Positions 1 through 54,165 of a stretch of DNA of 54,165 nt are shown here, piece after piece. Below the pieces are notes generated by a model that was given only the letters and a program-made list of their open reading frames with translations, was not told the DNA's origin and searched no databases. This DNA is from Blastococcus haudaquaticus (GTDB lineage Bacteria > Actinomycetota > Actinomycetes > Mycobacteriales > Geodermatophilaceae), in contig NZ_OCNK01000009.1 of assembly GCF_900230285.1 (NCBI RefSeq), positions 1 through 54,165 of the forward strand. The letters are read 5' to 3'. Each line of letters starts with the position of its first letter. Position 1 is the first letter of the stretch. The position numbers and the translations under genes were made by a program.

Positions 1-350
1 ACCAGCCCCAGCAGCACCTGGAAGATGCCGCCGAGGATGACGGCGGCGAACAGGTACTGGACGCCGTACTCGAGCGCCAAGGGCGCGACCACCAGCGCGA
101 TGGCGCCGGTGGCGGCAGTGATCATCGCCGGGCGGCCGCCGGTGAAGGCGATGACCACGGCCATCACGAACGAGGAGAACAGGCCCACCTGCGGGTCGAC
201 CCCGGCGAGGATGGAGAAGCTGATCGCCTCCGGGATCAGCGCCAGGGCGACGACGAGACCGGCCAGGACCTCGGTTCGGGCCACCCGCGGGGACAGCCAC
301 GTCGGCCGACGGAAGCGGGGGGTGCGCGGAGCAGCGACAGCGGAGGACAT
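1..350 (-). CDS. SulP family anion transporter, N-terminal part (cut by window edge)
   Basis: Reading leftward from an ATG at 350, the frame stays open for 116 codons to the window edge. The product closely parallels the N-terminus of the full SulP gene at 736-2226: after a divergent leader ([15 protein letters not shown]) it has the same [24 protein letters not shown] and [19 protein letters not shown] stretches. SulP proteins are inner-membrane transporters or channels for sulfate, bicarbonate or other anions. The two genes are tandem and co-oriented, so this is the downstream copy of a duplication. Whether it is complete beyond the edge cannot be seen. A 385-bp gap separates it from the upstream copy, and its own 52-bp conserved upstream block suggests a separate promoter. 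Confidence 0.93.
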
Positions 351-523
351 GGACCCGAATCTCTCGGTGCGCCGTCGTCGACGCAGGTGGGCAGTACTGG
401 GGGCGATGCCGCGTCCGGGTGGCGCATCAGCGCGCCAGGAGACTGCGGAGCGGTGCGGACCGTGGGGCGTGTCAACCCTTGGTGCCCGTTGCCGGACGCC
501 GTCACGCGTGAGCAACGAAAGTC

Positions 524-575
524 TGCCGGGAACTCATCCTTGACGTCAGGGTTTCACGGTGAGCCGTTGGTCACT
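524..575 (-). promoter_or_regulatory. Conserved upstream block of the left SulP gene
   Basis: This 52-bp stretch aligns without gaps to 2407-2458 (41 of 52 identical by hand). It lies 174 bp before the ATG at 350; its partner lies 181 bp before the ATG at 2226. On the gene strand both contain AGTGAC-N-AACG, CTCACC and GAGTTCCCGGCA. Similar position and orientation before two paralogous genes argue for a promoter or operator that duplicated with them. The rest of the 351-735 gap shows only a TTGACA-like hexamer (minus strand, 475-470) without a clear -10, and no gene. Confidence 0.5.
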
Positions 576-735
576 GTCCGCGCGCTCGTCGCATCCCTCG
601 CCGTCAGTGCCGCACCGGTGCGTGCTCCGGGGCGGCCGGACGGACATCGGCGAACGCCCCGGAGGTGGGGCCCGGACATGCCCGCGCACTCGAGGTGGCG
701 GTCAGCGGGACGTCGTCCCGCGAGTCACCCGTGCC

Positions 736-2226
736 TCAGTGGGCGCCGGCGAGCTGGCCGGTGTGCCGGTCGAAGCGATCCGCCGAGTGGCCGGTCAGGC
801 CGACGATCTCCACCTTCTTGCCGCGGGTCTCGTACTTGTGGGTGATGGCGTCGAGGGCGGCGACGGTGGAGGCGTCCCAGACGTGGGCGTCGGTCAGGTC
901 GATCACGATGTTGTCCGGGTCGTCGGCGTAGTCGAACCGGGTGTACAGGTCGTTGCTGGACGCGAAGAACAGGGCCCCCGTGACCGAGTAGACCCGGGTG
1001 TCGCCGTCGGGGTCGGTGACGCTGGTGACCTCGGCGAGGTGGGCGACGCGGCGGGCGAAGAGGACACAGGCGACGAGGACACCGGCGCCCACGCCGATCG
1101 CGAGGTTGTGGGTGAACAGGGTGCCCGCGACGGTCGTGAGCATGACGGCGGTCTCGCTCTTGGGCATCCGGTGGATGGTCTGCAGGGAGTGCCAGTCGAA
1201 GGTGGCGATCGACACGAAGATCATCACCGCGACGAGGGCGGCCATGGGGATGGTGGCGACGACGTCGCCCAGGGCGACGACCAGGACGAGCAGGAAGGCG
1301 CCGGACAGGAAGGTGGAGAGCCGGGTGCGTGCGCCGGACTTCACGTTGATCATCGTCTGGCCGATCATGGCGCAGCCGCCCATGCCGCCGAAGAAGCCCG
1401 AGGCGATGTTGGCGACGCCCTGGCCCCAGGACTCGCGGGTCTTGTTCGAGTGGGTGTCGGTGAGGTCGTCGACGAGCTTGGCGGTCATGAGCGACTCCAT
1501 GAGGCCGACCAGGGCGACGCCGAGGGCGTACGGGGCGATGATGCCGAGCGTCTCGAAGGTCAACGGGATGTCCGGGAGGCCGAAGAAGGGCAGGGCGTCA
1601 GGCAGTTCGCCCTCGCCGCCCACGTTCGGCACGGTGAAGCCGGCGGCCACGGTCAGGACGGTGAGCACGACGATGGAGACCAGCGGGGCGGGCACGGCCT
1701 TCGTCAGCTTCGGCAGCAGGAAGATCATCGCCAGTCCTGCGGCCACCAGCGGGTAGACCAGCCACGGGACGTCGATCAGCTGCGGCAGCTGTGCCATGAA
1801 GATCATGATCGCCAGCGCGTTGACGAAGCCGACCATGACGCTGCGGGGGATGAACCGCATCAGGCGGGCGAACCCGGTCAGGCTCAGCAGCACCTGGAAG
1901 ACGCCGCCGAGCACGACGGCGGCGAGGAGGTACTCCACGCCGTACTCCAGGGCGAGCGGGGCGACGACCAATGCGATCGCGCCGGTGGCGGCGGTGATCA
2001 TCGCCGGGCGGCCGCCGGTGAAGGCGATGACCACGGCCATCACGAAGGAGGAGAACAGCCCGACGCGAGGATCGACCCCGGCGAGGATGGAGAAGCTGAT
2101 CGCCTCGGGGATCAGCGCGAGGGCGACGACGATGCCGGCGAGGATCTCGGTGCGGGCGACCTTCGGCGAGAGCCAGGTGGGACGTCGCAACCGTGGCGCG
2201 GGGGTGATGGGGAGGACTGAAGTCAT
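736..2226 (-). CDS. SulP family inorganic anion transporter with C-terminal STAS-like domain
   Basis: A 496-residue polytopic membrane protein. Residues about 15-400 are the SulP transmembrane core, with the family hallmark [19 protein letters not shown] near residues 40-60. Residues about 410-490 form a STAS-like cytoplasmic tail (VYSVTGALFFASSNDL, then VIDLTDAHVWDASTVAALD). SulP proteins move sulfate, bicarbonate or related anions; the substrate cannot be read from the sequence. The length is slightly short but complete. The ATG at 2226 is used because the neighbouring copy starts at the equivalent point, with GGACCC or GGGTCC directly before each ATG. No sulfate assimilation or carbonic anhydrase gene is nearby. 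Confidence 0.95.
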   Translation of the reverse strand: MTSVLPITPAPRLRRPTWLSPKVARTEILAGIVVALALIPEAISFSILAGVDPRVGLFSSFVMAVVIAFTGGRPAMITAATGAIALVVAPLALEYGVEYLLAAVVLGGVFQVLLSLTGFARLMRFIPRSVMVGFVNALAIMIFMAQLPQLIDVPWLVYPLVAAGLAMIFLLPKLTKAVPAPLVSIVVLTVLTVAAGFTVPNVGGEGELPDALPFFGLPDIPLTFETLGIIAPYALGVALVGLMESLMTAKLVDDLTDTHSNKTRESWGQGVANIASGFFGGMGGCAMIGQTMINVKSGARTRLSTFLSGAFLLVLVVALGDVVATIPMAALVAVMIFVSIATFDWHSLQTIHRMPKSETAVMLTTVAGTLFTHNLAIGVGAGVLVACVLFARRVAHLAEVTSVTDPDGDTRVYSVTGALFFASSNDLYTRFDYADDPDNIVIDLTDAHVWDASTVAALDAITHKYETRGKKVEIVGLTGHSADRFDRHTGQLAGAH

Positions 2227-2406
2227 GGGTCCGTCTCGTTCGGTGCGCGTCTTCGGCGCAGGCGGGCAGCACCGGAGGCGGTGCCGAATTCGAGGGGGCG
2301 CGGTGTCGCACCGGTGGGGGAAGGCTGCTCCGCGCCCCGAGTCCGGCCGGGATCGCCGACCAGGGGATCGTGGGTGCGGGCGCCGTCGTTGGTGTCAACC
2401 ACAGCT

Positions 2407-2458
2407 TGCCGGGAACTCGTCCGTTACGTGAGGGTCGAGTGGTGAGTCGTTCGTCACT
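2407..2458 (-). promoter_or_regulatory. Conserved upstream block of the full SulP gene
   Basis: Ungapped match to 524-575 (41 of 52 bases), 181 bp upstream of the ATG at 2226, oriented with the gene. A TTGACA hexamer follows on the gene strand (2398-2393), but the equivalent hexamer at the other copy sits about 47 bp further along, so it is not positionally conserved. The 2227-2807 gap also holds the pgi stub, the tmRNA 3' end, a terminator and the DGPF promoter, listed separately. Confidence 0.5.
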
Positions 2459-2524
2459 CGCTTGCCGGGTCGAACCTGCTCGGCCACGTCACAAGAGGCA
2501 CGACTGCACCGACGTGGAGCCGGC

Positions 2525-2587
2525 ATGGGCATCACCGCGACACCCGACTGGCGTGCTCTCTCCGAGCACCGCCGCACGCTCGAAGCC
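2525..2587 (+). pseudogene. pgi: 5' stub of glucose-6-phosphate isomerase (pgi)
   Basis: The ATG at 2525, preceded by GTGGAGCC, opens MGITATPDWRALSEHRRTLE. This matches the conserved actinobacterial Pgi N-terminus (pattern ITATP-x-W-x-AL-x(2)-H, as in the DITATPAWDALRRHH start of M. tuberculosis Pgi). Pgi is normally about 550 residues. After about 20 codons the similarity stops and the DNA runs into a hairpin and a tmRNA 3' end. I read it as the broken 5' end of pgi left by a deletion or recombination. The match is short, so chance similarity is not excluded. Confidence 0.55.
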
Positions 2588-2611
2588 CTTACGGATGTCG
2601 GCGGACGTGCG

Positions 2612-2641
2612 CAGACCCCTCCCAGCCACCCTGGAGGTCTG
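2612..2641 (+). repeat. Hairpin at the pgi stub / tmRNA-end junction
   Basis: CAGACC (2612-2617) pairs with GGTCTG (2636-2641), with an inner TCC/GGA helix. It lies just before the tRNA-like 3' piece and may be residual tmRNA structure or the recombination scar. Confidence 0.35.
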
Positions 2642-2647
2642 GGGGTG

Positions 2648-2676
2648 CGGGGGTTCGAGTCCCCTCAGCTCCACCG
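2648..2676 (+). pseudogene. ssrA: 3' end of a tmRNA gene (ssrA remnant)
   Basis: The sequence has a T-arm (GGGGG-TTCGAGT-CCCCT), then CAGCTCC, discriminator A and CCG. CAGCTCC is the conserved 3' acceptor strand of tmRNA, which pairs with a 5' GGGGCTG through the G3-U70 identity pair; M. tuberculosis tmRNA also ends in CAGCTCCACCG. No 5' GGGGCTGA, tag ORF or pseudoknot region is visible in the preceding 400 bases, which instead contain the SulP upstream region and the pgi stub. It is therefore a truncated copy, of the kind left at integration sites that use ssrA. A tRNA is unlikely because no matching 5' half exists. Confidence 0.65.
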
Positions 2677-2683
2677 CACGACC

Positions 2684-2722
2684 AGGCCGTTCTCCCGCCG
2701 GGAGGACGGCCTGCATCTTTTT
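2684..2722 (+). terminator. Rho-independent terminator after the tmRNA 3' end
   Basis: AGGCCGTTCTCCC pairs with GGGAGGACGGCCT (one G-T wobble) around a short GCC loop and is followed by GCATCTTTTT. It sits 8 bp after the tRNA-like end, as expected for a native tmRNA terminator carried along with the remnant. Confidence 0.8.
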
Positions 2723-2732
2723 CCTGCCAGGA

Positions 2733-2760
2733 TGTCGAGAAGCTCCGAGCGGCTCCGCTC
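2733..2760 (+). promoter_or_regulatory. Candidate ECF42-type promoter of the DGPF/sigma operon
   Basis: TGTCGA at 2733-2738 is the reported -35 element of ECF42 sigma factor targets. About 16 bp later CCGCTC (2755-2760) only loosely resembles the reported CG(A/T)C -10. The genes downstream are exactly the DGPF protein and ECF42 sigma factor, which supports autoregulation. The -10 is the weak part. Confidence 0.45.
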
Positions 2761-2773
2761 ACCTGGTGAGCGG
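2755..2773. promoter_or_regulatory. 19-bp perfect palindrome, candidate operator
   Basis: CCGCTCACCTGGTGAGCGG has 9-bp perfect arms around a single T. It overlaps the putative -10 and lies 34 bp before the DGPF start codon. It could be a repressor operator or a 5'UTR hairpin; no local repressor gene is evident. Confidence 0.4.
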
Positions 2774-2807
2774 CCGCGACAGGCGGCTTCCGACACCAGG
2801 AGATCCG

Positions 2808-3218
2808 ATGCCGAAGTACCTGCTCCTCAAGCACTACCGCGGCGGCCCCGAGCAGCACCGGCCCTTCCCCCCGATGGACCAGTGGGCCCCGGAGGACGTG
2901 GAGGCGCACTTCGCCTTCCTCACGCATGTCGGTGAGCTGCTGGAGGGGAGCGGCGAGCTGGTGGACGTCCAGGCGCTGACGCCGGCGCAGACGTGGGTGC
3001 GCTACGGCGGGCCGGACGCCGCGCCGGTCACGACGGACGGCCCGCTCCCCGAGACCAGCGATCTGGTGGCCGGCTGGTACCTGGTCGACGTCGAATCGCG
3101 GGAGCGGGCGGTCGAGATCGCGGCCCACATCTCCTCCGAGCCCGGCCCGGGCGGGGCGCCGCTGTGCGAGTGGATCGACGTCCGGGAGGTCATGTCCCAC
3201 GCCCCGGCGGACGACTGA
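2808..3218 (+). CDS. YCII/DGPF-domain protein
   Basis: A 136-residue single-domain protein of the YCII-related (DGPF) family. It starts MPKYLLLKHYRGG and carries the signature DGPLPETSDLVAGWYLVDV near residue 77, with Leu in place of the family's Phe. The ATG at 2808 has an AGGAGA Shine-Dalgarno 5 bp upstream. Such proteins are the standard genomic partners and transcriptional targets of ECF42 sigma factors, and the sigma gene follows 7 bp downstream. The biochemical role is not established; a small-molecule or enzyme fold related to muconolactone isomerase has been suggested for the superfamily. Confidence 0.9.
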   Translation: MPKYLLLKHYRGGPEQHRPFPPMDQWAPEDVEAHFAFLTHVGELLEGSGELVDVQALTPAQTWVRYGGPDAAPVTTDGPLPETSDLVAGWYLVDVESRERAVEIAAHISSEPGPGGAPLCEWIDVREVMSHAPADD

Positions 3219-3225
3219 GGTCCCG

Positions 3226-4413
3226 GTGGGGCACGCCGACCCCCTGGACGAGGGCGCCCTGCGCGCTCTCGTCCCCCGGGTGCTCGCCGCCCTGGTGCGG
3301 CGGGGTGAGGACTTCGACTCCGCCGAGGATGCGCTGCAGGAGGCGCTGCTCGAGGCGCTGCGGGTGTGGCCGGAGCACCCGCCGCGCGATCCGCGGGCCT
3401 GGCTGGCGACGGTGGCGACCCGGCGGCTCGTCGACGCCCGGCGCAGCGCGGCGGCCCGTGCCCGCCGCGAGGAGGGAACCTCTGCCGAGCCGCAGCCGGT
3501 CGACACTGAGGAGGGCGACGACACCCTCTTCCTGCTGTTCTGCTGCTGCCACCCCGACCTCGCGCCCGCCTCCCAGGTCGCCCTGACCCTGCGGGCCGTC
3601 GGCGGCCTCACCACCCGCGAGATCGCCGATGCCTTCTTCGTGCCGGAAGCGACGATGGCGCAGCGCATCAGCCGGGCCAAGCGCGCCCTGGCGGGTCGCC
3701 GCCTGGACCAGCCGGGGGACCTCGCTGTCGTCCTGCGCGTGCTCTACCTCGTCTACAACGCCGGTCATTCCGGCAAGGTGGACCTGGCGGCCGAGGCGAT
3801 CCGGCTCGCCCGCCAGCTCACCCTCGCCACGGCGGAACCGGAGGCCCGTGGGCTGCTGGCGCTGATGCTCCTCAACCACGCCCGTCGTCCGGCGCGGTTG
3901 GACGGCGAGGGCCGGATCGTGCCGTTGGACCGGCAGGACCGCGGGCTGTGGGACACCCGCCGCATCGCCGAAGGCGTGCGCGTCCTGCAGTCGGCCCTGG
4001 CCGTGCAGCGCCCCGGCCGCTACCAGATCCAGGCCGCGATCGCGGCGCTGCACGACGACGCCGAACGCGCGGAGGAGACCGACTGGCCGCAGATCCTGGC
4101 GTGGTACGACGACCTCGTCGCCCTCTCCGACGACCCCGTGCGCCAGGACCCCGCCGGGGTGCTGGGGCGCGCCGTCGCGGTCGGCCACGTCCTGGGCGCC
4201 GCGGCCGGGTTGCGCGAGACCGAGCGGCTGCGCGCGGTGCTCGGCGAGCGGCACCGCTGGCACGCCGTCCGCGGTCACCTGCACGAGCTGGGTGGCGACC
4301 TGCCCGCCGCCGCGCGGGCGTACGCGGACGCGGCCTCCCGGGCCACGGACGTCGCCGAGCGCGACCACCTGATCCGCTCGGCCGCCCGGGCCCGGGCGGC
4401 CGCACGGGGGTGA
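3226..4413 (+). CDS. ECF sigma factor, ECF42-type (C-terminal extension)
   Basis: A 395-residue RNA polymerase sigma factor starting at GTG 3226, 7 bp after the DGPF gene. Residues 10-75 are sigma region 2 (FDSAEDALQEALLEALRVWP, RAWLATVATRRLVD). Residues about 105-165 are region 4 with the helix-turn-helix LTTREIADAFFVPEATMAQRIS. The remaining roughly 220 residues form the helical TPR-like extension typical of ECF42 (LVYNAGHSGKVDLAAEAIRLARQL, then ALHDDAERAEETDWPQI). ECF42 members lack a classical anti-sigma factor, and the extension is thought to control activity. A TGTCGA element before the operon fits autoregulation. Confidence 0.92.
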   Translation: MGHADPLDEGALRALVPRVLAALVRRGEDFDSAEDALQEALLEALRVWPEHPPRDPRAWLATVATRRLVDARRSAAARARREEGTSAEPQPVDTEEGDDTLFLLFCCCHPDLAPASQVALTLRAVGGLTTREIADAFFVPEATMAQRISRAKRALAGRRLDQPGDLAVVLRVLYLVYNAGHSGKVDLAAEAIRLARQLTLATAEPEARGLLALMLLNHARRPARLDGEGRIVPLDRQDRGLWDTRRIAEGVRVLQSALAVQRPGRYQIQAAIAALHDDAERAEETDWPQILAWYDDLVALSDDPVRQDPAGVLGRAVAVGHVLGAAAGLRETERLRAVLGERHRWHAVRGHLHELGGDLPAAARAYADAASRATDVAERDHLIRSAARARAAARG

Positions 4414-4517
4414 CCCGCACCGGGTGGCGAGCGGCGCGGCGCCGGACGTCCTGCGGTGTGCGTTTACGTTGTATCCGCCCGTGGCAGACTTCCCCGCGTG
4501 CCCGGGCCCCTGACGTC

Positions 4518-4787
4518 GTGAGCGACGCCGACGAGGTCGCGCCCGACGGCCGGATGGCGCAGGCCCAGCTCGACCTCGCCGCGGCCCGAGCGCAGGTCGA
4601 GGAGCTGGGCCGGGCCCTGCAGTCCAGCCGCCAGATCGGCATGGCGATGGGCATCCTCATGGAGCGGCACCGCCTGGCTCCGGACCGGGCCTTCCAGGTG
4701 CTCAAGCAGATGAGCCAGCGGCGCAACGTCAAGCTGCGCGAGGTCGCCGACGCGATCGTGGAGCCGGGCTCCGCCGCCCCTGCCTGA
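4518..4787 (+). CDS. ANTAR domain protein
   Basis: An 89-residue protein from GTG 4518. A helical lead (LDLAAARAQVEELGRALQSS) precedes the ANTAR domain (RQIGMAMGILMERHRLAPDRAFQVLKQMSQ in two parts, then KLREVADAIV). ANTAR domains bind paired hairpins in nascent RNA and cause antitermination. There is no receiver or GAF domain, so a partner would have to supply any signal. An upstream in-frame GTG at 4458 would add about 20 residues, but no clear Shine-Dalgarno decides between them. The target RNA is unknown. Confidence 0.8.
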   Translation: MSDADEVAPDGRMAQAQLDLAAARAQVEELGRALQSSRQIGMAMGILMERHRLAPDRAFQVLKQMSQRRNVKLREVADAIVEPGSAAPA

Positions 4788-4802
4788 CGCGATCGGCCCG
4801 CG

Positions 4803-5675
4803 TCACCGGAGCTGGTCGTGCGCGGCCCGGACCAGGGCGTCGGCGACCCGGTCCAGCGGATCGGACCGGAGGCGCCACTGCTGCCAGTGGAGCCGCACGT
4901 CGACGGCGCCCGCCGGGTCGAAGGGCACGACCGCGGGGTCGCCGTCGAGCTGGACCTCCGGCAGCATCCCCCACCCGAACCCGAGCGCCACCGCGGAGCG
5001 GAAGTCCGCCGACGACGGGACGTAGTGGATCGGAGCGGACGACGTCGTCGAGAGGCGCCGGCGCAGGTAGACGTGCTGGAGGTCGTCACGCCGGTCGAAG
5101 ACGACCACCGGCGCCCGCTGCAGCGCGGCGGTGTCCGGTCCGTGCGCGAACCAGCGCTGGACGAACCCGGGTGCGGCGCAGGGCAGGTAGCGCATGCTGC
5201 CGAGCGGCGTCACGCGGCAGCCGGCCACCGGCTCGGCGTCGGAGGTCACCGCCCCCATGACCGTGCCCGCCCGCAGCAGGGCGCTGGTGTGCGCCTGGTC
5301 GGCGCTGTGCAGGTCGAGGGCGACCGTCGCGCCCAGGGGAGCGAGCGCGGGCAGCGCCCACGTGGCCATCGAGTCGGCATTGAGCGCGATCGGGACGACC
5401 GGGACGTCGCCGGGCCCGGGAGGGTCGAGCTGACGGTCGGCGTCGGCGACGAGCAGGCCGATCTGCCGCGCCAGCCGCAGCACCGGCTCCCCGGCCGCGG
5501 TGACGGTGGCCGGGCGTCCCCGCTGAACGAGGACCCGTCCGGTCGCGACCTCCAGGGTCCGCAGACGCTGGGAGATCGCCGACGGGGTCACGTGGAGCCG
5601 CCGGGCCGCCGCCTCCAGCGTCCCCTCGTCGATCACGGCGACGAGCGTGCGCAGCTGTGCGAGGTCAACGTCCAC
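4803..5675 (-). CDS. argP: LysR family regulator, ArgP/LysG type
   Basis: A 290-residue LysR-type regulator starting at GTG 5675 (VDVDLAQLRTLVAVIDEGT). The winged helix-turn-helix covers residues 1-60 (AARRLHVTPSAISQRLRTLE) and the rest is the periplasmic-binding-fold effector domain. The ArgP/LysG subfamily senses basic amino acids and activates their exporter. The divergent neighbour 76 bp away is a LysE-family exporter, the classic LysG-LysE arrangement, so Lys/Arg-responsive activation of 5752-6366 is the likely role. A longer frame running up to 5972 covers the lysE coding region and is not credible. Confidence 0.9.
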   Translation of the reverse strand: MDVDLAQLRTLVAVIDEGTLEAAARRLHVTPSAISQRLRTLEVATGRVLVQRGRPATVTAAGEPVLRLARQIGLLVADADRQLDPPGPGDVPVVPIALNADSMATWALPALAPLGATVALDLHSADQAHTSALLRAGTVMGAVTSDAEPVAGCRVTPLGSMRYLPCAAPGFVQRWFAHGPDTAALQRAPVVVFDRRDDLQHVYLRRRLSTTSSAPIHYVPSSADFRSAVALGFGWGMLPEVQLDGDPAVVPFDPAGAVDVRLHWQQWRLRSDPLDRVADALVRAAHDQLR

Positions 5676-5751
5676 GAACAGCGATGCTAATGGCGATGCA
5701 GGAACATGAGCTGGACTGTCGGCGCAGCCCCTCCTAGCGTCGGTGTCCGTG

Positions 5752-6366
5752 ATGACCGGACTCCTGGCAGCGCTCGCCGGCATGGGCATGGGCCTCTCCC
5801 TGATCGTGGCCATCGGCGCCCAGAACGCCTTCGTGCTCCGGCAGGGTCTCCGCCTCGAGCACGTGACCGGGGTCGTGGCGGTGTGCGCGGTGTCGGACGC
5901 GGTCCTCATCCTCGCCGGGGTCGCCGGCAACTCCTGGCTCAGCGCCCGGCTCCCGGACGCGATCACCGTCATCCGGGTGGGAGGCGCCGTCTTCCTGCTC
6001 GGCTACGCAGTCGTCGCCGGCCGGCGGGCGTTGCGGCCCGCGTGGTTCGCCGTCGACGCCGGTGGCACCCGGAACGGCCTGCTCGCCACCATTGCCACGT
6101 GCCTGGCCCTCACCTGGCTGAACCCGCACGTGTACCTCGACACCGTGTTGCTGCTGGGGTCCGTGGCCGACAGCCGTGGCGCCGGGAGGTGGTGGTTCGC
6201 CGGCGGCGCCGCCGTCGGCAGCGTGCTCTGGTTCAGCGCGCTCGGCTACGGCGCCCGCCTGCTGCGCCCGCTGTTCGCCCGGCCGGCGGCCTGGCGGGTG
6301 CTCGACGTCGTCATCGCGGTCGTCATGGCGGCCCTGGGGGTCGGCCTCCTCGCGTCCGCGATCTGA
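5752..6366 (+). CDS. lysE: LysE/ArgO family amino-acid exporter
   Basis: A 204-residue inner-membrane protein with about five or six hydrophobic segments. It has the LysE family motif AIGAQNAFVLRQGL near residues 21-34 and TWLNPHVYLDTV near 120-131. These transporters export basic amino acids using the proton gradient. ATG 5752 is chosen; in-frame GTGs at 5743 and 5749 are possible. The argP-like gene diverges from a 76-bp intergenic region that should hold the shared control site. Substrate (Lys, Arg or another) is inferred from the regulator type. Confidence 0.9.
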   Translation: MTGLLAALAGMGMGLSLIVAIGAQNAFVLRQGLRLEHVTGVVAVCAVSDAVLILAGVAGNSWLSARLPDAITVIRVGGAVFLLGYAVVAGRRALRPAWFAVDAGGTRNGLLATIATCLALTWLNPHVYLDTVLLLGSVADSRGAGRWWFAGGAAVGSVLWFSALGYGARLLRPLFARPAAWRVLDVVIAVVMAALGVGLLASAI

Positions 6367-6380
6367 CGCACGCGCCACAT

Positions 6381-6398
6381 CTTGCGGATCCCTTGCGG
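6381..6398 (+). promoter_or_regulatory. CTTGCGG direct repeat before the first TasA-like gene
   Basis: CTTGCGG-ATCC-CTTGCGG: two 7-bp half-sites with a 4-bp spacer, 11-bp period, ending 87 bp before the GTG at 6486. The same element with one base changed occurs before the second TasA-like gene (26806-26789, minus strand), 90 bp from its start and in the same orientation. This layout is typical of OmpR/PhoB-family regulator sites. Confidence 0.65.
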
Positions 6399-6485
6399 CT
6401 GAGCGGCGGGAATCCTGAGCTGCCGGGCCCACGGTGGGAGCTGACCCCGGACGACCGTCGTCCGGCACGCAGCTAGGGGAGATCC

Positions 6486-7106
6486 GTGTCGATCCGTTCC
6501 GACGTCACCGCTGCCCGCCGTTCGTCCCTCACCAAGGTCGTCGCGTCCGCCGGCGTCGTGGCGGCCGCCGCCGCCGTCGCCGGCCTGGGCACCTTCGGCA
6601 GCTTCACCGACAGCACGACCCCCGTGGTTCCCACCGTCGACACGGGCACGGTCTCGATCAACCTCTCGCCGGCGTCGTCGTACGCCACCGTGCCCGTCAC
6701 CACCGGCGGGTTCCTCCCGGGTGACAGCAGCGCGACGCCGTTCGACGTGACCAACGACGGCAGCGTCGCCTGGGAGTCGCTGACCTTCACGTCGTGGGCG
6801 ACCACGTCCAGCGTGCTCGACAGCGACCCCCTGCACGGCCTGCAGCTCGCACTCGAGTCCTGCTCGGAGTCGTGGACCGTGTCGGGCAGCGGGTACGCCT
6901 GCGGCGGCGACCTGACGCCGCTGTACGCGGGGCCGATCATGGTGGACCGGGCACTCGCCGGCGCCGTGAGCGTGGCCCCCGGTCGCACCGACCACGTGCT
7001 GGCGACCATCTCCTTCCCGGAGACCGCTGGGGACGAGCACCAGGGCAAGGTCAGTCAGATGGCCTTCCGGTTCACCGCCGTGCAGCGCGACGGCGCCACC
7101 AGCTGA
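6486..7106 (+). CDS. TasA/camelysin-like secreted surface protein
   Basis: A 206-residue protein from GTG 6486 with a GGGGAG ribosome site. A basic N-terminus and hydrophobic segment (residues about 15-37) lead into LGTFGSFTDSTTP, the motif around the cleavage site of SipW-dependent TasA/CalY proteins. The rest is a single beta-rich domain (FLPGDSSATPFDVTNDGS), with two Cys pairs possible. Family members form extracellular fibres or camelysin-type surface proteins. It is a paralogue of 26093-26698, which sits beside a SipW peptidase; none is encoded here. A histidine kinase/regulator operon follows. Fibre formation is inferred. Confidence 0.82.
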   Translation: MSIRSDVTAARRSSLTKVVASAGVVAAAAAVAGLGTFGSFTDSTTPVVPTVDTGTVSINLSPASSYATVPVTTGGFLPGDSSATPFDVTNDGSVAWESLTFTSWATTSSVLDSDPLHGLQLALESCSESWTVSGSGYACGGDLTPLYAGPIMVDRALAGAVSVAPGRTDHVLATISFPETAGDEHQGKVSQMAFRFTAVQRDGATS

Positions 7107-7127
7107 CGCGCGCGTCGGATGAGAGAG

Positions 7128-7145
7128 CTCTCACGGTCCTCTCAT
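7128..7145. promoter_or_regulatory. CTCTCA direct repeat before the kinase operon
   Basis: CTCTCAC-GGTC-CTCTCAT: 7-bp half-sites, 4-bp spacer, 11-bp period, 34 bp before the GTG at 7180 that opens the histidine kinase/OmpR regulator operon. Related CTCATC/CTCTCA repeats lie near the next genes (10191-10227 and 11504-11532). The spacing fits an OmpR-family operator and possible autoregulation by the product of 9010-9672. Confidence 0.55.
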
Positions 7146-7179
7146 CCTCCAGAACCGGTGACGCACGGACGCTGGCCCG

Positions 7180-7485
7180 GTGCGCCTGCGACCCGTCCTG
7201 ATCGCGGTCGCCGTCGCGCTGGTCCTGGTCGCAGCGGGCGGATGGGCCCTGCTGGGGCCGGCGGGCAGCGTGCGCCCGGGCCTGCCCGAGCCGATCCGGA
7301 TCACCACGACACCGGCGCCCGGGACACCGCAGGACGCGCCTTCGCCGTCGCCGGTCCCGAGCACGGAGGTCCCGGCGCCGGCGCCGGCCGATGTCGTCCC
7401 GCCCCCACCGCTGCCCGACGACGACGGGGACGACGGGGACGACGACGGGCCGGATGACGTTGATGACCCTGATGGCGATGACTGA
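7180..7485 (+). CDS. Small membrane-anchored protein with Pro-rich and acidic tail
   Basis: A 101-residue protein from GTG 7180. Residues 4-26 are a signal or anchor helix (VLIAVAVALVLVAAGGWALL). Residues about 45-80 are Pro/Ala/Ser-rich, and the last 25 residues are almost entirely Asp and Gly. No known domain. It overlaps the kinase start (ATGACTGA, 7478-7485), so it is translationally coupled to the sensor. An Asp-rich extracytoplasmic tail could bind cations, suggesting a ligand or accessory role for the kinase, but that is conjecture. Confidence 0.72.
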   Translation: MRLRPVLIAVAVALVLVAAGGWALLGPAGSVRPGLPEPIRITTTPAPGTPQDAPSPSPVPSTEVPAPAPADVVPPPPLPDDDGDDGDDDGPDDVDDPDGDD

Positions 7486-9013
7486 GGCGCGCGGCGCCAC
7501 CCGCTCACGCTGGGTGCCGCGCGCTGCGCGGACCCGCATCATCGGCTGGGTCCTGCTGCTCGTGTTCCTCGCCCTCGCCGTCCTCACCTTCGTGACCTGG
7601 CGGCTGCTCGTCCGGGAGATCGACGAGCGGATGGACCTGACCCTCGACACCGAGGTGTTCGAGTTCCGGCAGATCGTCGAGTCGGGGAACGACCCACGGA
7701 CCGGCGAGCCGTTCGACTCCGTCGACTCCGTCCTCGAGACCGTCATCACCTACAACCTGGCCCGGCCGAACGAGAAGTTCCTCGGCTACGTCGACGGTGC
7801 GTACCGGTTCCAGAGCCGGATCGAGGCGCCGGTCCTGCTCAGCGAGGACGCCGAGTTCACCCGGCTGGTGGGCTCGGTCGAGGAGACCGTCGCCGGCCGC
7901 TACGAGAGCGGTGCCGGGGAGATCCGCTACCTCGCCGTCCCGGTGTCCCTCGCCGGCGACCCGAGGTCGGGGGTCGCCGTCGTCGCCTACTTCGCCGACC
8001 AGGAGCGCGACTCCGCCCACCACACGGCGCGGCTGATGCTGGCCGTCGGCGGGGTCACCGTGCTGCTGGCCGCCGCCGGTGCCTGGGTGGTGGCCGGCCG
8101 GATCCTGCGTCCGGTCCGCGACGTGGCCGCGACCGCCCAGGGCATCACCGAGCGCGACCTCTCCGGGCGCATCCCCGTGGACGGGCGTCCCGCCGACGAG
8201 CTGACCGACCTCGCGACGTCGGTCAACGCGATGCTCGACCGGTTGGAGTCGGGAGCCGCCGCCCAGCGCCGGTTCCTCGACGACGCGGGCCACGAGCTCC
8301 GGACGCCGATCACCATCGTGCGCGGGCACCTCGAGGTCCTCGACCCGACCGACCAGGTCGACGTGCGGGACACCGTGGCGCTCGTGGACGACGAGCTGGA
8401 CCGGATGAACCGCATCGTCTCCGACCTGCTGCTCCTCGCCCGGGCCGAGCAGCCGCGGTTCGTCCGCCCCCAGCCGGTCGACGTCGAGGCGCTCACCTCG
8501 GCGGTGTTCGACAAGGTGCGGCGGCTGGGCGACCGGCACTGGGCGCTGGAGACGACCGCCCGCGTCGACGCGCTGCTGGACCCGCAGCGGGTGACCCAGG
8601 CGCTGGTCGCCCTCGCCGACAACGCCGTCCGCTACACCGCCCCCGGCGTCCGCATCTCCGTCGGCAGCCAGTACAGCGGCGGGGCGCTGCGCTTCTGGAT
8701 CTCCGACACCGGGCCCGGCGTCCCGGAGGAGGACCGGGCGCGGGTCTTCGAGCGCTTCGCCCGCGGAGCCGCCGGCGCCCGCCGTTCCGACGGCGCCGGG
8801 CTGGGCCTGGCCATCGTGGCGGCCATCGCCCAGGCGCACGGGGGGACGGCTGTGCTCGACAGCGTCACCGGGCGCGGGACGACGGTGACGCTGGTGATCC
8901 CGGCGCAGGTCGCGCCGCCGGACGACGGCAGCACCGACACCGTGGACGACGACCTCGCCACGCCCGACATCCCGACCGACGAACCCATCGCACCCCGAGG
9001 AGGCCGGCCGTGA
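7478..9013 (+). CDS. Sensor histidine kinase (HAMP, two-component)
   Basis: A 511-residue transmembrane kinase. ATG 7478 is chosen because it overlaps the upstream stop. Transmembrane helices lie near residues 21-41 and 185-208 and flank a 140-residue extracytoplasmic sensor. HAMP follows (RILRPVRDVAATAQGI). The HisKA phospho-acceptor is in FLDDAGHELRTPI (residue about 274), and the ATPase boxes are DNAVRYT, DTGPGVPEED and DGAGLGLAIV. The regulator gene starts inside its stop codon (GTGA), so the two form a cognate pair. Domain order and pairing resemble actinobacterial TrcS- or MprB-like kinases. The signal is unknown. Confidence 0.93.
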   Translation: MTEARGATRSRWVPRAARTRIIGWVLLLVFLALAVLTFVTWRLLVREIDERMDLTLDTEVFEFRQIVESGNDPRTGEPFDSVDSVLETVITYNLARPNEKFLGYVDGAYRFQSRIEAPVLLSEDAEFTRLVGSVEETVAGRYESGAGEIRYLAVPVSLAGDPRSGVAVVAYFADQERDSAHHTARLMLAVGGVTVLLAAAGAWVVAGRILRPVRDVAATAQGITERDLSGRIPVDGRPADELTDLATSVNAMLDRLESGAAAQRRFLDDAGHELRTPITIVRGHLEVLDPTDQVDVRDTVALVDDELDRMNRIVSDLLLLARAEQPRFVRPQPVDVEALTSAVFDKVRRLGDRHWALETTARVDALLDPQRVTQALVALADNAVRYTAPGVRISVGSQYSGGALRFWISDTGPGVPEEDRARVFERFARGAAGARRSDGAGLGLAIVAAIAQAHGGTAVLDSVTGRGTTVTLVIPAQVAPPDDGSTDTVDDDLATPDIPTDEPIAPRGGRP

Positions 9014-9672
9014 GCCGAGTCCTGATCGCCGAGGACGAGCCGCGCATCGCTTCCTTCATCGAGAAGGGGCTGAAGGCGCACGGCTTCACCACCGCCGTGG
9101 CCGGTGACGGCCGGACGGCCCGGGCCTCAGCCCTCAGCGGCGAGTTCGACCTGCTGGTACTCGACATCGGGCTGCCGGGGATGGACGGCTTCGAGGTCCT
9201 CCGGTCGCTGCGGGCCGAGCGATGCACCATCCCGGTCGTCGTCCTGACCGCCCGCGACAGCGTCCAGGACACCGTCGCCGGCCTCGAGGGTGGCGCCGAC
9301 GACTACATGCCCAAGCCGTTCCGGTTCGAGGAGCTGCTCGCCCGGATCCGGCTGCGCCTGGCCGGGGGCCGAGGCACGGAGGTGACCGTGCTCAGCTGCG
9401 GTGACCTGTCCCTCGACCTGCGCACGCGCCGGGCGCGGGCAGGCGATCGCACCGTCGACCTCTCCGCGCGGGAGTTCGCCCTCGCCGAGACCTTCCTGCG
9501 GCATCCGGGCCAGGTGCTGGCCCGGGAGCAGCTGCTCAGCCACGTCTGGGGCTACGACTTCGACCCCGGCTCCAACGTCGTGGACGTCTACGTGCGCTAC
9601 CTCCGCAAGAAACTCGGCGCCGACCGCATCGAGACGGTGCGCGGGATGGGCTACCGCCTGCTCGAGGCCTGA
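9010..9672 (+). CDS. OmpR/PhoB-family response regulator
   Basis: A 220-residue regulator. The receiver domain (residues 1-115) has the acidic pair EDE, phospho-Asp in LLVLDIGLPGMDG (about residue 51) and Lys in MPKPF. The C-terminal winged helix (residues about 130-220) has LSAREFALAETFLRHPGQVL, HVWGYDFDPGSNVVDVYVRYLRKKL and TVRGMGYRL. Coupled to the kinase at 7478-9013 by a 4-base overlap. Direct repeats of CTCTCA before the operon and near 10-11.5 kb are plausible binding sites. A strong inverted-repeat terminator follows 7 bp after the stop. Confidence 0.95.
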   Translation: MSRVLIAEDEPRIASFIEKGLKAHGFTTAVAGDGRTARASALSGEFDLLVLDIGLPGMDGFEVLRSLRAERCTIPVVVLTARDSVQDTVAGLEGGADDYMPKPFRFEELLARIRLRLAGGRGTEVTVLSCGDLSLDLRTRRARAGDRTVDLSAREFALAETFLRHPGQVLAREQLLSHVWGYDFDPGSNVVDVYVRYLRKKLGADRIETVRGMGYRLLEA

Positions 9673-9679
9673 GACGCCG

Positions 9680-9712
9680 ACGACCCCCCGGCGCCGTGCG
9701 CCGGGGGGTCGT
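9680..9712. terminator. Bidirectional terminator
   Basis: ACGACCCCCCGGCGC pairs perfectly over 15 bp with GCGCCGGGGGGTCGT around a CGT loop. It lies between the convergent regulator gene and the 9724-10128 gene, so it can serve both. Confidence 0.85.
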
Positions 9713-9723
9713 TCCGCGGAGGG

Positions 9724-10128
9724 TCAGTCGTCGGTGTCCGGGCTGTCGACGTCCGGGGTCTGGACGTCGGGGGTGTCGACGTCGGCGCTCTGCACGTCAG
9801 CCGAGTCCCAGGCGCTCTCGGCGGGCGAGTCGGCGGTCTCCGGGGACGCGTCGACCGGCGCGGCGTCGGGGCTGTCGGTGACGCTCTCGGTGGGGGAGTC
9901 GGCAGACTCCGGGGACGCGTCGGCCGGAGCGGCGGCCACGGAGGCGTCGGGGGAGTCCGACGCGGACTGCGCGGATGCGTCAGCGACCGGGGCGGCGACC
10001 GTCACGCTGTCGGGCACCGGGCCGGAGCGGTCGTCGTCGGCGGCGGCGAGGCCGACGCCGGTAACACCGAGGCCGGTCAGGGCGGCGCCGAAGGTGACGA
10101 TCTTCCAGGTGGCGGGGCGGCGGGTCAT
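9724..10128 (-). CDS. Secreted Asp/Ser/Pro/Ala repeat protein
   Basis: A 134-residue protein from ATG 10128. A signal peptide (TWKIVTFGAALTGLGVTGVGLAAA) ends near residue 30. The remainder is low complexity: imperfect repeats of A(S/D)PE(S/T)ADSP and a final series of DVQ/DVDTPD units ending SPDTDD. It has no Cys and is strongly acidic. No catalytic domain is seen; it may be a cell-surface or ion-binding protein. A degenerate TGAGAG repeat (11-bp spacing) lies upstream, which would place it under the neighbouring two-component system. Confidence 0.75.
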   Translation of the reverse strand: MTRRPATWKIVTFGAALTGLGVTGVGLAAADDDRSGPVPDSVTVAAPVADASAQSASDSPDASVAAAPADASPESADSPTESVTDSPDAAPVDASPETADSPAESAWDSADVQSADVDTPDVQTPDVDSPDTDD

Positions 10129-10190
10129 GGGAGGAGTTCCTTCCGTCGAGGTGTCGTGTCGCTGACACCACTGAGGTTGTCCGCCGCGGG

Positions 10191-10227
10191 TGAGAGCCCG
10201 GGGAGACTCGGATGAAGGGCCTCTCAT
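10191..10227. promoter_or_regulatory. Degenerate TGAGAG/CTCTCA repeats
   Basis: TGAGAG (10191), GGAGAC (10202) and TGAAGG (10213) follow each other at 11-bp steps, and CTCTCAT sits at 10221. They fall in the 95-bp gap before the 10128 start. Similarity to the 7128-7145 box suggests a shared regulator, but the second and third units match only 4 of 6 bases. Confidence 0.35.
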
Positions 10228-11471
10228 GCGGGGCGGGCCCACTGCTCGGCGAGGGCGACCCGCTCGGCGGTGACGGCCGGCCAGCCCGGCTGCTGTACCC
10301 GGAAGGGTCCGGTGGCCAGGCCCAGCAGCACGGCGGCCACCCGTGTCCGCACCTGCGCGGCGGGCCAGCGCCGCAGGGCGGCCGTCTCGACCTCCTGCCG
10401 GTACCGCACCGACGTCGCGGGGACGGGGAGCACCTGCTCCAGGACGGCGAGATGGGCCAGCAGGGTCGCCCAGTCGTCGATCCGGTGGCCGCACCCCGCG
10501 GTGTCGACGTCGAGCAGCCCCACGATCCGGCCGTCGTCCACGAGCAGCTGGGCCTCGTAGAAGTCGCCGTGCACCGGAACGAGGTCGTGCTCGCCGGGGT
10601 CGGTCGCGGCCAGGCGGGACGTGAGGGCGTCGAGCCGGGGGCGCAACCGTGGCGCGACGGCGGCCAGCACCGCCGCGTGGTCGCCGGCCCGCGCCGGCCC
10701 GTCGCCCGGTCGCCGCCGCCCCGGGGCTCCCAGCCCGGCCACCCCGAGGGGCAGCGCGTCCAGCACGCGGTCCAGTTCGTCGGGTGACGGCAACCCGCAG
10801 CCGTCCGCGGCGAGCAGTGCCCGCATCGGCTTGCCGGGCAGCCCGGGCAGTACCACCACGCCGTCGGGGGTGGCGGCCTGCACCGGCGGGACCGGCACGG
10901 CGCCGGCCAGGAGCTCGTGCCGCGCCACCAGCTGGTCGACCGCCGAGGGCCGGACCACCTTGAGGAACAGCCGCCCCTCCGGCGTCTGCGCCTCGACCAC
11001 CGCCCGGCGGCCCGGGCGGTAGGAGCGCAGCGTCAACCGCGGCGGCCCGGGGACCAGCCCGAGCTCACCGAGTCGGGCGCCCACGGCGGCCGACGACGAC
11101 GCCCAGGCCAGACCGGGGAGCGCCGGGTCCAGCGGCCACCGCCACAGGCCGACCCGCACCGTATCCGTCCCGGACGCGCCCTCCAGCACGGCGGCGCCCT
11201 CGGGGATGCGCGTACCGGTCGTCGCGGCCAGGGACTCCCGCGTCTCCCGGCCGTCGGCCCACGCGACCGCGGCGGAGTACTGCGCCGTCGCGGCGCCGTC
11301 GGGCTGCAGGGAGACCGTGGTGGCCCGCAGCGTGCGCAGCCGGCCGCCCAGGGGAGCGAGGACGGCGGTCCAGAGGTCGGCGGCCGGCTCCCCGAGCAGC
11401 AGCTGGAGCGAGGGCGGCCACGCCGCCACGACGTCGGGGTCCACGGGCGCCGGCACGGCGGGAGAGGTCAC
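10224..11471 (-). CDS. Aminoglycoside phosphotransferase-fold kinase family protein
   Basis: About 415 residues if it starts at GTG 11471; GTG 11483 is equally possible and neither has a clear ribosome site. The C-terminal half has the APH/choline-kinase catalytic signature VHGDFYEAQLLVDDG, then LLDVDTAGCGHRIDDWA, giving the catalytic Asp and the metal-binding Asp. The N-lobe Lys may be in GRLFLKVVRP. The first 150 residues are less typical. Substrates of this family range from sugars (maltokinase) to drugs and amino alcohols, and cannot be told here. The gene upstream is divergent gluconokinase, across an interval with CTCATC repeats. Confidence 0.75.
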   Translation of the reverse strand: MTSPAVPAPVDPDVVAAWPPSLQLLLGEPAADLWTAVLAPLGGRLRTLRATTVSLQPDGAATAQYSAAVAWADGRETRESLAATTGTRIPEGAAVLEGASGTDTVRVGLWRWPLDPALPGLAWASSSAAVGARLGELGLVPGPPRLTLRSYRPGRRAVVEAQTPEGRLFLKVVRPSAVDQLVARHELLAGAVPVPPVQAATPDGVVVLPGLPGKPMRALLAADGCGLPSPDELDRVLDALPLGVAGLGAPGRRRPGDGPARAGDHAAVLAAVAPRLRPRLDALTSRLAATDPGEHDLVPVHGDFYEAQLLVDDGRIVGLLDVDTAGCGHRIDDWATLLAHLAVLEQVLPVPATSVRYRQEVETAALRRWPAAQVRTRVAAVLLGLATGPFRVQQPGWPAVTAERVALAEQWARPA

Positions 11472-11503
11472 CGGAGGACGGTGCACGCGTCCGGTGACGT
11501 CCC

Positions 11504-11532
11504 GATGAGCTCTCGATGAGGCCGCTCTCATC
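11504..11532. promoter_or_regulatory. GATGAG/CTCATC repeats between divergent genes
   Basis: GATGAGC-TCTC-GATGAGG (11504-11521) is a 7+4+7 direct repeat, followed by CTCTCATC at 11525-11532 in the opposite sense. The half-site resembles that at 7128-7145. It could act on the leftward kinase-fold gene or the rightward gluconokinase. Confidence 0.45.
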
Positions 11533-11580
11533 CGGGGGCACGGGGCGCCGGCGCACCGGCGGGGGGCATACGGTCGCGCC

Positions 11581-12141
11581 ATGCAGCCGGAGACCCAGGT
11601 GGCGCCCACGTCGATCGTCGTGATGGGGGTGTCCGGATCCGGGAAGACGACGGTCGCGGCCGGCCTCGTGGAGCGGTTGGGGTGGGAGTTCGCCGAGGGG
11701 GACGACTTCCACCCGCCCGCCAACGTCGAGAAGATGCGCAGCGGCCGGCCGCTGGACGACGACGACCGCTGGCCCTGGCTGCGCTCCCTGGCCGCCTGGT
11801 TCGGGGAGCACGAGCGGGCCGGCGCCTCCGTCGTCGTCACGTGCTCGGCGCTCAAGCGCAGCTACCGCGACCTGCTGCGCGACGGACACCCCTCGGTCTG
11901 GTTCGCGCACGTCACCGCCGATGCCGAGGTGCTCCGGCGGCGGGTCGCGGACCGCTCCGGCCACTACATGCCGTCGTCCCTGCTCGACAGCCAGCTGGCG
12001 ACCCTGGAGCCCTTGCAGGACGACGAGCCCGGCGCCGCCGTCCCGGGTGACGGCGCGCCGGAGGACGTCGTCGCCCTGCTGCTGGCCGCACTCGCCGCCG
12101 AGCGCGGTGTCCGCCCCGGGAGTCCGCGGACCTCCGCCTGA
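11581..12141 (+). CDS. gntK: Gluconokinase
   Basis: A 186-residue P-loop kinase from ATG 11581. Walker A is GVSGSGKTTVA (residues about 16-26), followed by the GntK motifs EGDDFHPPANVEKM and GRPLDDDDRWPWL. VVVTCSALKRSYRDLLR and RRRVADRSGHYMPSSLLDSQLATLE complete the family pattern. It phosphorylates gluconate to 6-phosphogluconate, feeding the pentose phosphate pathway in the cytosol. No permease or dehydrogenase is adjacent. Length is normal for the family. Confidence 0.95.
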   Translation: MQPETQVAPTSIVVMGVSGSGKTTVAAGLVERLGWEFAEGDDFHPPANVEKMRSGRPLDDDDRWPWLRSLAAWFGEHERAGASVVVTCSALKRSYRDLLRDGHPSVWFAHVTADAEVLRRRVADRSGHYMPSSLLDSQLATLEPLQDDEPGAAVPGDGAPEDVVALLLAALAAERGVRPGSPRTSA

Positions 12142-12282
12142 CGGTTGCGTCGCGGGACCGCCCGCAGTCCACATCGCGGGTCCGGAGGCCGTCGGACATC
12201 CACGCTTCCGGCCCGCGCCGGCTGGGCATGGACGGTGCCCCGGCGCGGACGGCGCGGGACGGGGCTACGGGGAGAACTGAAG

Positions 12283-13032
12283 ATGAGCACGACGGGTGCT
12301 GCACGGGGGTCGTCGGCGGCGGGGTTGTACGGCAGCAGCGTGGGTCCACGTCCGATCCGGGCCGCGGTGACGGAGTGCATCGGTACGGCGATCCTGGTGT
12401 TCGTCGGGACCAGCGCCGCCGTGGCGACGGCCGCCCGGGGTGTCGACGTCTACGACACGCTGGCGGTGGTGCTCGCCTTCGGGGTCACCCTGGTCGCGCT
12501 CGTGGCGGCATTCGGGCACGTCTCGGGCTGCCACCTGAACCCGGCCGTGACCATCGGTCTGGCGGCGACCGGCCGGTTCCCGTGGTCGGCGGCCGGCGTG
12601 TACGTGCTGGCACAGCTGGCCGGCGGGGTGCTGGGCGCGCTGGCCACCTGGGTCAGCTACGGCGGCCGGGCGCGCAGCGAGGGGGCGCTCGGTGCGACCC
12701 ATCCGATGGACGGCGTCTCTGCCGGTCAGGCCTTCGTCGTGGAGCTCCTGGTCACCTTCGTCCTGGTGCTCGTCGTCGTCTCCGTGGCCACCGACGACCG
12801 GGCCGAGAGCGCGATCGCGCCGGTGGCCGTCGGCTTCGCCCTGGCCGCCGGCATCTTCGTCGCCGGTCCGCTGACCGGCGGCGCGGTCAACCCGGCCCGG
12901 GCCTTCGGCCCGAACCTGCTGGCCGCGGACCTCGGCTCGCTGTGGATCTACCTGCTGGCGCCCACGATCGGCGGGGTCCTGGCTGCCGTCCTCTACGACC
13001 GCGTCCTGGCACCGGCCGAGCCGCCGGAGTGA
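12283..13032 (+). CDS. Aquaporin / MIP family channel
   Basis: A 249-residue membrane channel from ATG 12283 (GGGGAGAACTGAAG upstream). It has two NPA half-helices, GCHLNPAVTIG near residue 85 and GGAVNPARAFGP near residue 205, and six hydrophobic helices. The aromatic/Arg filter Arg follows the second NPA. Short loops favour a water channel (AqpZ-like) over a glycerol facilitator, but this is inference. About 140 bp without an obvious promoter separates it from gntK. Confidence 0.93.
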   Translation: MSTTGAARGSSAAGLYGSSVGPRPIRAAVTECIGTAILVFVGTSAAVATAARGVDVYDTLAVVLAFGVTLVALVAAFGHVSGCHLNPAVTIGLAATGRFPWSAAGVYVLAQLAGGVLGALATWVSYGGRARSEGALGATHPMDGVSAGQAFVVELLVTFVLVLVVVSVATDDRAESAIAPVAVGFALAAGIFVAGPLTGGAVNPARAFGPNLLAADLGSLWIYLLAPTIGGVLAAVLYDRVLAPAEPPE

Positions 13033-13053
13033 CGGGCGGCTGCTGGCCCGGGG

Positions 13054-13404
13054 TCAGGTCCCGTCGGGGTCCGGGACGTCTCCGGCCGGGCGGCGGTCGG
13101 CGGCCGATCGGCCGGACTCGACGCTCCGGTCGTACTGGCGGCGTTCGACGCGCAACGTGCCGTTGCGGACGGACGTCGCGTGGTCGGCGAGCTCCGCGGT
13201 CCCACCGGCGAGCCGCTTCTGTGCGACGGTGAGTGCCGCGCCGTGGTCGCGGATCGTCAGGAGCAGGTGGTCGATGCTGTCGGCGACGACGTACTTGGTG
13301 CCGTCCACGAGGTGGACGACGGTGTCCGGGTCGATCTCCACGCGCTCGATGAGCGTGGGGTCGATGGTGAAGTGCCGGCCGTTGCGGCAGGTGACAGCGA
13401 TCAC
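13054..13404 (-). CDS. FlbD-family protein (orphan, extended)
   Basis: 116 residues from GTG 13404 with GGAAGGA upstream. Residues 1-60 match the flagellar FlbD family: IAVTCRNGRHFTIDPTLIER, then VEIDPDTVVHLVDGTKYVV and DSIDHLLLTI. FlbD is usually 60-75 residues and sits in flagellar operons; here it has a roughly 50-residue polar tail and no flagellar gene nearby. Function is therefore uncertain. The long frame that runs through it to 15069 is an antisense artefact. Confidence 0.72.
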   Translation of the reverse strand: MIAVTCRNGRHFTIDPTLIERVEIDPDTVVHLVDGTKYVVADSIDHLLLTIRDHGAALTVAQKRLAGGTAELADHATSVRNGTLRVERRQYDRSVESGRSAADRRPAGDVPDPDGT

Positions 13405-13547
13405 GGGAGCGGTCCTTCCGCTCGGGCGGGGCAGCGGACCCCGGTGGCGCCGGTTCCCGGCCCTTGCTGCATCGGCGGGCGGCAGGTGGGGATCCAGCCG
13501 AATCACCCACGTCTCACCCCCGCGCCGGGCGGGCGCGGGCGGGCGGG

Positions 13548-14852
13548 TCAGAAGCCGAACAGCAGGCCCAGGCCGCCGAGGGTGAACAGCACCATCACGA
13601 CGACCAGCGGCAGCTGGTCCGACGCCCGGGCCCGCCGGGCGGACAGCAGGGCCCTCTCGTGGGCGAGCGTCACCCCGATGACGTGGCCCACGATGATCGC
13701 GCCCACCTGGACGAGCGCGATCGCGTCGGAGCTGACCGCGGTGAGGTCCACGCGGTTGCCGTAGGTGCCGAACAGGTCGACCCCGTCGATGCCGAAGGGG
13801 TTGCTGATCAGGATCCAGGTGGTCTGCCCGTCCAGGGCCAGGAGGCTGAAGTAGTGGGCCACCGTGTAGCCGAGGGCGATCGGGATGACCGTGGCCGCGT
13901 ACCGCGCCGGCTGGACGGCGGGGTCCTGGCCCGCCATCCGGCCCGACAGCCGGGTGCCCAGCGCGTAGAGGACGGCGACGATCGCGACCATGGCGAGCAG
14001 GCCGAGCGTCCCGGACAGCGTGTCGTTCGCCGCCCCGGGACCGGTCTGCCAGAAGACGGTGCGCGACAGCCCGTCGAACGCCGTCGAGCCGAGCAGCACC
14101 ACGACGAGGGGGGCGAGCCCGGGGGAGGGCGGGGTGGCGATCGCGTTGGCGAGGGGGTTGCGCAGCACGAGTCGGCCGTCGTCGCGTCGTCCCCACGGGG
14201 ACAGCCTGGCGATCAGGGTCGAGTAGGCCTCGAAGCCGTCCCCCTGCGCGAACCAGTCCTCGCCGAACCACAGGGCGAGGCCCACCTGCACGACGGCGTA
14301 GCCGATCAGGAAGACCGCGACCGTGACGGGCTCCGCGCGCCCCGGGTAGACCAGCTCGAGCCAGACGAAGACCAGCAGCGAGGCGGCGGCGGGCCAGAGA
14401 CCCAGGGCCGGCAGCCGGGCGACGCCGGGCGCGCGGGGCACCAGTCCGCGCAGCCCACGGTGCAGGAGCCGCAACGGATTGGCCAGCCGCGCGACCGGGC
14501 CGACCAGGAGGCTCAGCGGGACGAGTCCCGCCCAGAAGGTGACGTAGAGAACCCAGGGGGCGAGGTTCCGGTCGGTGTCCGCCGGACCCCACAGCGCGAC
14601 GGCGACGACGAGGGCGGCGACGGCGAGCGCCGCGGCCTGGAGACCGCGGCGGAACGGGGCGCCGTCGAGCAGGCGCTGCACCCCGCCCGGCAGCGGGCGG
14701 CCCGAGCCCGACCCGCCGAGCCTCGGCGTGCGCCAGAAGAGCACCAGGACGGCGAAGCTCACGAGGATCGCGGCGCCGGCGCCGTAGAGCGCGAAACCGA
14801 TCGGGATCGGCAGGTCGGTCCGCGAGCCGACCCCGTGGGCGAGGACGATCAC
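13548..14852 (-). CDS. Polytopic membrane protein (family sometimes named fenitrothion hydrolase)
   Basis: 434 residues from GTG 14852, overlapping the upstream stop by 4 bases (GTGA). It has about 10-11 hydrophobic helices. The N-terminal LAHGVGSRTDLPIPIGFALYG and the later YTVAHYFSLLALDGQTTWI and ISNPFGIDGVDLFGT stretches match a conserved actinobacterial family that carries the name fenitrothion hydrolase in databases; I know of no evidence in this sequence for hydrolase activity. Conserved His residues in membrane segments would fit metal or heme binding. Co-transcribed with the cupredoxin-like lipoprotein and probably the 15334 gene. Confidence 0.7.
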   Translation of the reverse strand: MIVLAHGVGSRTDLPIPIGFALYGAGAAILVSFAVLVLFWRTPRLGGSGSGRPLPGGVQRLLDGAPFRRGLQAAALAVAALVVAVALWGPADTDRNLAPWVLYVTFWAGLVPLSLLVGPVARLANPLRLLHRGLRGLVPRAPGVARLPALGLWPAAASLLVFVWLELVYPGRAEPVTVAVFLIGYAVVQVGLALWFGEDWFAQGDGFEAYSTLIARLSPWGRRDDGRLVLRNPLANAIATPPSPGLAPLVVVLLGSTAFDGLSRTVFWQTGPGAANDTLSGTLGLLAMVAIVAVLYALGTRLSGRMAGQDPAVQPARYAATVIPIALGYTVAHYFSLLALDGQTTWILISNPFGIDGVDLFGTYGNRVDLTAVSSDAIALVQVGAIIVGHVIGVTLAHERALLSARRARASDQLPLVVVMVLFTLGGLGLLFGF

Positions 14853-15298
14853 CCGACCTGCAGCGAGAGGAGCTGCGTCCCCGCGTCGTGCAGCTCCACC
14901 TCGAACACCCCCGGGATCGTCGCGTCGAACTCGATCGTCGCCGGGGTGCCCGGGACGAGGTCAGCACCCAGGTCGTAGCCGTGCACGTGCAGCTCGTCGG
15001 GGGCGTCGCTGGTGACGACGAGGACGACGTGCTCCCCGACCGGTACCGGCACACGGCCGGTGTCCCCACTGGCCTGACCGCCGGTGACGGTCACCTCGAT
15101 CCGCTGCCCGGCGGGCGCCGCCGGGGTGGCGGAGGTCGCGGGCGCGGACGACGCCGCACTGCTCGCGGACGACGAGGCGCTACCGGACGAGGAGCTCCCG
15201 GGAGCGGCCTCCGGGTCGGTGCCGGCGCAGCCGGTCACGACCGTGGCGAGGGCCAGGCCGATCAGGGCAGCGCGGAGCCGGGCAGGACGAAAGGACAC
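14849..15298 (-). CDS. Cupredoxin-like lipoprotein
   Basis: 149 residues from ATG 15298. A lipoprotein signal ends at TVVTGCAG (Cys near residue 24). A Ser/Ala-rich linker (about 25-60) precedes a small beta-domain with PVPVGEHVVLVVTSDAPDE, then LHVHGYDLG and IPGVFEVELHDAGTQLL. The pattern resembles cupredoxin-type domains, but the Cys and Met copper ligands of classical cupredoxins are missing and only HVH and H remain. Coupled by overlap with the polytopic membrane protein downstream. Likely extracytoplasmic and metal- or redox-linked; not proven. Confidence 0.75.
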   Translation of the reverse strand: MSFRPARLRAALIGLALATVVTGCAGTDPEAAPGSSSSGSASSSASSAASSAPATSATPAAPAGQRIEVTVTGGQASGDTGRVPVPVGEHVVLVVTSDAPDELHVHGYDLGADLVPGTPATIEFDATIPGVFEVELHDAGTQLLSLQVG

Positions 15299-15333
15299 AG
15301 GTGTTCTCCGGGGATGGCTGGGGGAGCAGGAGG

Positions 15334-17220
15334 TCAGCGGCGGCCGAGGTCACTGGTCGGCCGGTCGGCATCGTCCCCGGCCGGCGGATCGGCGGCGGTG
15401 TCGGGGTAGGGCTCGCGGCTGCTCGCGCGGCGGGAGTACCGCCCCACACCCCAGGAGATCGCCGCGACGAGGGCGAGGGTGCAGGCGAGCACGACCAGGT
15501 TCGCCACGGTCCACAGTCCGCCGCCGGAGTCCTTGAGCTCCCGCTGGAGGATCTCGACCTCGGGGATGGCCCCACGCGTCATCCCGTCCTCGGCCGGGAT
15601 CTCCTCCTCACCCAGGGCCTGGTCCTCGGGCAGGTAGATCGGCACGGCCGTGAGGACTCGACCGTCGTGGACCCGCAGCAGTGCCTTCCACGTCCCGTCG
15701 ACGGGGATGGGCTCCGTCGTCCGGTACGCGCCCTCACCGGTCCGCTCGAGGGTGTTCACGACCAGACCGTCGCCCTGCCACGAGGTGATCTGCACCCAGG
15801 CGGGGTCGTCGACGAAGTCGGCGGGCTCCAGCTGGACGCTGATGTTCGCGGTGCGCGGGTCGTTCTGGACGTCCTCGATGGCGAACGTGGCCTCGAGGTC
15901 GTCGGGCACGGTGGCGATCAGGCCGTTGGTGACGGCTGCCGCGATGGCCACGAGGGAACCGACGAGGACGGTCCGGGCCACGGCCGGGCGCGGGAGCCGC
16001 CGGCGCAGGCCCGAGGCGAGGAGGGCGCCGAGCAGACCGCCGGCGACGCCGCCGACGATGCCCATCAGGGTGCCCTCGACGAGGATGTCGCTGGTCCAGG
16101 ACAGCTCCTGGGTGAACTGCGTCCAGCCCCACTCGGTCGCGTGCCCGATCGTGCCGATCAGGACCCCGGCCACGGCTCCGAACACGAGCGGCTTGCGCGC
16201 CAGCGCGACCGACAGGGCCAGCAGCTCGACGACGACGGCCGAACCCAGGTACAGCGGGAAGCCCGGGGTGATCTCACCCAGGCCCGGGCCCACGACGAGG
16301 GCGATGCCGCCGCGGATGACCAGGAAGAACACGGTCGCGGCGATCGCCCCGCCGCGACCCATGAACAGCCGCGCCGCGACGAGCGCGAGCCCCGCGGCGC
16401 CGGCGATCATGAGCGGCTCGAGCACCAGGCGGAACTGCGGGACGTCGAAGTCGTACTCGCCCTGGAACACCGAGAGACCGAGCAGGAGCCCGCCCATCGC
16501 GGAGGCCTGGCGGATGAACCGGGCGGTCTGGCCCACCTTGCGGTCGCCGTCGTCGGTGGAGAGCCCGCCGTGGCCCTCCTGCTCGAGCACCAGCAGGCCG
16601 ACGATGGACAGCCCGGCGCCGCCGATGAGCATCAGGTGGGTGGGTCCCCACAGCGTGACGTCCTGGCCGAACATGCGGTGCCAGACGTCGTCCAGGGGGA
16701 AGCCGAGCAGGGCGTAGAAGCCCGCGGCCGTGAGCAGGATGCCGCCGACCGGGACGTCCCAGCCGCGCAGGAAGCGGACCGCGGACGGGCCGGGCTTCTC
16801 GTCGAGGGGCATCGAACAGGCGAGGACGCCACCGGCGAAGACGCCGAACAGCCCGAAGAGGATGAGGAAGTGCGCCGGGTTGGCCAGCGGACCCTCGTCC
16901 CGGCCGACGCCGATGTGCAGCGCGATGTCCCACAGCATCCCGAGCAGCGCGACCAGCAGCGAGATCGTGGTCAGGATCGTCGGCAGCGCCACCCAGGCCG
17001 GCACACCGGTCGCCTTGCCCAGTCGGTTCCCGATGCGGGTCAGGATGGTGGACCTGCGCGTCCGGTGGAGGAACACCAGACCGAGCAGCACCGCGGTCAG
17101 CGCGGCGCCGATCCCGGTCGCCAGGATCACCTCGCCGATCGCGGCTCCTCCGGCGGGACGTGTGTCAGCGGCGAGCAGCACGGAAACTCCCAAGGGCCAT
17201 GAGGGGTATGGAACACCCAT
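15334..17220 (-). CDS. Large multi-pass membrane protein with extracytoplasmic C-terminal domain
   Basis: 628 residues from ATG 17220 (a GTG about 13 codons in is an alternative). The N-terminal 400 residues hold about ten helices with conserved polar motifs WDIALHIGVGRDEG, NPAHFLILFG, GPTHLMLIGG and GHATEWGW. The regularly placed His residues suggest metal or heme ligands. Residues about 430-560 form a beta-rich domain (FVDDPAWVQITSW, VDGTWKALLRVHDG) reminiscent of FixH/CopC-type modules, followed by a final helix. No family name is certain. It lies 35 bp upstream of the cupredoxin-like lipoprotein and diverges from a MerR regulator. Confidence 0.7.
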   Translation of the reverse strand: MGVPYPSWPLGVSVLLAADTRPAGGAAIGEVILATGIGAALTAVLLGLVFLHRTRRSTILTRIGNRLGKATGVPAWVALPTILTTISLLVALLGMLWDIALHIGVGRDEGPLANPAHFLILFGLFGVFAGGVLACSMPLDEKPGPSAVRFLRGWDVPVGGILLTAAGFYALLGFPLDDVWHRMFGQDVTLWGPTHLMLIGGAGLSIVGLLVLEQEGHGGLSTDDGDRKVGQTARFIRQASAMGGLLLGLSVFQGEYDFDVPQFRLVLEPLMIAGAAGLALVAARLFMGRGGAIAATVFFLVIRGGIALVVGPGLGEITPGFPLYLGSAVVVELLALSVALARKPLVFGAVAGVLIGTIGHATEWGWTQFTQELSWTSDILVEGTLMGIVGGVAGGLLGALLASGLRRRLPRPAVARTVLVGSLVAIAAAVTNGLIATVPDDLEATFAIEDVQNDPRTANISVQLEPADFVDDPAWVQITSWQGDGLVVNTLERTGEGAYRTTEPIPVDGTWKALLRVHDGRVLTAVPIYLPEDQALGEEEIPAEDGMTRGAIPEVEILQRELKDSGGGLWTVANLVVLACTLALVAAISWGVGRYSRRASSREPYPDTAADPPAGDDADRPTSDLGRR

Positions 17221-17291
17221 GACGGTGACATAGACAACTGATACATAAACGACCGCATACCGTGGAACGTCACGGAGGAGAGGAGGTGTCC

Positions 17292-18074
17292 GTGGTCACG
17301 CCCGGCGAGAGCCCGCACGAGGACCCAGGTCCGGAGGTAGACGTCGACCGGGAGATGACGGTCGACGAGCTCGCCGCGCGCGTCGGCGTCACCGTGCGCA
17401 ACCTCCGTGCGTACTCCGCCCGCGGACTCCTCCCGCCCCCGCGGATGGTGGGCCGGACCGGCTTCTACGGCCGCGAGCACGTGACCCGGCTGGTGCTCGT
17501 CCGCGAGATGCTCGCCGAGGGCTACTCGCTGGCCATGATCGAACGCACCCTCGCCTCCGCGCCGGTGAACGCCAGCACCGCGACGCTCGCCCTGCACCGG
17601 GCACTGCTCGCGCCGTGGCTGCCGTCCGAGCCGGAGGTCATCACCGGTGCCGAGCTCGCCACGCGGGCCGGCGTGCCGGAGGACCCCGCGCTGGTCGACC
17701 GGCTCGTCGAGCTGGGCCTGGTCCGTCGGCTGGGGGACGGCGACCTGGAGGTGCGGGATCCCGCGCTGCTGGCGGCCGGGCTCCAGGTGGTCGGCCTCGG
17801 CGTCCCGCCCGATGCCCTCATCGACGCGCAGACGCGGGTCAACGAGCACGTCCGCGCGATCGCGCAGACCTACGTGCAGATGTTCGTGGCCACCGGATGG
17901 CAGGCGTTCGTCGATGCCGGCGCGCCCGCCGACCGGCTGGAGACCGTGCTGGACACGGTCTCGCGGCTGCAGCCGGTGGCTGCTCAGGCGGTCCTGGCCG
18001 CGTTCCGCACGGAGATGGCCGCGGCCGTGGAGGCCGCGGTGGAGACGGCGCTCAGTCAGCTGCAGGGGGAGTAG
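17292..18074 (+). CDS. MerR family transcriptional regulator
   Basis: 260 residues from GTG 17292, chosen for the AGGAGG 4 bp upstream; GTG 17286 is also possible. The MerR winged helix covers residues about 20-90 (TVDELAARVGVTVRNLRAYS, RTGFYGREHVTRLVLVREML). The C-terminal 150 residues are helical with no recognised ligand motif and no metal-binding Cys. It diverges from 15334-17220 across about 70 bp containing TAGACA-N18-GCATAC, a long-spacer promoter of MerR type. It probably controls the divergent membrane cluster and itself. Confidence 0.88.
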   Translation: MVTPGESPHEDPGPEVDVDREMTVDELAARVGVTVRNLRAYSARGLLPPPRMVGRTGFYGREHVTRLVLVREMLAEGYSLAMIERTLASAPVNASTATLALHRALLAPWLPSEPEVITGAELATRAGVPEDPALVDRLVELGLVRRLGDGDLEVRDPALLAAGLQVVGLGVPPDALIDAQTRVNEHVRAIAQTYVQMFVATGWQAFVDAGAPADRLETVLDTVSRLQPVAAQAVLAAFRTEMAAAVEAAVETALSQLQGE

Positions 18075-18297
18075 GGATCTCCTCGCGGGCCATCGCCGCG
18101 CGGCGGGCCTCCTCGGCGTCCTCGCGGGCGCTGAGCCGGCGGTCACGGACGACGGCGCCGATGACGAGGCCGATGAGGACGGCGGCCGGGACGAAGAAGC
18201 CGACCGTGCCGATGATGCTCAGCCCGTCGGTCGCCAGCACGTCGGTCATCGGCACGTCGATCACAGGGACGACCATGCCACCGCTCATGGCGTCCAT
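18052..18297 (-). CDS. Small single-helix membrane protein
   Basis: 81 residues from ATG 18297, or from later Met codons at residues 4 and 8. One transmembrane helix (IIGTVGFFVPAAVLIGLVIGAVV in two halves, residues about 28-50) is followed by a charged Arg/Glu/Ala tail. No known domain. Its 3' end overlaps the convergent MerR gene by 23 bp. Coding bias and hydrophobic pattern support it, but homology is not recognised. Confidence 0.55.
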   Translation of the reverse strand: MDAMSGGMVVPVIDVPMTDVLATDGLSIIGTVGFFVPAAVLIGLVIGAVVRDRRLSAREDAEEARRAAMAREEIPTPPAAD

Positions 18298-18335
18298 GCG
18301 ACACCGGCCGCTGTCACGGTGTCAACCGGAGGGCG

Positions 18336-19274
18336 TCAGTCGCTGGTCTTCCCGTCCCGCCAGTAGCCCATGAAGGCGACGGCGCGGCGATCGACGCCCC
18401 GTTCCTGGACCAGGTGTCGGCGCAGGCCCTTGACGACGCCCGCCTCGCCGGCCAGCCAGGCGTAGACGCCCGAGGACCGGCGGGGGAGGGACTCCTCCTG
18501 CGGCACCTCCCAGAGGATCCCGGCGTCGACGTCGACGTCCTCGATTTCGACGCCGGGGGTGGGGGCGAGGACGTCGGCCAGGTCGTCGACCGCGGCGACC
18601 ACGGCGGCCGTCAGCCGCGCACCGCGCGGGGCGGGCGGCGTGCCGTCGTCGGGCCAGCGGGGGAGCCAGGTGACCTGCACCCCGGCGGGCGCCACGATGT
18701 TCAGCGCGTCGGCCGAGGTCGGCACCTCCAGGAGGACGCGCGCCTGCTGGCCGGCCGGGAGCGTCTCGACGATCGCGCAGATCGCCGGCACGGCCGTCTC
18801 GTCGCCGGCGATGAGCAGGCAGGACGCGTCGAGCGGCGGGTGCCACTCGAACCCACCGGTGGGTCCGGGGAACCGGGCGTTCGGGCCGATCAGGACGACC
18901 TCGTCGCCGACGGCGGCGGTCTCGGCCCAGGCCGAGGCCGGACCGGTCGCGCCGTGCAGCACGAAGTCGACGTCGACCTCGCCGAGCTCCGGGCGCAGCG
19001 CGCGGATCGTGTACGTGCGGATCGGCATCCGGCGTTCGGCCGGGAGCGCCCGCCACGCGCCGTACCAGTCGGGATCGGTGGGGCAGTCGTCGATCCCGCG
19101 GCCGGGTAGGGGCAGCATGACCTTGATCCGCTGGTCGAACCCGTTCGACGAGAACTCGGGCATGTCGGCGCCGGTGAAGGTGACCCGCAGGAAGCTCGGG
19201 CTCAGCCGCTGCAGCCGGGCGACCTGGACGGCGAAGGGTCGGTAGACCGGGACCTGCAGTGCCTCGACTGTCAT
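18336..19274 (-). CDS. Siderophore-interacting protein (ferric reductase family)
   Basis: 312 residues from ATG 19274. The N-terminal FAD domain (residues about 10-130) has PIRTYTIRALRPELGEVDVDF and HGATGPASAWAETAAVGDEV. The NAD(P)H domain follows (LIAGDETAVPAICAIVETLP) with the family C-terminus AWLAGEAGVVKGLRRHL and FMGYWRDGKTSD. ViuB/YqjH-type enzymes reduce ferric siderophores in the cytosol to release iron. The start is 30 bp from a DtxR/IdeR box, and a siderophore-binding lipoprotein diverges from it. Confidence 0.94.
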   Translation of the reverse strand: MTVEALQVPVYRPFAVQVARLQRLSPSFLRVTFTGADMPEFSSNGFDQRIKVMLPLPGRGIDDCPTDPDWYGAWRALPAERRMPIRTYTIRALRPELGEVDVDFVLHGATGPASAWAETAAVGDEVVLIGPNARFPGPTGGFEWHPPLDASCLLIAGDETAVPAICAIVETLPAGQQARVLLEVPTSADALNIVAPAGVQVTWLPRWPDDGTPPAPRGARLTAAVVAAVDDLADVLAPTPGVEIEDVDVDAGILWEVPQEESLPRRSSGVYAWLAGEAGVVKGLRRHLVQERGVDRRAVAFMGYWRDGKTSD

Positions 19275-19303
19275 GCGCCCTCTCCCGGTTGCCGGCGGCT
19301 GAC

Positions 19304-19320
19304 TTAGGCTAGCCTCACCT
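19304..19320. promoter_or_regulatory. DtxR/IdeR iron box between divergent iron genes
   Basis: TTAGGCTAGCCTCACCT matches the actinobacterial iron-box consensus TTAGGTTAGSCTAACCT at 15 of 17 positions. It lies between the siderophore-interacting protein (start 19274) and the siderophore-binding protein (start 19406), so iron-dependent repression of both is expected. Confidence 0.85.
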
Positions 19321-19405
19321 GGCTTCGACCGGAGTCTTGCACACGGTCGCGCAGGGTTCCAGAGGCACGACCCACCGATGTGCGTGCCGACCCAGAAGGA
19401 GAACG

Positions 19406-20356
19406 ATGAGACACCCCGCCCTGTCCACCGCCGGTCTGGCGCTGACCGCCGCGCTGTTGCTCACCGCGTGCGGCGGCGCCGACGACGGCGGGTCCGAGCC
19501 GTCGGCGACCGAGGATGCGGCGTTCCCCCGGACCGTCGAACACGCCATGGGCAGCACGGAGATCCCCGAGCGACCCGAGCGGGTCGTCGTCCTCGACACC
19601 GGAGAGCTGGACACCGCGCTGTCCCTCGGCGTCACCCCCGTCGGCGCCGTCACCACCGCTGTCTCCGAGGACTTCCTGACCTACCTGGCCGACGACGCCG
19701 CCGACGTCGAGGTCGTCGGCACGATCGCCGAACCCAATCTCGAGGCGATCGCCGCCCTCGAGCCGGACCTCATCCTGTCCAGCAGAACCCGGCACGAGGA
19801 CATCTACGAGGAACTCGCGCAGATCGCGCCGACGGTCTTCGCCGACCGCGTCGGAGCGGTCTGGAAGGAGAACTTCCTGCTCGACGCCGAGGCGCTCGGT
19901 CTGGAGGACGAGGCCGAGGAACTGCTCGAGGCGTACGAGTCCGACGCCGCTGCGCTGGGGGAGGAGATCGGTGACCCGGCCGGGACGACGGTGAGCACCG
20001 CGCGCTTCGTCGAGGGCACCATCCGCGTCTACACCGCGGAGTCGTTCATCGGCACGGTCATGGCAGACATCGGACTGGACCACCTGCAGCTGCCCACCGA
20101 CCAGGTCCCCACGTTCGCCGAGCTCAGCGCCGAGGAGGTCAGCCAGGTGGACGCGGACATCGTCCTGTACTCGTCCTACGGGGCGGCCGGCGACTCCGGT
20201 GAGGCGGCCGTCGTAGCCGGCCCGCTCTGGCCGCGGCTGACCGCCGTCACCGACGGCCGGGCATTCGCTGTCGAGGACGACGTCTTCTACACGGGGATCG
20301 GTCTGCGCGCTGCGACGCTGCAGCTCGAGGAGCTGCGCGAGCTGCTGGTCGAGTAG
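19406..20356 (+). CDS. Iron-siderophore ABC transporter substrate-binding lipoprotein
   Basis: 316 residues from ATG 19406 with AGAAGGAGA upstream. A lipoprotein signal has lipobox LLLTACGG (Cys near residue 22). The rest is a FecB/FepB-type (PF01497) binding protein: RPERVVVLDTGELDTALSLGV, PNLEAIAALEPDLILSSR, and C-terminal DGRAFAVEDDVFYTGIGL. It captures ferric siderophores outside the membrane for a permease/ATPase that is not in this window. An iron box lies 86 bp upstream, and a strong terminator directly follows. Confidence 0.94.
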   Translation: MRHPALSTAGLALTAALLLTACGGADDGGSEPSATEDAAFPRTVEHAMGSTEIPERPERVVVLDTGELDTALSLGVTPVGAVTTAVSEDFLTYLADDAADVEVVGTIAEPNLEAIAALEPDLILSSRTRHEDIYEELAQIAPTVFADRVGAVWKENFLLDAEALGLEDEAEELLEAYESDAAALGEEIGDPAGTTVSTARFVEGTIRVYTAESFIGTVMADIGLDHLQLPTDQVPTFAELSAEEVSQVDADIVLYSSYGAAGDSGEAAVVAGPLWPRLTAVTDGRAFAVEDDVFYTGIGLRAATLQLEELRELLVE

Positions 20357-20361
20357 GACGA

Positions 20362-20395
20362 CGAGGGCCGCTCCCCGAACGGGGAGCGGCCCTCG
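20362..20395. terminator. Perfect hairpin terminator
   Basis: CGAGGGCCGCTCCCC and GGGGAGCGGCCCTCG form a 15-bp perfect stem around GAAC, 5 bp after the lipoprotein stop codon. It has no T tract, as is common in GC-rich actinobacteria. Confidence 0.85.
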
Positions 20396-20402
20396 CTGCG
20401 TT

Positions 20403-20462
20403 CGGCCCCTCTGCAGGGTCCCGCGCCGAGCCTGCGAGGCGTGGGGGGCAGAGGGGTCCTTT
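20403..20462 (-). repeat. Stop-codon-abutting palindromic repeat, copy A
   Basis: Read with the bacterioferritin gene, TGA is followed by AAAAGGACCCC, a core containing CTCGCAGGCTC, and GGGGCC. The terminal arms CCCCTCTGC/GCAGAGGGG pair perfectly. Two more family members occur at 37954-38010 and 49109-49163, each directly at a stop codon. Probably a dispersed terminator-like element. Confidence 0.7.
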
Positions 20463-20945
20463 TCAGGGCGTCTCGGTGCTGATCTGCGCGGCGAGGTACT
20501 GCGGCGCGCCGACCCGCTCGATGGCCCCGAGCTGCGCCTCGAACCAGTCGGCGTGCTTCTCCTCGTCGCGGACCATCTCCTCGAAGACGGCGGCGGTGCC
20601 GTGGTCGCCGAGCTCGTGGCACTCCTTCGCGGAGGCGTTGAACTGCGCGACGGCGGCCTTCTCGCTGTCCAGCGCGAGGACCAGCATCTCCTCGGCCGTC
20701 TCGCCGACGCGGATCGCGCCGAGCCGCTGGACGTTCGGGTGACCGTCGAAGAGCAGGACGCGCTGGATCAGGGCGTCGGCGTCGCGCATCTCGTCGATCG
20801 AGAGGTCGTAGAAGACCTTGCCGAGCTTGGGCAGACCCCAGGCGTCGAGCATGCGGGCGTTCAGGAAGTACGTATTGGTGACGGTCAGCTCGAAGGTGAG
20901 CGCGTCGTTGAGCAGTTCGACCACACGGGGGCTAACGGGCTGCAC
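20463..20945 (-). CDS. bfr: Bacterioferritin with altered ferroxidase site
   Basis: 160 residues from GTG 20945, the usual Bfr length. The four-helix ferritin fold is clear: VVELLNDALTFELTVTNTYF, KVFYDLSIDEMRDADALIQR, RVLLFDGHPNVQRLG, VRDEEKHADWFEAQL. The heme-ligand Met (in IDEMRDA) and ferroxidase Glu18, Glu51, Glu127 and His130 equivalents are present. The His54 equivalent is Asp (EMRDAD instead of EM-x-HA) and the Glu94 position reads Ala (VLALDSE). The protein stores iron in the cytosol. It overlaps bfd by 14 bp and shares its iron box. Confidence 0.93.
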   Translation of the reverse strand: MQPVSPRVVELLNDALTFELTVTNTYFLNARMLDAWGLPKLGKVFYDLSIDEMRDADALIQRVLLFDGHPNVQRLGAIRVGETAEEMLVLALDSEKAAVAQFNASAKECHELGDHGTAAVFEEMVRDEEKHADWFEAQLGAIERVGAPQYLAAQISTETP

Positions 20946-21162
20946 CAGCCACTTCCACTTCTTGCTCGGCGGCCTGATCGGCACGGCGCTCGGCACGGAC
21001 CGGGCAATGCTGACACACGAGCTCGCGGAGGGAACTGATGCAGTTGCCGCAGGTGCGCCCGGCACCGGTCTCGCGGGCGACGTCGGCGACGCAGCGCGCG
21101 CCGTTCGCGATGGACTCGAGGATGTCGCGGTCGGTCACCACGTTGCAGTGGCACACGTACAT
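20932..21162 (-). CDS. bfd: Bacterioferritin-associated ferredoxin
   Basis: 76 residues from ATG 21162. The [2Fe-2S] Cys set is Cys4, Cys6, Cys38 and Cys41 (MYVCHCNVVTD and GRTCGNC), the Bfd pattern. Bfd supplies electrons to bacterioferritin to release stored iron. The first gene of a bfd-bfr pair with overlapping reading frames, behind a DtxR/IdeR box at 21229-21247. The Lys/Arg-poor acidic tail (ADQAAEQEVEVAG) is longer than in E. coli Bfd. Confidence 0.94.
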   Translation of the reverse strand: MYVCHCNVVTDRDILESIANGARCVADVARETGAGRTCGNCISSLRELVCQHCPVRAERRADQAAEQEVEVAGAAR

Positions 21163-21228
21163 GACGGTCGCCTCACCGGTAGCGCGAGCAGGGTCTGCCG
21201 TCCAGAGGCAGAACCCTGGGCATTGGAT

Positions 21229-21247
21229 GCAGGTTAGCCTTACCTGA
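21229..21247. promoter_or_regulatory. DtxR/IdeR iron box before bfd-bfr
   Basis: GCAGGTTAGCCTTACCTGA matches the 19-bp iron-box consensus at about 15 positions, including the central GGTTAGCCT-N-ACCT. It lies 67 bp before the bfd ATG, so the pair is probably repressed when iron is plentiful. Confidence 0.82.
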
Positions 21248-21304
21248 CCGATCGGCGTCAAGTGGACTGGTCAGGATGTCGGACCCGCGCCCTAGGTTCC
21301 GATC

Positions 21305-22087
21305 ATGACCGATCTGAGCATCCGCGCGCGCACCCTGCTCGACCTGCACACCGCACCCGGGATCTTCGTGCTGGCCAACGTCTGGGACGTGGCGTCGGCC
21401 CGCGTGGTCGCGGCCACCGACGGCGTCCGGGCGGTGGCGACGGCGAGCCACGCCATCGCCGCGACCTTCGGCTACGAGGACGGCGAGAACATCCCGCTGG
21501 ACGTCCACCTCGACATGGTCGGCCGCATCGCGGCGGCCGTGGACCTGCCGGTGACGATGGACTTCGAGGCCGGCTACGGCGATGCGGGGGAGACCGCGCG
21601 CCGGGCGATAGGGGCCGGTGTCGTCGGCGGCAACCTCGAGGACCGGATGCAGCCGCTCGACGACGCCGTCGCGGCCGTCGAGGCCGTTCTGCGCGCCGGT
21701 CGCGACGCCGGGATCGACTTCGTGCTCAACGCCCGCACCGACACCTTCCTGCACGCCGACGCGGAGGCGCAGCGGAGCGACCTGGTCACCGAGGCGGTCC
21801 GTCGCGGTCGGGCGTTCCTCGGCGCGGGCGCGCCCGTGGTGTTCGTCCCCGGCGTGGTCGAGCGCGAGGAGATCGTCGCGCTGGTGGACGGCATCGGCCG
21901 CGGGAAGGTCTCGCTCATGGCCGTCCCCGGCGCGACCCCGCCCGTGCGGGAGCTCCAGGAGATGGGCGTCGCCCGGCTCTCCACCGGGCCGTTCACCCAG
22001 CGGGTCGCGCTCACGGCCCTGCAGGACGCCGCGGCGGAACTCGTGGCGGGTGGCGTGCTCCCGCCGGCCACCCGCGGGCTCAGCTGA
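21305..22087 (+). CDS. Isocitrate lyase/PEP mutase family enzyme
   Basis: 260 residues from ATG 21305. It belongs to the PEP mutase/isocitrate lyase superfamily: FVLANVWDVASARVVA, MDFEAGYGDAGETARRAI, GGNLEDRMQPL, DFVLNARTDTFL and SLMAVPGATPPVRELQEMGV. These TIM-barrel enzymes form or break C-C or C-P bonds of 2-oxo/2-hydroxy acids with Mg2+. It lacks the full isocitrate lyase KKCGH motif and is too short, so it is of the oxaloacetate/phosphonopyruvate hydrolase-like group. The substrate is not identifiable. A methyltransferase follows 8 bp downstream. Confidence 0.9.
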   Translation: MTDLSIRARTLLDLHTAPGIFVLANVWDVASARVVAATDGVRAVATASHAIAATFGYEDGENIPLDVHLDMVGRIAAAVDLPVTMDFEAGYGDAGETARRAIGAGVVGGNLEDRMQPLDDAVAAVEAVLRAGRDAGIDFVLNARTDTFLHADAEAQRSDLVTEAVRRGRAFLGAGAPVVFVPGVVEREEIVALVDGIGRGKVSLMAVPGATPPVRELQEMGVARLSTGPFTQRVALTALQDAAAELVAGGVLPPATRGLS

Positions 22088-22095
22088 GGCCGGCG

Positions 22096-22611
22096 GTGCC
22101 CGCGTCGGAGCGGCTGGCCTGGACGGCCGAGGTCGTCGGGGTGTCCCCGTCGGACCGGGTGCTGGAGGTCGGCTGCGGGCACGGCGTGCTGGTGTCCCTG
22201 CTGGCCGAACGGCTGACCGACGGCGTCGTGATCGGCGTCGACCGGTCGGCCACGATGATCGCGACGGCCGCGCGGCGGAACCGGGCGGCCGTCGACGCCG
22301 GACGGGTCCGCCTGGCGGCCGCCGTGCTGACCGCCGCGGACCTCGATTCCTCGTCCTTCGACCTCGTCGTCTCGTTCAACGTGCGCGCGTTCTGGACACC
22401 GCCCGCCCCCGAGTGGGACGTCGTCGACCGCATCCTCTCCCCGGGTGGCCGGGTCTTCGTGGCGTTCTCCGTGATGAAGGCCGGATCGGACGCGCAGATC
22501 ACGGAGGCGGTCGAGCGGCTGGCCGGCGAGCGAGGTCTCGTGTGCGCGGCGGTGCACCGCGGCGGCACGTCTCCGATGGAGTCGGTGGCGGTGGAGCTCC
22601 ACCGCCGCTGA
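22096..22611 (+). CDS. Class I SAM-dependent methyltransferase
   Basis: 171 residues from GTG 22096, 8 bp after the preceding gene. SAM-binding motif I is VLEVGCGHGVLVSLLAERL; the acidic motif II is VIGVDRSATMI, and motif IV is FDLVVSFNVRAFW. It is small, with a complete Rossmann core but no recognition domain. Substrate unknown. Spacing suggests co-transcription with the PEP mutase-like gene. Confidence 0.87.
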   Translation: MPASERLAWTAEVVGVSPSDRVLEVGCGHGVLVSLLAERLTDGVVIGVDRSATMIATAARRNRAAVDAGRVRLAAAVLTAADLDSSSFDLVVSFNVRAFWTPPAPEWDVVDRILSPGGRVFVAFSVMKAGSDAQITEAVERLAGERGLVCAAVHRGGTSPMESVAVELHRR

Positions 22612-22746
22612 GCCTCACTCCTCGGGGGGAGCAGGACCTGCCCACGGGTGCTCGGCTCAAGCCCGGGCCCGCCGGTGCCGATCACCCGGACAGGTGAACG
22701 GAGGGCTCGTCCTCCGCACCGTCGCCGTCGGTGAGGAGGAGAGGTC

Positions 22747-23454
22747 GTGCCCGCACAGTCCGTGCTCGTCGTGGAGGACACCGACGAGATCCGCGAGCTC
22801 GTCACCACGGTGCTGCGCCGAGCCGGGTTCGACGTCCGGGAGGCGGCCACCGGAGCCGCGTGCCTCGACGAGGTCCGCCGCGACGCCCCCGACCTGATCG
22901 TGCTGGACCTGGGGCTCCCGGATGCCGACGGCACCGAGGTGTGCCGGCAGATCCGGGCCGAGACGCAGTGCTACGTCCTGATGCTGACCGCCCGCGCCGA
23001 GGAGGTCGACCTGCTCATCGGGCTGGCCGTCGGCGCCGACGGGTACATGGCCAAGCCGTTCTCCCCGCGCGAGCTCGTGGCGCGGGTGCAGGCGATGCTG
23101 CGCTTCCCGCGCACCGCCCCGGCGCCGGCCGAGCCCGCAGCGGCGGTGGAGGAGTCGGTGCGCCGGCTCGCCGAGCTCGAGGTGGACGAGGAGAGCCGCG
23201 AGGTGCGGGTGGACGGCTCGGTCGTCGACCTCACGCGGACCGAGTTCGACCTGCTCGCCGCCCTGGCGTCGCGGCCGGGCCGGGTGCTGCAGCGGGAGAC
23301 CCTGCTGCGCGAGGTCTGGCAGACCGACTGGGAGGGCAACCTCCGGCTGGTCGAGGCGCACATGTCGAACCTGCGGCGCAAGCTCGTCGCGGCCGGCCTG
23401 AACTCTCCCGAGATCCGCACCGTGCGGGGAGTGGGCTACCGGCTCGTCGCCTGA
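22747..23454 (+). CDS. OmpR/PhoB-family response regulator
   Basis: 235 residues from GTG 22747 with GGAGGAGAGG upstream. The receiver (residues 1-115) has VVEDTDE, phospho-Asp in IVLDLGLPDADG and Lys in MAKPFSP. The winged helix (residues about 140-235) has LTRTEFDLLAALASRPGRVL, LRLVEAHMSNLRRKL and TVRGVGYRL. No kinase is directly adjacent; the closest histidine kinase is the PAS kinase at 26932-28245, and an HPt protein is encoded at 24308-24985. It is a candidate output regulator for that phosphorelay and for the CTTGCGG repeats. Confidence 0.94.
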   Translation: MPAQSVLVVEDTDEIRELVTTVLRRAGFDVREAATGAACLDEVRRDAPDLIVLDLGLPDADGTEVCRQIRAETQCYVLMLTARAEEVDLLIGLAVGADGYMAKPFSPRELVARVQAMLRFPRTAPAPAEPAAAVEESVRRLAELEVDEESREVRVDGSVVDLTRTEFDLLAALASRPGRVLQRETLLREVWQTDWEGNLRLVEAHMSNLRRKLVAAGLNSPEIRTVRGVGYRLVA

Positions 23455-23459
23455 GGACA

Positions 23460-23537
23460 GCTCCGGGAGCATCGCAGCGAGCGCCAGCGAGCGAGGAGCG
23501 GACCGGAGCGCGGAGTCAGGCCGGCTGGATGGCCTGA
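23460..23537. repeat. Intergenic inverted repeats between convergent genes
   Basis: GCTCCGG (23460) pairs with CCGGAGC (23503), enclosing a doubled AGCGAGCG. A second hairpin TCAGGCC/GGCCTGA lies at 23516-23537. They sit between two convergent stops and may act as terminators. Confidence 0.5.
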
Positions 23538-23546
23538 GCGGAGGCC

Positions 23547-24263
23547 CTAGGCGGGGGCGACGTCGGCGAAGCGGCGGCCCTCGGCCCGCGAGCAGACCCG
23601 CACCAGTTCCATCAGCCGTCCCTGCGGCACGACACCCCGCCGGGCGTCCCGGCCGAGAGCGGTCGAGACGGCCGCGACGTCCGCGTGTCCCACCTGGGCG
23701 CTGACGGCGGCCAGCAGCTCCGCGGTGCCCGCGACGCCGGCGGCGTCGCCCGCCCGGGCGGCGGCCACGATGGCGGCGAGCCGGTGCGGCAGCGCGCTGG
23801 CGTACATCTCCTCGGCCCGCTGCGACGTCTCCGGCTCGGCGGCAGGTGCGGTCGGCACCTCCGTCGTGCCCGCCGGGGTCAGCCCCTTCATGACGTCCAC
23901 GAACAGCCGGGGGTCGACGGGCTTGGCCAGGCAGGCCACCGCCCCGGCGGAGGCGGCCAGTGCCCGCACCTGCTGGGTGCGGGCGGCAGCGGTCACCACG
24001 AACCGGGCACGGCTGCCGTTCTCGCGGAGCCGGCGCATCAGCGACGTGCCGCGGCCGCTGCGCATGACCATGTCGGTGACCACGAGGTCGGGGTCGACGG
24101 CGGCCGCGAGGCGCAGGGCGGCGTCCATGCCCGCGGCCTCGTGCACCCGCCAGCCGCCGAGGATCAGCAGCGTGGAGATGCGGTGCCGGGCGGCCGCGGA
24201 GTCGTCGACGACCAGGGCCGTCAGGACGGCGGGTGCGCCGGTGTGCTGGGGGTGGTGCGACAT
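23547..24263 (-). CDS. Receiver-HPt protein with degenerate HPt domain
   Basis: 238 residues from ATG 24263. The receiver domain (residues about 13-125) keeps VVDDS, phospho-Asp64 in LVVTDMVM, and Lys114 in CLAKPVDP. The C-terminal helical domain (about 150-235) aligns with the HPt domain of the upstream paralogue, but the phospho-His motif AHTLAGTSG is AELLAAVSA here: the His is replaced by Glu182. It cannot relay phosphate through that site. It may act as a sink, decoy or dimer partner. It ends the operon that begins with the TasA-like gene. Confidence 0.85.
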   Translation of the reverse strand: MSHHPQHTGAPAVLTALVVDDSAAARHRISTLLILGGWRVHEAAGMDAALRLAAAVDPDLVVTDMVMRSGRGTSLMRRLRENGSRARFVVTAAARTQQVRALAASAGAVACLAKPVDPRLFVDVMKGLTPAGTTEVPTAPAAEPETSQRAEEMYASALPHRLAAIVAAARAGDAAGVAGTAELLAAVSAQVGHADVAAVSTALGRDARRGVVPQGRLMELVRVCSRAEGRRFADVAPA

Positions 24264-24307
24264 GGTGCTGGGGTCCGTCTCTGGAGTGGTGCGGGGTGCG
24301 GGCGGGC

Positions 24308-24985
24308 TCAGACCCGTGCGAGTTCCTGCAGTTCGACGACGCGGGCGTGGGCCATGACGCCGCGGCGGGCGTCCGCGGCGATGGCCTGGCAGACCGAGGC
24401 GACGTCCGGGTGACCGAACTGGCCGCTGGTGCCGGCGAGGGTGTGCGCCGCGGAGACGACTGCCGGTGCATCTCCGGCCCGGGTGCCCGAGGCGATGGCC
24501 TGGAGCCGGTGCGGCAGGGCGTCGAGGTACATGCCGTGCAGCCGGTCCATCAGCTCTGCGTCGACGTCGTCGTCGTGCAGGTGGGCCCACTCGCGGAGCT
24601 CGGTCGGTTCTTCGACCTGCGCAGCCGGCCCCGTGGTCCGGCTGCGCAGGAAGTCCAGGAGGATGCGGGCGCCGATCGGCTTGGCCAGGCAGGCGATGGC
24701 GCCGGCGGTGACGGCGCCGGCCCGGTCCTCGTCGGTCGGCTCGGCGGTGACCACCAGGAAGCGGGCGAGGGAACCCTCGTGCCGCATCCGGCGGAGCATC
24801 GCGATCCCGTTCCCGCCGGCCACGGTCACGTCGGTGACGACCAGGTCCGGGTCGGCGGTGGTGGCGACGCGGTGCGCGGTGGTGATGTCGGCCGCCTCGC
24901 GCACCTGCCAGCCGCCGAGGCGGAGGAGGCCGACGACCCGGCGGCGGGCGTGGGAGTCGTCGTCGACGACGAGGGCGGTCAGCAC
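24308..24985 (-). CDS. Receiver-HPt hybrid protein
   Basis: 225 residues from GTG 24985, overlapping the upstream stop (GTGCTGA). The receiver has VVDDD, phospho-Asp52 in LVVTDVTV and Lys102 in CLAKPIGA. The HPt domain (residues about 145-220) has YLDALPHRLQAIASGTRAGD and an intact phospho-His181 in AHTLAGTSGQFG. A protein with both can pass phosphate between a kinase and a second regulator. It is co-transcribed with the SipW/TasA genes and followed by a paralogue that lost the His. Confidence 0.88.
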   Translation of the reverse strand: MLTALVVDDDSHARRRVVGLLRLGGWQVREAADITTAHRVATTADPDLVVTDVTVAGGNGIAMLRRMRHEGSLARFLVVTAEPTDEDRAGAVTAGAIACLAKPIGARILLDFLRSRTTGPAAQVEEPTELREWAHLHDDDVDAELMDRLHGMYLDALPHRLQAIASGTRAGDAPAVVSAAHTLAGTSGQFGHPDVASVCQAIAADARRGVMAHARVVELQELARV

Positions 24986-25455
24986 GCCAGCACCGCCGTC
25001 CGGGGCGTCTCCGCCGTCCAGCCGTAGCTGGTGAGCGTGATGACCGAGACGCGCGGCTGGTAGTTCAGGTAGCCGCGGTCGACGCGGGCGTTCACGGTGC
25101 GGTTGACGGCGTCGGTCTCGGCCATGACGACCGACGTGCCGTTGTTCAGGTGGGCCATGACGCGGTAGCCGGTCACGCCGCGTGCGGTGGTGCTCGCCGG
25201 CCAGGTGACGGTGGCGTCGTACCAGTAGTAGTAGGTCGTGACCCACGTGCCGTTCGCGTCGTAGTAGCCGCCGTTGGCGGTCTGGCCGCAGTAGTCGTTC
25301 ACGGTGACCGACGCCGGGGCGGCGACGGTGCCGGTGCCGACGGTCGTCCTGGCCGTGTAGGTGTCCTGGAAGGCGGCGGAGGCTGGGATGGCGGCGGCGA
25401 CCGTGACGGCCAGCGTGAGGCCGATCAGGATCAGGACCCGACGGATGGTGGTCAT
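24979..25455 (-). CDS. Secreted protein of the TasA/SipW operon
   Basis: 158 residues from ATG 25455, overlapping the sipW stop (ATGA). A signal peptide ends at IPASA (cleavage after about residue 27). The mature start AFQDTYTARTTVGTGTVAAP recalls the F-x-D...G-T-V pattern of TasA-like mature ends. The rest looks like a fibronectin III-type beta domain (DATVTWPASTTARGVTGYRV), with Cys only near the middle and at the very C-terminus (AVLAC). Likely an accessory or minor subunit of the surface assembly; no exact family recognised. Confidence 0.8.
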   Translation of the reverse strand: MTTIRRVLILIGLTLAVTVAAAIPASAAFQDTYTARTTVGTGTVAAPASVTVNDYCGQTANGGYYDANGTWVTTYYYWYDATVTWPASTTARGVTGYRVMAHLNNGTSVVMAETDAVNRTVNARVDRGYLNYQPRVSVITLTSYGWTAETPRTAVLAC

Positions 25456-26060
25456 GCCGTGCCCTCCTCTTCGGTGGTCGTGGGGCGCCAGATGGTCAGG
25501 AGCAGCCAGCCGGCCAGCAGTGCCGGGGCGCCGTAGAGCAGCACCTGGGTCACCACGGGGGCGCGCAGCGCCTGGATTAGGTGGCCGAGCTCGGGGATGA
25601 CGGCCTGGACCTCGTAGGCGGTGTCGCCCTGGAGGGTCGCCGTCCAGGGGTCGACGGCGGCGTTCGCGTCGCCCTTGGTCTGGATCTGCACGGCCCCGTC
25701 GGGGCCGGTCTCGACCGAGACGACCCGGTGGGTGACGAGGCTGCGGTCGTCGATCGGCTTGTGGTACGTGATCACCATGCCCTCGGTGACCTCGGAGACC
25801 GAGATCGGCGTGACGACGGTGACGTCACCCGGGTCGATCCCCGGCGCCATGCTCGCGGTCAGCATGGTCATCGTGCGGTAGCCCAGCAGGTGCGGGCCGA
25901 CGGCCAGGACGAGGAACACCAGGACGGCCAGGCCCATGACTCCGCGGACCAGCCACGGGGCCACGCGGCCCACGATCCGGGCGGCGCGAGAGCGCGTGTC
26001 CTCGGCCAGGGGCAGCTGGAGGGCTGCCCCCGGGCGACGGACGGGGAGGACGGCGGTCAT
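25452..26060 (-). CDS. sipW: SipW-type (ER-type) signal peptidase I
   Basis: 202 residues from ATG 26060. The catalytic Ser70 is in MLTASMAPGIDPGD and the general base is His111 in LVTHRVVSV, with Asp131 in TKGDANAAVDP. The Ser-His arrangement marks the SipW/archaeal-eukaryotic subtype rather than Ser-Lys LepB. Helices lie near residues 37-60 and 170-190. SipW processes TasA/camelysin-type preproteins. It lies 32 bp after a TasA-like gene and before another secreted protein, and is the only signal peptidase in the window. Confidence 0.93.
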   Translation of the reverse strand: MTAVLPVRRPGAALQLPLAEDTRSRAARIVGRVAPWLVRGVMGLAVLVFLVLAVGPHLLGYRTMTMLTASMAPGIDPGDVTVVTPISVSEVTEGMVITYHKPIDDRSLVTHRVVSVETGPDGAVQIQTKGDANAAVDPWTATLQGDTAYEVQAVIPELGHLIQALRAPVVTQVLLYGAPALLAGWLLLTIWRPTTTEEEGTA

Positions 26061-26092
26061 GGCGAGATCTCCGAGTGGTCGTCAGGCCGGAT

Positions 26093-26698
26093 TCAGCGGG
26101 TGGTGGCGGTGCGCTGGGAACCGATGAAGGTGAGGGTCAGCGCGGCGCTCTTGCCCTGGAAGGTGTTGTCGGCCGACGTGGGCAGCGCGATCGAGACGGC
26201 GAGGTTGTCGCTCGCGCCGGCGGCCAGCGAGGCCGGGTTGTTGAGCGTCATGTCGATGACAGCCGGGCCGGAGCCGAGGGTCCGCTCACCACTCGAGCAG
26301 GTCCAGGAGTTGTTGGCGCCGGCGGTCCAGGCGACGGCGCAGGACTTCACGGCCAGCTGGAGGCCGTTGGTCACGTCGGAGGTGAGGACGCTCGAGCCGG
26401 TGGTGGTGCTCCGGAGCACGACCGACGACAGCGCCGAGTTGCCGTCGTTCTTCAGCGTGACCGGGCGGGTCAGCGAGTCACCGGGCACGAAGCCGGCGGC
26501 GGTCATGTTGAGGGCCTCGCCACCGGTGAGGTCGATGCTGACCGTGCCCGACGCGACGGTCGTGGTGACCGGGGTGGTGCTGTCGGTGAAGCTACCGAAG
26601 GTGCCCATGCCGGCGACCGCGGCAGCGGCGCCGATGACGCCGAGCGAGCCGACGACCTTGCGGGCGGTGGAGCTGGTGGCGATGGTCTTGGTGCTCAT
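26093..26698 (-). CDS. TasA/camelysin-like secreted surface protein
   Basis: 201 residues from ATG 26698 with GGGAGA upstream. The signal region (VVGSLGVIGAAAAVAGMG) leads into TFGSFTDSTTPVTTTVASG, the SipW-dependent cleavage and start motif of the TasA/CalY family. The mature beta domain has AGFVPGDSLTRPVTLKNDGN. It is clearly paralogous to 6486-7106, and both share the upstream CTTGCGG repeat. First gene of an operon with sipW, a secreted protein and two receiver-HPt genes. Fibre or matrix function is inferred from family and context. Confidence 0.9.
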   Translation of the reverse strand: MSTKTIATSSTARKVVGSLGVIGAAAAVAGMGTFGSFTDSTTPVTTTVASGTVSIDLTGGEALNMTAAGFVPGDSLTRPVTLKNDGNSALSSVVLRSTTTGSSVLTSDVTNGLQLAVKSCAVAWTAGANNSWTCSSGERTLGSGPAVIDMTLNNPASLAAGASDNLAVSIALPTSADNTFQGKSAALTLTFIGSQRTATTR

Positions 26699-26788
26699 GT
26701 CCGTGTCTCCCTGTGTCCGGTGCGTCGACCGGCGTTCCGGCGACAAGGAGAACTCTGGAGGCCCTACCGCAGGGCACCCGCCAGCGAT

Positions 26789-26827
26789 CCGCAAGGAATC
26801 CGCAAGGAATCGGCGAACCCACCGCAA
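26789..26827 (-). promoter_or_regulatory. CTTGCGG repeats before the TasA-sipW operon
   Basis: On the gene strand, CTTGCGG-ATTC-CTTGCGG (26806 to 26789) has an 11-bp period. A third TTGCGG (26827-26822) lies exactly two periods further upstream. The pair ends 90 bp before the ATG at 26698. It is almost identical to 6381-6398. The rest of 26699-26931 shows nothing else definite. Confidence 0.65.
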
Positions 26828-26931
26828 TCGGCGCGATGGCCCGGGCCCGGGCTCCGCCGCGATCGCGCCCGGCCCGCTCCGCCGGGCACCGGAACGGGCG
26901 CCGAGCCGGTATGCGCAGGAGTGCGGACGGC

Positions 26932-28245
26932 CTACGCGGCGGCGAGGGGGAGCGTCAGCGTGAAGGTCGTGCCGGCGCCCTCGGCGCTCACGAGGTCGAG
27001 CGTGCCGCCGTGCGCCGTCGTGATCGCCTTGGTGATGGCGAGACCGAGGCCGACCCCGGGAACGGCTGCCCGCTGGGCCGTGGAGGAGCGGAAGAAGCGC
27101 GTGAAGAGCTTGCCCTGCTCACCGGTCGGGATGCCCATGCCGGTGTCGGTGACGGCCAGCTGCGCCACGGGGGAGGCCCCGGGACGGCCCTCCGCGCTCA
27201 CCGTGCCGTCGGCGGCCGCCCAGGCGGAGCGCAGCGACAGGGTCACCGTTCCCCCGGCCGGTGTGAACTTGACCGCGTTGGACACCAGGTTGTCGCAGGC
27301 CTGTCCCAGCCGGACGGCGTCACCGGGTACGACGAGACCGCTCGCCGGGAGGTCGACCACGAGCCGGACCCCGGCGGTCGCGGCGGCGACCCGTGCGGTC
27401 TCCTCCGCGGCGCGGACGACGCCGGCGAGGTCGACGTCGTGCGGCTCCAGGCTGAATCGGCCGGCGTCCACCTGCGCGGTGAACAGCAGGTCACCCACCA
27501 GGCGCAGCAGCCGGTCGGCGTTGCGCTCGACCGTGGTCAGGTACTTGCGCTGCTCGTCGGTCAGCGGCTGCTCGTCCTCGAGGACGAGTTCCAGGTAGCC
27601 CAGGATCGAGGTGAGCGGGGTGCGCAGCTCGTGGCTGATCAAGCTCACGAACTGGTCCTTCATCCGCTCGGTGGCCCGCGCCTCCGTCATGTCGGTGCCT
27701 ACGAAGTTCCAGCCGGCGTGCACGCCGCGGTCGTCCGTACGGGGCGTGACCGCGACGGACACCGTGCGCTGCTGCCCGTCGGCGGCGACGTAGGTCCAGT
27801 CGCGGACGTCGCTGCCGTGTGCGTGCGCCGCGTGCACGAGCGCCGCCAGCCCCGGAGCAGAGCCGCAGGTCTCCGCCTGGGCATCCAGCTCCTCGGCGAG
27901 GTGGAAGTCCACGATCGAGCGTTGCCGGACGACCTCACTGCGGGGGAGCCCGAGCATCTTCTCGGCCCCGGGGTTCCAGACGCGGATCACCCCGTCGCGG
28001 TCGGTGCCGATGATCGACTGCTCGGTGACGGCGTCGATGACGCTGGTCATCGTCTGCGCGCGAGCGGCGAGCATGCGGGTGGCCACGTCCAGCTCGTCGG
28101 CCCGCGTCCGCTCCTGGGCGAGCAGCGCGGCGTTCTCCTTCCGCAACCGGTCCAGCTCGGCGTCCCGGGGGTCGGGGCTGCCGGCCCTCGGCCGCGGCAC
28201 CCGGACCGCCCGGACGGGGGCCGGGCGTGGGTCGATCGTCGTCAC
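26932..28245 (-). CDS. PAS-domain histidine kinase (soluble)
   Basis: 437 residues from GTG 28245, overlapping the CheY-like gene stop (GTGA). There is no transmembrane helix. A coiled coil (residues about 28-65) leads to a PAS domain (AVTEQSIIGTDRDGVIRVWN, GWNFVGTDMTEARATERM). HisKA has the phospho-His in SLISHELRTPLTSILG, and the ATPase domain has DNLVSNAVKFT, TDTGMGIP and GVGLGLAI. PAS plus coiled coil suggests intracellular sensing. Coupled to the CheY-like receiver and near two receiver-HPt genes, so a multi-step phosphorelay is plausible. Confidence 0.93.
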   Translation of the reverse strand: MTTIDPRPAPVRAVRVPRPRAGSPDPRDAELDRLRKENAALLAQERTRADELDVATRMLAARAQTMTSVIDAVTEQSIIGTDRDGVIRVWNPGAEKMLGLPRSEVVRQRSIVDFHLAEELDAQAETCGSAPGLAALVHAAHAHGSDVRDWTYVAADGQQRTVSVAVTPRTDDRGVHAGWNFVGTDMTEARATERMKDQFVSLISHELRTPLTSILGYLELVLEDEQPLTDEQRKYLTTVERNADRLLRLVGDLLFTAQVDAGRFSLEPHDVDLAGVVRAAEETARVAAATAGVRLVVDLPASGLVVPGDAVRLGQACDNLVSNAVKFTPAGGTVTLSLRSAWAAADGTVSAEGRPGASPVAQLAVTDTGMGIPTGEQGKLFTRFFRSSTAQRAAVPGVGLGLAITKAITTAHGGTLDLVSAEGAGTTFTLTLPLAAA

Positions 28246-28664
28246 GCCGGTTGCCCCGCGCTGAGCGCGCGCACCTGGCGGACCAGGGCGGCGATCCCGA
28301 ACGGCTTGGCGAGGTAGGCGTCGGCACCGGCGGCCAGACCACGGGCGACGTCGTCGGAGGAGGCGCCGGCCGACAGCAGCAGGATGCGGATCCCCGCGGT
28401 CGCGGGATCGGCGCGCAGCGCCGTGCAGACGTCGAGCCCGGTCATCCCGGGCATGGAGACGTCGAGGACGGCGATGTCGGGCTGCCCTGCCCGGGCATGG
28501 GCCAGCGCAGCGCCGCCGTCGGCCACCGAGGTGGTGGCGGTGCACCCGGCCTTGGCGACGGCGAGGCACACGAGAGCGCGGATGTCGTCCTCGTCGTCAG
28601 CGACGAGGACGCGGACGGGGGAGGGAGCACCGGCGGGCACCGGGACGGACACTGCCTCGTCCAC
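28242..28664 (-). CDS. CheY-like single-domain response regulator
   Basis: 140 residues from GTG 28664 with GGAGCTCC upstream. A stand-alone receiver: VADDEDDIRALV, phospho-Asp in IAVLDVSMPGMTG, Thr/Ser position ILLLSAG and Lys in LAKPFG. It lacks an output domain, so it probably acts by protein contact or as a phosphorelay intermediate. Translationally coupled to the PAS kinase. An inverted repeat (CTCACCC-GGGC-GGGTGAG, 28767-28784) lies about 100 bp upstream. Confidence 0.92.
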   Translation of the reverse strand: MDEAVSVPVPAGAPSPVRVLVADDEDDIRALVCLAVAKAGCTATTSVADGGAALAHARAGQPDIAVLDVSMPGMTGLDVCTALRADPATAGIRILLLSAGASSDDVARGLAAGADAYLAKPFGIAALVRQVRALSAGQPA

Positions 28665-28801
28665 GGTGGAGCTCCTGTCGGTCAGGCGGCTCCGGGGGAG
28701 CCGAACGGCGTCGTCACGGTGGACAACGGCCTCCCGGGCAGGGGCCTGCAGGGCGCGGGCGGGGGACTCACCCGGGCGGGTGAGCCGGCCGGCCGGACAG
28801 C

Positions 28802-28837
28802 ACTGCGCCCCGCCGGGATATCCCGGCGGGGCGCAGT
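28802..28837. terminator. Long perfect palindrome, terminator
   Basis: The 36-bp sequence is a perfect palindrome from ACTGCGCCCCGCCGGGAT to its complement, ATATCC at the centre. It lies 31 bp after the stop of the 28868-29536 gene in its direction. Confidence 0.85.
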
Positions 28838-28867
28838 CGTGCGGGGTCGTTCAGGGCGGTCCGAGGA

Positions 28868-29536
28868 TCAGGACTTGGTCGCCTTGCTCTGCACGGTCTC
28901 CTTGGACTGCTGGGCCTGGCCCTGCACATCCGCGGCGGCGGACTTGCCCTCGTCGGTCACCGTGGTGGCGGCGTCCTGAGCGGTGGACCTGACCGACTCG
29001 ACGGCCTGCTGAGCGGCCGGCTTCAGCTGGTCGCCGATCTCCTGGGCCGCCTGCTTGGCCGGCTCGAGGAGCGTGTCCTTGTGCTCCTTGACCGCAGACT
29101 CGGCCTGCTGGGCCAGCTGCTTCTCCTTCTCCGACGCCGGCAGGAGGCTCGAGACGAGCCAGCCGACACCGAAGGCGATGAGGCCTGCGGCCAGGGGGTT
29201 GCCCTGGGCCTGACGGATGACGGCGTCCGGAGCCTGCTGGACGGCGCCCACCGCGGAGGAGGCAGCGCTGGAGACGCTGTCCGCCGCGTTGGAGGCTGCC
29301 CCCTGCACGGAGCCGGCGGCGTTGGACGCCATGCCGTGCGCCTGCGAGGTGGTGTCCTGAGCACTGCCCATGACCCGCTCCTTCAGGTTGCTCATCTTGC
29401 CCTTGGCCGCCGTCACGCGACGGTCCACGACGCGGGCCGGGTTGACCTTCTCGTTGAGGGCGTCGACGTCGTAGCTGAGCTCGCGCCGGGTGTCCTCGAT
29501 CTGCCGCCGGATGACGTCCGGGTCACTGGTGGTCAT
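28868..29536 (-). CDS. DUF3618 family envelope/stress protein
   Basis: 222 residues from ATG 29536. The N-terminus is the DUF3618 motif (DPDVIRRQIEDTRRELSYDVD, LNEKVNPARVVDRRV split here). A single transmembrane helix follows near residues 113-132 (LAAGLIAFGVGWLVSSLLP). The C-terminal third is an Ala/Gln/Lys-rich amphipathic helix reminiscent of LEA or apolipoprotein-like repeats. It ends a three-gene operon with a putative SigB-like promoter. Such operons are typically induced by stress; the molecular role is unknown. Confidence 0.88.
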   Translation of the reverse strand: MTTSDPDVIRRQIEDTRRELSYDVDALNEKVNPARVVDRRVTAAKGKMSNLKERVMGSAQDTTSQAHGMASNAAGSVQGAASNAADSVSSAASSAVGAVQQAPDAVIRQAQGNPLAAGLIAFGVGWLVSSLLPASEKEKQLAQQAESAVKEHKDTLLEPAKQAAQEIGDQLKPAAQQAVESVRSTAQDAATTVTDEGKSAAADVQGQAQQSKETVQSKATKS

Positions 29537-29556
29537 TGGTGCGCCTCCTTGGGGGG

Positions 29557-30075
29557 TCAGTTGGGCTTCATGGCGCCGGGGACCTGCTGCAGGGTCTCCA
29601 CGGTGCGCTCGGGCTTGGGGTTGACCTGCTGGAACTTCTTCTTGCCCATCACGAACGTCACGGCGGCGACGACGCCCCAGAGGATCGCGACGATGAGCGC
29701 GGCCAGGCCGATGTCCATGAAGTTCGCCAGCGCCCACCAGAGGGCGAAGGAGAGGAACATCAGGACCATGTAGCCCGCGAAGCCGGCGGCGCCGAACATC
29801 CCGGCGCCCTGACCGGCCTTCTTGGCCTCGACCTTGAGCTCGGCCTTGGCCAGCTCGAGCTCCTGGCGCATGAGCGTCGAGAGGTCCTTGCTCACCTCGC
29901 CGAGCAGCTGCCCGACCGAGGTGCCCTCGACGTCGGGACGGCCGGCCTCGGTGGTCGGCGTCCCCATGCCGCCGCTGTAGTCAGCGGCGTAGTTCTGCGG
30001 GTTCGGGTCGACCGGGGGAGCGGCGTAGCCCTGCTGCGCCCCGGCCGGGGTCGCCCCGGAGTAGGGGGTGCTCAT
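29557..30075 (-). CDS. Phage holin family (Holin 3_6) membrane protein
   Basis: 172 residues from ATG 30075. A Pro/Gln/Tyr-rich cytosolic start, then the family motif SVGQLLGEVSKDLSTLMRQE and LELAKAELKVEAKKAGQGAG, followed by two helices (about 98-118 and 122-144). Despite the name, this family is chromosomal in actinobacteria and is found with DUF3618 proteins, as here. It is the middle gene of the operon, with 20 bp to the DUF3618 gene. Probably an envelope-stress protein rather than a lysis holin. Confidence 0.87.
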   Translation of the reverse strand: MSTPYSGATPAGAQQGYAAPPVDPNPQNYAADYSGGMGTPTTEAGRPDVEGTSVGQLLGEVSKDLSTLMRQELELAKAELKVEAKKAGQGAGMFGAAGFAGYMVLMFLSFALWWALANFMDIGLAALIVAILWGVVAAVTFVMGKKKFQQVNPKPERTVETLQQVPGAMKPN

Positions 30076-30078
30076 GCG

Positions 30079-30900
30079 TCAGCCCACCCCACCGGGACGG
30101 CGAGCCGGGTCGTCCCAGCCTGCGGGGCTGGCCGGGGGCACCATGCTGCCCTCGGGGGGCACGGTGCCGTACGGCGGCGGCGGCAGGGGTGCCCCGCCGG
30201 TGGCCGTTCCGGTCGTGGCGTAGGTGCTCGTCGCAGGTGCGGCGTAGTCCGTGGTCGGCGCCGAGTAACCGGAGTAGGTCGGCGCGGGGTCCACGTAGTT
30301 CGACTGGCCGCTGAAGCCGTCGGTCGAGCTCGTGTCGCTGTGCGCGGCCTTGACACCGCTGGTGAGCCGGCCGGCGAGCACGCCGGCAGCGGCGGCGCCG
30401 AGCAGGAACAGACCCGGCTTGCGGCGGGCGAAGCTGCGGACGTCGTCGAGCAGCTGGGCCGGCTCGCGGTTCTGCAGCATCGAGGCGAAGCTCTCGACCG
30501 AGCTCGACGCCTGCTGGAGCAGGTCACGGGCCGGGCCGGGAGCGCCCTCGCTGGTTCCGTCGGCCAGGCTGCGCAGCTCCTGCGCCAGCGAGGACAGGCT
30601 CTGGCCCGCCTTCTGCTGCTGCGAGACGACCTGGTCCTTGACCTGGCTGCGGCCCTGGTCGAGCAGGTCCTTCGCCTGGCGCTGGGTCTCCTGGACGACC
30701 TGCTTGGCCTGGTCCGTGGCGACGGAGGCGACCTGGCTGCCGGCCTCGGCGGCGGTCTGGCCGACGTTCTTGGCCTCGCCGAGCGCGGCGTCCTTCGTCT
30801 CCTGCGCCTTGCTGGTACCGGTCGACTGGGTGGTGCTCGACGGTGACGTGGCCCCGCTGGTGGCGGGGGGCGGGAATGGGGCGTCGATGCTGTGAGTCAT
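30079..30900 (-). CDS. Membrane protein with helical repeats and Pro/Tyr-rich tail
   Basis: 273 residues from ATG 30900. Residues about 30-130 are a continuous amphipathic helix rich in Ala, Gln, Asp and Lys (LEA-like: VATDQAKQVVQETQRQAKDL). One transmembrane helix lies near residue 165 (PGLFLLGAAAAGVLAGRL), followed by a Ser/Tyr/Pro-rich tail. First gene of a three-gene operon, ending 3 bp before the holin-like gene. No enzyme motif. Linked to stress or envelope stability by its neighbours. Confidence 0.82.
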   Translation of the reverse strand: MTHSIDAPFPPPATSGATSPSSTTQSTGTSKAQETKDAALGEAKNVGQTAAEAGSQVASVATDQAKQVVQETQRQAKDLLDQGRSQVKDQVVSQQQKAGQSLSSLAQELRSLADGTSEGAPGPARDLLQQASSSVESFASMLQNREPAQLLDDVRSFARRKPGLFLLGAAAAGVLAGRLTSGVKAAHSDTSSTDGFSGQSNYVDPAPTYSGYSAPTTDYAAPATSTYATTGTATGGAPLPPPPYGTVPPEGSMVPPASPAGWDDPARRPGGVG

Positions 30901-30936
30901 CGGTCCTCCTCGGCAGTGTTCGGGGTCGGATGGGCG

Positions 30937-30961
30937 CTACCCCCACGCCGTTCCGCGACAC
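30937..30961 (-). promoter_or_regulatory. SigB/SigF-like promoter candidate
   Basis: GTGT-N15-GGGTAG on the minus strand, 37 bp before the ATG at 30900, resembles the actinobacterial general-stress promoter GTTT-N(15-17)-GGGTA. The intervening 30962-31163 shows no gene. The -35 has one mismatch. Confidence 0.4.
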
Positions 30962-31163
30962 CTGCCGTCAGTGGCAGAGTGATGGAGACGGGGGCTTTCC
31001 GCCCGGCGCATCCATGCGTCACGGGCGGGCGGGGAGACGGTCGGCGGCGCGGGTGCACACCGCGCCGAGCCCGTCTCCGGAGGGGAGCGCCGCAGGACCC
31101 TGATACCCCCGCAGCACCGTGATCGAAACGGGAACGACCTGTCGAGATGATCTCGGCGGACGT

Positions 31164-31982
31164 TCAGCCCGACCAGCGGAAGCGTGGCGCGCGCCGCTCC
31201 GCGAACGCCGAGACACCCTCGGCGAGCTCTCCCGCGCTGATCGTCTCCCGGTACCACCGGCCCGCAACGGCCTCGCCGTCCCCGCCCGTGACGAGGTCGG
31301 CGACGACCTCCTTGGTCGCCCGCTGCGCCAGGGCCGAACGGCTCGCGACGACGTCGGCGAAGCGGCGGACCTCGGCCTCCAGATCGTCCGCCGGCACGAC
31401 CCGGTCGATCAGGCCGGCCCGCAGCGCCGCCGCGGTGTCCACGAGCTCGCCGCTGAAGAGCAGGTACTTGGTCATCGCGGGTCCGATCAGGTCGATCAGT
31501 GCCTTCGTGGACGACGGCGGGTAGGCGATGCCGACCTTCGCCGGGGTCACGCCGAACACGGCCGTCGGATCGGCGAAGCGCAGGTCGCACGACGCCGCGA
31601 TCTCCATGCCGCCACCGACGCAGTGGCCGCGGATCATGGCGACCGTCGGCTTGGGGAAGTCGCGCAGCGCCGCCTGGGCCGCCAGGTTGTCCCGCCGGAG
31701 GTCGGCCATCGGGTCGTCGGGGTCGGTGCCGCCGAGGAGGTCGGAGATGTCGGCGCCCGCGCAGAAGCTCGGGCCGGCCCCGGTGACGACGAGGACGCGC
31801 ACGTCCGGGTCGCGGGCCGGCGGCGCCAGGACGCCGGGCAGCGCGGCCCACATGGCCGCGGTCATCGCGTTGCGCTTCTCGGGCCGGTCGATCGTCAGGA
31901 CGGCGACGTGGCCCTCCCTCGAGAGGTGCAGGTCGGCATTCATGCAGGAACCCGACGCGAGCTCGCGAGCGTTGGGGGGCAT
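31164..31982 (-). CDS. Enoyl-CoA hydratase/isomerase family protein
   Basis: 272 residues from ATG 31982, selected for GAAGGA 5-10 bp upstream; ATG 31943 would remove 13 residues. Crotonase fold with oxyanion-hole motifs FCAGADISDLLGG and GHCVGGGMEIAASCDLRF, and PAKVGIAYPPSST. The second catalytic Glu common in hydratases is not clear: the region reads FGVTPAKVGI. Substrate unknown. It stands alone, 16 bp upstream of the metallopeptidase gene's end. Confidence 0.9.
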   Translation of the reverse strand: MPPNARELASGSCMNADLHLSREGHVAVLTIDRPEKRNAMTAAMWAALPGVLAPPARDPDVRVLVVTGAGPSFCAGADISDLLGGTDPDDPMADLRRDNLAAQAALRDFPKPTVAMIRGHCVGGGMEIAASCDLRFADPTAVFGVTPAKVGIAYPPSSTKALIDLIGPAMTKYLLFSGELVDTAAALRAGLIDRVVPADDLEAEVRRFADVVASRSALAQRATKEVVADLVTGGDGEAVAGRWYRETISAGELAEGVSAFAERRAPRFRWSG

Positions 31983-31998
31983 GGGGGTCCTTCGTCCA

Positions 31999-32919
31999 TC
32001 AACCGAGGTCGTCCGTCGCGAAGGTGTCGCACCGGCTCGGGTCGCCGGTCTCGTACCCGGTCATGAACCACTGCTGCCGCTGCTCCGACGAACCGTGGGT
32101 GAAGGCGTCCTGGTCGACGGTGCCGCTGCCGAGGTTCTCCTGGATGAAGTCGTCGCCGATGCGGCCGGCCGCGTCGAGCGCGCGGTCGATGTCGTCCTGG
32201 CTGATCTCCGCGATCAGCGGTGCGCCCGACTCGTCGGGCACGGTCTCGGCGTGGTTGGCCCAGGCCCCGGCGAAGCAGTCGGCCTGCAGCTCGAGGCGCA
32301 CGGTGCCGCTCGTCGGACCGGCCTCGCCCGGTGTCACCTGCCGGTTGGTGCCCAGGAGGTTCTGCACGTGGTGCGCGTACTCGTGCGCGATGACGTACGC
32401 GTTGACGAACAGTCCGCCCTCCGCGCCGAACTGGCTCTGCAGCTGGTCGAAGAAGGTCAGGTCGATGTACACGAGCTCGTCCGCGGGGCAGTAGAACGGC
32501 CCGGAACCGCTGGTCGCCCCGCCGCAGCTGGTCTGCACCTGGCCGGAGAAGAACACGGTGTCCGTGGGCCGGTAGTCCGCACCGAGGGTGGCCGTCCAGT
32601 AGTCCTGGACGGAGTCGATGTCGGCCACGACGGCGCAGTCGACCGAGGTGTTGGCGTCGCCGCTGTCGTCGCAGGCCTGCTCGAGCGCGCTGTTGTCCGC
32701 CTGCTCGCCCTGGCCGAGGCCGGCCAGCCCCCCGAGCCCCGCGCCCGTGCCGCCGTCGCCACCACCACCGGCCAGCTGGAGGACGACGACGATGAGCAGC
32801 CCGACGATCCCGAGGCCGCCGCCGCCGACGGCGATGCCGCGACCGCCGCTCATGCCGCCGCGGCCGCGGCGGTCCTGCACCGACGACGTGTCGAGGCGCC
32901 CGCCCTCCCGGTACCTCAT
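31999..32919 (-). CDS. Neutral zinc metallopeptidase (YpfJ family)
   Basis: 306 residues from ATG 32919, overlapping the upstream stop (ATGA). A short N-terminal cytosolic segment and one helix (GLGIVGLLIVVVLQLAG, residues about 34-50) anchor it with the catalytic domain outside. Zinc motif HEYAHHVQNLLG near residue 182, third ligand in LELQADCFAGAWAN. Family motifs YCPADELVYIDLTFF and HGSSEQRQQWFMTGY are intact. Peptidase activity is inferred from family. Coupled to a SIMPL-domain protein. Confidence 0.9.
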   Translation of the reverse strand: MRYREGGRLDTSSVQDRRGRGGMSGGRGIAVGGGGLGIVGLLIVVVLQLAGGGGDGGTGAGLGGLAGLGQGEQADNSALEQACDDSGDANTSVDCAVVADIDSVQDYWTATLGADYRPTDTVFFSGQVQTSCGGATSGSGPFYCPADELVYIDLTFFDQLQSQFGAEGGLFVNAYVIAHEYAHHVQNLLGTNRQVTPGEAGPTSGTVRLELQADCFAGAWANHAETVPDESGAPLIAEISQDDIDRALDAAGRIGDDFIQENLGSGTVDQDAFTHGSSEQRQQWFMTGYETGDPSRCDTFATDDLG

Positions 32920-33605
32920 GTGCCGTTGACCTCCGCGCTCCAGAGACTGCCGTCCGGTGTCGACATCGCGAACCGCACCTCGACCGCGCCGTGCACCTCC
33001 TGCTGCGGCGGGGCGAGGTCGAACTGGATGTCGCTGCTCTCGAACCGTGCCATCGCCGTCATGGCCCCCGCGACTCGGAGGCCGCCTCCGCCCATGCCCG
33101 CGTCGCTCACCTCGAGCAGTGCCGTGAGGCGCGCGCCGAACGCCGTCGCGTACTGCCGGGCCCGGTGCACCGCGTCGTGCACCGCCTCCAGACGGGCGCG
33201 TTCCACGGCGGGGCTGTCCGGTCGCAGCCGCCATCCCGGGCCGGAGACCTCGACGTCGTCCAGCCGGCCCAGCGCGACGACGAGATCGCCCACCGCGTCC
33301 AGCCGGCCGACGGTGAGGCGCGTCTGCACGGACGCGACGGGCTCGCCCGGGGCGCGCCGGTCGCGCACCTCCAGGTGGACCGACACGCTGGTGGTCTCGA
33401 CGGACTCGACCGCGTCGCCCGCCGCCGCCGCCACTGCCGCGACCTGGTCCTGGACGGCGCGGCACCGCTCGAGGGCCGTCTGCCGGTCCCGGGCGCGGAC
33501 GCGGACCGTCACCCAGACGTCGGCGACCTCGGGCTCGACCTGGAGCACGGCCTCGCCGCGGACCAGCACCTGGGGAGAGGGGTGGTCGGGGGTGGAGCTG
33601 CTCAC
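32916..33605 (-). CDS. SIMPL (DUF541) domain protein
   Basis: 229 residues from GTG 33605 with GGAGGT upstream. It has the DUF541 pattern VRGEAVLQVEPEVADVWVTV, repeated beta-alpha units, and LEAVHDAVHRARQYATAFGARL. No signal peptide is visible, unlike most secreted relatives, so a cytosolic location is likely. It overlaps the zinc metallopeptidase start by 4 bases. Function of the family is poorly defined; some members affect oxidative stress or membrane integrity. Confidence 0.88.
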   Translation of the reverse strand: MSSSTPDHPSPQVLVRGEAVLQVEPEVADVWVTVRVRARDRQTALERCRAVQDQVAAVAAAAGDAVESVETTSVSVHLEVRDRRAPGEPVASVQTRLTVGRLDAVGDLVVALGRLDDVEVSGPGWRLRPDSPAVERARLEAVHDAVHRARQYATAFGARLTALLEVSDAGMGGGGLRVAGAMTAMARFESSDIQFDLAPPQQEVHGAVEVRFAMSTPDGSLWSAEVNGT

Positions 33606-33708
33606 GATGACCTCCGGACGAATCGGCGCCCGGACTCTGGCAGATGCCGCGTGGGGCGCCGACGGGGCTCCCCGTGCGGCGGGCCAGCAGGCGCCCTAGG
33701 TTCGCTTC

Positions 33709-34155
33709 ATGCCGTTGCAGGGGGAGTACGAGCCGAGTGCCGCCGGCTGGGTCCGGGAGCAGGTCGAGCGCTACGAGGCGAGCGGGGGGCGGGAGGCCAA
33801 CACCCTTCGCGACACCGGCTTGCCGATCGTCATCGTGAGCACGCGCGGGGCCAAGAGCGGAAAGGTCCGCAAGCTGGGCCTGATGCGCGTCGAGCACGAC
33901 GGCGTGTATGCGATGGTCGGCTCGCAGGGTGGCGCGCCCACGGACCCGGCGTGGGTCGGCAACCTGCGTGCGCACCCCGACCAGGTGACCCTGCAGGACG
34001 GGCCGGAGCCGTGGGACGGCGTGGCCCGCGAGATCACCGGCGAGGAGCGGGCGGTCTGGTGGGAGCGGTCGGTGGCCGCATACCCGGACTACGCGGACTA
34101 CCAGGTCAAGACCGACCGGGAGATCCCCGTCTTCCTCTTCGAGCGGAGCGCCTGA
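33709..34155 (+). CDS. Deazaflavin-dependent nitroreductase family protein
   Basis: 148 residues from ATG 33709. It matches the Ddn-like F420-dependent family: LPIVIVSTRGAKSGKVRKLGL in two parts, GVYAMVGSQGGAPTDPAWVGNL, and VTLQDG followed by FLFERSA. Members use reduced F420 to reduce quinones or other acceptors at the membrane. Length is typical. The convergent gene begins 3 bp after its stop, leaving no room for a terminator. Confidence 0.93.
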   Translation: MPLQGEYEPSAAGWVREQVERYEASGGREANTLRDTGLPIVIVSTRGAKSGKVRKLGLMRVEHDGVYAMVGSQGGAPTDPAWVGNLRAHPDQVTLQDGPEPWDGVAREITGEERAVWWERSVAAYPDYADYQVKTDREIPVFLFERSA

Positions 34156-34158
34156 GCT

Positions 34159-35223
34159 TCAGGGGAGGTCGGCCGCCAGCGCAGGGACGGCGGCGGCCAC
34201 CTCGGGGGTCAGCTCCGTGAACGGTTCGACGTCGACCGTGCGCTTCTGGCCGCGTCCGTTCCACCGCCAGACGGCCACCACCTGACCACCGTGCACGACC
34301 GTCGCGCGGAACATGCCGTTCTTGCCCGGCACGATCCGGTCGGCGAACTCCGCCGGGACGACAGCCGTGCGGTCGCCGTAGCCGAGCACGAACTCGTCGA
34401 AGCCGGGGAGGAGAAGGACGCCCTCGGCCTCGGTGCGGGCGGCCGCCAGCCGGTCGGGCGTCGACGGATCCATCAGGTACTCGGTGCCCTCGACCGTCAC
34501 CGCCTCGAGGCGGTCGCGCACCGTCGCGACGCCGGCGCGCACGTCGCGCAGGGTGGTACCGGCCCACCGGGCGAGGTCCTGGAGGGTCGCCGGCCCGTGG
34601 CCGGTGAAGAACCGCAGCGCGAGCTCGGCCAGCGCCTCGTCGCGGTCGAGCCGGCACGGCTCGGGGATCCAGTCGTCGAGCCGGACGAACTGCTGCTCGC
34701 CGGCACCGTCGGTCGGGCCCAGCACCAGGGTGCCGGTCTGGGAGAGGTACCAGAGCAGGTGGTAGCCGCGCTGTCCGGAGACGTCGACACCGCCCGCGCC
34801 GATCGCGGTCAGAAGGTCCGCGCGGGACGCCCGGCCGCCATCGGCGAGCGCCTCGACGACCACCTCCCGCGCCCTCTCCGCCTGGGGCTCGTCGAGGCCC
34901 AGGTACTCCCATCGCTTGCCGATCCCGTTCAGCGCGCGGACGCCGACCGTGTCGAGGAACCAGCGGAGGTCCTCGGCCGCGACGAGGTGCAGGGTGCCGC
35001 GCATCGGCCAGGAGCGGACCACCTGGCCCGCGTCGAGTGCCGCCTCGACGTCCGTGCGTCGTCGGCCCGCCGTGCGCAGCGCCACCGACAGCAGCGCGCC
35101 GGGGTAGTCCTGCCCCTGCACGGCTCCCAGCCGGCGGACCGCGTCGGCCGCCGTCGGCTCGGGTGGGCCCACCAGCCGGAGGGCGGCCAGGCGCAGCAGG
35201 CCGATGTCGCGCAGCGTCGTCAC
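34159..35223 (-). CDS. AlkZ-family (HTH_42) winged-helix protein, possible DNA glycosylase
   Basis: 354 residues from GTG or ATG at 35223 (MTTLRDIGLLRLAALRL). It belongs to the winged-helix HTH_42 family that includes AlkZ/YcaQ. The catalytic QxQ motif is present as VQGQDYPGA (Gln36, Gln38). Later motifs are SWPMRGTLHLVAAEDL, GYHLLWYLSQTGTL and LLLPGFDEFVLGYGDR. AlkZ proteins are DNA glycosylases for alkylated bases and interstrand crosslinks. Repair activity is inferred from the motif. Confidence 0.85.
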   Translation of the reverse strand: MTTLRDIGLLRLAALRLVGPPEPTAADAVRRLGAVQGQDYPGALLSVALRTAGRRRTDVEAALDAGQVVRSWPMRGTLHLVAAEDLRWFLDTVGVRALNGIGKRWEYLGLDEPQAERAREVVVEALADGGRASRADLLTAIGAGGVDVSGQRGYHLLWYLSQTGTLVLGPTDGAGEQQFVRLDDWIPEPCRLDRDEALAELALRFFTGHGPATLQDLARWAGTTLRDVRAGVATVRDRLEAVTVEGTEYLMDPSTPDRLAAARTEAEGVLLLPGFDEFVLGYGDRTAVVPAEFADRIVPGKNGMFRATVVHGGQVVAVWRWNGRGQKRTVDVEPFTELTPEVAAAVPALAADLP

Positions 35224-35321
35224 GCGCCCACCGTCGCAGGCCGGTACGACAGACTCCAGCCCCGCAGAGGGTCCCGGCCGCAGGCCTCCTGAACCGGCCG
35301 ATCCGGAGGTAGCGTGCCGCC

Positions 35322-35447
35322 ATGACGAGGATGGGCGGTACCCGCGGCTCCCGCGCAGAACGACGCAGGCGGCTCGTGGCGATGGTGCTCGTGTTCGGGA
35401 TGATCCTGGCCGCGGCGGCGACGATCATCTCCCTGATGCTGGGGTAG
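35322..35447 (+). CDS. Very small membrane protein (41 residues)
   Basis: ATG 35322 to TAG 35447 with GGAGGT about 11 bp upstream. The product is a basic N-terminus (MTRMGGTRGSRAERRRRL) followed by one helix (VAMVLVFGMILAAAATIISL). A typical small actinobacterial membrane protein. It precedes the DUF1801 gene by 9 bp and may be co-transcribed. No homologue recalled. Confidence 0.6.
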   Translation: MTRMGGTRGSRAERRRRLVAMVLVFGMILAAAATIISLMLG

Positions 35448-35456
35448 GAGGACGCC

Positions 35457-35882
35457 GTGCCCGACGCGATCGAGGCCTGGTTCGACGCCGCCGGGCCACG
35501 GGCCGGGGAGCTGCGCCGGATCGACGAGCTGGTGCGGGCGGCGGCGCCCGGCATCGACCGGCAGCTGGTGCCGATGGGGTCCTCGGCGATGCTGGGGTAC
35601 GGGCTCATGCCCTACCGGCCGCGCTCGGCCAAGGAGACGACGACGTGGCCGCTGATCTCGCTGGCGGCGCAGAAGCGGCACCTGTCCCTCTACGTGTGCG
35701 CCGTCGTCGACGGGGAGTACATCGCCGAGCAGCGCGCGGAGCGCCTGGGCAAGGTCTCGTGCGGCAAGAGCTGCATCCGGTTCACGTCCCTGGACAAGCT
35801 CGACGCCGGCGAGCTGAGTGCCCTGGTCCGGGACGCCGTGGCCGCCACCGCGGCCGGCGACAACAGCTACGCCAGCGCCTGA
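35457..35882 (+). CDS. DUF1801 (YdhG-like) domain protein
   Basis: 141 residues from GTG 35457 with TAGGAGGAC upstream. The DUF1801 fold is recognisable by QLVPMGSSAMLGYGLMPYRP, LISLAAQKRHLSLYVCAVVDG and SCGKSCIRFTSLDKLD. Found widely in bacteria, often cytosolic, of unknown biochemical role. Follows the 41-residue membrane protein. Confidence 0.88.
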   Translation: MPDAIEAWFDAAGPRAGELRRIDELVRAAAPGIDRQLVPMGSSAMLGYGLMPYRPRSAKETTTWPLISLAAQKRHLSLYVCAVVDGEYIAEQRAERLGKVSCGKSCIRFTSLDKLDAGELSALVRDAVAATAAGDNSYASA

Positions 35883-36075
35883 CCGGCCACCACCTGACGA
35901 GCCACCACCCGACGGCGCGCCACGCCGAGGGCGAACAGCGGTGGGGACCTAGGTCCCTGGCCGACGGACGCGGCGCGGGTCACGGTGTTCCAGCACGACA
36001 TCGGCCGCCCCCTCGGGTGGCCCCCGGGGGGAACATCCACTGCCGCTCGCGGCACGCGCACCCGAAGGACCGTCC

Positions 36076-36285
36076 ATGACGTTGGCAGTCCCGCCCACCG
36101 TCCCCGACCCGTCCGTCCGCTCCGCCGTCTGCCGGCTCAGCCAGGAGTTCCCCGAGCTCCGCCCCCGATCGATCGTGCTGGTGGTGCGCACCTGCCGCGA
36201 GGAGCTGCGCGGCTCGCCCACCGATGCCCTTCCCGAGCTCGTGGAGCGCCTGGCACGTCAGCGCCTCCGGGTGTCGCTGGGCTGA
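36076..36285 (+). CDS. Small conserved-type helical protein
   Basis: 69 residues from ATG 36076 with GAAGGAC upstream. Three helices: VRSAVCRLSQEFPELRPRSI, IVLVVRTCREEL, and LPELVERLARQRLRVSL. The pattern recalls three-helix actinobacterial proteins of about 70 residues with no assigned role. The 193-bp region before it shows no other feature. Confidence 0.6.
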   Translation: MTLAVPPTVPDPSVRSAVCRLSQEFPELRPRSIVLVVRTCREELRGSPTDALPELVERLARQRLRVSLG

Positions 36286-36333
36286 CACGGACGCGCCGCG
36301 GAAAGCGGTTGCCCGGGCCGGGAGGATGTCCGG

Positions 36334-37953
36334 GTGGGTTACGTGGATGTCAGCGCGGTCCGGCACACCCTCTCCGACGGGCGGGTGCTGCTCGACGACG
36401 TCAGCTTCCGCATCGGGGAGGGGGCACGTGCGGCCCTGGTCGGGGAGAACGGCGCGGGGAAGACGACGCTGCTGAGGATCATCTCCGGCGATCTGGCCGC
36501 GGAGGCAGGCTCGATCGCCCGCACCGGTGGCCTCGGGGTCATGCGGCAGTTCATCGGTTCGGTCCGCGACGACACCACCGTCCAGCGGATGCTCGTCGAC
36601 CTGGCGCCGCCCGCCGTCCGGGAGGCCTGGCACGCGGTCGAGGCCGCCGAGCTGGCGATGATGGAGACCGACGACGAGCCCACCCAGATGGCCTACGCGA
36701 ACGCACTGGCGCACTGGGGCGACGTCGGCGGGTACGACATCGAGGTCACCTGGGACACCGTCACGGTCGCCGCGCTGGGCGTTCCCTACGACCGCTGCAA
36801 GTACCGCGAGCTGAACACGCTCTCCGGGGGCGAGCAGAAGCGGCTGGCCCTGGAGTGCCTCCTCCGGGGGCCCGACGAGGTGCTGCTGCTCGACGAGCCG
36901 GACAACTACCTCGACGTCCCCGGCAAGCGGTGGCTCGAGGAGCGGCTGCTCGACACCCGCAAGACCGTGCTGTTCGTGAGTCACGACCGGGAGCTGCTGG
37001 CCCGGGTGGCCGACCGCGTCGTCACCGTCGAGGGCGGGACGGCGTGGGTGCACGGCGGCGGCTTCGTCAGCTACCACGCAGCCCGGACGGCGCGGCACGA
37101 ACGGCTCGCCGAACTGCGCCGGCGCTGGGACGAGGAGCACCAGCGGCTGATCGACCTGGTGCGCACCCTCCAGCAGCAGGCGGCCAACTCTCCGGACATG
37201 GCCAACCGGTACCACGCGATGCAGACCCGGCTGGCCAAGTTCGAGGCGGCCGGGCCCCCGCCGGAGCGCCCGCCGGAGCAGAAGGTGTCGATGCGGCTGC
37301 GCGGTGGGCGGACCGGCGTCCGGGCGGTGATCGTCGAGCAGCTGGAGCTGACCGGCCTGATGCAGCCGTTCGACCTGGAGATCTTCTACGGCGACCGGGT
37401 CGGCGTCCTCGGGGCCAACGGTGCGGGGAAGTCGCACTTCCTGCGGCTGCTGGCGGGGCAGTCGGTCGCGCACACCGGTGACTGGCGGCTCGGCGCGCGC
37501 GTCGTCCCGGGGTTCTTCGCCCAGACGCACGCCCATCCGGAGTGGCAGGACCGGACTCCCGTGGACCTGCTCTGGCACGGCGAGCCCGGGCGGCCGGGGG
37601 TCGACCGCGGCCGGGCCATGGCGGCGCTGCGGCGGTACGGGCTGGCGGAGGCGGGGGAGCAGCCGTTCCGGACCATGTCCGGTGGTCAGCAGGCGCGCTT
37701 CCAGATCCTGCTGCTGGAGCTGTCGGGCGCGACGCTGCTGCTGCTCGACGAGCCGACGGACAACCTCGACGTCCTCTCCGCGGAGGCGCTGGAGGAGGCG
37801 CTCGACGCGTTCGACGGGACCGTCCTCGCCGTCACCCACGACCGCTGGTTCGCCCGGTCCTTCGACCGGTTCGTGGTGTTCGGCGCGGACGGCAGGGTCT
37901 ACGAGTCGGGCGAGCCGGTCTTCGACGAGGCCCGGGTCCAGCGCGCCCGTTAG
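36334..37953 (+). CDS. ABC-F family ATP-binding protein
   Basis: 539 residues from GTG 36334. Two ATPase cassettes without membrane segments. First: Walker A GENGAGKTT (37-45), signature LSGGEQKRLAL, Walker B LLLDEPDNYLDV, H-loop VSHDRE. Second: Walker A GANGAGKSHF, signature MSGGQQARFQI, Walker B LLLDEPTDNLDV, H-loop VTHDRW. The linker (about 245-305) is helical and charged. The usual EPTNHLD reads EPDNYLD in the first cassette. ABC-F proteins act on the ribosome in translation or antibiotic resistance; the specific role is unclear. Confidence 0.93.
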   Translation: MGYVDVSAVRHTLSDGRVLLDDVSFRIGEGARAALVGENGAGKTTLLRIISGDLAAEAGSIARTGGLGVMRQFIGSVRDDTTVQRMLVDLAPPAVREAWHAVEAAELAMMETDDEPTQMAYANALAHWGDVGGYDIEVTWDTVTVAALGVPYDRCKYRELNTLSGGEQKRLALECLLRGPDEVLLLDEPDNYLDVPGKRWLEERLLDTRKTVLFVSHDRELLARVADRVVTVEGGTAWVHGGGFVSYHAARTARHERLAELRRRWDEEHQRLIDLVRTLQQQAANSPDMANRYHAMQTRLAKFEAAGPPPERPPEQKVSMRLRGGRTGVRAVIVEQLELTGLMQPFDLEIFYGDRVGVLGANGAGKSHFLRLLAGQSVAHTGDWRLGARVVPGFFAQTHAHPEWQDRTPVDLLWHGEPGRPGVDRGRAMAALRRYGLAEAGEQPFRTMSGGQQARFQILLLELSGATLLLLDEPTDNLDVLSAEALEEALDAFDGTVLAVTHDRWFARSFDRFVVFGADGRVYESGEPVFDEARVQRAR

Positions 37954-38010
37954 GCCCCCTCCCGGGTCCCGCCGCGAGCTTGCGAGGGGTGGGGAGGAGG
38001 GGGTCCTTTT
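37954..38010 (-). repeat. Stop-codon-abutting palindromic repeat, copy B
   Basis: Read with the 38011-39240 gene, TGA is followed by AAAAAGGACCCCC, the core CTCGCAAGCTCGCGGCGGG and GGGGGCC. Terminal arms CCCCCTCC/GGAGGGGG pair. It also touches the stop codon of the convergent ABC-F gene (TAG 37951-37953), so it may terminate both. Confidence 0.7.
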
Positions 38011-39240
38011 TCAGCCGAACGCCTTGCCCTCGCCGCGGTAGGTGGGCATCGCCCCGGTGAGCTCGTCGCCGACGAGGGTGTGCAGCTCGTCGACGTGCTC
38101 GCAGATCTCGCCCGCCTTGGCATGGCGGAACCACACGCGGTCGCCGACGGAGAGCCGCGAGGCCGCCGGTCCGCGCAGCGGGGTCTGTACCTCGCCCACG
38201 CCCTCGGCGGGCAACCAGCGCATACCGGCCGGGTAGGTGGGAACCGGCAGCCGGTCGGCGCCCGGCGGACCCGAGGCGATCCAGCCACCGCCCGCGACGG
38301 TCACCGTGCCGGGCGCGGGGACACGGGTGACGGGTGCCGCGAAGAAGGCGGCGGGCCGGCCGGTGAAGGCGCGGTAGCCGTCGAAGAGCACGGGGTTGTA
38401 GAGGCCCGATCCCGCCGCGACCTCGGTGACGGCGTCCTCCGCGGCGGTGCGCTCGACACTGCCGGTCCCCCCGCCGTTGACGAACTCGAGGTCGGCCACC
38501 TCGGCCACGGCGGCCACCGCCGCGGCCCGCCGGCCGGCGAGCTCCCGGCCCGACAGTGCCTGCATGCGGCGGACGGCGAGGCCGCGGACGGGCCGGTGCG
38601 CGGGCGCGTCCTGGACCCCGGCGATCTGCGCCTCGTAGACCATCACGCCGACGAGGCGGACGCCCTTCCGCCCGGCGATCTCCTCCGCGAGGGCCGCCGC
38701 CTGGGCGGGGGAGTGCACGGGCGAGCGCCGGACGCCGACGTGCACCCGGCCGCCCACCGCGCGCAGCGAGGCGTCCACGTCCACGCACAGGCGGAGGTCC
38801 GGACGCCGGCCCGGGGGGACGACGGAGTCGAGGAAGTCGAGCTGGGCGACCGAGTCGACCATGAGCGTCACCCTGCCGGCGGTGGTCTCGTCGGCGGCGA
38901 GCCGGCGGAGCGCCGCCCGGTCGGCCGAGGGATACCCGACGACGACGTCGGTGCTGACCGCGTCGTCCCCCTCGGCGAGCCACAGCGCCTCCGGCAGGGA
39001 GTACGCGAGCACGCCGGCGAAGCCGGGCCGGGCGAGCACCCGGCGGAGGACGCCGCGACTGCGCACCGACTTGCTGGCGACGCGGATCGACTTGCCCGCG
39101 GCGCGGCGGACCAGGTCGGCGGCGTTGGCGTCCAGCGCGTCCAGGTCGAGGACGGCGAGCGGCGGGTCGAGGGACGCGGTCGCCCGGTCCAGGCGGGCGC
39201 CGTCGTCGGCGCCGGACCGGGTGGACGCCACGGATGTCAT
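38011..39240 (-). CDS. PLP-dependent amino acid deaminase/aldolase (alanine racemase-like N-domain)
   Basis: 409 residues from ATG 39240. The alanine racemase-type TIM barrel starts with PLAVLDLDALDANAADLVRR and has the PLP Lys57 in RVASKSVRSR. Later motifs: VGVMVYEAQIAG, LEFVNGGGTGS, YNPVLFDGY. The C-terminal D-threonine aldolase-like domain has VWFRHAKAGEICEH, whose His and Cys usually bind a divalent metal. Such proteins cleave or dehydrate D-3-hydroxy amino acids. Substrate is inferred only to class. Divergent from the FAD oxidase operon across a palindromic operator. Confidence 0.88.
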   Translation of the reverse strand: MTSVASTRSGADDGARLDRATASLDPPLAVLDLDALDANAADLVRRAAGKSIRVASKSVRSRGVLRRVLARPGFAGVLAYSLPEALWLAEGDDAVSTDVVVGYPSADRAALRRLAADETTAGRVTLMVDSVAQLDFLDSVVPPGRRPDLRLCVDVDASLRAVGGRVHVGVRRSPVHSPAQAAALAEEIAGRKGVRLVGVMVYEAQIAGVQDAPAHRPVRGLAVRRMQALSGRELAGRRAAAVAAVAEVADLEFVNGGGTGSVERTAAEDAVTEVAAGSGLYNPVLFDGYRAFTGRPAAFFAAPVTRVPAPGTVTVAGGGWIASGPPGADRLPVPTYPAGMRWLPAEGVGEVQTPLRGPAASRLSVGDRVWFRHAKAGEICEHVDELHTLVGDELTGAMPTYRGEGKAFG

Positions 39241-39268
39241 GGCCCGCAGCATCCTGGGCCGACACGTA

Positions 39269-39299
39269 CTGGGTCAACCGTCCCAGACGCTTGACCCAG
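39269..39299. promoter_or_regulatory. CTGGGTCAA-N13-TTGACCCAG inverted repeat
   Basis: Two perfect 9-bp arms 22 bp apart centre to centre, between the divergent genes at 39240 and 39367. Each arm holds a TTGAC-like half. A TetR gene lies in the rightward operon and could bind it. Confidence 0.6.
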
Positions 39300-39366
39300 G
39301 GTGCGCCACCCGCGAGGCTGCCCCGGACGTCGCAGCGTGCGTCGCGACCGGACCCGAGGGGGAGCG

Positions 39367-40689
39367 GTGCCCGGCTCGGCGTCCGACAGCTGGCGGAACT
39401 GGGGTCGCAACCAGCGCGCTGCGGGCATCGAGGCCGTCCACCCCGTCGGTGCCGACGAGATCGCCGCCGCGGTCGTCGGCGCCGCCCGCAGCGGCCGGCG
39501 CGTGCGGCCGATCGGCAGCGGCCACTCCTTCTCCGCGATCGGCCGCCCGGAGGACGTCCAGCTCGTCCTCGACCGGCACGCCGGCCTGGTAGACGTCGAC
39601 GCGACCGGTCTGGTCACCGTGCAGGCGGGCATGCCGCTGCACCGGCTCAACGCCGAGCTGAGCGCACGCGGCTGGGCGCTCACCAACCTCGGCGACATCG
39701 ACCGGCAGACCGTCTCCGGTGCCCTGTCGACCGGGACGCACGGCACCGGGGCCCGCTTCGGTGGCCTCGCCACCCAGCTGCGCGGCTTCGAACTGGTCCT
39801 CGCCGACGGCTCCACGCTGCGCTGCTCGGCGACCCAGAACGCCGACGTCTTCGCGGTGGGGCGCATCGGGCTGGGCGCCCTCGGGGTGCTCGCGACGGTG
39901 ACGCTGCAAGCGGAACCGGCCTTCGCCCTGCGGGCGGAGGAAGGCCCGGCGCGGTTGCCGGAGCTGATCGAGGGGTTCGCGGAGTTCATGGGCTCCGCGG
40001 ACCACGTCGAGTTCTACTGGTTCCCGCACACCGACCGCTGCCTGAGCAAGCGGAACACCCGGGTCCCCTTGAGCGAGGGGCTCGGACCGCTGCCCCGCTG
40101 GCGCGCCGTCTGGGACGACGAGGTGCTCGCCAACGCCGTCTTCGGCGGGGTGGTCGCCGCCGGTCGCCGGGTGCCGTCGCTGATCCCGCCGCTCGCCCGC
40201 GTGTCCGCCGGCGCGCTCGGCCCGCGGACCTGGACCGACCACTCCCACCGCGTCTTCGTCAGCCGGCGGAGGGTCCGCTTCCTGGAGATGGAGTACGCCG
40301 TCCCCCGGGCGGACGCCCCGGCGGTGCTGGCCGAGCTCCGGCGGGTGCACGAGGCCGGCGGCTGGCGGGTCGCGTTCCCGGTCGAGGTGCGGGTCGCGGC
40401 CGCCGACGACATCCCGCTGTCCACGGCCGAGGGGCGCGACAGCGCCTACATCGCCGCGCACGTTCCCGCGGGAACGCAACCGGGGGCCTGGTTCGGCGCC
40501 CTGGAGTCGATCGCGGGCGCGGTCGGCGGACGTCCGCACTGGGGCAAGCTGCACGGTCTGGACGTCGACGTCCTGCGGACCCGGTATCCCCGGTTCGGGG
40601 AGTTCACGCGGCTGCGCGATCGGCTGGACCCGGCCGGCACCTTCACCAACACCCATCTCGAGCGCGTGCTCGGACGGGCGGGCGGCTGA
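39367..40689 (+). CDS. D-arabinono-1,4-lactone oxidase family FAD protein
   Basis: 440 residues from GTG 39367, chosen for GGGGGAGC upstream; a longer frame begins at 39301. FAD domain (residues about 15-180): VRPIGSGHSFSAIGR, GLVTVQAGMPLHRL, GDIDRQTVSGALSTGTHGTG. C-terminal ALO domain (about 190-440): HVEFYWFPHTDRCL, and the end HWGKLHGLDVDVLRTRYPRF. These enzymes oxidise sugar lactones or alditols with oxygen. GHS has His near the flavin; covalent attachment is not assured. First of an operon with a TetR regulator and an MFS transporter. Confidence 0.9.
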   Translation: MPGSASDSWRNWGRNQRAAGIEAVHPVGADEIAAAVVGAARSGRRVRPIGSGHSFSAIGRPEDVQLVLDRHAGLVDVDATGLVTVQAGMPLHRLNAELSARGWALTNLGDIDRQTVSGALSTGTHGTGARFGGLATQLRGFELVLADGSTLRCSATQNADVFAVGRIGLGALGVLATVTLQAEPAFALRAEEGPARLPELIEGFAEFMGSADHVEFYWFPHTDRCLSKRNTRVPLSEGLGPLPRWRAVWDDEVLANAVFGGVVAAGRRVPSLIPPLARVSAGALGPRTWTDHSHRVFVSRRRVRFLEMEYAVPRADAPAVLAELRRVHEAGGWRVAFPVEVRVAAADDIPLSTAEGRDSAYIAAHVPAGTQPGAWFGALESIAGAVGGRPHWGKLHGLDVDVLRTRYPRFGEFTRLRDRLDPAGTFTNTHLERVLGRAGG

Positions 40690-40690
40690 G

Positions 40691-41293
40691 ATGACCCGAC
40701 TCCCGGTGGAGGAGCGGCGCGCTGCGCTGGTGGACGCCGCCCTGCGGGTGATGGTGCGGAACGGGCTGGCCGCCGGCACCACCCGCGCGATCGTGAGCGA
40801 GGCCGGGATGTCGCTGGCCAGCTTCCACTACGCCTTCGCCTCCCGCGACGACCTGCTGCGCGAGCTGGTGCGGGGGGTCGTCGGCCGGGAGTTCGCCGCG
40901 GCCACGTCCGGCATGCCCGCGGACGCCGGACTCCTCGGCTGCCTGCGCCACGCCGCTGCCGGCTACCTGGAGCACCTCGCGCGCGAGCCCGGCCACGAGC
41001 AGCTCATGCTCGAGCTGACGATGCACGCGCTACGCAGTCCCACGCTGCGGCCGCTGGCCCGCGAGCAGTACCGCGCCTACACGGAGGCGGCGACGCACCT
41101 GCTCGACCAGGTCGCGGAGCTCACCGGCGAGCAGTGGGCCCGGCCGGTGCCGGAGCTGGCCCGGCTGCTGATCACGCTGGTGGACGGCGCCACGACCACC
41201 TGGCTGGTCGACCGCGACACCGCGGCCACCCGCGCGGTGCTGGACGCGGGGATCGAGGCCTTCGTGGCCGGCGCCGCCGTGCGCCCGGCGTGA
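40691..41293 (+). CDS. TetR family transcriptional regulator
   Basis: 200 residues from ATG 40691, 1 bp after the oxidase stop. N-terminal HTH (residues about 5-60): ALVDAALRVMVRNGLAAGTT, AIVSEAGMSLASFHYAFASR. The C-terminal effector domain is helical. It overlaps the MFS start by 4 bases. The CTGGGTCAA palindrome before the oxidase gene is the most likely operator. Confidence 0.9.
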   Translation: MTRLPVEERRAALVDAALRVMVRNGLAAGTTRAIVSEAGMSLASFHYAFASRDDLLRELVRGVVGREFAAATSGMPADAGLLGCLRHAAAGYLEHLAREPGHEQLMLELTMHALRSPTLRPLAREQYRAYTEAATHLLDQVAELTGEQWARPVPELARLLITLVDGATTTWLVDRDTAATRAVLDAGIEAFVAGAAVRPA

Positions 41294-42540
41294 ACAGCGC
41301 AGCCGGGCCGGTGACCACGGCCGGGAGCGGTGGGCCCACCGCACCGGTCGGCCGGGCGTGGACCACGCGGTTCGGTCTCATCTGGCTGGGTCTCTGGGCG
41401 GCGCAGCTGGCCCCGATCCAGCTGCTGCTGCCGCTCCAGCTCGAGGACCTCGACCCGGTGCACAAGGTCCGTGACTTCGGTCTGGTCAACGGGCTGGCCG
41501 GAGTCGCAGCCCTGGTGACCCTCCCGCTGTTCGGCGCGCTCTGCGACCGGACGACCAGCCGGTGGGGTCGCCGACGGGTCTGGGTGGCCGGCGGGGTGAC
41601 GGTCTACGTGGCAGGCCTGCTGCTCACCGGCGCCGCCGGATCGTGGGCGGAGGTGGCCGGCGCCTGGCTGATCGCCCAGCTCGGCATGTACGCGGCCATG
41701 GCCGGACTGACGGCGACGATCGCCGACGACGTCCCGCCGGGGCAGCGGGGCACCGTCTCCGCCGCCGTCTACGGACCGCAGGCGCTGGGGATCGTCGTGG
41801 GCCTCGGCCTGGTGACCGCCGTCGGCGCCGACCCGGGGCTCGGCTACCCGCTGCTCGCCGCCCTGCTCGTCGTCGTCGCGCTCCCGTGGCTGCTGCGGAC
41901 CCGCGAGTCCACGGCACCGGAGGACCGTCCGCCCTCCGTCCCCGCTGCGCTCGCCGCCACGTGGTCGGCGCCCGGGCGGCATCCCGACTACGCCTGGGCC
42001 TTCGCCGGCCGGCTGCTGGTCAACCTCGGCAACGCGCTGGGGACGACGTACCTCCTCTACTTCCTGACCGACGGGCTGCGGGTCGAGGACCCGGAGGGGT
42101 CGTTGCTGGTCCTGACGCTGATCTATCTGGTCGCCACGGTGGCCGCGACGTGGGGCGGCGGCATCCTGTCCGACCGCACCGGCCGGCGCCGGGTGTTCGT
42201 GGCAGGGGCCGCAGTGCTGCGGGCGCTGGCCTGCGCGGTGCTCGTGGTGACGCCCAGCTGGCCGAGCGCGCTGGTGGCCGGCCTGCTGCTCGGGCTCGGC
42301 TACGGCGCCTACACGTCGGTCGACCAGGCCCTGGTCACCCAGGTGCTGCCGGACTCGCGGGCGGTGGCCGGGGAGCTGGGGGTCATGAACGTGGCGGTGG
42401 TGGGTCCGCAGGCGCTGGCGCCCCTGCTCGCGAGCCTGGTCATCGCCGAGCTCGGTGGCTACGACGTGCTGTTCGCCGTCGCGGGCCTGGCCACCGTTCT
42501 CGGTGCGCTCACGGTGGGCCGGATCCGCTCCGTCCGCTGA
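41290..42540 (+). CDS. MFS transporter
   Basis: 416 residues from GTG 41290, overlapping the TetR stop. Twelve-helix MFS with the loop motif DRTTSRWGRRRVWVAGG between helices 2 and 3 and SDRTGRRRVFVAGA after helix 8. A run of Pro-rich linker lies midway (TAPEDRPPSVPAAL). Drug or metabolite efflux is likely but the substrate is unknown. Its operon position suggests it exports or imports the oxidase substrate or product. Confidence 0.9.
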   Translation: MNSAAGPVTTAGSGGPTAPVGRAWTTRFGLIWLGLWAAQLAPIQLLLPLQLEDLDPVHKVRDFGLVNGLAGVAALVTLPLFGALCDRTTSRWGRRRVWVAGGVTVYVAGLLLTGAAGSWAEVAGAWLIAQLGMYAAMAGLTATIADDVPPGQRGTVSAAVYGPQALGIVVGLGLVTAVGADPGLGYPLLAALLVVVALPWLLRTRESTAPEDRPPSVPAALAATWSAPGRHPDYAWAFAGRLLVNLGNALGTTYLLYFLTDGLRVEDPEGSLLVLTLIYLVATVAATWGGGILSDRTGRRRVFVAGAAVLRALACAVLVVTPSWPSALVAGLLLGLGYGAYTSVDQALVTQVLPDSRAVAGELGVMNVAVVGPQALAPLLASLVIAELGGYDVLFAVAGLATVLGALTVGRIRSVR

Positions 42541-42543
42541 GCC

Positions 42544-43437
42544 TCAGAGATCCGGGTCGGGTTCGCCCGTGCCACCGATCCGGTCCAGAGCTTCCAGTTC
42601 GACGGGGCCCAGCTCCCGGGCCGAGGCCACCAGGTTCTCCTCGAGGTGGGCCACCGATGACGTCCCCGGGATCAGCAGCAGGTTGGGCGAACGGGCGAGC
42701 AGCCAGGTGAGCGCCACCTGCATGGGCGTCGTCCCCAGTCGGCGGGCGACGGTCTCCAGAGCCGCGGACTGGATGGGCGTGAAGCCGCCGAGGGGGAAGA
42801 ACGGCACGTAGGCGATGCCTTCGCGGGCGAGCGCGTCGATCAGCGGGTCGTCGTGGCGGTGCACGAGGTTGTAGTGGTTCTGCACGCAGACCACCGGCGC
42901 GATCGCCCGGGCCTCGGCCACCATCTGCGTCGTCACGTTGCTGATGCCGAGGTGGCGGACCAGGCCCTCCTGCTGCAGCTGGGCCAGCGCCTCGAACGGC
43001 TCGGCGAGCGAGCGCTCCTCCGGTGCGGCGAAGCCGGGCATCCGCAGGTTGACCACGTCGAGGACGTCGACGCCGAGATGGTCGAGGTTGTCGTGCACGG
43101 CGCTGCGCAGCTCGTCGGCGGAGAGCGCCTCGGGCCAGTGCCCGTCCGGTGTACGGCGGGCGCCCACCTTGGTCACGATGACCAGGTCGCCGGGGTAGGG
43201 GTGCAGCGCCTCCCGGATGATCTCGTTCGTCACGTGCGGTCCGTAGTAGTCGCTGGTGTCGATGTGGTCGACGCCCAGCTCCACCGCGCGGCGGAGCACC
43301 GCGACGGCGGCGTCCCGGTCGGCCGGCGGCCCCATCACGTGTGGTCCGGCGAGCTGCATGGCTCCGTACCCGAGCCGGTGCACCGGGCGGTCGCCGAGGG
43401 GGTACTGGCCGGAACGCTCCGCGCTGATGACCGTCAT
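42544..43437 (-). CDS. Aldo/keto reductase family oxidoreductase
   Basis: 297 residues from ATG 43437. Catalytic Tyr and Asp are in HIDTSDYYGPHVTNEIIREAL, Lys in VIVTKVGARR; the His-type position reads NLRMPG. The NADPH-binding end is LLARSPNLLLIPGTSSVAHLEEN in two parts. TIM-barrel NADPH reductases of carbonyls. Convergent with the MFS gene (3 bp apart). Substrate unknown. Confidence 0.92.
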   Translation of the reverse strand: MTVISAERSGQYPLGDRPVHRLGYGAMQLAGPHVMGPPADRDAAVAVLRRAVELGVDHIDTSDYYGPHVTNEIIREALHPYPGDLVIVTKVGARRTPDGHWPEALSADELRSAVHDNLDHLGVDVLDVVNLRMPGFAAPEERSLAEPFEALAQLQQEGLVRHLGISNVTTQMVAEARAIAPVVCVQNHYNLVHRHDDPLIDALAREGIAYVPFFPLGGFTPIQSAALETVARRLGTTPMQVALTWLLARSPNLLLIPGTSSVAHLEENLVASARELGPVELEALDRIGGTGEPDPDL

Positions 43438-43465
43438 GCGGGCCCCCTACCCAGCCGCTGCCCGC

Positions 43466-44770
43466 TCAGGCGGCTGCGGTCTCCTGCAGCGTGTCCCGGC
43501 GGCGCGGCGCGACCGCGACGACGTCGGCGGCGGCGGCGCGCCGGCCGGCGGCGCGGGCGAAGAGGGCCAGGACCGCCCCGACGAGGGCGAGCACGGCGCC
43601 GACCCACATGGGCGCGGTGTAGCCCAGCCCCTGGGAGATGACCAGCGCGCCGAGTGCGGCGCCCAGGGCGTTGGCGACGTTGAACGCGGCCTGGTTGGCC
43701 GCGGACACCAGGCTGCCGCCCGGGACGCGAGCGGCATCGATGACGGCGTTCTGCACCACCGGGCCCAGGGCGAACGAGAGGGTGCCGAACAGGACGAGCA
43801 GGGCGACGGCGGCGACGGTGGTCCGCGCGAGGAAGGCGAAGGCGACCAGGACGCCGGCCATCGCCACCAGGCCCACGGCGACGAAGGAGAAGCCGTAGCG
43901 GTCACCGAGCCGCCCGCCGGCCAGTGTGCCGACCGTCGTCCCGGCGCCGAACAAGGCGAGGACCGGAGTGACCCAGGCCGTCGGTATCCCGCCGAGTTCG
44001 GTGAGGATCGGGCTGACGTAGCTGTAGACGGCGAACAGGGCGGAGAACCCGACCATCGTCAGTGCCAGGACCAGCCAGACCTGGGCGCGGCGGAAGGCGC
44101 GCAGCTCGACCCGCAGATCGGTCGGCTCCCCGGCGTCCGAGGGCATCCACGCGAGCAGCCCGGCGATGGTGGCGATCCCGATGACGGCGATCGCGCCCAG
44201 CACGATCCGCCAGCTGGCGTGCTGGGCGACGAAGGTGCCCAGCGGGACGCCGATGACGTTGGCCAGGGTGAGGCCGGTGATCATCAGCGAGATCGCCCGG
44301 GTCGCGCGGTCCGGCGGGACCAGCCGACGGGCGGCGACCGCGCCGACACCGAAGAAGGAGCCGTGCGCGAGGGCGGTGAGGACGCGGGCGGCCACCAGCA
44401 GGCCGTAGCTCGGGGCGAGCGCGGAGAGGACGTTGCCGACGACGAAGACGACCATCAGCGCCACGAGTGTCTGCCGCGGGGTGAAGCGGAGGCCGACGGC
44501 GGTCAGGGTGGGTGCCCCGATGACGACGCCGATGGCGTAGGCCGAGATCAGGATGCCGACGGCGGACACCGAGACGCCGAGGCCGTCGGCGATCTCGGGC
44601 AGCATGCCCATGACGACGAACTCGGTGGTGCCGATGGCGAAGGCGCCGATGGCGAGGGCGAGCAGGGCGCGGGGCACGGGGCGGAACTCCAGGGGACGCG
44701 GGGGCGCGGGCGGGGGAGCGGCCGGCGGACGTCGTCGTCCTGGCAGGACCGGGCTCGTCACTCTGCTCAT
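43466..44770 (-). CDS. MFS transporter, DHA1 (AraJ/PbuE-like)
   Basis: About 434 residues from ATG 44770; a Met 9 codons upstream is possible. The AraJ-type helix 1 motif is IGTTEFVVMGMLPEIAD; helix 2-3 loop RFTPRQTLVALM and the later LGDRYGFSFVAVGL are present. It has 12 helices. These export sugars, purines or drugs. It lies 28 bp upstream of the aldo/keto reductase start and could share its transcript. Confidence 0.88.
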   Translation of the reverse strand: MSRVTSPVLPGRRRPPAAPPPAPPRPLEFRPVPRALLALAIGAFAIGTTEFVVMGMLPEIADGLGVSVSAVGILISAYAIGVVIGAPTLTAVGLRFTPRQTLVALMVVFVVGNVLSALAPSYGLLVAARVLTALAHGSFFGVGAVAARRLVPPDRATRAISLMITGLTLANVIGVPLGTFVAQHASWRIVLGAIAVIGIATIAGLLAWMPSDAGEPTDLRVELRAFRRAQVWLVLALTMVGFSALFAVYSYVSPILTELGGIPTAWVTPVLALFGAGTTVGTLAGGRLGDRYGFSFVAVGLVAMAGVLVAFAFLARTTVAAVALLVLFGTLSFALGPVVQNAVIDAARVPGGSLVSAANQAAFNVANALGAALGALVISQGLGYTAPMWVGAVLALVGAVLALFARAAGRRAAAADVVAVAPRRRDTLQETAAA

Positions 44771-44833
44771 GGGCAAGCGGTGCGTGGGACGTGCCATGCC
44801 CGGGCGGGGCGTGGGTCTGCTCACAACGCGCAA

Positions 44834-44866
44834 CCAGGGCGCCGGCCGGTGCGGCCGGCGCCCTGG
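44834..44866. terminator. Perfect hairpin terminator
   Basis: CCAGGGCGCCGGCCG and CGGCCGGCGCCCTGG pair over 15 bp around GTG, 15 bp after the alcohol dehydrogenase stop and before the MFS start. Confidence 0.85.
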
Positions 44867-44881
44867 CGGGTCAGGACCGGG

Positions 44882-46063
44882 TCAGGGCTGGAGGAGGACC
44901 TTGACGGTCCCCTCCTTCTTCTCCCGGAAGTTCATGTACGCCTGCGTGGCGTCGGCGAGGGGGACGTGGTGCGTGGCGAAGTCGTCGACGCCCAGGGGGT
45001 CCTCGTCGGTGAGCAGCGGGAGGATGTCGGGCACCCAGCGCCACACGTTGGCCTGGCCCATGCGCAGCTGGATCTGCTTGTCGAACATCCGCATGAGCGG
45101 CAGCGGGTCGGTCGCCCCGCCGTAGACACCGGAGAGCGAGACGGTCCCGCCGCGGCGGACGGCCTCGAGAGCGGTGTTGAGCGCGGCCAGCCGGTCGACG
45201 CCGACGACCTGCATGACCTTCTCCATGACCGCGTCGGGGACGACCGCGGTCGCCTTCTGGGCGAAGGACGCGAGCGGTGAGCCGTGTGCCTCCATGCCGA
45301 CGGCGTCGATGACCGCGTCCGGTCCGCGCCCGGAGGTGGCGTCCCGGACCGCCTGGACGACGTCGTCCTGCTTGGTGGAGTCGATGACCGTGACCCCACG
45401 GGCGCGGGCCCGGGCGAGGCGCTCGGGGACCACGTCGGAGCCGAACACCGTGCCCGCGCCCAGGTGCAGCGCGATGCGGGCGGCCATGTCGCCGATGGGG
45501 CCGAGGCCGAGGACGAGCACCGTGCCGCCCTTCGGGATGCCGGCGTACTGCACCGCCTGCCAGGCCGTGGGCAGGACGTCGGAGAGGTAGACGAAGCGGT
45601 CGTCGGCCGGACCCTCAGGGACCTTGATCGGCAGCGTGTTGCCGAAGGGCACCCGCAGGTACTCGGCCTGGCCGCCGGGGACCTGCCCGTAGAGCTTCGT
45701 GTAGCCGAACAGCGAGGCGCCGAAGCCCTGCTCCCGGTTCTGCGTCGTCTCGCACTGCGACTGCAGGCCCTGCGAGCAGGTCCAGCAGGTGCCGCAGGAG
45801 ATGTTGAAGGGGACGACGACCCGGTCGCCCGGCTTCACCTCGGTCACCTCGGAGCCGACCTCGCGCACGATGCCCATCGGTTCATGGCCCATCACGTCAC
45901 CGACGCTCATGAAGGGCGCCATGACCTCGATGAGGTGGAGGTCGGACCCGCAGATGCCGCTGGAGGTGACCTCCACGATCACGTCGGTCGGTTCCTGGAT
46001 GACCGGGTCCGGCACGGTGTCCACACGGACGTCCGCACGGCCGTGCCATGTCACTGCGCGCAT
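44882..46063 (-). CDS. Zinc-dependent alcohol dehydrogenase (formaldehyde dehydrogenase-like)
   Basis: 393 residues from ATG 46063. Catalytic zinc ligands Cys38, His60 and Glu61 (GICGSDLHL, DVMGHEPMG). The structural zinc loop has Cys in ISCGTCWTCSQGLQSQC, one more Cys than usual spacing. NAD fold motif VLVLGLGPIGDMAARIA. Resembles glutathione-independent formaldehyde dehydrogenases and related MDR enzymes. It acts in the cytosol on a small alcohol or hemiacetal. Substrate not proved. A long AT-richer region lies upstream. Confidence 0.92.
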   Translation of the reverse strand: MRAVTWHGRADVRVDTVPDPVIQEPTDVIVEVTSSGICGSDLHLIEVMAPFMSVGDVMGHEPMGIVREVGSEVTEVKPGDRVVVPFNISCGTCWTCSQGLQSQCETTQNREQGFGASLFGYTKLYGQVPGGQAEYLRVPFGNTLPIKVPEGPADDRFVYLSDVLPTAWQAVQYAGIPKGGTVLVLGLGPIGDMAARIALHLGAGTVFGSDVVPERLARARARGVTVIDSTKQDDVVQAVRDATSGRGPDAVIDAVGMEAHGSPLASFAQKATAVVPDAVMEKVMQVVGVDRLAALNTALEAVRRGGTVSLSGVYGGATDPLPLMRMFDKQIQLRMGQANVWRWVPDILPLLTDEDPLGVDDFATHHVPLADATQAYMNFREKKEGTVKVLLQP

Positions 46064-46351
46064 GTCTGGATCTCCCTACGAGGGGTCGTGTTCCGGCCGT
46101 TCAGAGGTAGTCCTGCCCCTTCGTGACCTGGATCGCGCGACTTTCAACAAGTTGCTGCGCGGCGATCACGCTCCGTAGTTTGAGTATCACGCGGCGCTGA
46201 ATTACATGCGTGGATTCTTGTGGGCCAGGCCACAGATATGCAGGTCAAAACCCCGTTGTGCACATCACGAAGAGGTCACGGCGTGTTTACATGGGCCCCG
46301 CTCCTCTCCCCGGGAGTGCATGTGGAATGCCCGCCAACGGAAGTCAGGTGC
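46064..46351. promoter_or_regulatory. AT-richer divergent control region
   Basis: The least GC-rich part of the window. It should hold promoters of the leftward dehydrogenase and the rightward M23 gene. Upstream of the M23 start are GTTGTGCACATCACGAAG and GGTCACGGCGTGTTTACATG. The GTCAC...GTTTAC pair loosely recalls MtrA-type direct repeats seen before cell-wall genes, but the match is weak. I see no c-di-AMP (ydaO) riboswitch. Confidence 0.35.
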
Positions 46352-48082
46352 ATGAGTTCGCTCCACCAGGAACCCCTCCTCGCCGAGGGATCGGAACCCC
46401 TGAACGGGTCCGCTCCGACCCTCGCCCCGGCCCGCGGAACCTCGCGCACGCCGGCTGCGGGGAAGGCGACCAGCACGGCTCCGACGCAGCGCCTGGGGAC
46501 GGCGCAGCGCACCGGGACCGCCGAGACCTCGACCGTTGACGGGACGCCCAGGACCCGGACGCGCCGCCCTGGCACCGCGAAGGCTGCCGGCGCGCTGGCC
46601 GCCCGCGCCAAGGCTGCCGGCACCGCGACCCGCAAGGCCGCCACCGCGAAGGCCGCCACGGTGAAGACGGCCACGTCCGCGACGGCGAAGGCGACCGCGA
46701 AGGCGGCCACCGCCGCCAAGGCCGCCGCCACTGCGAAGGCGACCTCGCGCGGGGCGGCGGCCCGGCCGAGCACCGCGACGGCGAAGACCTCGCCGGCAGC
46801 ACCGGCCTCGCCCGCGAAGGCTCCGGCTGCGAAGGCCGTGACCGACAGGCCCGGGACCGCCAAGCCCGTGGCTGCCAAGGCTCCGGTCGCCAAGGCTCCG
46901 GTCGCCAAGGCTCCGGTCGCCAAGGCTCCGGTCGCCAAGGCTCCGGTCGCCAAGGCTCCGGTCGCCAAGGCTCCGGTCGTCAAGGCTCCGGTCGCCAAGC
47001 CTGTGGCTGCCAAGGCTCCGGTCGCCAAGGCCGCGACCGCGAAGGCTCCGGTCGCGAAGGCTGCGACCGCCAAGCCCGCGACCGCCAAGCCCGTGGCCAC
47101 CAAGGCTCCGGTCGCAAAGCCCGCGACCGCCAAGCCGGCCGCCAAGCAGGTGGCCGCCACCGATGTCGCCGCTGCGACGGCGTCTGCCGCGCAGCCGGCC
47201 AAGGCCGTCGAGCCGCGCGTGCGGCCCACGCCCCACAAGCGCACCGTCCCGGCCGCCCAGATCCTGGCGGCGATCGCCGAGCAGGCCGGTGCACCCGCCG
47301 TCGCCGTCGCCGTCACCTCGCACGCCGTCCCTGCAGTGGTCGACGGGCGCGTGTCCCGGCTCCTGCGCCGTCGACCGCCGTCGATCGGCCGTCGTCCCTC
47401 GCTCTACCTGGCCGCCGCGCTGATCAGTGCGCTGGGCGTCAGCGGGATCGTCTCCGAGGATCCCGCCGCGCAGGCGACCGACACGATGAGCCACTCGGTG
47501 AGCGTCGCCGAGGAGCTGGGCATCGAGGCGACCCCGGTCGAGGCCTTCACCGAGACCGATGCGACCGAGCTGCTGGGTGAGCTGGCCGCGAGCCGCAACG
47601 TCCGTGACGCCGAGCAGGCCGCGGCAGTCGAGGTGCAGGCGCAGGCCGACGAGGCCGCCGCCGCGGCGGCGGCTGAGGCGGCCCGCCCGAAGGCCGTCCT
47701 CCCCGTGCAGGGCGCTCGCCTCACGAGTGGCTTCGGCGCCCGCTGGGGCACGCTGCACGCCGGCATCGACCTCGCCGCCCCCATGCAGACCCCGGAGTAC
47801 GCCGTCATGGACGGTGTCGTCCTCGAGGCGGGGCCGGCCAGCGGCTACGGGCTCGCGGTCTACATCCAGCACGAGAACGGCGACGTCACCGTCTACGGCC
47901 ACATGGACTCGATCCTGGTCGAGGCCGGTCAGGTCGTCCGGGCCGGCGACACCATCGCGCTGCTCGGCAACCGCGGCCAGTCCACCGGGCCGCACCTGCA
48001 CTTCGAGGTGCACGTCGGCGGCCTCAACGGCGAGAAGATCGACCCGCTGCCGTGGCTGCGCGAGCGCGGCGTCGAGATCTGA
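46352..48082 (+). CDS. M23 peptidase with long Lys/Ala-rich N-terminal tail
   Basis: 576 residues from ATG 46352 (GGAAGTCAGG upstream). Residues about 60-290 are low complexity, mainly Ala, Lys, Thr, Pro and Val, with KAPVA pentapeptides, like histone H1 or HU tails. One helix near residues 350-368 (SLYLAAALISALGVSGIV) is the likely membrane anchor, followed by an Ala/Glu-rich segment. The M23 domain (about 450-573) has HAGIDLA, YGHMD and HLHFEVHVGG, with zinc ligands His, Asp and His. It should cleave peptidoglycan outside while the basic tail stays in the cytosol. Possible alternative: a cell-wall spanning tail. Confidence 0.9.
   Translation: MSSLHQEPLLAEGSEPLNGSAPTLAPARGTSRTPAAGKATSTAPTQRLGTAQRTGTAETSTVDGTPRTRTRRPGTAKAAGALAARAKAAGTATRKAATAKAATVKTATSATAKATAKAATAAKAAATAKATSRGAAARPSTATAKTSPAAPASPAKAPAAKAVTDRPGTAKPVAAKAPVAKAPVAKAPVAKAPVAKAPVAKAPVAKAPVVKAPVAKPVAAKAPVAKAATAKAPVAKAATAKPATAKPVATKAPVAKPATAKPAAKQVAATDVAAATASAAQPAKAVEPRVRPTPHKRTVPAAQILAAIAEQAGAPAVAVAVTSHAVPAVVDGRVSRLLRRRPPSIGRRPSLYLAAALISALGVSGIVSEDPAAQATDTMSHSVSVAEELGIEATPVEAFTETDATELLGELAASRNVRDAEQAAAVEVQAQADEAAAAAAAEAARPKAVLPVQGARLTSGFGARWGTLHAGIDLAAPMQTPEYAVMDGVVLEAGPASGYGLAVYIQHENGDVTVYGHMDSILVEAGQVVRAGDTIALLGNRGQSTGPHLHFEVHVGGLNGEKIDPLPWLRERGVEI
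46877..46996 (+). repeat. 15-bp tandem repeat (8 copies) coding KAPVA
   Basis: Eight consecutive 15-bp units AAGGCTCCGGTCGCC, the seventh with one change (GTCGTC). They lie in the M23 gene and encode Lys-Ala-Pro-Val-Ala. Degenerate units extend on both sides. As multiples of 3, copy-number changes lengthen the tail without frameshift. Confidence 0.92.
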
Positions 48083-48095
48083 GTTCCCGCACCGT

Positions 48096-48130
48096 CGACG
48101 CCCTCCGCCGGACTCCGGCGGGGGGCGTCG
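48096..48130. terminator. Terminator after the M23 gene
   Basis: CGACGCCCTCCGCCGG pairs with CCGGCGGGGGGCGTCG (one T-G mismatch) around ACT, 13 bp after the stop. Confidence 0.8.
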
Positions 48131-48190
48131 TCGTTGGGGCACACTGCGCCGGGGGAAGCTGACGGGGAACGGCCCAGGCGGGAGGCGGCG

Positions 48191-49108
48191 ATGGGGCACG
48201 GTCACGCACACGCGCCGGTGACCGCGGCCGGCGGCCAGCGGCGGCGGCTGCTCGTCGTCCTGTGTCTGACGCTGGCCGTGATGACCGCTGAGATCGTCGG
48301 CGGTCTCCTCTCCGGCTCGCTGGCTCTCCTGGCCGACGCCGGCCACATGGCCACGGACGCGGCGGGCGTCGCCCTCGCCCTGGGGGCCGTGACCCTCGCT
48401 CAGCGGCCGGCCCGCGGACGGCGCACCTTCGGCTGGCAGCGCGTCGAGATCCTCGCCGCCGTGGCCAACGGGTTGCTGCTCCTGGTGGTGGCCGGTTACG
48501 TCCTGGTCGAGGCGGTCCGCCGGATCGGTGAGCCGCCCGAGATCGGCTCCGGCCTGATGCTCGCCGTCGCGACGGTGGGCCTGGTGGTCAACCTGGCCTC
48601 CCTCGCCGTCCTGCACCGCGGGCGGGACACGTCGCTCAACGTCCGCGGGGCCTACCTCGAGGTCCTCGCCGATGCGCTCGGGTCGGTCGCCGTCATCGTG
48701 GCGGCCGTGGTCATCCTCACCACCGGCTGGACGCCGGCCGACATCCTCGCGTCGGCGGTCATCGGCGTCCTGGTGGTGCCCCGCGCCTGGCACCTGCTGC
48801 GGGAGGCGCTCGATGTCCTGCTCGAGGCCGCCCCCCGGGGCGTGGACCTCGCCGACGTGCGCACCCACATCCTCGGTGTCGACGGCGTCATCGGCGTCCA
48901 CGACCTGCACGCGTGGACGATCACCTCGGGCCTGCCCGTCCTGTCCGCCCACGTCGTCGTCACCGACGCGGCGCTGGCCGCCGGTCATGGCGGCCGGGTC
49001 CTCGACGCACTCTGCGAGTGCCTGGGCGCCCACTTCGACATGGAGCACTGCACGTTCCAGCTGGAGGCGCAGGCGCACGCCGGCCACGAGGCGCCCGTCC
49101 ACGAATAA
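48191..49108 (+). CDS. CDF family cation efflux transporter
   Basis: 305 residues from ATG 48191 with GGGAGG upstream. A His-rich start (MGHGHAHAP) and six helices. Metal-site motifs ALLADAGHMATDAAG (helix 2) and YLEVLADALGSVAV (helix 5). The cytosolic domain (about 205-305) has GVIGVHDLHAWTITSG. CDF proteins export zinc, cobalt or other divalent ions against protons; HxxxD in helix 2 with AD in helix 5 suggests zinc. A repeat unit begins exactly at its stop codon. Confidence 0.93.
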   Translation: MGHGHAHAPVTAAGGQRRRLLVVLCLTLAVMTAEIVGGLLSGSLALLADAGHMATDAAGVALALGAVTLAQRPARGRRTFGWQRVEILAAVANGLLLLVVAGYVLVEAVRRIGEPPEIGSGLMLAVATVGLVVNLASLAVLHRGRDTSLNVRGAYLEVLADALGSVAVIVAAVVILTTGWTPADILASAVIGVLVVPRAWHLLREALDVLLEAAPRGVDLADVRTHILGVDGVIGVHDLHAWTITSGLPVLSAHVVVTDAALAAGHGGRVLDALCECLGAHFDMEHCTFQLEAQAHAGHEAPVHE

Positions 49109-49163
49109 GGACCCCGTCCCCCTCACTCTTCGCAGGCTCAGCTCGAGCCTCTGGACGGGGCCG
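49109..49163 (+). repeat. Stop-codon-abutting palindromic repeat, copy C
   Basis: Directly after the TAA of the CDF gene: GGACCCC, a core with TTCGCAGGCTC, and GGGGCCG. Arms CCCCGTCC/GGACGGGG pair perfectly. Core and ends match copies A (20403) and B (37954) when read in the gene direction. Confidence 0.65.
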
Positions 49164-49206
49164 AGTGGGACAGTGGGGGAGAGCGACGGGGATCGAGGAG
49201 GAACTG

Positions 49207-50169
49207 GTGGACCACGGGCACCACTCGGGCATGTGGGTGCCGGACCAGCCACCCACGTGGGCACGGATGTTCGTCCCGCACCTGGACGCGTGGTCGGTGC
49301 TGGCCGTGCTCAGCGTCGTCGGTCTGCTCGTCTACCTGGGCGCCGTCGTGCGGCTCCGACGCTCCGGCGTCGCCTGGCCGTGGTGGCGTGTGCTCGCCTG
49401 GATCGGCGGGACGGCGTCCCTGTTCGCCGTCACCGGCACCTGGCTCAACGGCTACAGCATGGTGCTGTTCAGCGTCCACATGACCCAGCACATGGTGCTG
49501 TCGCTGATCACCCCACTGCTCCTGCTGCTGGCGGCACCGGTGACGCTGGCCCTCCGGACGCTGCCCCGCGGCAGTGGCGCCGCCGGAGCGCCCAGGGCTC
49601 TGCTGCTCAACGGCCTGCACAGCCGGGTCGCGCGGTTCCTGGCCTCACCGTTGTTCTCGATCCCGCTGTTCATCGCCAGCCTGTACGGCGTCTACTTCAC
49701 GCCGCTGTTCGACGCCCTGATGAGCAACCCGGCCGGTCACCAGCTGATGCTGGCCCACTTCGTCGTCACCGGTCTGCTCTTCTTCGGCCCGATCGTGGCG
49801 CAGGATCCCTGGCCGCGGACGCTGAGCCACCCGGGCCGCATGCTCGAGCTCTTCCTGCCCGTGCCGTTCCACGCGTTCTTCGGCGTGGCGATCATGATGG
49901 CCGGATCCTTGGTGGTCGACACGTTCGCGCAGCCGCCGGCCGGCTGGGGCATCGACCCGCTGCGGGACCAGGGCGAGGCCGGCGGCATCGTGTGGGCGTT
50001 CGGCGAGCTCCCCACCGTGCTGGTCCTGGCCGTCGTCTTCTTCTCGTGGGCCAACTCGGACGACCGCCGGGCCAAGGCGCTGGACCGGGCCGCCGACCGC
50101 ACCGGTGACGCGGAGCTGGTGGCGTACAACGCCCGTCTCCGCGCCCTGGCGGAGCACAGCAAGAGCTGA
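49207..50169 (+). CDS. ctaG: Cytochrome c oxidase assembly protein, CtaG family
   Basis: 320 residues from GTG 49207 with GGAGGA upstream. Seven helices of the caa3-type CtaG family (PF09678): WLNGYSMVLFSVHMTQHMVL, LLAAPVTLALRTLP, HQLMLAHFVVTGLLFFGPIV, PFHAFFGVAIMM. His in the membrane (HMTQHM, AHF) probably binds copper for the CuB site. It acts in the inner membrane in oxidase assembly. The ctaD gene at the right edge is 3.7 kb away. Confidence 0.92.
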   Translation: MDHGHHSGMWVPDQPPTWARMFVPHLDAWSVLAVLSVVGLLVYLGAVVRLRRSGVAWPWWRVLAWIGGTASLFAVTGTWLNGYSMVLFSVHMTQHMVLSLITPLLLLLAAPVTLALRTLPRGSGAAGAPRALLLNGLHSRVARFLASPLFSIPLFIASLYGVYFTPLFDALMSNPAGHQLMLAHFVVTGLLFFGPIVAQDPWPRTLSHPGRMLELFLPVPFHAFFGVAIMMAGSLVVDTFAQPPAGWGIDPLRDQGEAGGIVWAFGELPTVLVLAVVFFSWANSDDRRAKALDRAADRTGDAELVAYNARLRALAEHSKS

Positions 50170-50174
50170 CGGAA

Positions 50175-50206
50175 CGGGCCCGCCTCCCCGGAGGGAGACG
50201 GGCCCG
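50175..50206. terminator. Bidirectional terminator
   Basis: CGGGCCCGCCTCCC pairs with GGGAGACGGGCCCG (one mismatch) around CGGA, between convergent CtaG and the DHA2 exporter. Confidence 0.82.
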
Positions 50207-50218
50207 AGACGTGGTCGG

Positions 50219-51817
50219 CTATCCGACGTGGGCGACGGCGTCGCCCTCCGCCGGCAGGTCCTCCTTGGTCGCCTTGATCAGCACACCGGCGACGACCGCG
50301 CCGAGCACCAGCAGGACGGCGGCCCAGGTGAACGCCGTGGTGTAGCCCTCCACCTGCGCGGCGAGCCCGACGGTCGGGTCCTGCGGGTCCGCACCCGACG
50401 ACAGCGCGTCCGCGGTGTACGTGCTGATCGCGGCCACCGACAGCGAGGCGAGGACGGCGGTGCCGATCGAGGCGCCCACCTGCTGCGTCGCGTTCAGCAT
50501 CGCGCTGGCCGCGCCGGCGTCGTGCACGCCCGCACCGACCAGGGCCAGGTTGGACAGCGGCACGAAGGTGAACCCGAGGCCCAGCCCCAGCAGCAGTTGA
50601 CCCGGGAACGGCACCTCCCAGAAGTCCGTCTCGAGCCCCACGAACGACAGCGTGAACAGCCCGGCGGCCGCGAGCAGCCCGCCGAGCACCATCAGCGGCT
50701 TCGGTCCGACCCGGGGCACGAGGGCGCTGGCCGCGCCGGCGGAGATGAAGACGCCGAGCGTGGTCGGCAGCGAGGCGAGGCCCGCGGCGATCGGCTCGTA
50801 CTCCAGCACCTGCTGGAAGTAGAGGCTCAGGAAGAAGAACGCACCGATGAGCCCGGCCCCCACGAGGGTCGACGTCAGGTAGGCGCCACCACGGTTGCGG
50901 TCCAGGACGATCCGCATGGGCAGCAGCGGGTTGCGGGTCCGCAGCTCCAGGACGACGAACAGCGCGACCAGCACCAGGCCGGCGACGATGAACAGCCATG
51001 CCGGGCCGTCGGTCCAGCCGCTGTCCGGGGTCACGAGGGCGGCCGTGCCCTGGGCCGCCGACTGGGCGTTGGCCGCTGCCGCCTCGGCCGCGTTGGTCTG
51101 CGACGCCTCAGCGACGCGGGTGAAGCCGTAGACGATCGACGCCAGGCCCAGGGTGATCAGGATCGCGCCCGGGATGTCGTAGCTGGTGTCGCCGGGAGCC
51201 TTGCTCTCGGGCACGAAGGGGATGGCCAGCGCGATGGCGAGCAGTGCCACCGGGAGGTTCACCCAGAAGCACCAGCGCCAGTCCGCGTACTCGGTGAGCA
51301 CTCCGCCGAGCAGCAGGCCGATCGCCGATCCACCGCCGGCGATGGCGCCGTAGACGCCGAAGGCCTTCGCGCGCTCCTTGGGGTCGGTGAACAGGACGGT
51401 CAGCAGCGCCAGGGACGCGGGGGCGAGCAGGGCTCCGAAGACACCCTGCAGCGCGCGGGCACCGAAGAGCATCGCCTCGTTCTGGGCGACGCCGCCCAGG
51501 GCCGACGCGACCGCGAAGCCCGCGGCACCCACGAGGTAGGTGCGCTTGCGGCCCCAGAAGTCGGCGATCCGGCCGCCGAGCAGCAGGAACCCGCCGAAGG
51601 TCAGGGTGTAGGCGGTGACGATCCACTGCTGGGACGCCGCGCTGATGCCCAGGTCCGTGGTGACGGCCGGCAGGGCGATGTTGACGATGGTGGCGTCGAG
51701 GATCACCAGCAGCACGGTCATCGCGATGATGCCGAGTGCCAGCCAGCGCCTCTCGTACGGCTCGTCGGCGGGGGTCGCCGCGCCGTCGGCCGTGGTCGTG
51801 GGACGGGGTTCGGTCAC
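50219..51817 (-). CDS. MFS exporter, DHA2 (EmrB/QacA) family
   Basis: 532 residues from GTG 51817. Fourteen helices. Family motifs are LDATIVNIALPAVTTDLGIS, YTLTFGGFLLLGGRIADFWG, RALQGVFGALLAPASLALL and GVLTEYADWRWCFWVNLP. These are proton-driven multidrug exporters. A Ser/Thr/Ala-rich extra loop (EASQTNAAEAAAANAQS) lies between helices 7 and 8. No regulator is adjacent except the divergent phosphodiesterase gene. Confidence 0.94.
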   Translation of the reverse strand: MTEPRPTTTADGAATPADEPYERRWLALGIIAMTVLLVILDATIVNIALPAVTTDLGISAASQQWIVTAYTLTFGGFLLLGGRIADFWGRKRTYLVGAAGFAVASALGGVAQNEAMLFGARALQGVFGALLAPASLALLTVLFTDPKERAKAFGVYGAIAGGGSAIGLLLGGVLTEYADWRWCFWVNLPVALLAIALAIPFVPESKAPGDTSYDIPGAILITLGLASIVYGFTRVAEASQTNAAEAAAANAQSAAQGTAALVTPDSGWTDGPAWLFIVAGLVLVALFVVLELRTRNPLLPMRIVLDRNRGGAYLTSTLVGAGLIGAFFFLSLYFQQVLEYEPIAAGLASLPTTLGVFISAGAASALVPRVGPKPLMVLGGLLAAAGLFTLSFVGLETDFWEVPFPGQLLLGLGLGFTFVPLSNLALVGAGVHDAGAASAMLNATQQVGASIGTAVLASLSVAAISTYTADALSSGADPQDPTVGLAAQVEGYTTAFTWAAVLLVLGAVVAGVLIKATKEDLPAEGDAVAHVG

Positions 51818-51893
51818 AGAGAAGTCCTCATGTCGTGCGGATGGACCGGATCGCCGGCCGCGAGCGAACGTATCGGCCTGCGATCATGGAGTC

Positions 51894-52403
51894 GTGCCTG
51901 TTTCGTTGGTGTTCACCTCGGACACGCACGTCCCCAGGCGGGCACGTGAGCTACCTCATTCCCTCTGGGCGGCGATCGCCGAGGCGGACGTCGTCGTGCA
52001 CGCCGGTGACTGGGTCGACCTGGCGCTGCTGGACCTGTTCGAGGCCCGGTCCCGGCGACTCGTGGCGGTGTACGGCAACAACGACCACGGCGACTTCCGC
52101 CGACGGCTGCCCGAGGTGGCGCGCGCGGAGATCGCCGGCATGCGCTTCGCCGTCGTCCACGAGACGGGGGACGCGAAGGGCCGCGAGCTGCGCTGCGCCG
52201 CCCGGTTCCCGGACACCGACGTCCTGGTCTTCGGGCACAGCCACATCCCCTGGGACACGACCGCGCCGTCCGGGCTGCGGTTGCTGAACCCCGGCTCGCC
52301 GACGGACCGGCGCCGTCAGCCGCACGGCACCTTCGTCACCGCCGTCGCGGACGGCGGCGAGCTGCGCGACGTCGTCTTCCACGCCGTCCCCGCGCGTCCG
52401 TGA
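51894..52403 (+). CDS. Metallophosphoesterase, YfcE/MJ0936 family
   Basis: 169 residues from GTG 51894 with GGAG 3 bp upstream. The full metal-site set is present: SDTHVPRR, VHAGDWVD, YGNNDHGDF, VVHETGD and VFGHSHIPWD. Mn2+-dependent phosphodiesterase fold that acts on small phosphodiesters. Stop overlaps the following methyltransferase start (GTGA). Substrate unknown. Confidence 0.92.
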   Translation: MPVSLVFTSDTHVPRRARELPHSLWAAIAEADVVVHAGDWVDLALLDLFEARSRRLVAVYGNNDHGDFRRRLPEVARAEIAGMRFAVVHETGDAKGRELRCAARFPDTDVLVFGHSHIPWDTTAPSGLRLLNPGSPTDRRRQPHGTFVTAVADGGELRDVVFHAVPARP

Positions 52404-53251
52404 GCGGACGCCCCTCGTGGGACGGGCGGGCACTCGCCCTGCTCGCCTGCCCGGTGTGCGGCGGGCCCCTGGCCGGACTGCCGGGGGCGACGGGCCTGCG
52501 CTGCCCCCAGGGCCACTCGTTCGACCGGGCGCGGCAGGGGCACGTGACCCTGCTGCCGCCCGGGCACCGCCCCCCGTCGGGGGACTCGGCCGAGATGGTT
52601 GCCGACCGGGTGGCCTTCCTGGACGCCGGGCACTACGCCGGCATCACCGCGGCGCTGGCCGACGCTGCCGGACGTCCGGCGAGCCTGCTGGACCTGGGAG
52701 GAGGGACGGGCCACCACCTGGCGGGCGTGCTCGACCGGCTGCCCGACTCGGCCGGGGTGGTCCTGGACTCCTCGCCCTACGCCGCCCGACGGGCGGCCCG
52801 TGCGCATCCGCGCGCGGTGGCCGTCGTCGCGGACAGCTGGGCCCGGCTGCCGGTCGGGGACGGCGTCGTCGACGCGGTGCTCGTGGTGTTCGCGCCGCGC
52901 AACGGCCCGGAGATCGCGCGGGTCCTCCGGCCGGACGGCCGGCTGGTCGTGGTCACCCCGGCGCCGGACCATCTCGGCGAGCTGGTGGGACCACTCGACC
53001 TGCTGCGGGTGGATCCGGACAAGGCGGCGCGCCTGGCCGCGTCGCTCGAGCCCGACCTCCGGCCGGTCGGGACCGGGGGGCACCGTGCGGAGCTCCTCCT
53101 CCCGCGCGCAGCCGTCGCGACGCTGGTAGGGATGGGCCCGCACGCGCGGCACACGACGCCCGCTGCCGTCGCGGCGGCGCTGACCCGCCTCCCGGAGCCG
53201 ATCCGGGTGACCGTGTCGGTCGACGTCACCACCTACCGCCGGGCCCGCTGA
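52400..53251 (+). CDS. RlmA/TlrB-like 23S rRNA guanine-N1 methyltransferase
   Basis: 283 residues from GTG 52400. The N-terminal zinc ribbon has LACPVCGGPL and LRCPQGHSFDRARQGHVTLL, giving Cys, Cys, Cys, His as in RlmA. The SAM domain has LLDLGGGTGHHLAGVL and VVLDSSPYAARRA. RlmA and TlrB modify G745/G748 of 23S rRNA; TlrB gives tylosin resistance. The fit is good in both domains. Coupled to the phosphoesterase. Which base is modified cannot be told here. Confidence 0.88.
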   Translation: MSGRPSWDGRALALLACPVCGGPLAGLPGATGLRCPQGHSFDRARQGHVTLLPPGHRPPSGDSAEMVADRVAFLDAGHYAGITAALADAAGRPASLLDLGGGTGHHLAGVLDRLPDSAGVVLDSSPYAARRAARAHPRAVAVVADSWARLPVGDGVVDAVLVVFAPRNGPEIARVLRPDGRLVVVTPAPDHLGELVGPLDLLRVDPDKAARLAASLEPDLRPVGTGGHRAELLLPRAAVATLVGMGPHARHTTPAAVAAALTRLPEPIRVTVSVDVTTYRRAR

Positions 53252-53265
53252 CCGGCCCGGGACGG

Positions 53266-53322
53266 CCGAGGGGCCCGGCCTTCCGGCCGGGCCCCTCGGG
53301 CGAGCCCCCGCGATCGCGGGGG
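53266..53322. terminator. Two terminators between convergent genes
   Basis: First: CCGAGGGGCCCGGCC/GGCCGGGCCCCTCGG, a 15-bp perfect stem with loop TTCC (53266-53299). Second: palindrome CCCCCGCGATCGCGGGGG (53305-53322). They serve the methyltransferase and the YeaQ-like gene. Confidence 0.85.
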
Positions 53323-53329
53323 TGGTGCG

Positions 53330-53608
53330 TCAGCGGCTGACCGACCGCCGACCGCGACCGGCCACGGCCACGTAGATGCCGAGCACGATGATCGCGCCGA
53401 TGATGGAGGCCCACCAGCCGCCCAGGTCGAACTCCGCCTCGCCGCGGAAGATGAGGCCGGCGAGCAGGTTGCCGACGACGGACCCGATGATGCCCAGGAC
53501 GATCGTGGCGACGATGCCCAGGTCCTGCTTGCCGGGGATGACGGCTCGGGCGATGAGGCCTGCGACCAGGCCGATCACGATCGCCATGATGATGCCACCG
53601 ATGGACAT
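53330..53608 (-). CDS. GlsB/YeaQ/YmgE-family stress membrane protein
   Basis: 92 residues from ATG 53608 with GGAGGT upstream. Three helices: IIMAIVIGLVAGLIARAV, GIVATIVLGIIGSVVGNLLAG, and ASIIGAIIVLGIYVAVAG. Family signature PGKQDLGIVATIVLGIIGS. Small inner-membrane proteins often induced by stress. A GTTT-N16-GGGAAT element lies about 70 bp upstream. Confidence 0.92.
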   Translation of the reverse strand: MSIGGIIMAIVIGLVAGLIARAVIPGKQDLGIVATIVLGIIGSVVGNLLAGLIFRGEAEFDLGGWWASIIGAIIVLGIYVAVAGRGRRSVSR

Positions 53609-53677
53609 GTGTGGACCTCCGAGTGGGTGGTCCGCCGGGGCGGACCGGCACCCGGGATCTCCGGGCACGGGGTGGGG

Positions 53678-53703
53678 ATTCCCTCGATCCCATGATCGAA
53701 AAC
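53678..53703 (-). promoter_or_regulatory. SigB/SigF-like promoter candidate
   Basis: GTTT (53703-53700) and GGGAAT (53683-53678) with 16 bp between them on the minus strand, resembling the general-stress promoter GTTT-N(15-17)-GGGTA(T). It is 69 bp before the ATG of the YeaQ-like stress gene. Confidence 0.45.
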
Positions 53704-53835
53704 TCGCAGGACATCACGGTCGGACGTCGATGAGCGGCCTCCGCGTCGCCTGTCGCCCGGGAAGCGGGCAGGACCACCGGCGCGCCCGCCTCGTCGGTCG
53801 GAGGTGCTGCGCGAGCACCGTCTAAGCTCCGGAGC

Positions 53836-54165
53836 GTGACGATTGCACCGGCGCCCATCGTGAGTCGGCCGAGTCCGGTCCACGTGGCGGAGAAGGGTTC
53901 GCGGCTGTCCAACCTGCTGCGGACGACCGACCACAAGACCATCGGCCTGATGTACATGGTCACCTCGTTCGCGTTCTTCATCGCGGGCGGGTTGATGGCC
54001 CTGCTGATGCGGGCCGAACTGGCGCGGCCGGAGCTGCAGTTCCTCTCGCCGGAGCAGTACAACCAGCTGCTGACCATGCACGGCACGGTCATGCTGCTGA
54101 TGTTCGCGACGCCGCTGTTCTTCGCCTTCGGCAACCTGATCATGCCGCTGCAGATCGGCGCGCCC
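53836..54165 (+). CDS. ctaD: Cytochrome c oxidase subunit I, N-terminal part (cut by window edge)
   Basis: GTG 53836 opens 110 codons to the window edge with GGAG just upstream. [20 protein letters not shown] is the conserved start of aa3-type CtaD. Helix 1 is [18 protein letters not shown], helix 2 begins [13 protein letters not shown] with the heme-a ligand His. Catalytic subunit of the terminal respiratory oxidase. CtaG is encoded at 49207-50169. The rest of the gene lies outside. Confidence 0.95.

Follow-up and report, generated by a model that had tools for sequence, protein, structure and literature searches.

Two TasA-like genes of Blastococcus haudaquaticus, lying far apart in the same 54,165-nucleotide stretch of contig NZ_OCNK01000009.1 (the window), are preceded by nearly the same direct repeat, which raises the question of whether they are controlled together and by which regulator. 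An initial annotation had described two copies of CTTGCGG-N4-CTTGCGG, and we found both as described, at 6381-6398 on the forward strand and at 26806-26789 on the reverse strand, with a single difference (ATCC/ATTC) and at 87 and 90 bp from the start codons; the additional half-site of the second copy, ATTGCGG at 26828-26822, likewise stands exactly 22 bp further upstream. In the window, the exact pattern occurs twice compared to 0.01 expected copies, and none of 100 shuffles reached two, whereas with three mismatches allowed, the 12 copies found are no more than the 11.9 expected by chance. The 4.51-Mb genome contains exactly three perfect matches and none of the reversed pattern, which is not the random occurrence that would have spoken against an operator, and all three stand 87-90 bp before TasA/SipW-type genes. 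The third (C6:197388), outside the window, is followed after 87 bp by a mini-TasA gene encoding 63 aa. With two mismatches, the genome contains 41 copies compared to 165 of the reversed control. Since such mismatch-tolerant counts are at or below control, only copies that are exact or nearly so carry information.

The genes behind the two repeats were assigned by profile searches. TasA1 (6486-7106, forward; 206 aa) and TasA2 (26093-26698, reverse; 201 aa) are predicted TasA/camelysin-family secreted proteins, 44% identical to each other, and both pass the Pfam Peptidase_M73 cut-off of 22.5 bits (26.6 bits, E = 6e-6, and 44.5 bits, respectively); TasA2 also qualifies as a TasA-fold protein. In the NCBIfam TasA equivalog model, TasA2 reaches 21.7 bits against a cut-off of 450 and TasA1 has no match, and by these domain matches the two are relatives of TasA, with no orthology to TasA implied. 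TasA2 is followed on the reverse strand by a gene for a SipW-like signal peptidase I (25452-26060), which passes the archaeal-type model sigpep_I_arch (61.9 bits, cut-off 51.85; E = 6e-17) and stays under the cut-off of the SipW equivalog model (59.4 bits, E = 3e-16, cut-off 190), by one for a 158-aa protein (24979-25455), by eye secreted and with a TasA-like cleavage region (AAFQD), for which Pfam gave no match at E ≤ 0.01, and by one for a REC-Hpt protein (24308-25246; Response_reg 2e-17, Hpt 1e-8), whose true start is probably a GTG at about 24985, assigned by hand. Directly upstream of the second operator, also on the reverse strand, are the genes for a PAS histidine kinase (26932-28245; Pfam PAS, HisKA, HATPase_c; GTG start at 28245 assigned by hand from the translation) and, overlapping the kinase start, a stand-alone receiver protein (28242-28664; Response_reg 4.5e-24). 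Convergent with the TasA2 operon lies the gene for a response regulator (22747-23454, forward) with a receiver domain (1.3e-28) and a Trans_reg_C winged helix (3.2e-25), as in OmpR/PhoB-type regulators. As judged by Pfam from the genes alone, a phosphorelay set of kinase, REC, Hpt and DNA-binding regulator is thus encoded together at TasA2.

In 112 Geodermatophilaceae genomes, we counted 141 exact copies of the repeat, both as the sum over the genome table and as the number in the regions examined, compared to 14 of the reversed pattern, tallied by eye. Of these, 91 precede a TasA-like gene (one of them, in L109, looks frame-shifted), with a distance from site to start codon of 85-94 bp in 86 of the 91. 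The repeated signal before TasA-like genes is a conserved promoter element across much of the family. A logo of the 91 promoters upheld the proposed OmpR/PhoB-type layout of direct repeats, each about 7 bp long and spaced by 11 bp, and replaced the two or three half-sites of the initial annotation by a larger element: four heptads following each other at 11-bp steps and, after a gap of 9 bp, a hexamer, cAgaGT, which we take to be -10-like. The array lies directly upstream of this predicted -10, in the place of a -35 box. The first two heptads are biased in the logo because the sites were chosen by an exact match to them; the third and fourth heptads and the -10 are free of this bias. The fourth heptad matches at five or more of seven positions in 89 of the 91 sites and the third in 69, and A50 and T54 of the hexamer CAGAGT are invariant in all 91. 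Most of the conservation falls on the heptads and the two bases following them, on the -10 and on a short initial stretch; it is low upstream of position -2 and across most of the 5' leader, where a run rich in purines ahead of the start codon is the exception. The extra half-site at -22 (26822-26828, reverse) is not a general part of the element and is found in a minority of relatives, being matched at five or more of seven positions in 15/91 TasA sites compared to 1-4/91 when five out-of-phase offsets upstream were tested.

Operator 2 (26767-26806, reverse) agrees with the extended pattern without a mismatch, with CTTGCGG at 26806-26800 and 26795-26789, CTGGCGG at 26784-26778 and CCTGCGG at 26773-26767, all at 11-bp steps. 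Operator 1, delimited by the logo consensus (6381-6420, forward), consists of CTTGCGG at 6381-6387 and 6392-6398 and of two decayed heptads, GCGGCGG at 6403-6409 and CCTGAGC at 6414-6420. The logo also positions the predicted -10 hexamers of TasA2 (CAGAGT, 26752-26757, reverse) and of TasA1 (CACGGT, 6430-6435, forward), the latter retaining the three best-conserved bases (A, G and T). At six Modestobacter-type sites, an ORF of 37-63 aa starts 61-62 bp from the site start; as this is where the -10 predicts transcription to begin, the mRNAs would be leaderless, in agreement with the predicted -10.

A matrix of the four heptads plus -10 gave 165 hits above zero in 1.70 Mb around sites and TasA genes, i.e. 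in selected regions rather than random DNA, while the reversed matrix gave none; for 122 of the hits, a TasA-like gene begins no more than 140 bp downstream. Because the 91 exact TasA sites served to train the matrix, it is not independent for them, and the 43 remaining hits include one (L227) before a TasA copy that had been dropped as a duplicate. Conservation before orthologues, on which the proposed regulon depended, was borne out: among 120 close TasA homologues in the regions around sites and TasA genes (E < 1e-50, about 15 short or broken places left out), 84 carry an exact site, and for 33 of the 36 without one a mutated array still scores above zero. For one close TasA gene, in L223, we found no operator array, and before the TasA genes of L202 and L205 a one-base shift separates the first two heptads from the last two. 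Of 15 weaker homologues, five mini, cut or broken copies have an exact site and ten distant ones have none.

Fifty of the 141 exact sites are not located before a TasA-like gene. One was dropped for lack of sequence, and 28 of the 49 checked have both the fourth heptad and the -10; the four-heptad array was also found before unrelated genes, namely for REC-Hpt proteins, small leaderless ORFs and other proteins. Some non-TasA sites have a different layout, before ABC-F genes (in four genomes lacking the regulator) and before SARP genes. The conserved leader of some Geodermatophilus sites was considered as a known riboswitch and gave no Rfam match at the gathering threshold in eight sources, four of them with the leader. 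Enrichment outside the family was also rejected, as 40 genomes at order level contain 119 copies with up to one mismatch compared to 351 of the control.

The OmpR/PhoB-type regulator 22747-23454 is the best candidate for operator binding, as suggested by synteny and phyletic pattern. Its orthologue recurs beside the operator together with the histidine kinase, TasA, the SipW-like peptidase and REC-Hpt, with 79-96% identity in the core genera and 65% in Klenkia (L132). Among 78 named loci, 55 of the 57 with regulator (≥60%) and kinase (≥55%) have the operator; the two others (L293, L294) have none above threshold, yet share the same helix stretch. The operator is kept in seven of nine regulator-plus-kinase loci where TasA2 was not seen, two of them only just above threshold, and in all seven it stands before REC-Hpt. 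Within the flanking sequence examined, 34 of the 91 TasA sites lie away from this module, and all 30 genomes with such sites own the regulator, as compared by eye. A MAG labelled Micrococcales (L303) encodes a regulator 61% identical and has a four-heptad array 93 bp before the gene for another protein, by eye secreted. The winged-helix stretch RLVEAHMSNLRRKL, presumably the recognition helix of a PhoB-type fold, is the same in 11 of the 12 compared orthologues, shows one change in L303, and differs in three Microcella/Yonghaparkia relatives without an operator in the locus sequence examined. Exact sites occur in 69 of 82 regulator-bearing and 6 of 30 regulator-less genomes (tallied by eye, with 10 of the 30 taken by subtraction; Fisher p = 5e-10, ignoring relatedness), and of the 13 regulator-bearing genomes without one, G103, G124, G050, G149 and G121 are among those having a mutated array above zero. 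Since the regulator gene is part of the TasA2 locus, much of this co-occurrence is linkage, and the genomes are also related. At E ≤ 1e-75, a sample of 295 further genomes of the class gave no match to the regulator (best 9 first-look candidates scored per genome), and its own gene has no array within 300 bp upstream. These results suggest that one neighbouring regulator most likely binds the operator and controls the TasA-like genes together. Genome counts and conservation before orthologues thus argue for the single OmpR-type regulon of both TasA-like loci that had been proposed, with 22747-23454 as the putative binder.

The initial annotation had named this regulator together with the OmpR-type one at 9010-9672, which is encoded 1.9 kb downstream of TasA1 with a kinase (7391-9013) and does not fit. 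Binding by 9010-9672 is very unlikely: among the 141 sites it adjoins one only in the window, it matches at E ≤ 1e-70 in 36/112 genomes and in 2/16 of the genus, and matches also occur in genera without an exact site (g9, g10 and g11); it carries a different helix stretch (NVVDVYVRYLRKKL), and its best NCBIfam score, below cut-off, is to a heavy-metal regulator model. By phyletic pattern and site neighbourhood, we rejected it as the general regulator. Heptameric direct repeats at 11-bp steps are also used by SARP (BTAD) activators, and in the same genome three CTTG-type heptads at 11-bp steps (C6:73367-73395) stand 118 bp before a SARP-ATPase gene, an 82%-identical relative of which has the exact 18-mer at 79 bp (L127; both start codons assigned by hand). 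The SARP PimR uses three heptads CGGCAAG with 4-bp spacers, whose reverse complement CTTGCCG resembles CTTGCGG (PMC5930380). Ownership of the operator by a SARP nevertheless appears quite unlikely, as the C6 SARP matches (E ≤ 1e-80) in 36/112 genomes and is missing from G002, G009, G010 and G015, which have operator-TasA pairs and are 95-100% complete. Furthermore, both SARP sites lack the fourth heptad CCTGCGG, an A/T hexamer is missing from the -10 position of the L127 site, and none of the five BTAD matches in the genome is on the contig of the window. The C6 SARP, the one BTAD gene of the five that was tested, was therefore rejected as TasA regulator because its distribution does not follow the operator.

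It is hardly credible that the conserved block is an alternative sigma factor promoter or upstream DNA duplicated with the TasA genes; TasA1 and TasA2 are indeed paralogous, and partial conservation extends down to about +71, but the conservation is confined mainly to the parts of the element named above, and the array recurs before unrelated genes. Repression by 22747-23454, or repression and activation depending on phosphorylation, is unlikely rather than implausible: the direction of regulation is unreadable from sequence and the array abuts the -10, but the heptads occupy the -35 place, a search of 21000-29800 for sigma-70 consensus promoters gave none (0.1 expected), and the gap between array and -10 is that of PhoB-type activation.

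We consider it likely that the element is an activator-dependent promoter on which dimers of 22747-23454, fed by a phosphorelay, coordinate expression of the TasA-like genes. Two head-to-tail dimers would occupy the four CTTGCGG-like half-sites, spaced by 11 bp or one helical turn. Since the last half-site ends 9 bp before CAGAGT, the bound regulator would cover the place of the missing -35 and could recruit RNA polymerase to the weak -10. From the PAS histidine kinase, the signal would probably pass via the receiver and REC-Hpt to the DNA-binding response regulator. As output, the TasA-like proteins, their SipW-type signal peptidase and the REC-Hpt relay protein would be expressed together, possibly for a matrix or biofilm, and REC-Hpt under the operator would provide feedback on the relay.

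The locus resembles the Bacillus subtilis tapA-sipW-tasA operon in a TasA-fold secreted protein with a SipW-like peptidase gene behind, but differs in its neighbours, here a histidine kinase, REC, REC-Hpt and a PhoB-type regulator; the Bacillus matrix operon is controlled by SinR, Spo0A and others. The closest solved relatives of 22747-23454 by sequence are MtrA and RegX3 of mycobacteria (2gwr, 7e-47; 2oqr, 5e-46). It scores 204.9 bits in the NCBIfam MtrA model, whose cut-off is 300, and by that test is not MtrA; MtrA sites are of the GTAAC type, in contrast to CTTGCGG here. PhoB is described as binding two 11-bp repeats, CTGTCAT plus 4 bp (PMC2648988). With this pho box and other OmpR/PhoB tandem operators, the element shares head-to-tail 7-bp half-sites with 4-bp spacers, an OmpR/PhoB-type regulator encoded beside the array and the position directly upstream of a predicted -10; it differs in the half-site CTTGCGG, in the usual number of four half-sites and in its targets, TasA-like secreted proteins rather than phosphate genes. 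With the PimR operator it shares heptameric direct repeats, 4-bp spacers and a similar heptamer, the differences being the regulator type and the distribution of the tested SARP.

From the sequences we infer a new regulon, a phosphorelay-linked PhoB-type control of TasA-like genes. In the open-access literature searched, no paper combined 'Geodermatophilaceae' with 'TasA', and none combined 'Geodermatophilus', 'response regulator' and 'biofilm matrix'; the words TasA, SipW and camelysin are absent from the main text of a Geodermatophilaceae genome comparison (PMC9686282). We see an even chance that the family has its own, independently wired surface-fibre programme, in which a largely family-restricted PhoB-type regulator, fed by the kinase and REC-Hpt, would switch on scattered TasA paralogues, mini-TasA genes and leaderless 37-63-aa peptides via one stereotyped four-heptad promoter. 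For actinobacterial TasA-like proteins, the analysis supplies an operator, a regulator and a set of targets that are ready to be tested, and surface-fibre control in soil and stone actinobacteria would become directly testable.

Both copies of the 18-mer CTTGCGG-N4-CTTGCGG that the initial annotation had placed before the TasA-like genes TasA1 (6486-7106, +) and TasA2 (26093-26698, -), at 6381-6398 and 26806-26789, respectively, were confirmed. Two exact copies were thus counted in the window, where shuffled sequence gives an expectation of 0.01; copies with two to three mismatches were at or below chance level. In order to characterize the element across the family, all exact 18-mer copies were collected from 112 family genomes and the flanks fetched for every one, yielding 141 sites versus 14 for the pattern read backwards. 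A TasA-like gene (HMM E<1e-5) was found downstream of 91 of the 141 sites, with the start codon 85-94 bp from the 18-mer in 86 of these 91. Alignment of the 91 sites revealed four heptads at 11-bp steps with the consensus CTTGCGGAT.. CTTGCGGAT.. CTGGCGGGT.. CCTGCGGTT, followed after 9 bp by a -10-like hexamer, cAgaGT, in which A and T are invariant (91/91). The fourth heptad was present in 89 and the third in 69 of the 91 sites (5/7 matches or better); two heptads have decayed in the candidate operator before TasA1. A matrix of the element gave 165 hits above 0 in 1.70 Mb of fetched regions, of which 122 lie at most 140 bp upstream of TasA-like genes, and the reversed matrix gave none.

The same 112 genomes were also searched for TasA homologues with the operator ignored, and most regions lacking from the earlier collection were then fetched. 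Conservation before orthologues was borne out: the exact 18-mer precedes 84 of the 120 close homologues (E<1e-50). Of the 36 left, 33 have a mutated array with a score above 0, two (L202, L205) an array with an internal one-base shift, and one (L223) no array. Among 15 weaker homologues, five have the exact site, all of them mini, cut or broken copies, and ten distant TasA-like genes have no operator. Random occurrence was checked in the whole genome of the window, where no more than three exact copies were found. The one outside the window is on contig 6, 87 bp upstream of the ATG of a 63-aa gene resembling the TasA signal and cleavage region. Mini-TasA genes of 63-64 aa, extending hardly beyond this region, occur in three genomes with the operator, and since two of these (L186, L090) have a similar 64-aa gene behind the operator, the contig-6 gene is probably conserved rather than debris.

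With regard to the binding protein, two OmpR-type regulators had been proposed, of which the one encoded at 22747-23454 (+) is favoured by recurrent synteny and co-occurrence; the distribution of the other (9010-9672) does not follow the operator, nor does that of the single SARP tested. In the second locus of the window, genes for a receiver and a PAS histidine kinase are followed by the operator and then by the genes for TasA2, a SipW-like peptidase, a small protein and a REC-Hpt protein, with the favoured PhoB/OmpR-type regulator convergent. The TasA2 operon is flanked by the REC-Hpt gene (24308-25246, -) and a stand-alone REC gene (28242-28664, -). The arrangement is recurrent, the kinase or regulator adjoining 57 of the 91 TasA sites, and the regulator beside the site is 79-96% identical (65% in Klenkia). 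The 34 TasA sites away from this module are spread over 30 genomes, all with the regulator. Regulator and kinase are both present in 57 of 78 named loci, 55 of which have the operator. In nine regulator-kinase loci TasA2 was not seen; the operator was found in seven of the nine (two barely above threshold), where it precedes REC-Hpt, then the first gene behind it.

The regulator (E<=1e-90) was found in 82 of the 112 genomes, and exact sites in 69 of these versus 6 of the 30 others, statistics that are weakened by linkage and by the relatedness of the genomes. The six exceptions include one TasA site only, in a Klenkia genome with a 65%-identical regulator, and a mutated array is present in at least five of the 13 genomes that have the regulator but no exact site. 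Of 12 orthologues compared, 11 share an identical helix stretch, RLVEAHMSNLRRKL; the twelfth (L303, a MAG labelled Micrococcales) has one change, a 61%-identical regulator and a four-heptad array 93 bp upstream of a protein gene without a TasA2 match. In three Microcella/Yonghaparkia relatives (about 43% identity) the stretch differs, and no operator was found in the fetched sequence. Two of the 12 orthologues (L293, L294) keep the stretch, yet no operator scored above threshold.

No TasA gene lies downstream of 50 of the 141 exact sites. Fourth heptad and -10 hexamer are both present in 28 of 49 (one was dropped for missing sequence), and these 28 probably mark further targets of the same regulator. 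The remaining sites, some of them before ABC-F genes (four of these in genomes lacking the regulator) and others before SARP genes with differing layouts, are probably sites of other regulators or due to chance. Before ABC-F ATPase genes of four loci (L101, L104, L129, L131; site at 5001), whose genomes lack the regulator, we observed CTTGCGG-N4-CTTGCGG-TCCRCTAGCG, a different conserved element containing the 18-mer. CTTG-type heptads at 11-bp steps upstream of SARP-ATPase genes (L005:1501-1529, equal to 73367-73395 of contig 6, and L127:5001-5018) probably form a distinct operator for SARP autoregulation whose heptamer is similar.

In Modestobacter-type genomes, the operator precedes tiny acidic ORFs with the pattern MDI...A.ALLA.L... 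in six loci (five of 37 aa and one, in L146, of 63 aa). Their ATG lies 61-62 bp after the site start, at the predicted transcription start, so that the mRNA would be leaderless; L144 has a longer leader. In eight loci the site is followed, over no more than about 220 bp, by a conserved stretch around CGTCTCCATCGCACGGGGGGACGGAGCC that on visual inspection could fold into a strong hairpin. An Rfam search with four of them (L103, L106, L107, L115) gave no match, and the stretch may be a structured leader, a small RNA or a decayed gene.

None of the open-access papers searched names both Geodermatophilaceae and TasA, and the two that combine TTGCGG, direct repeat and response regulator concern, judging by titles, ComA and gassericin. 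The proposed regulon is new, and it is of a kind already known.
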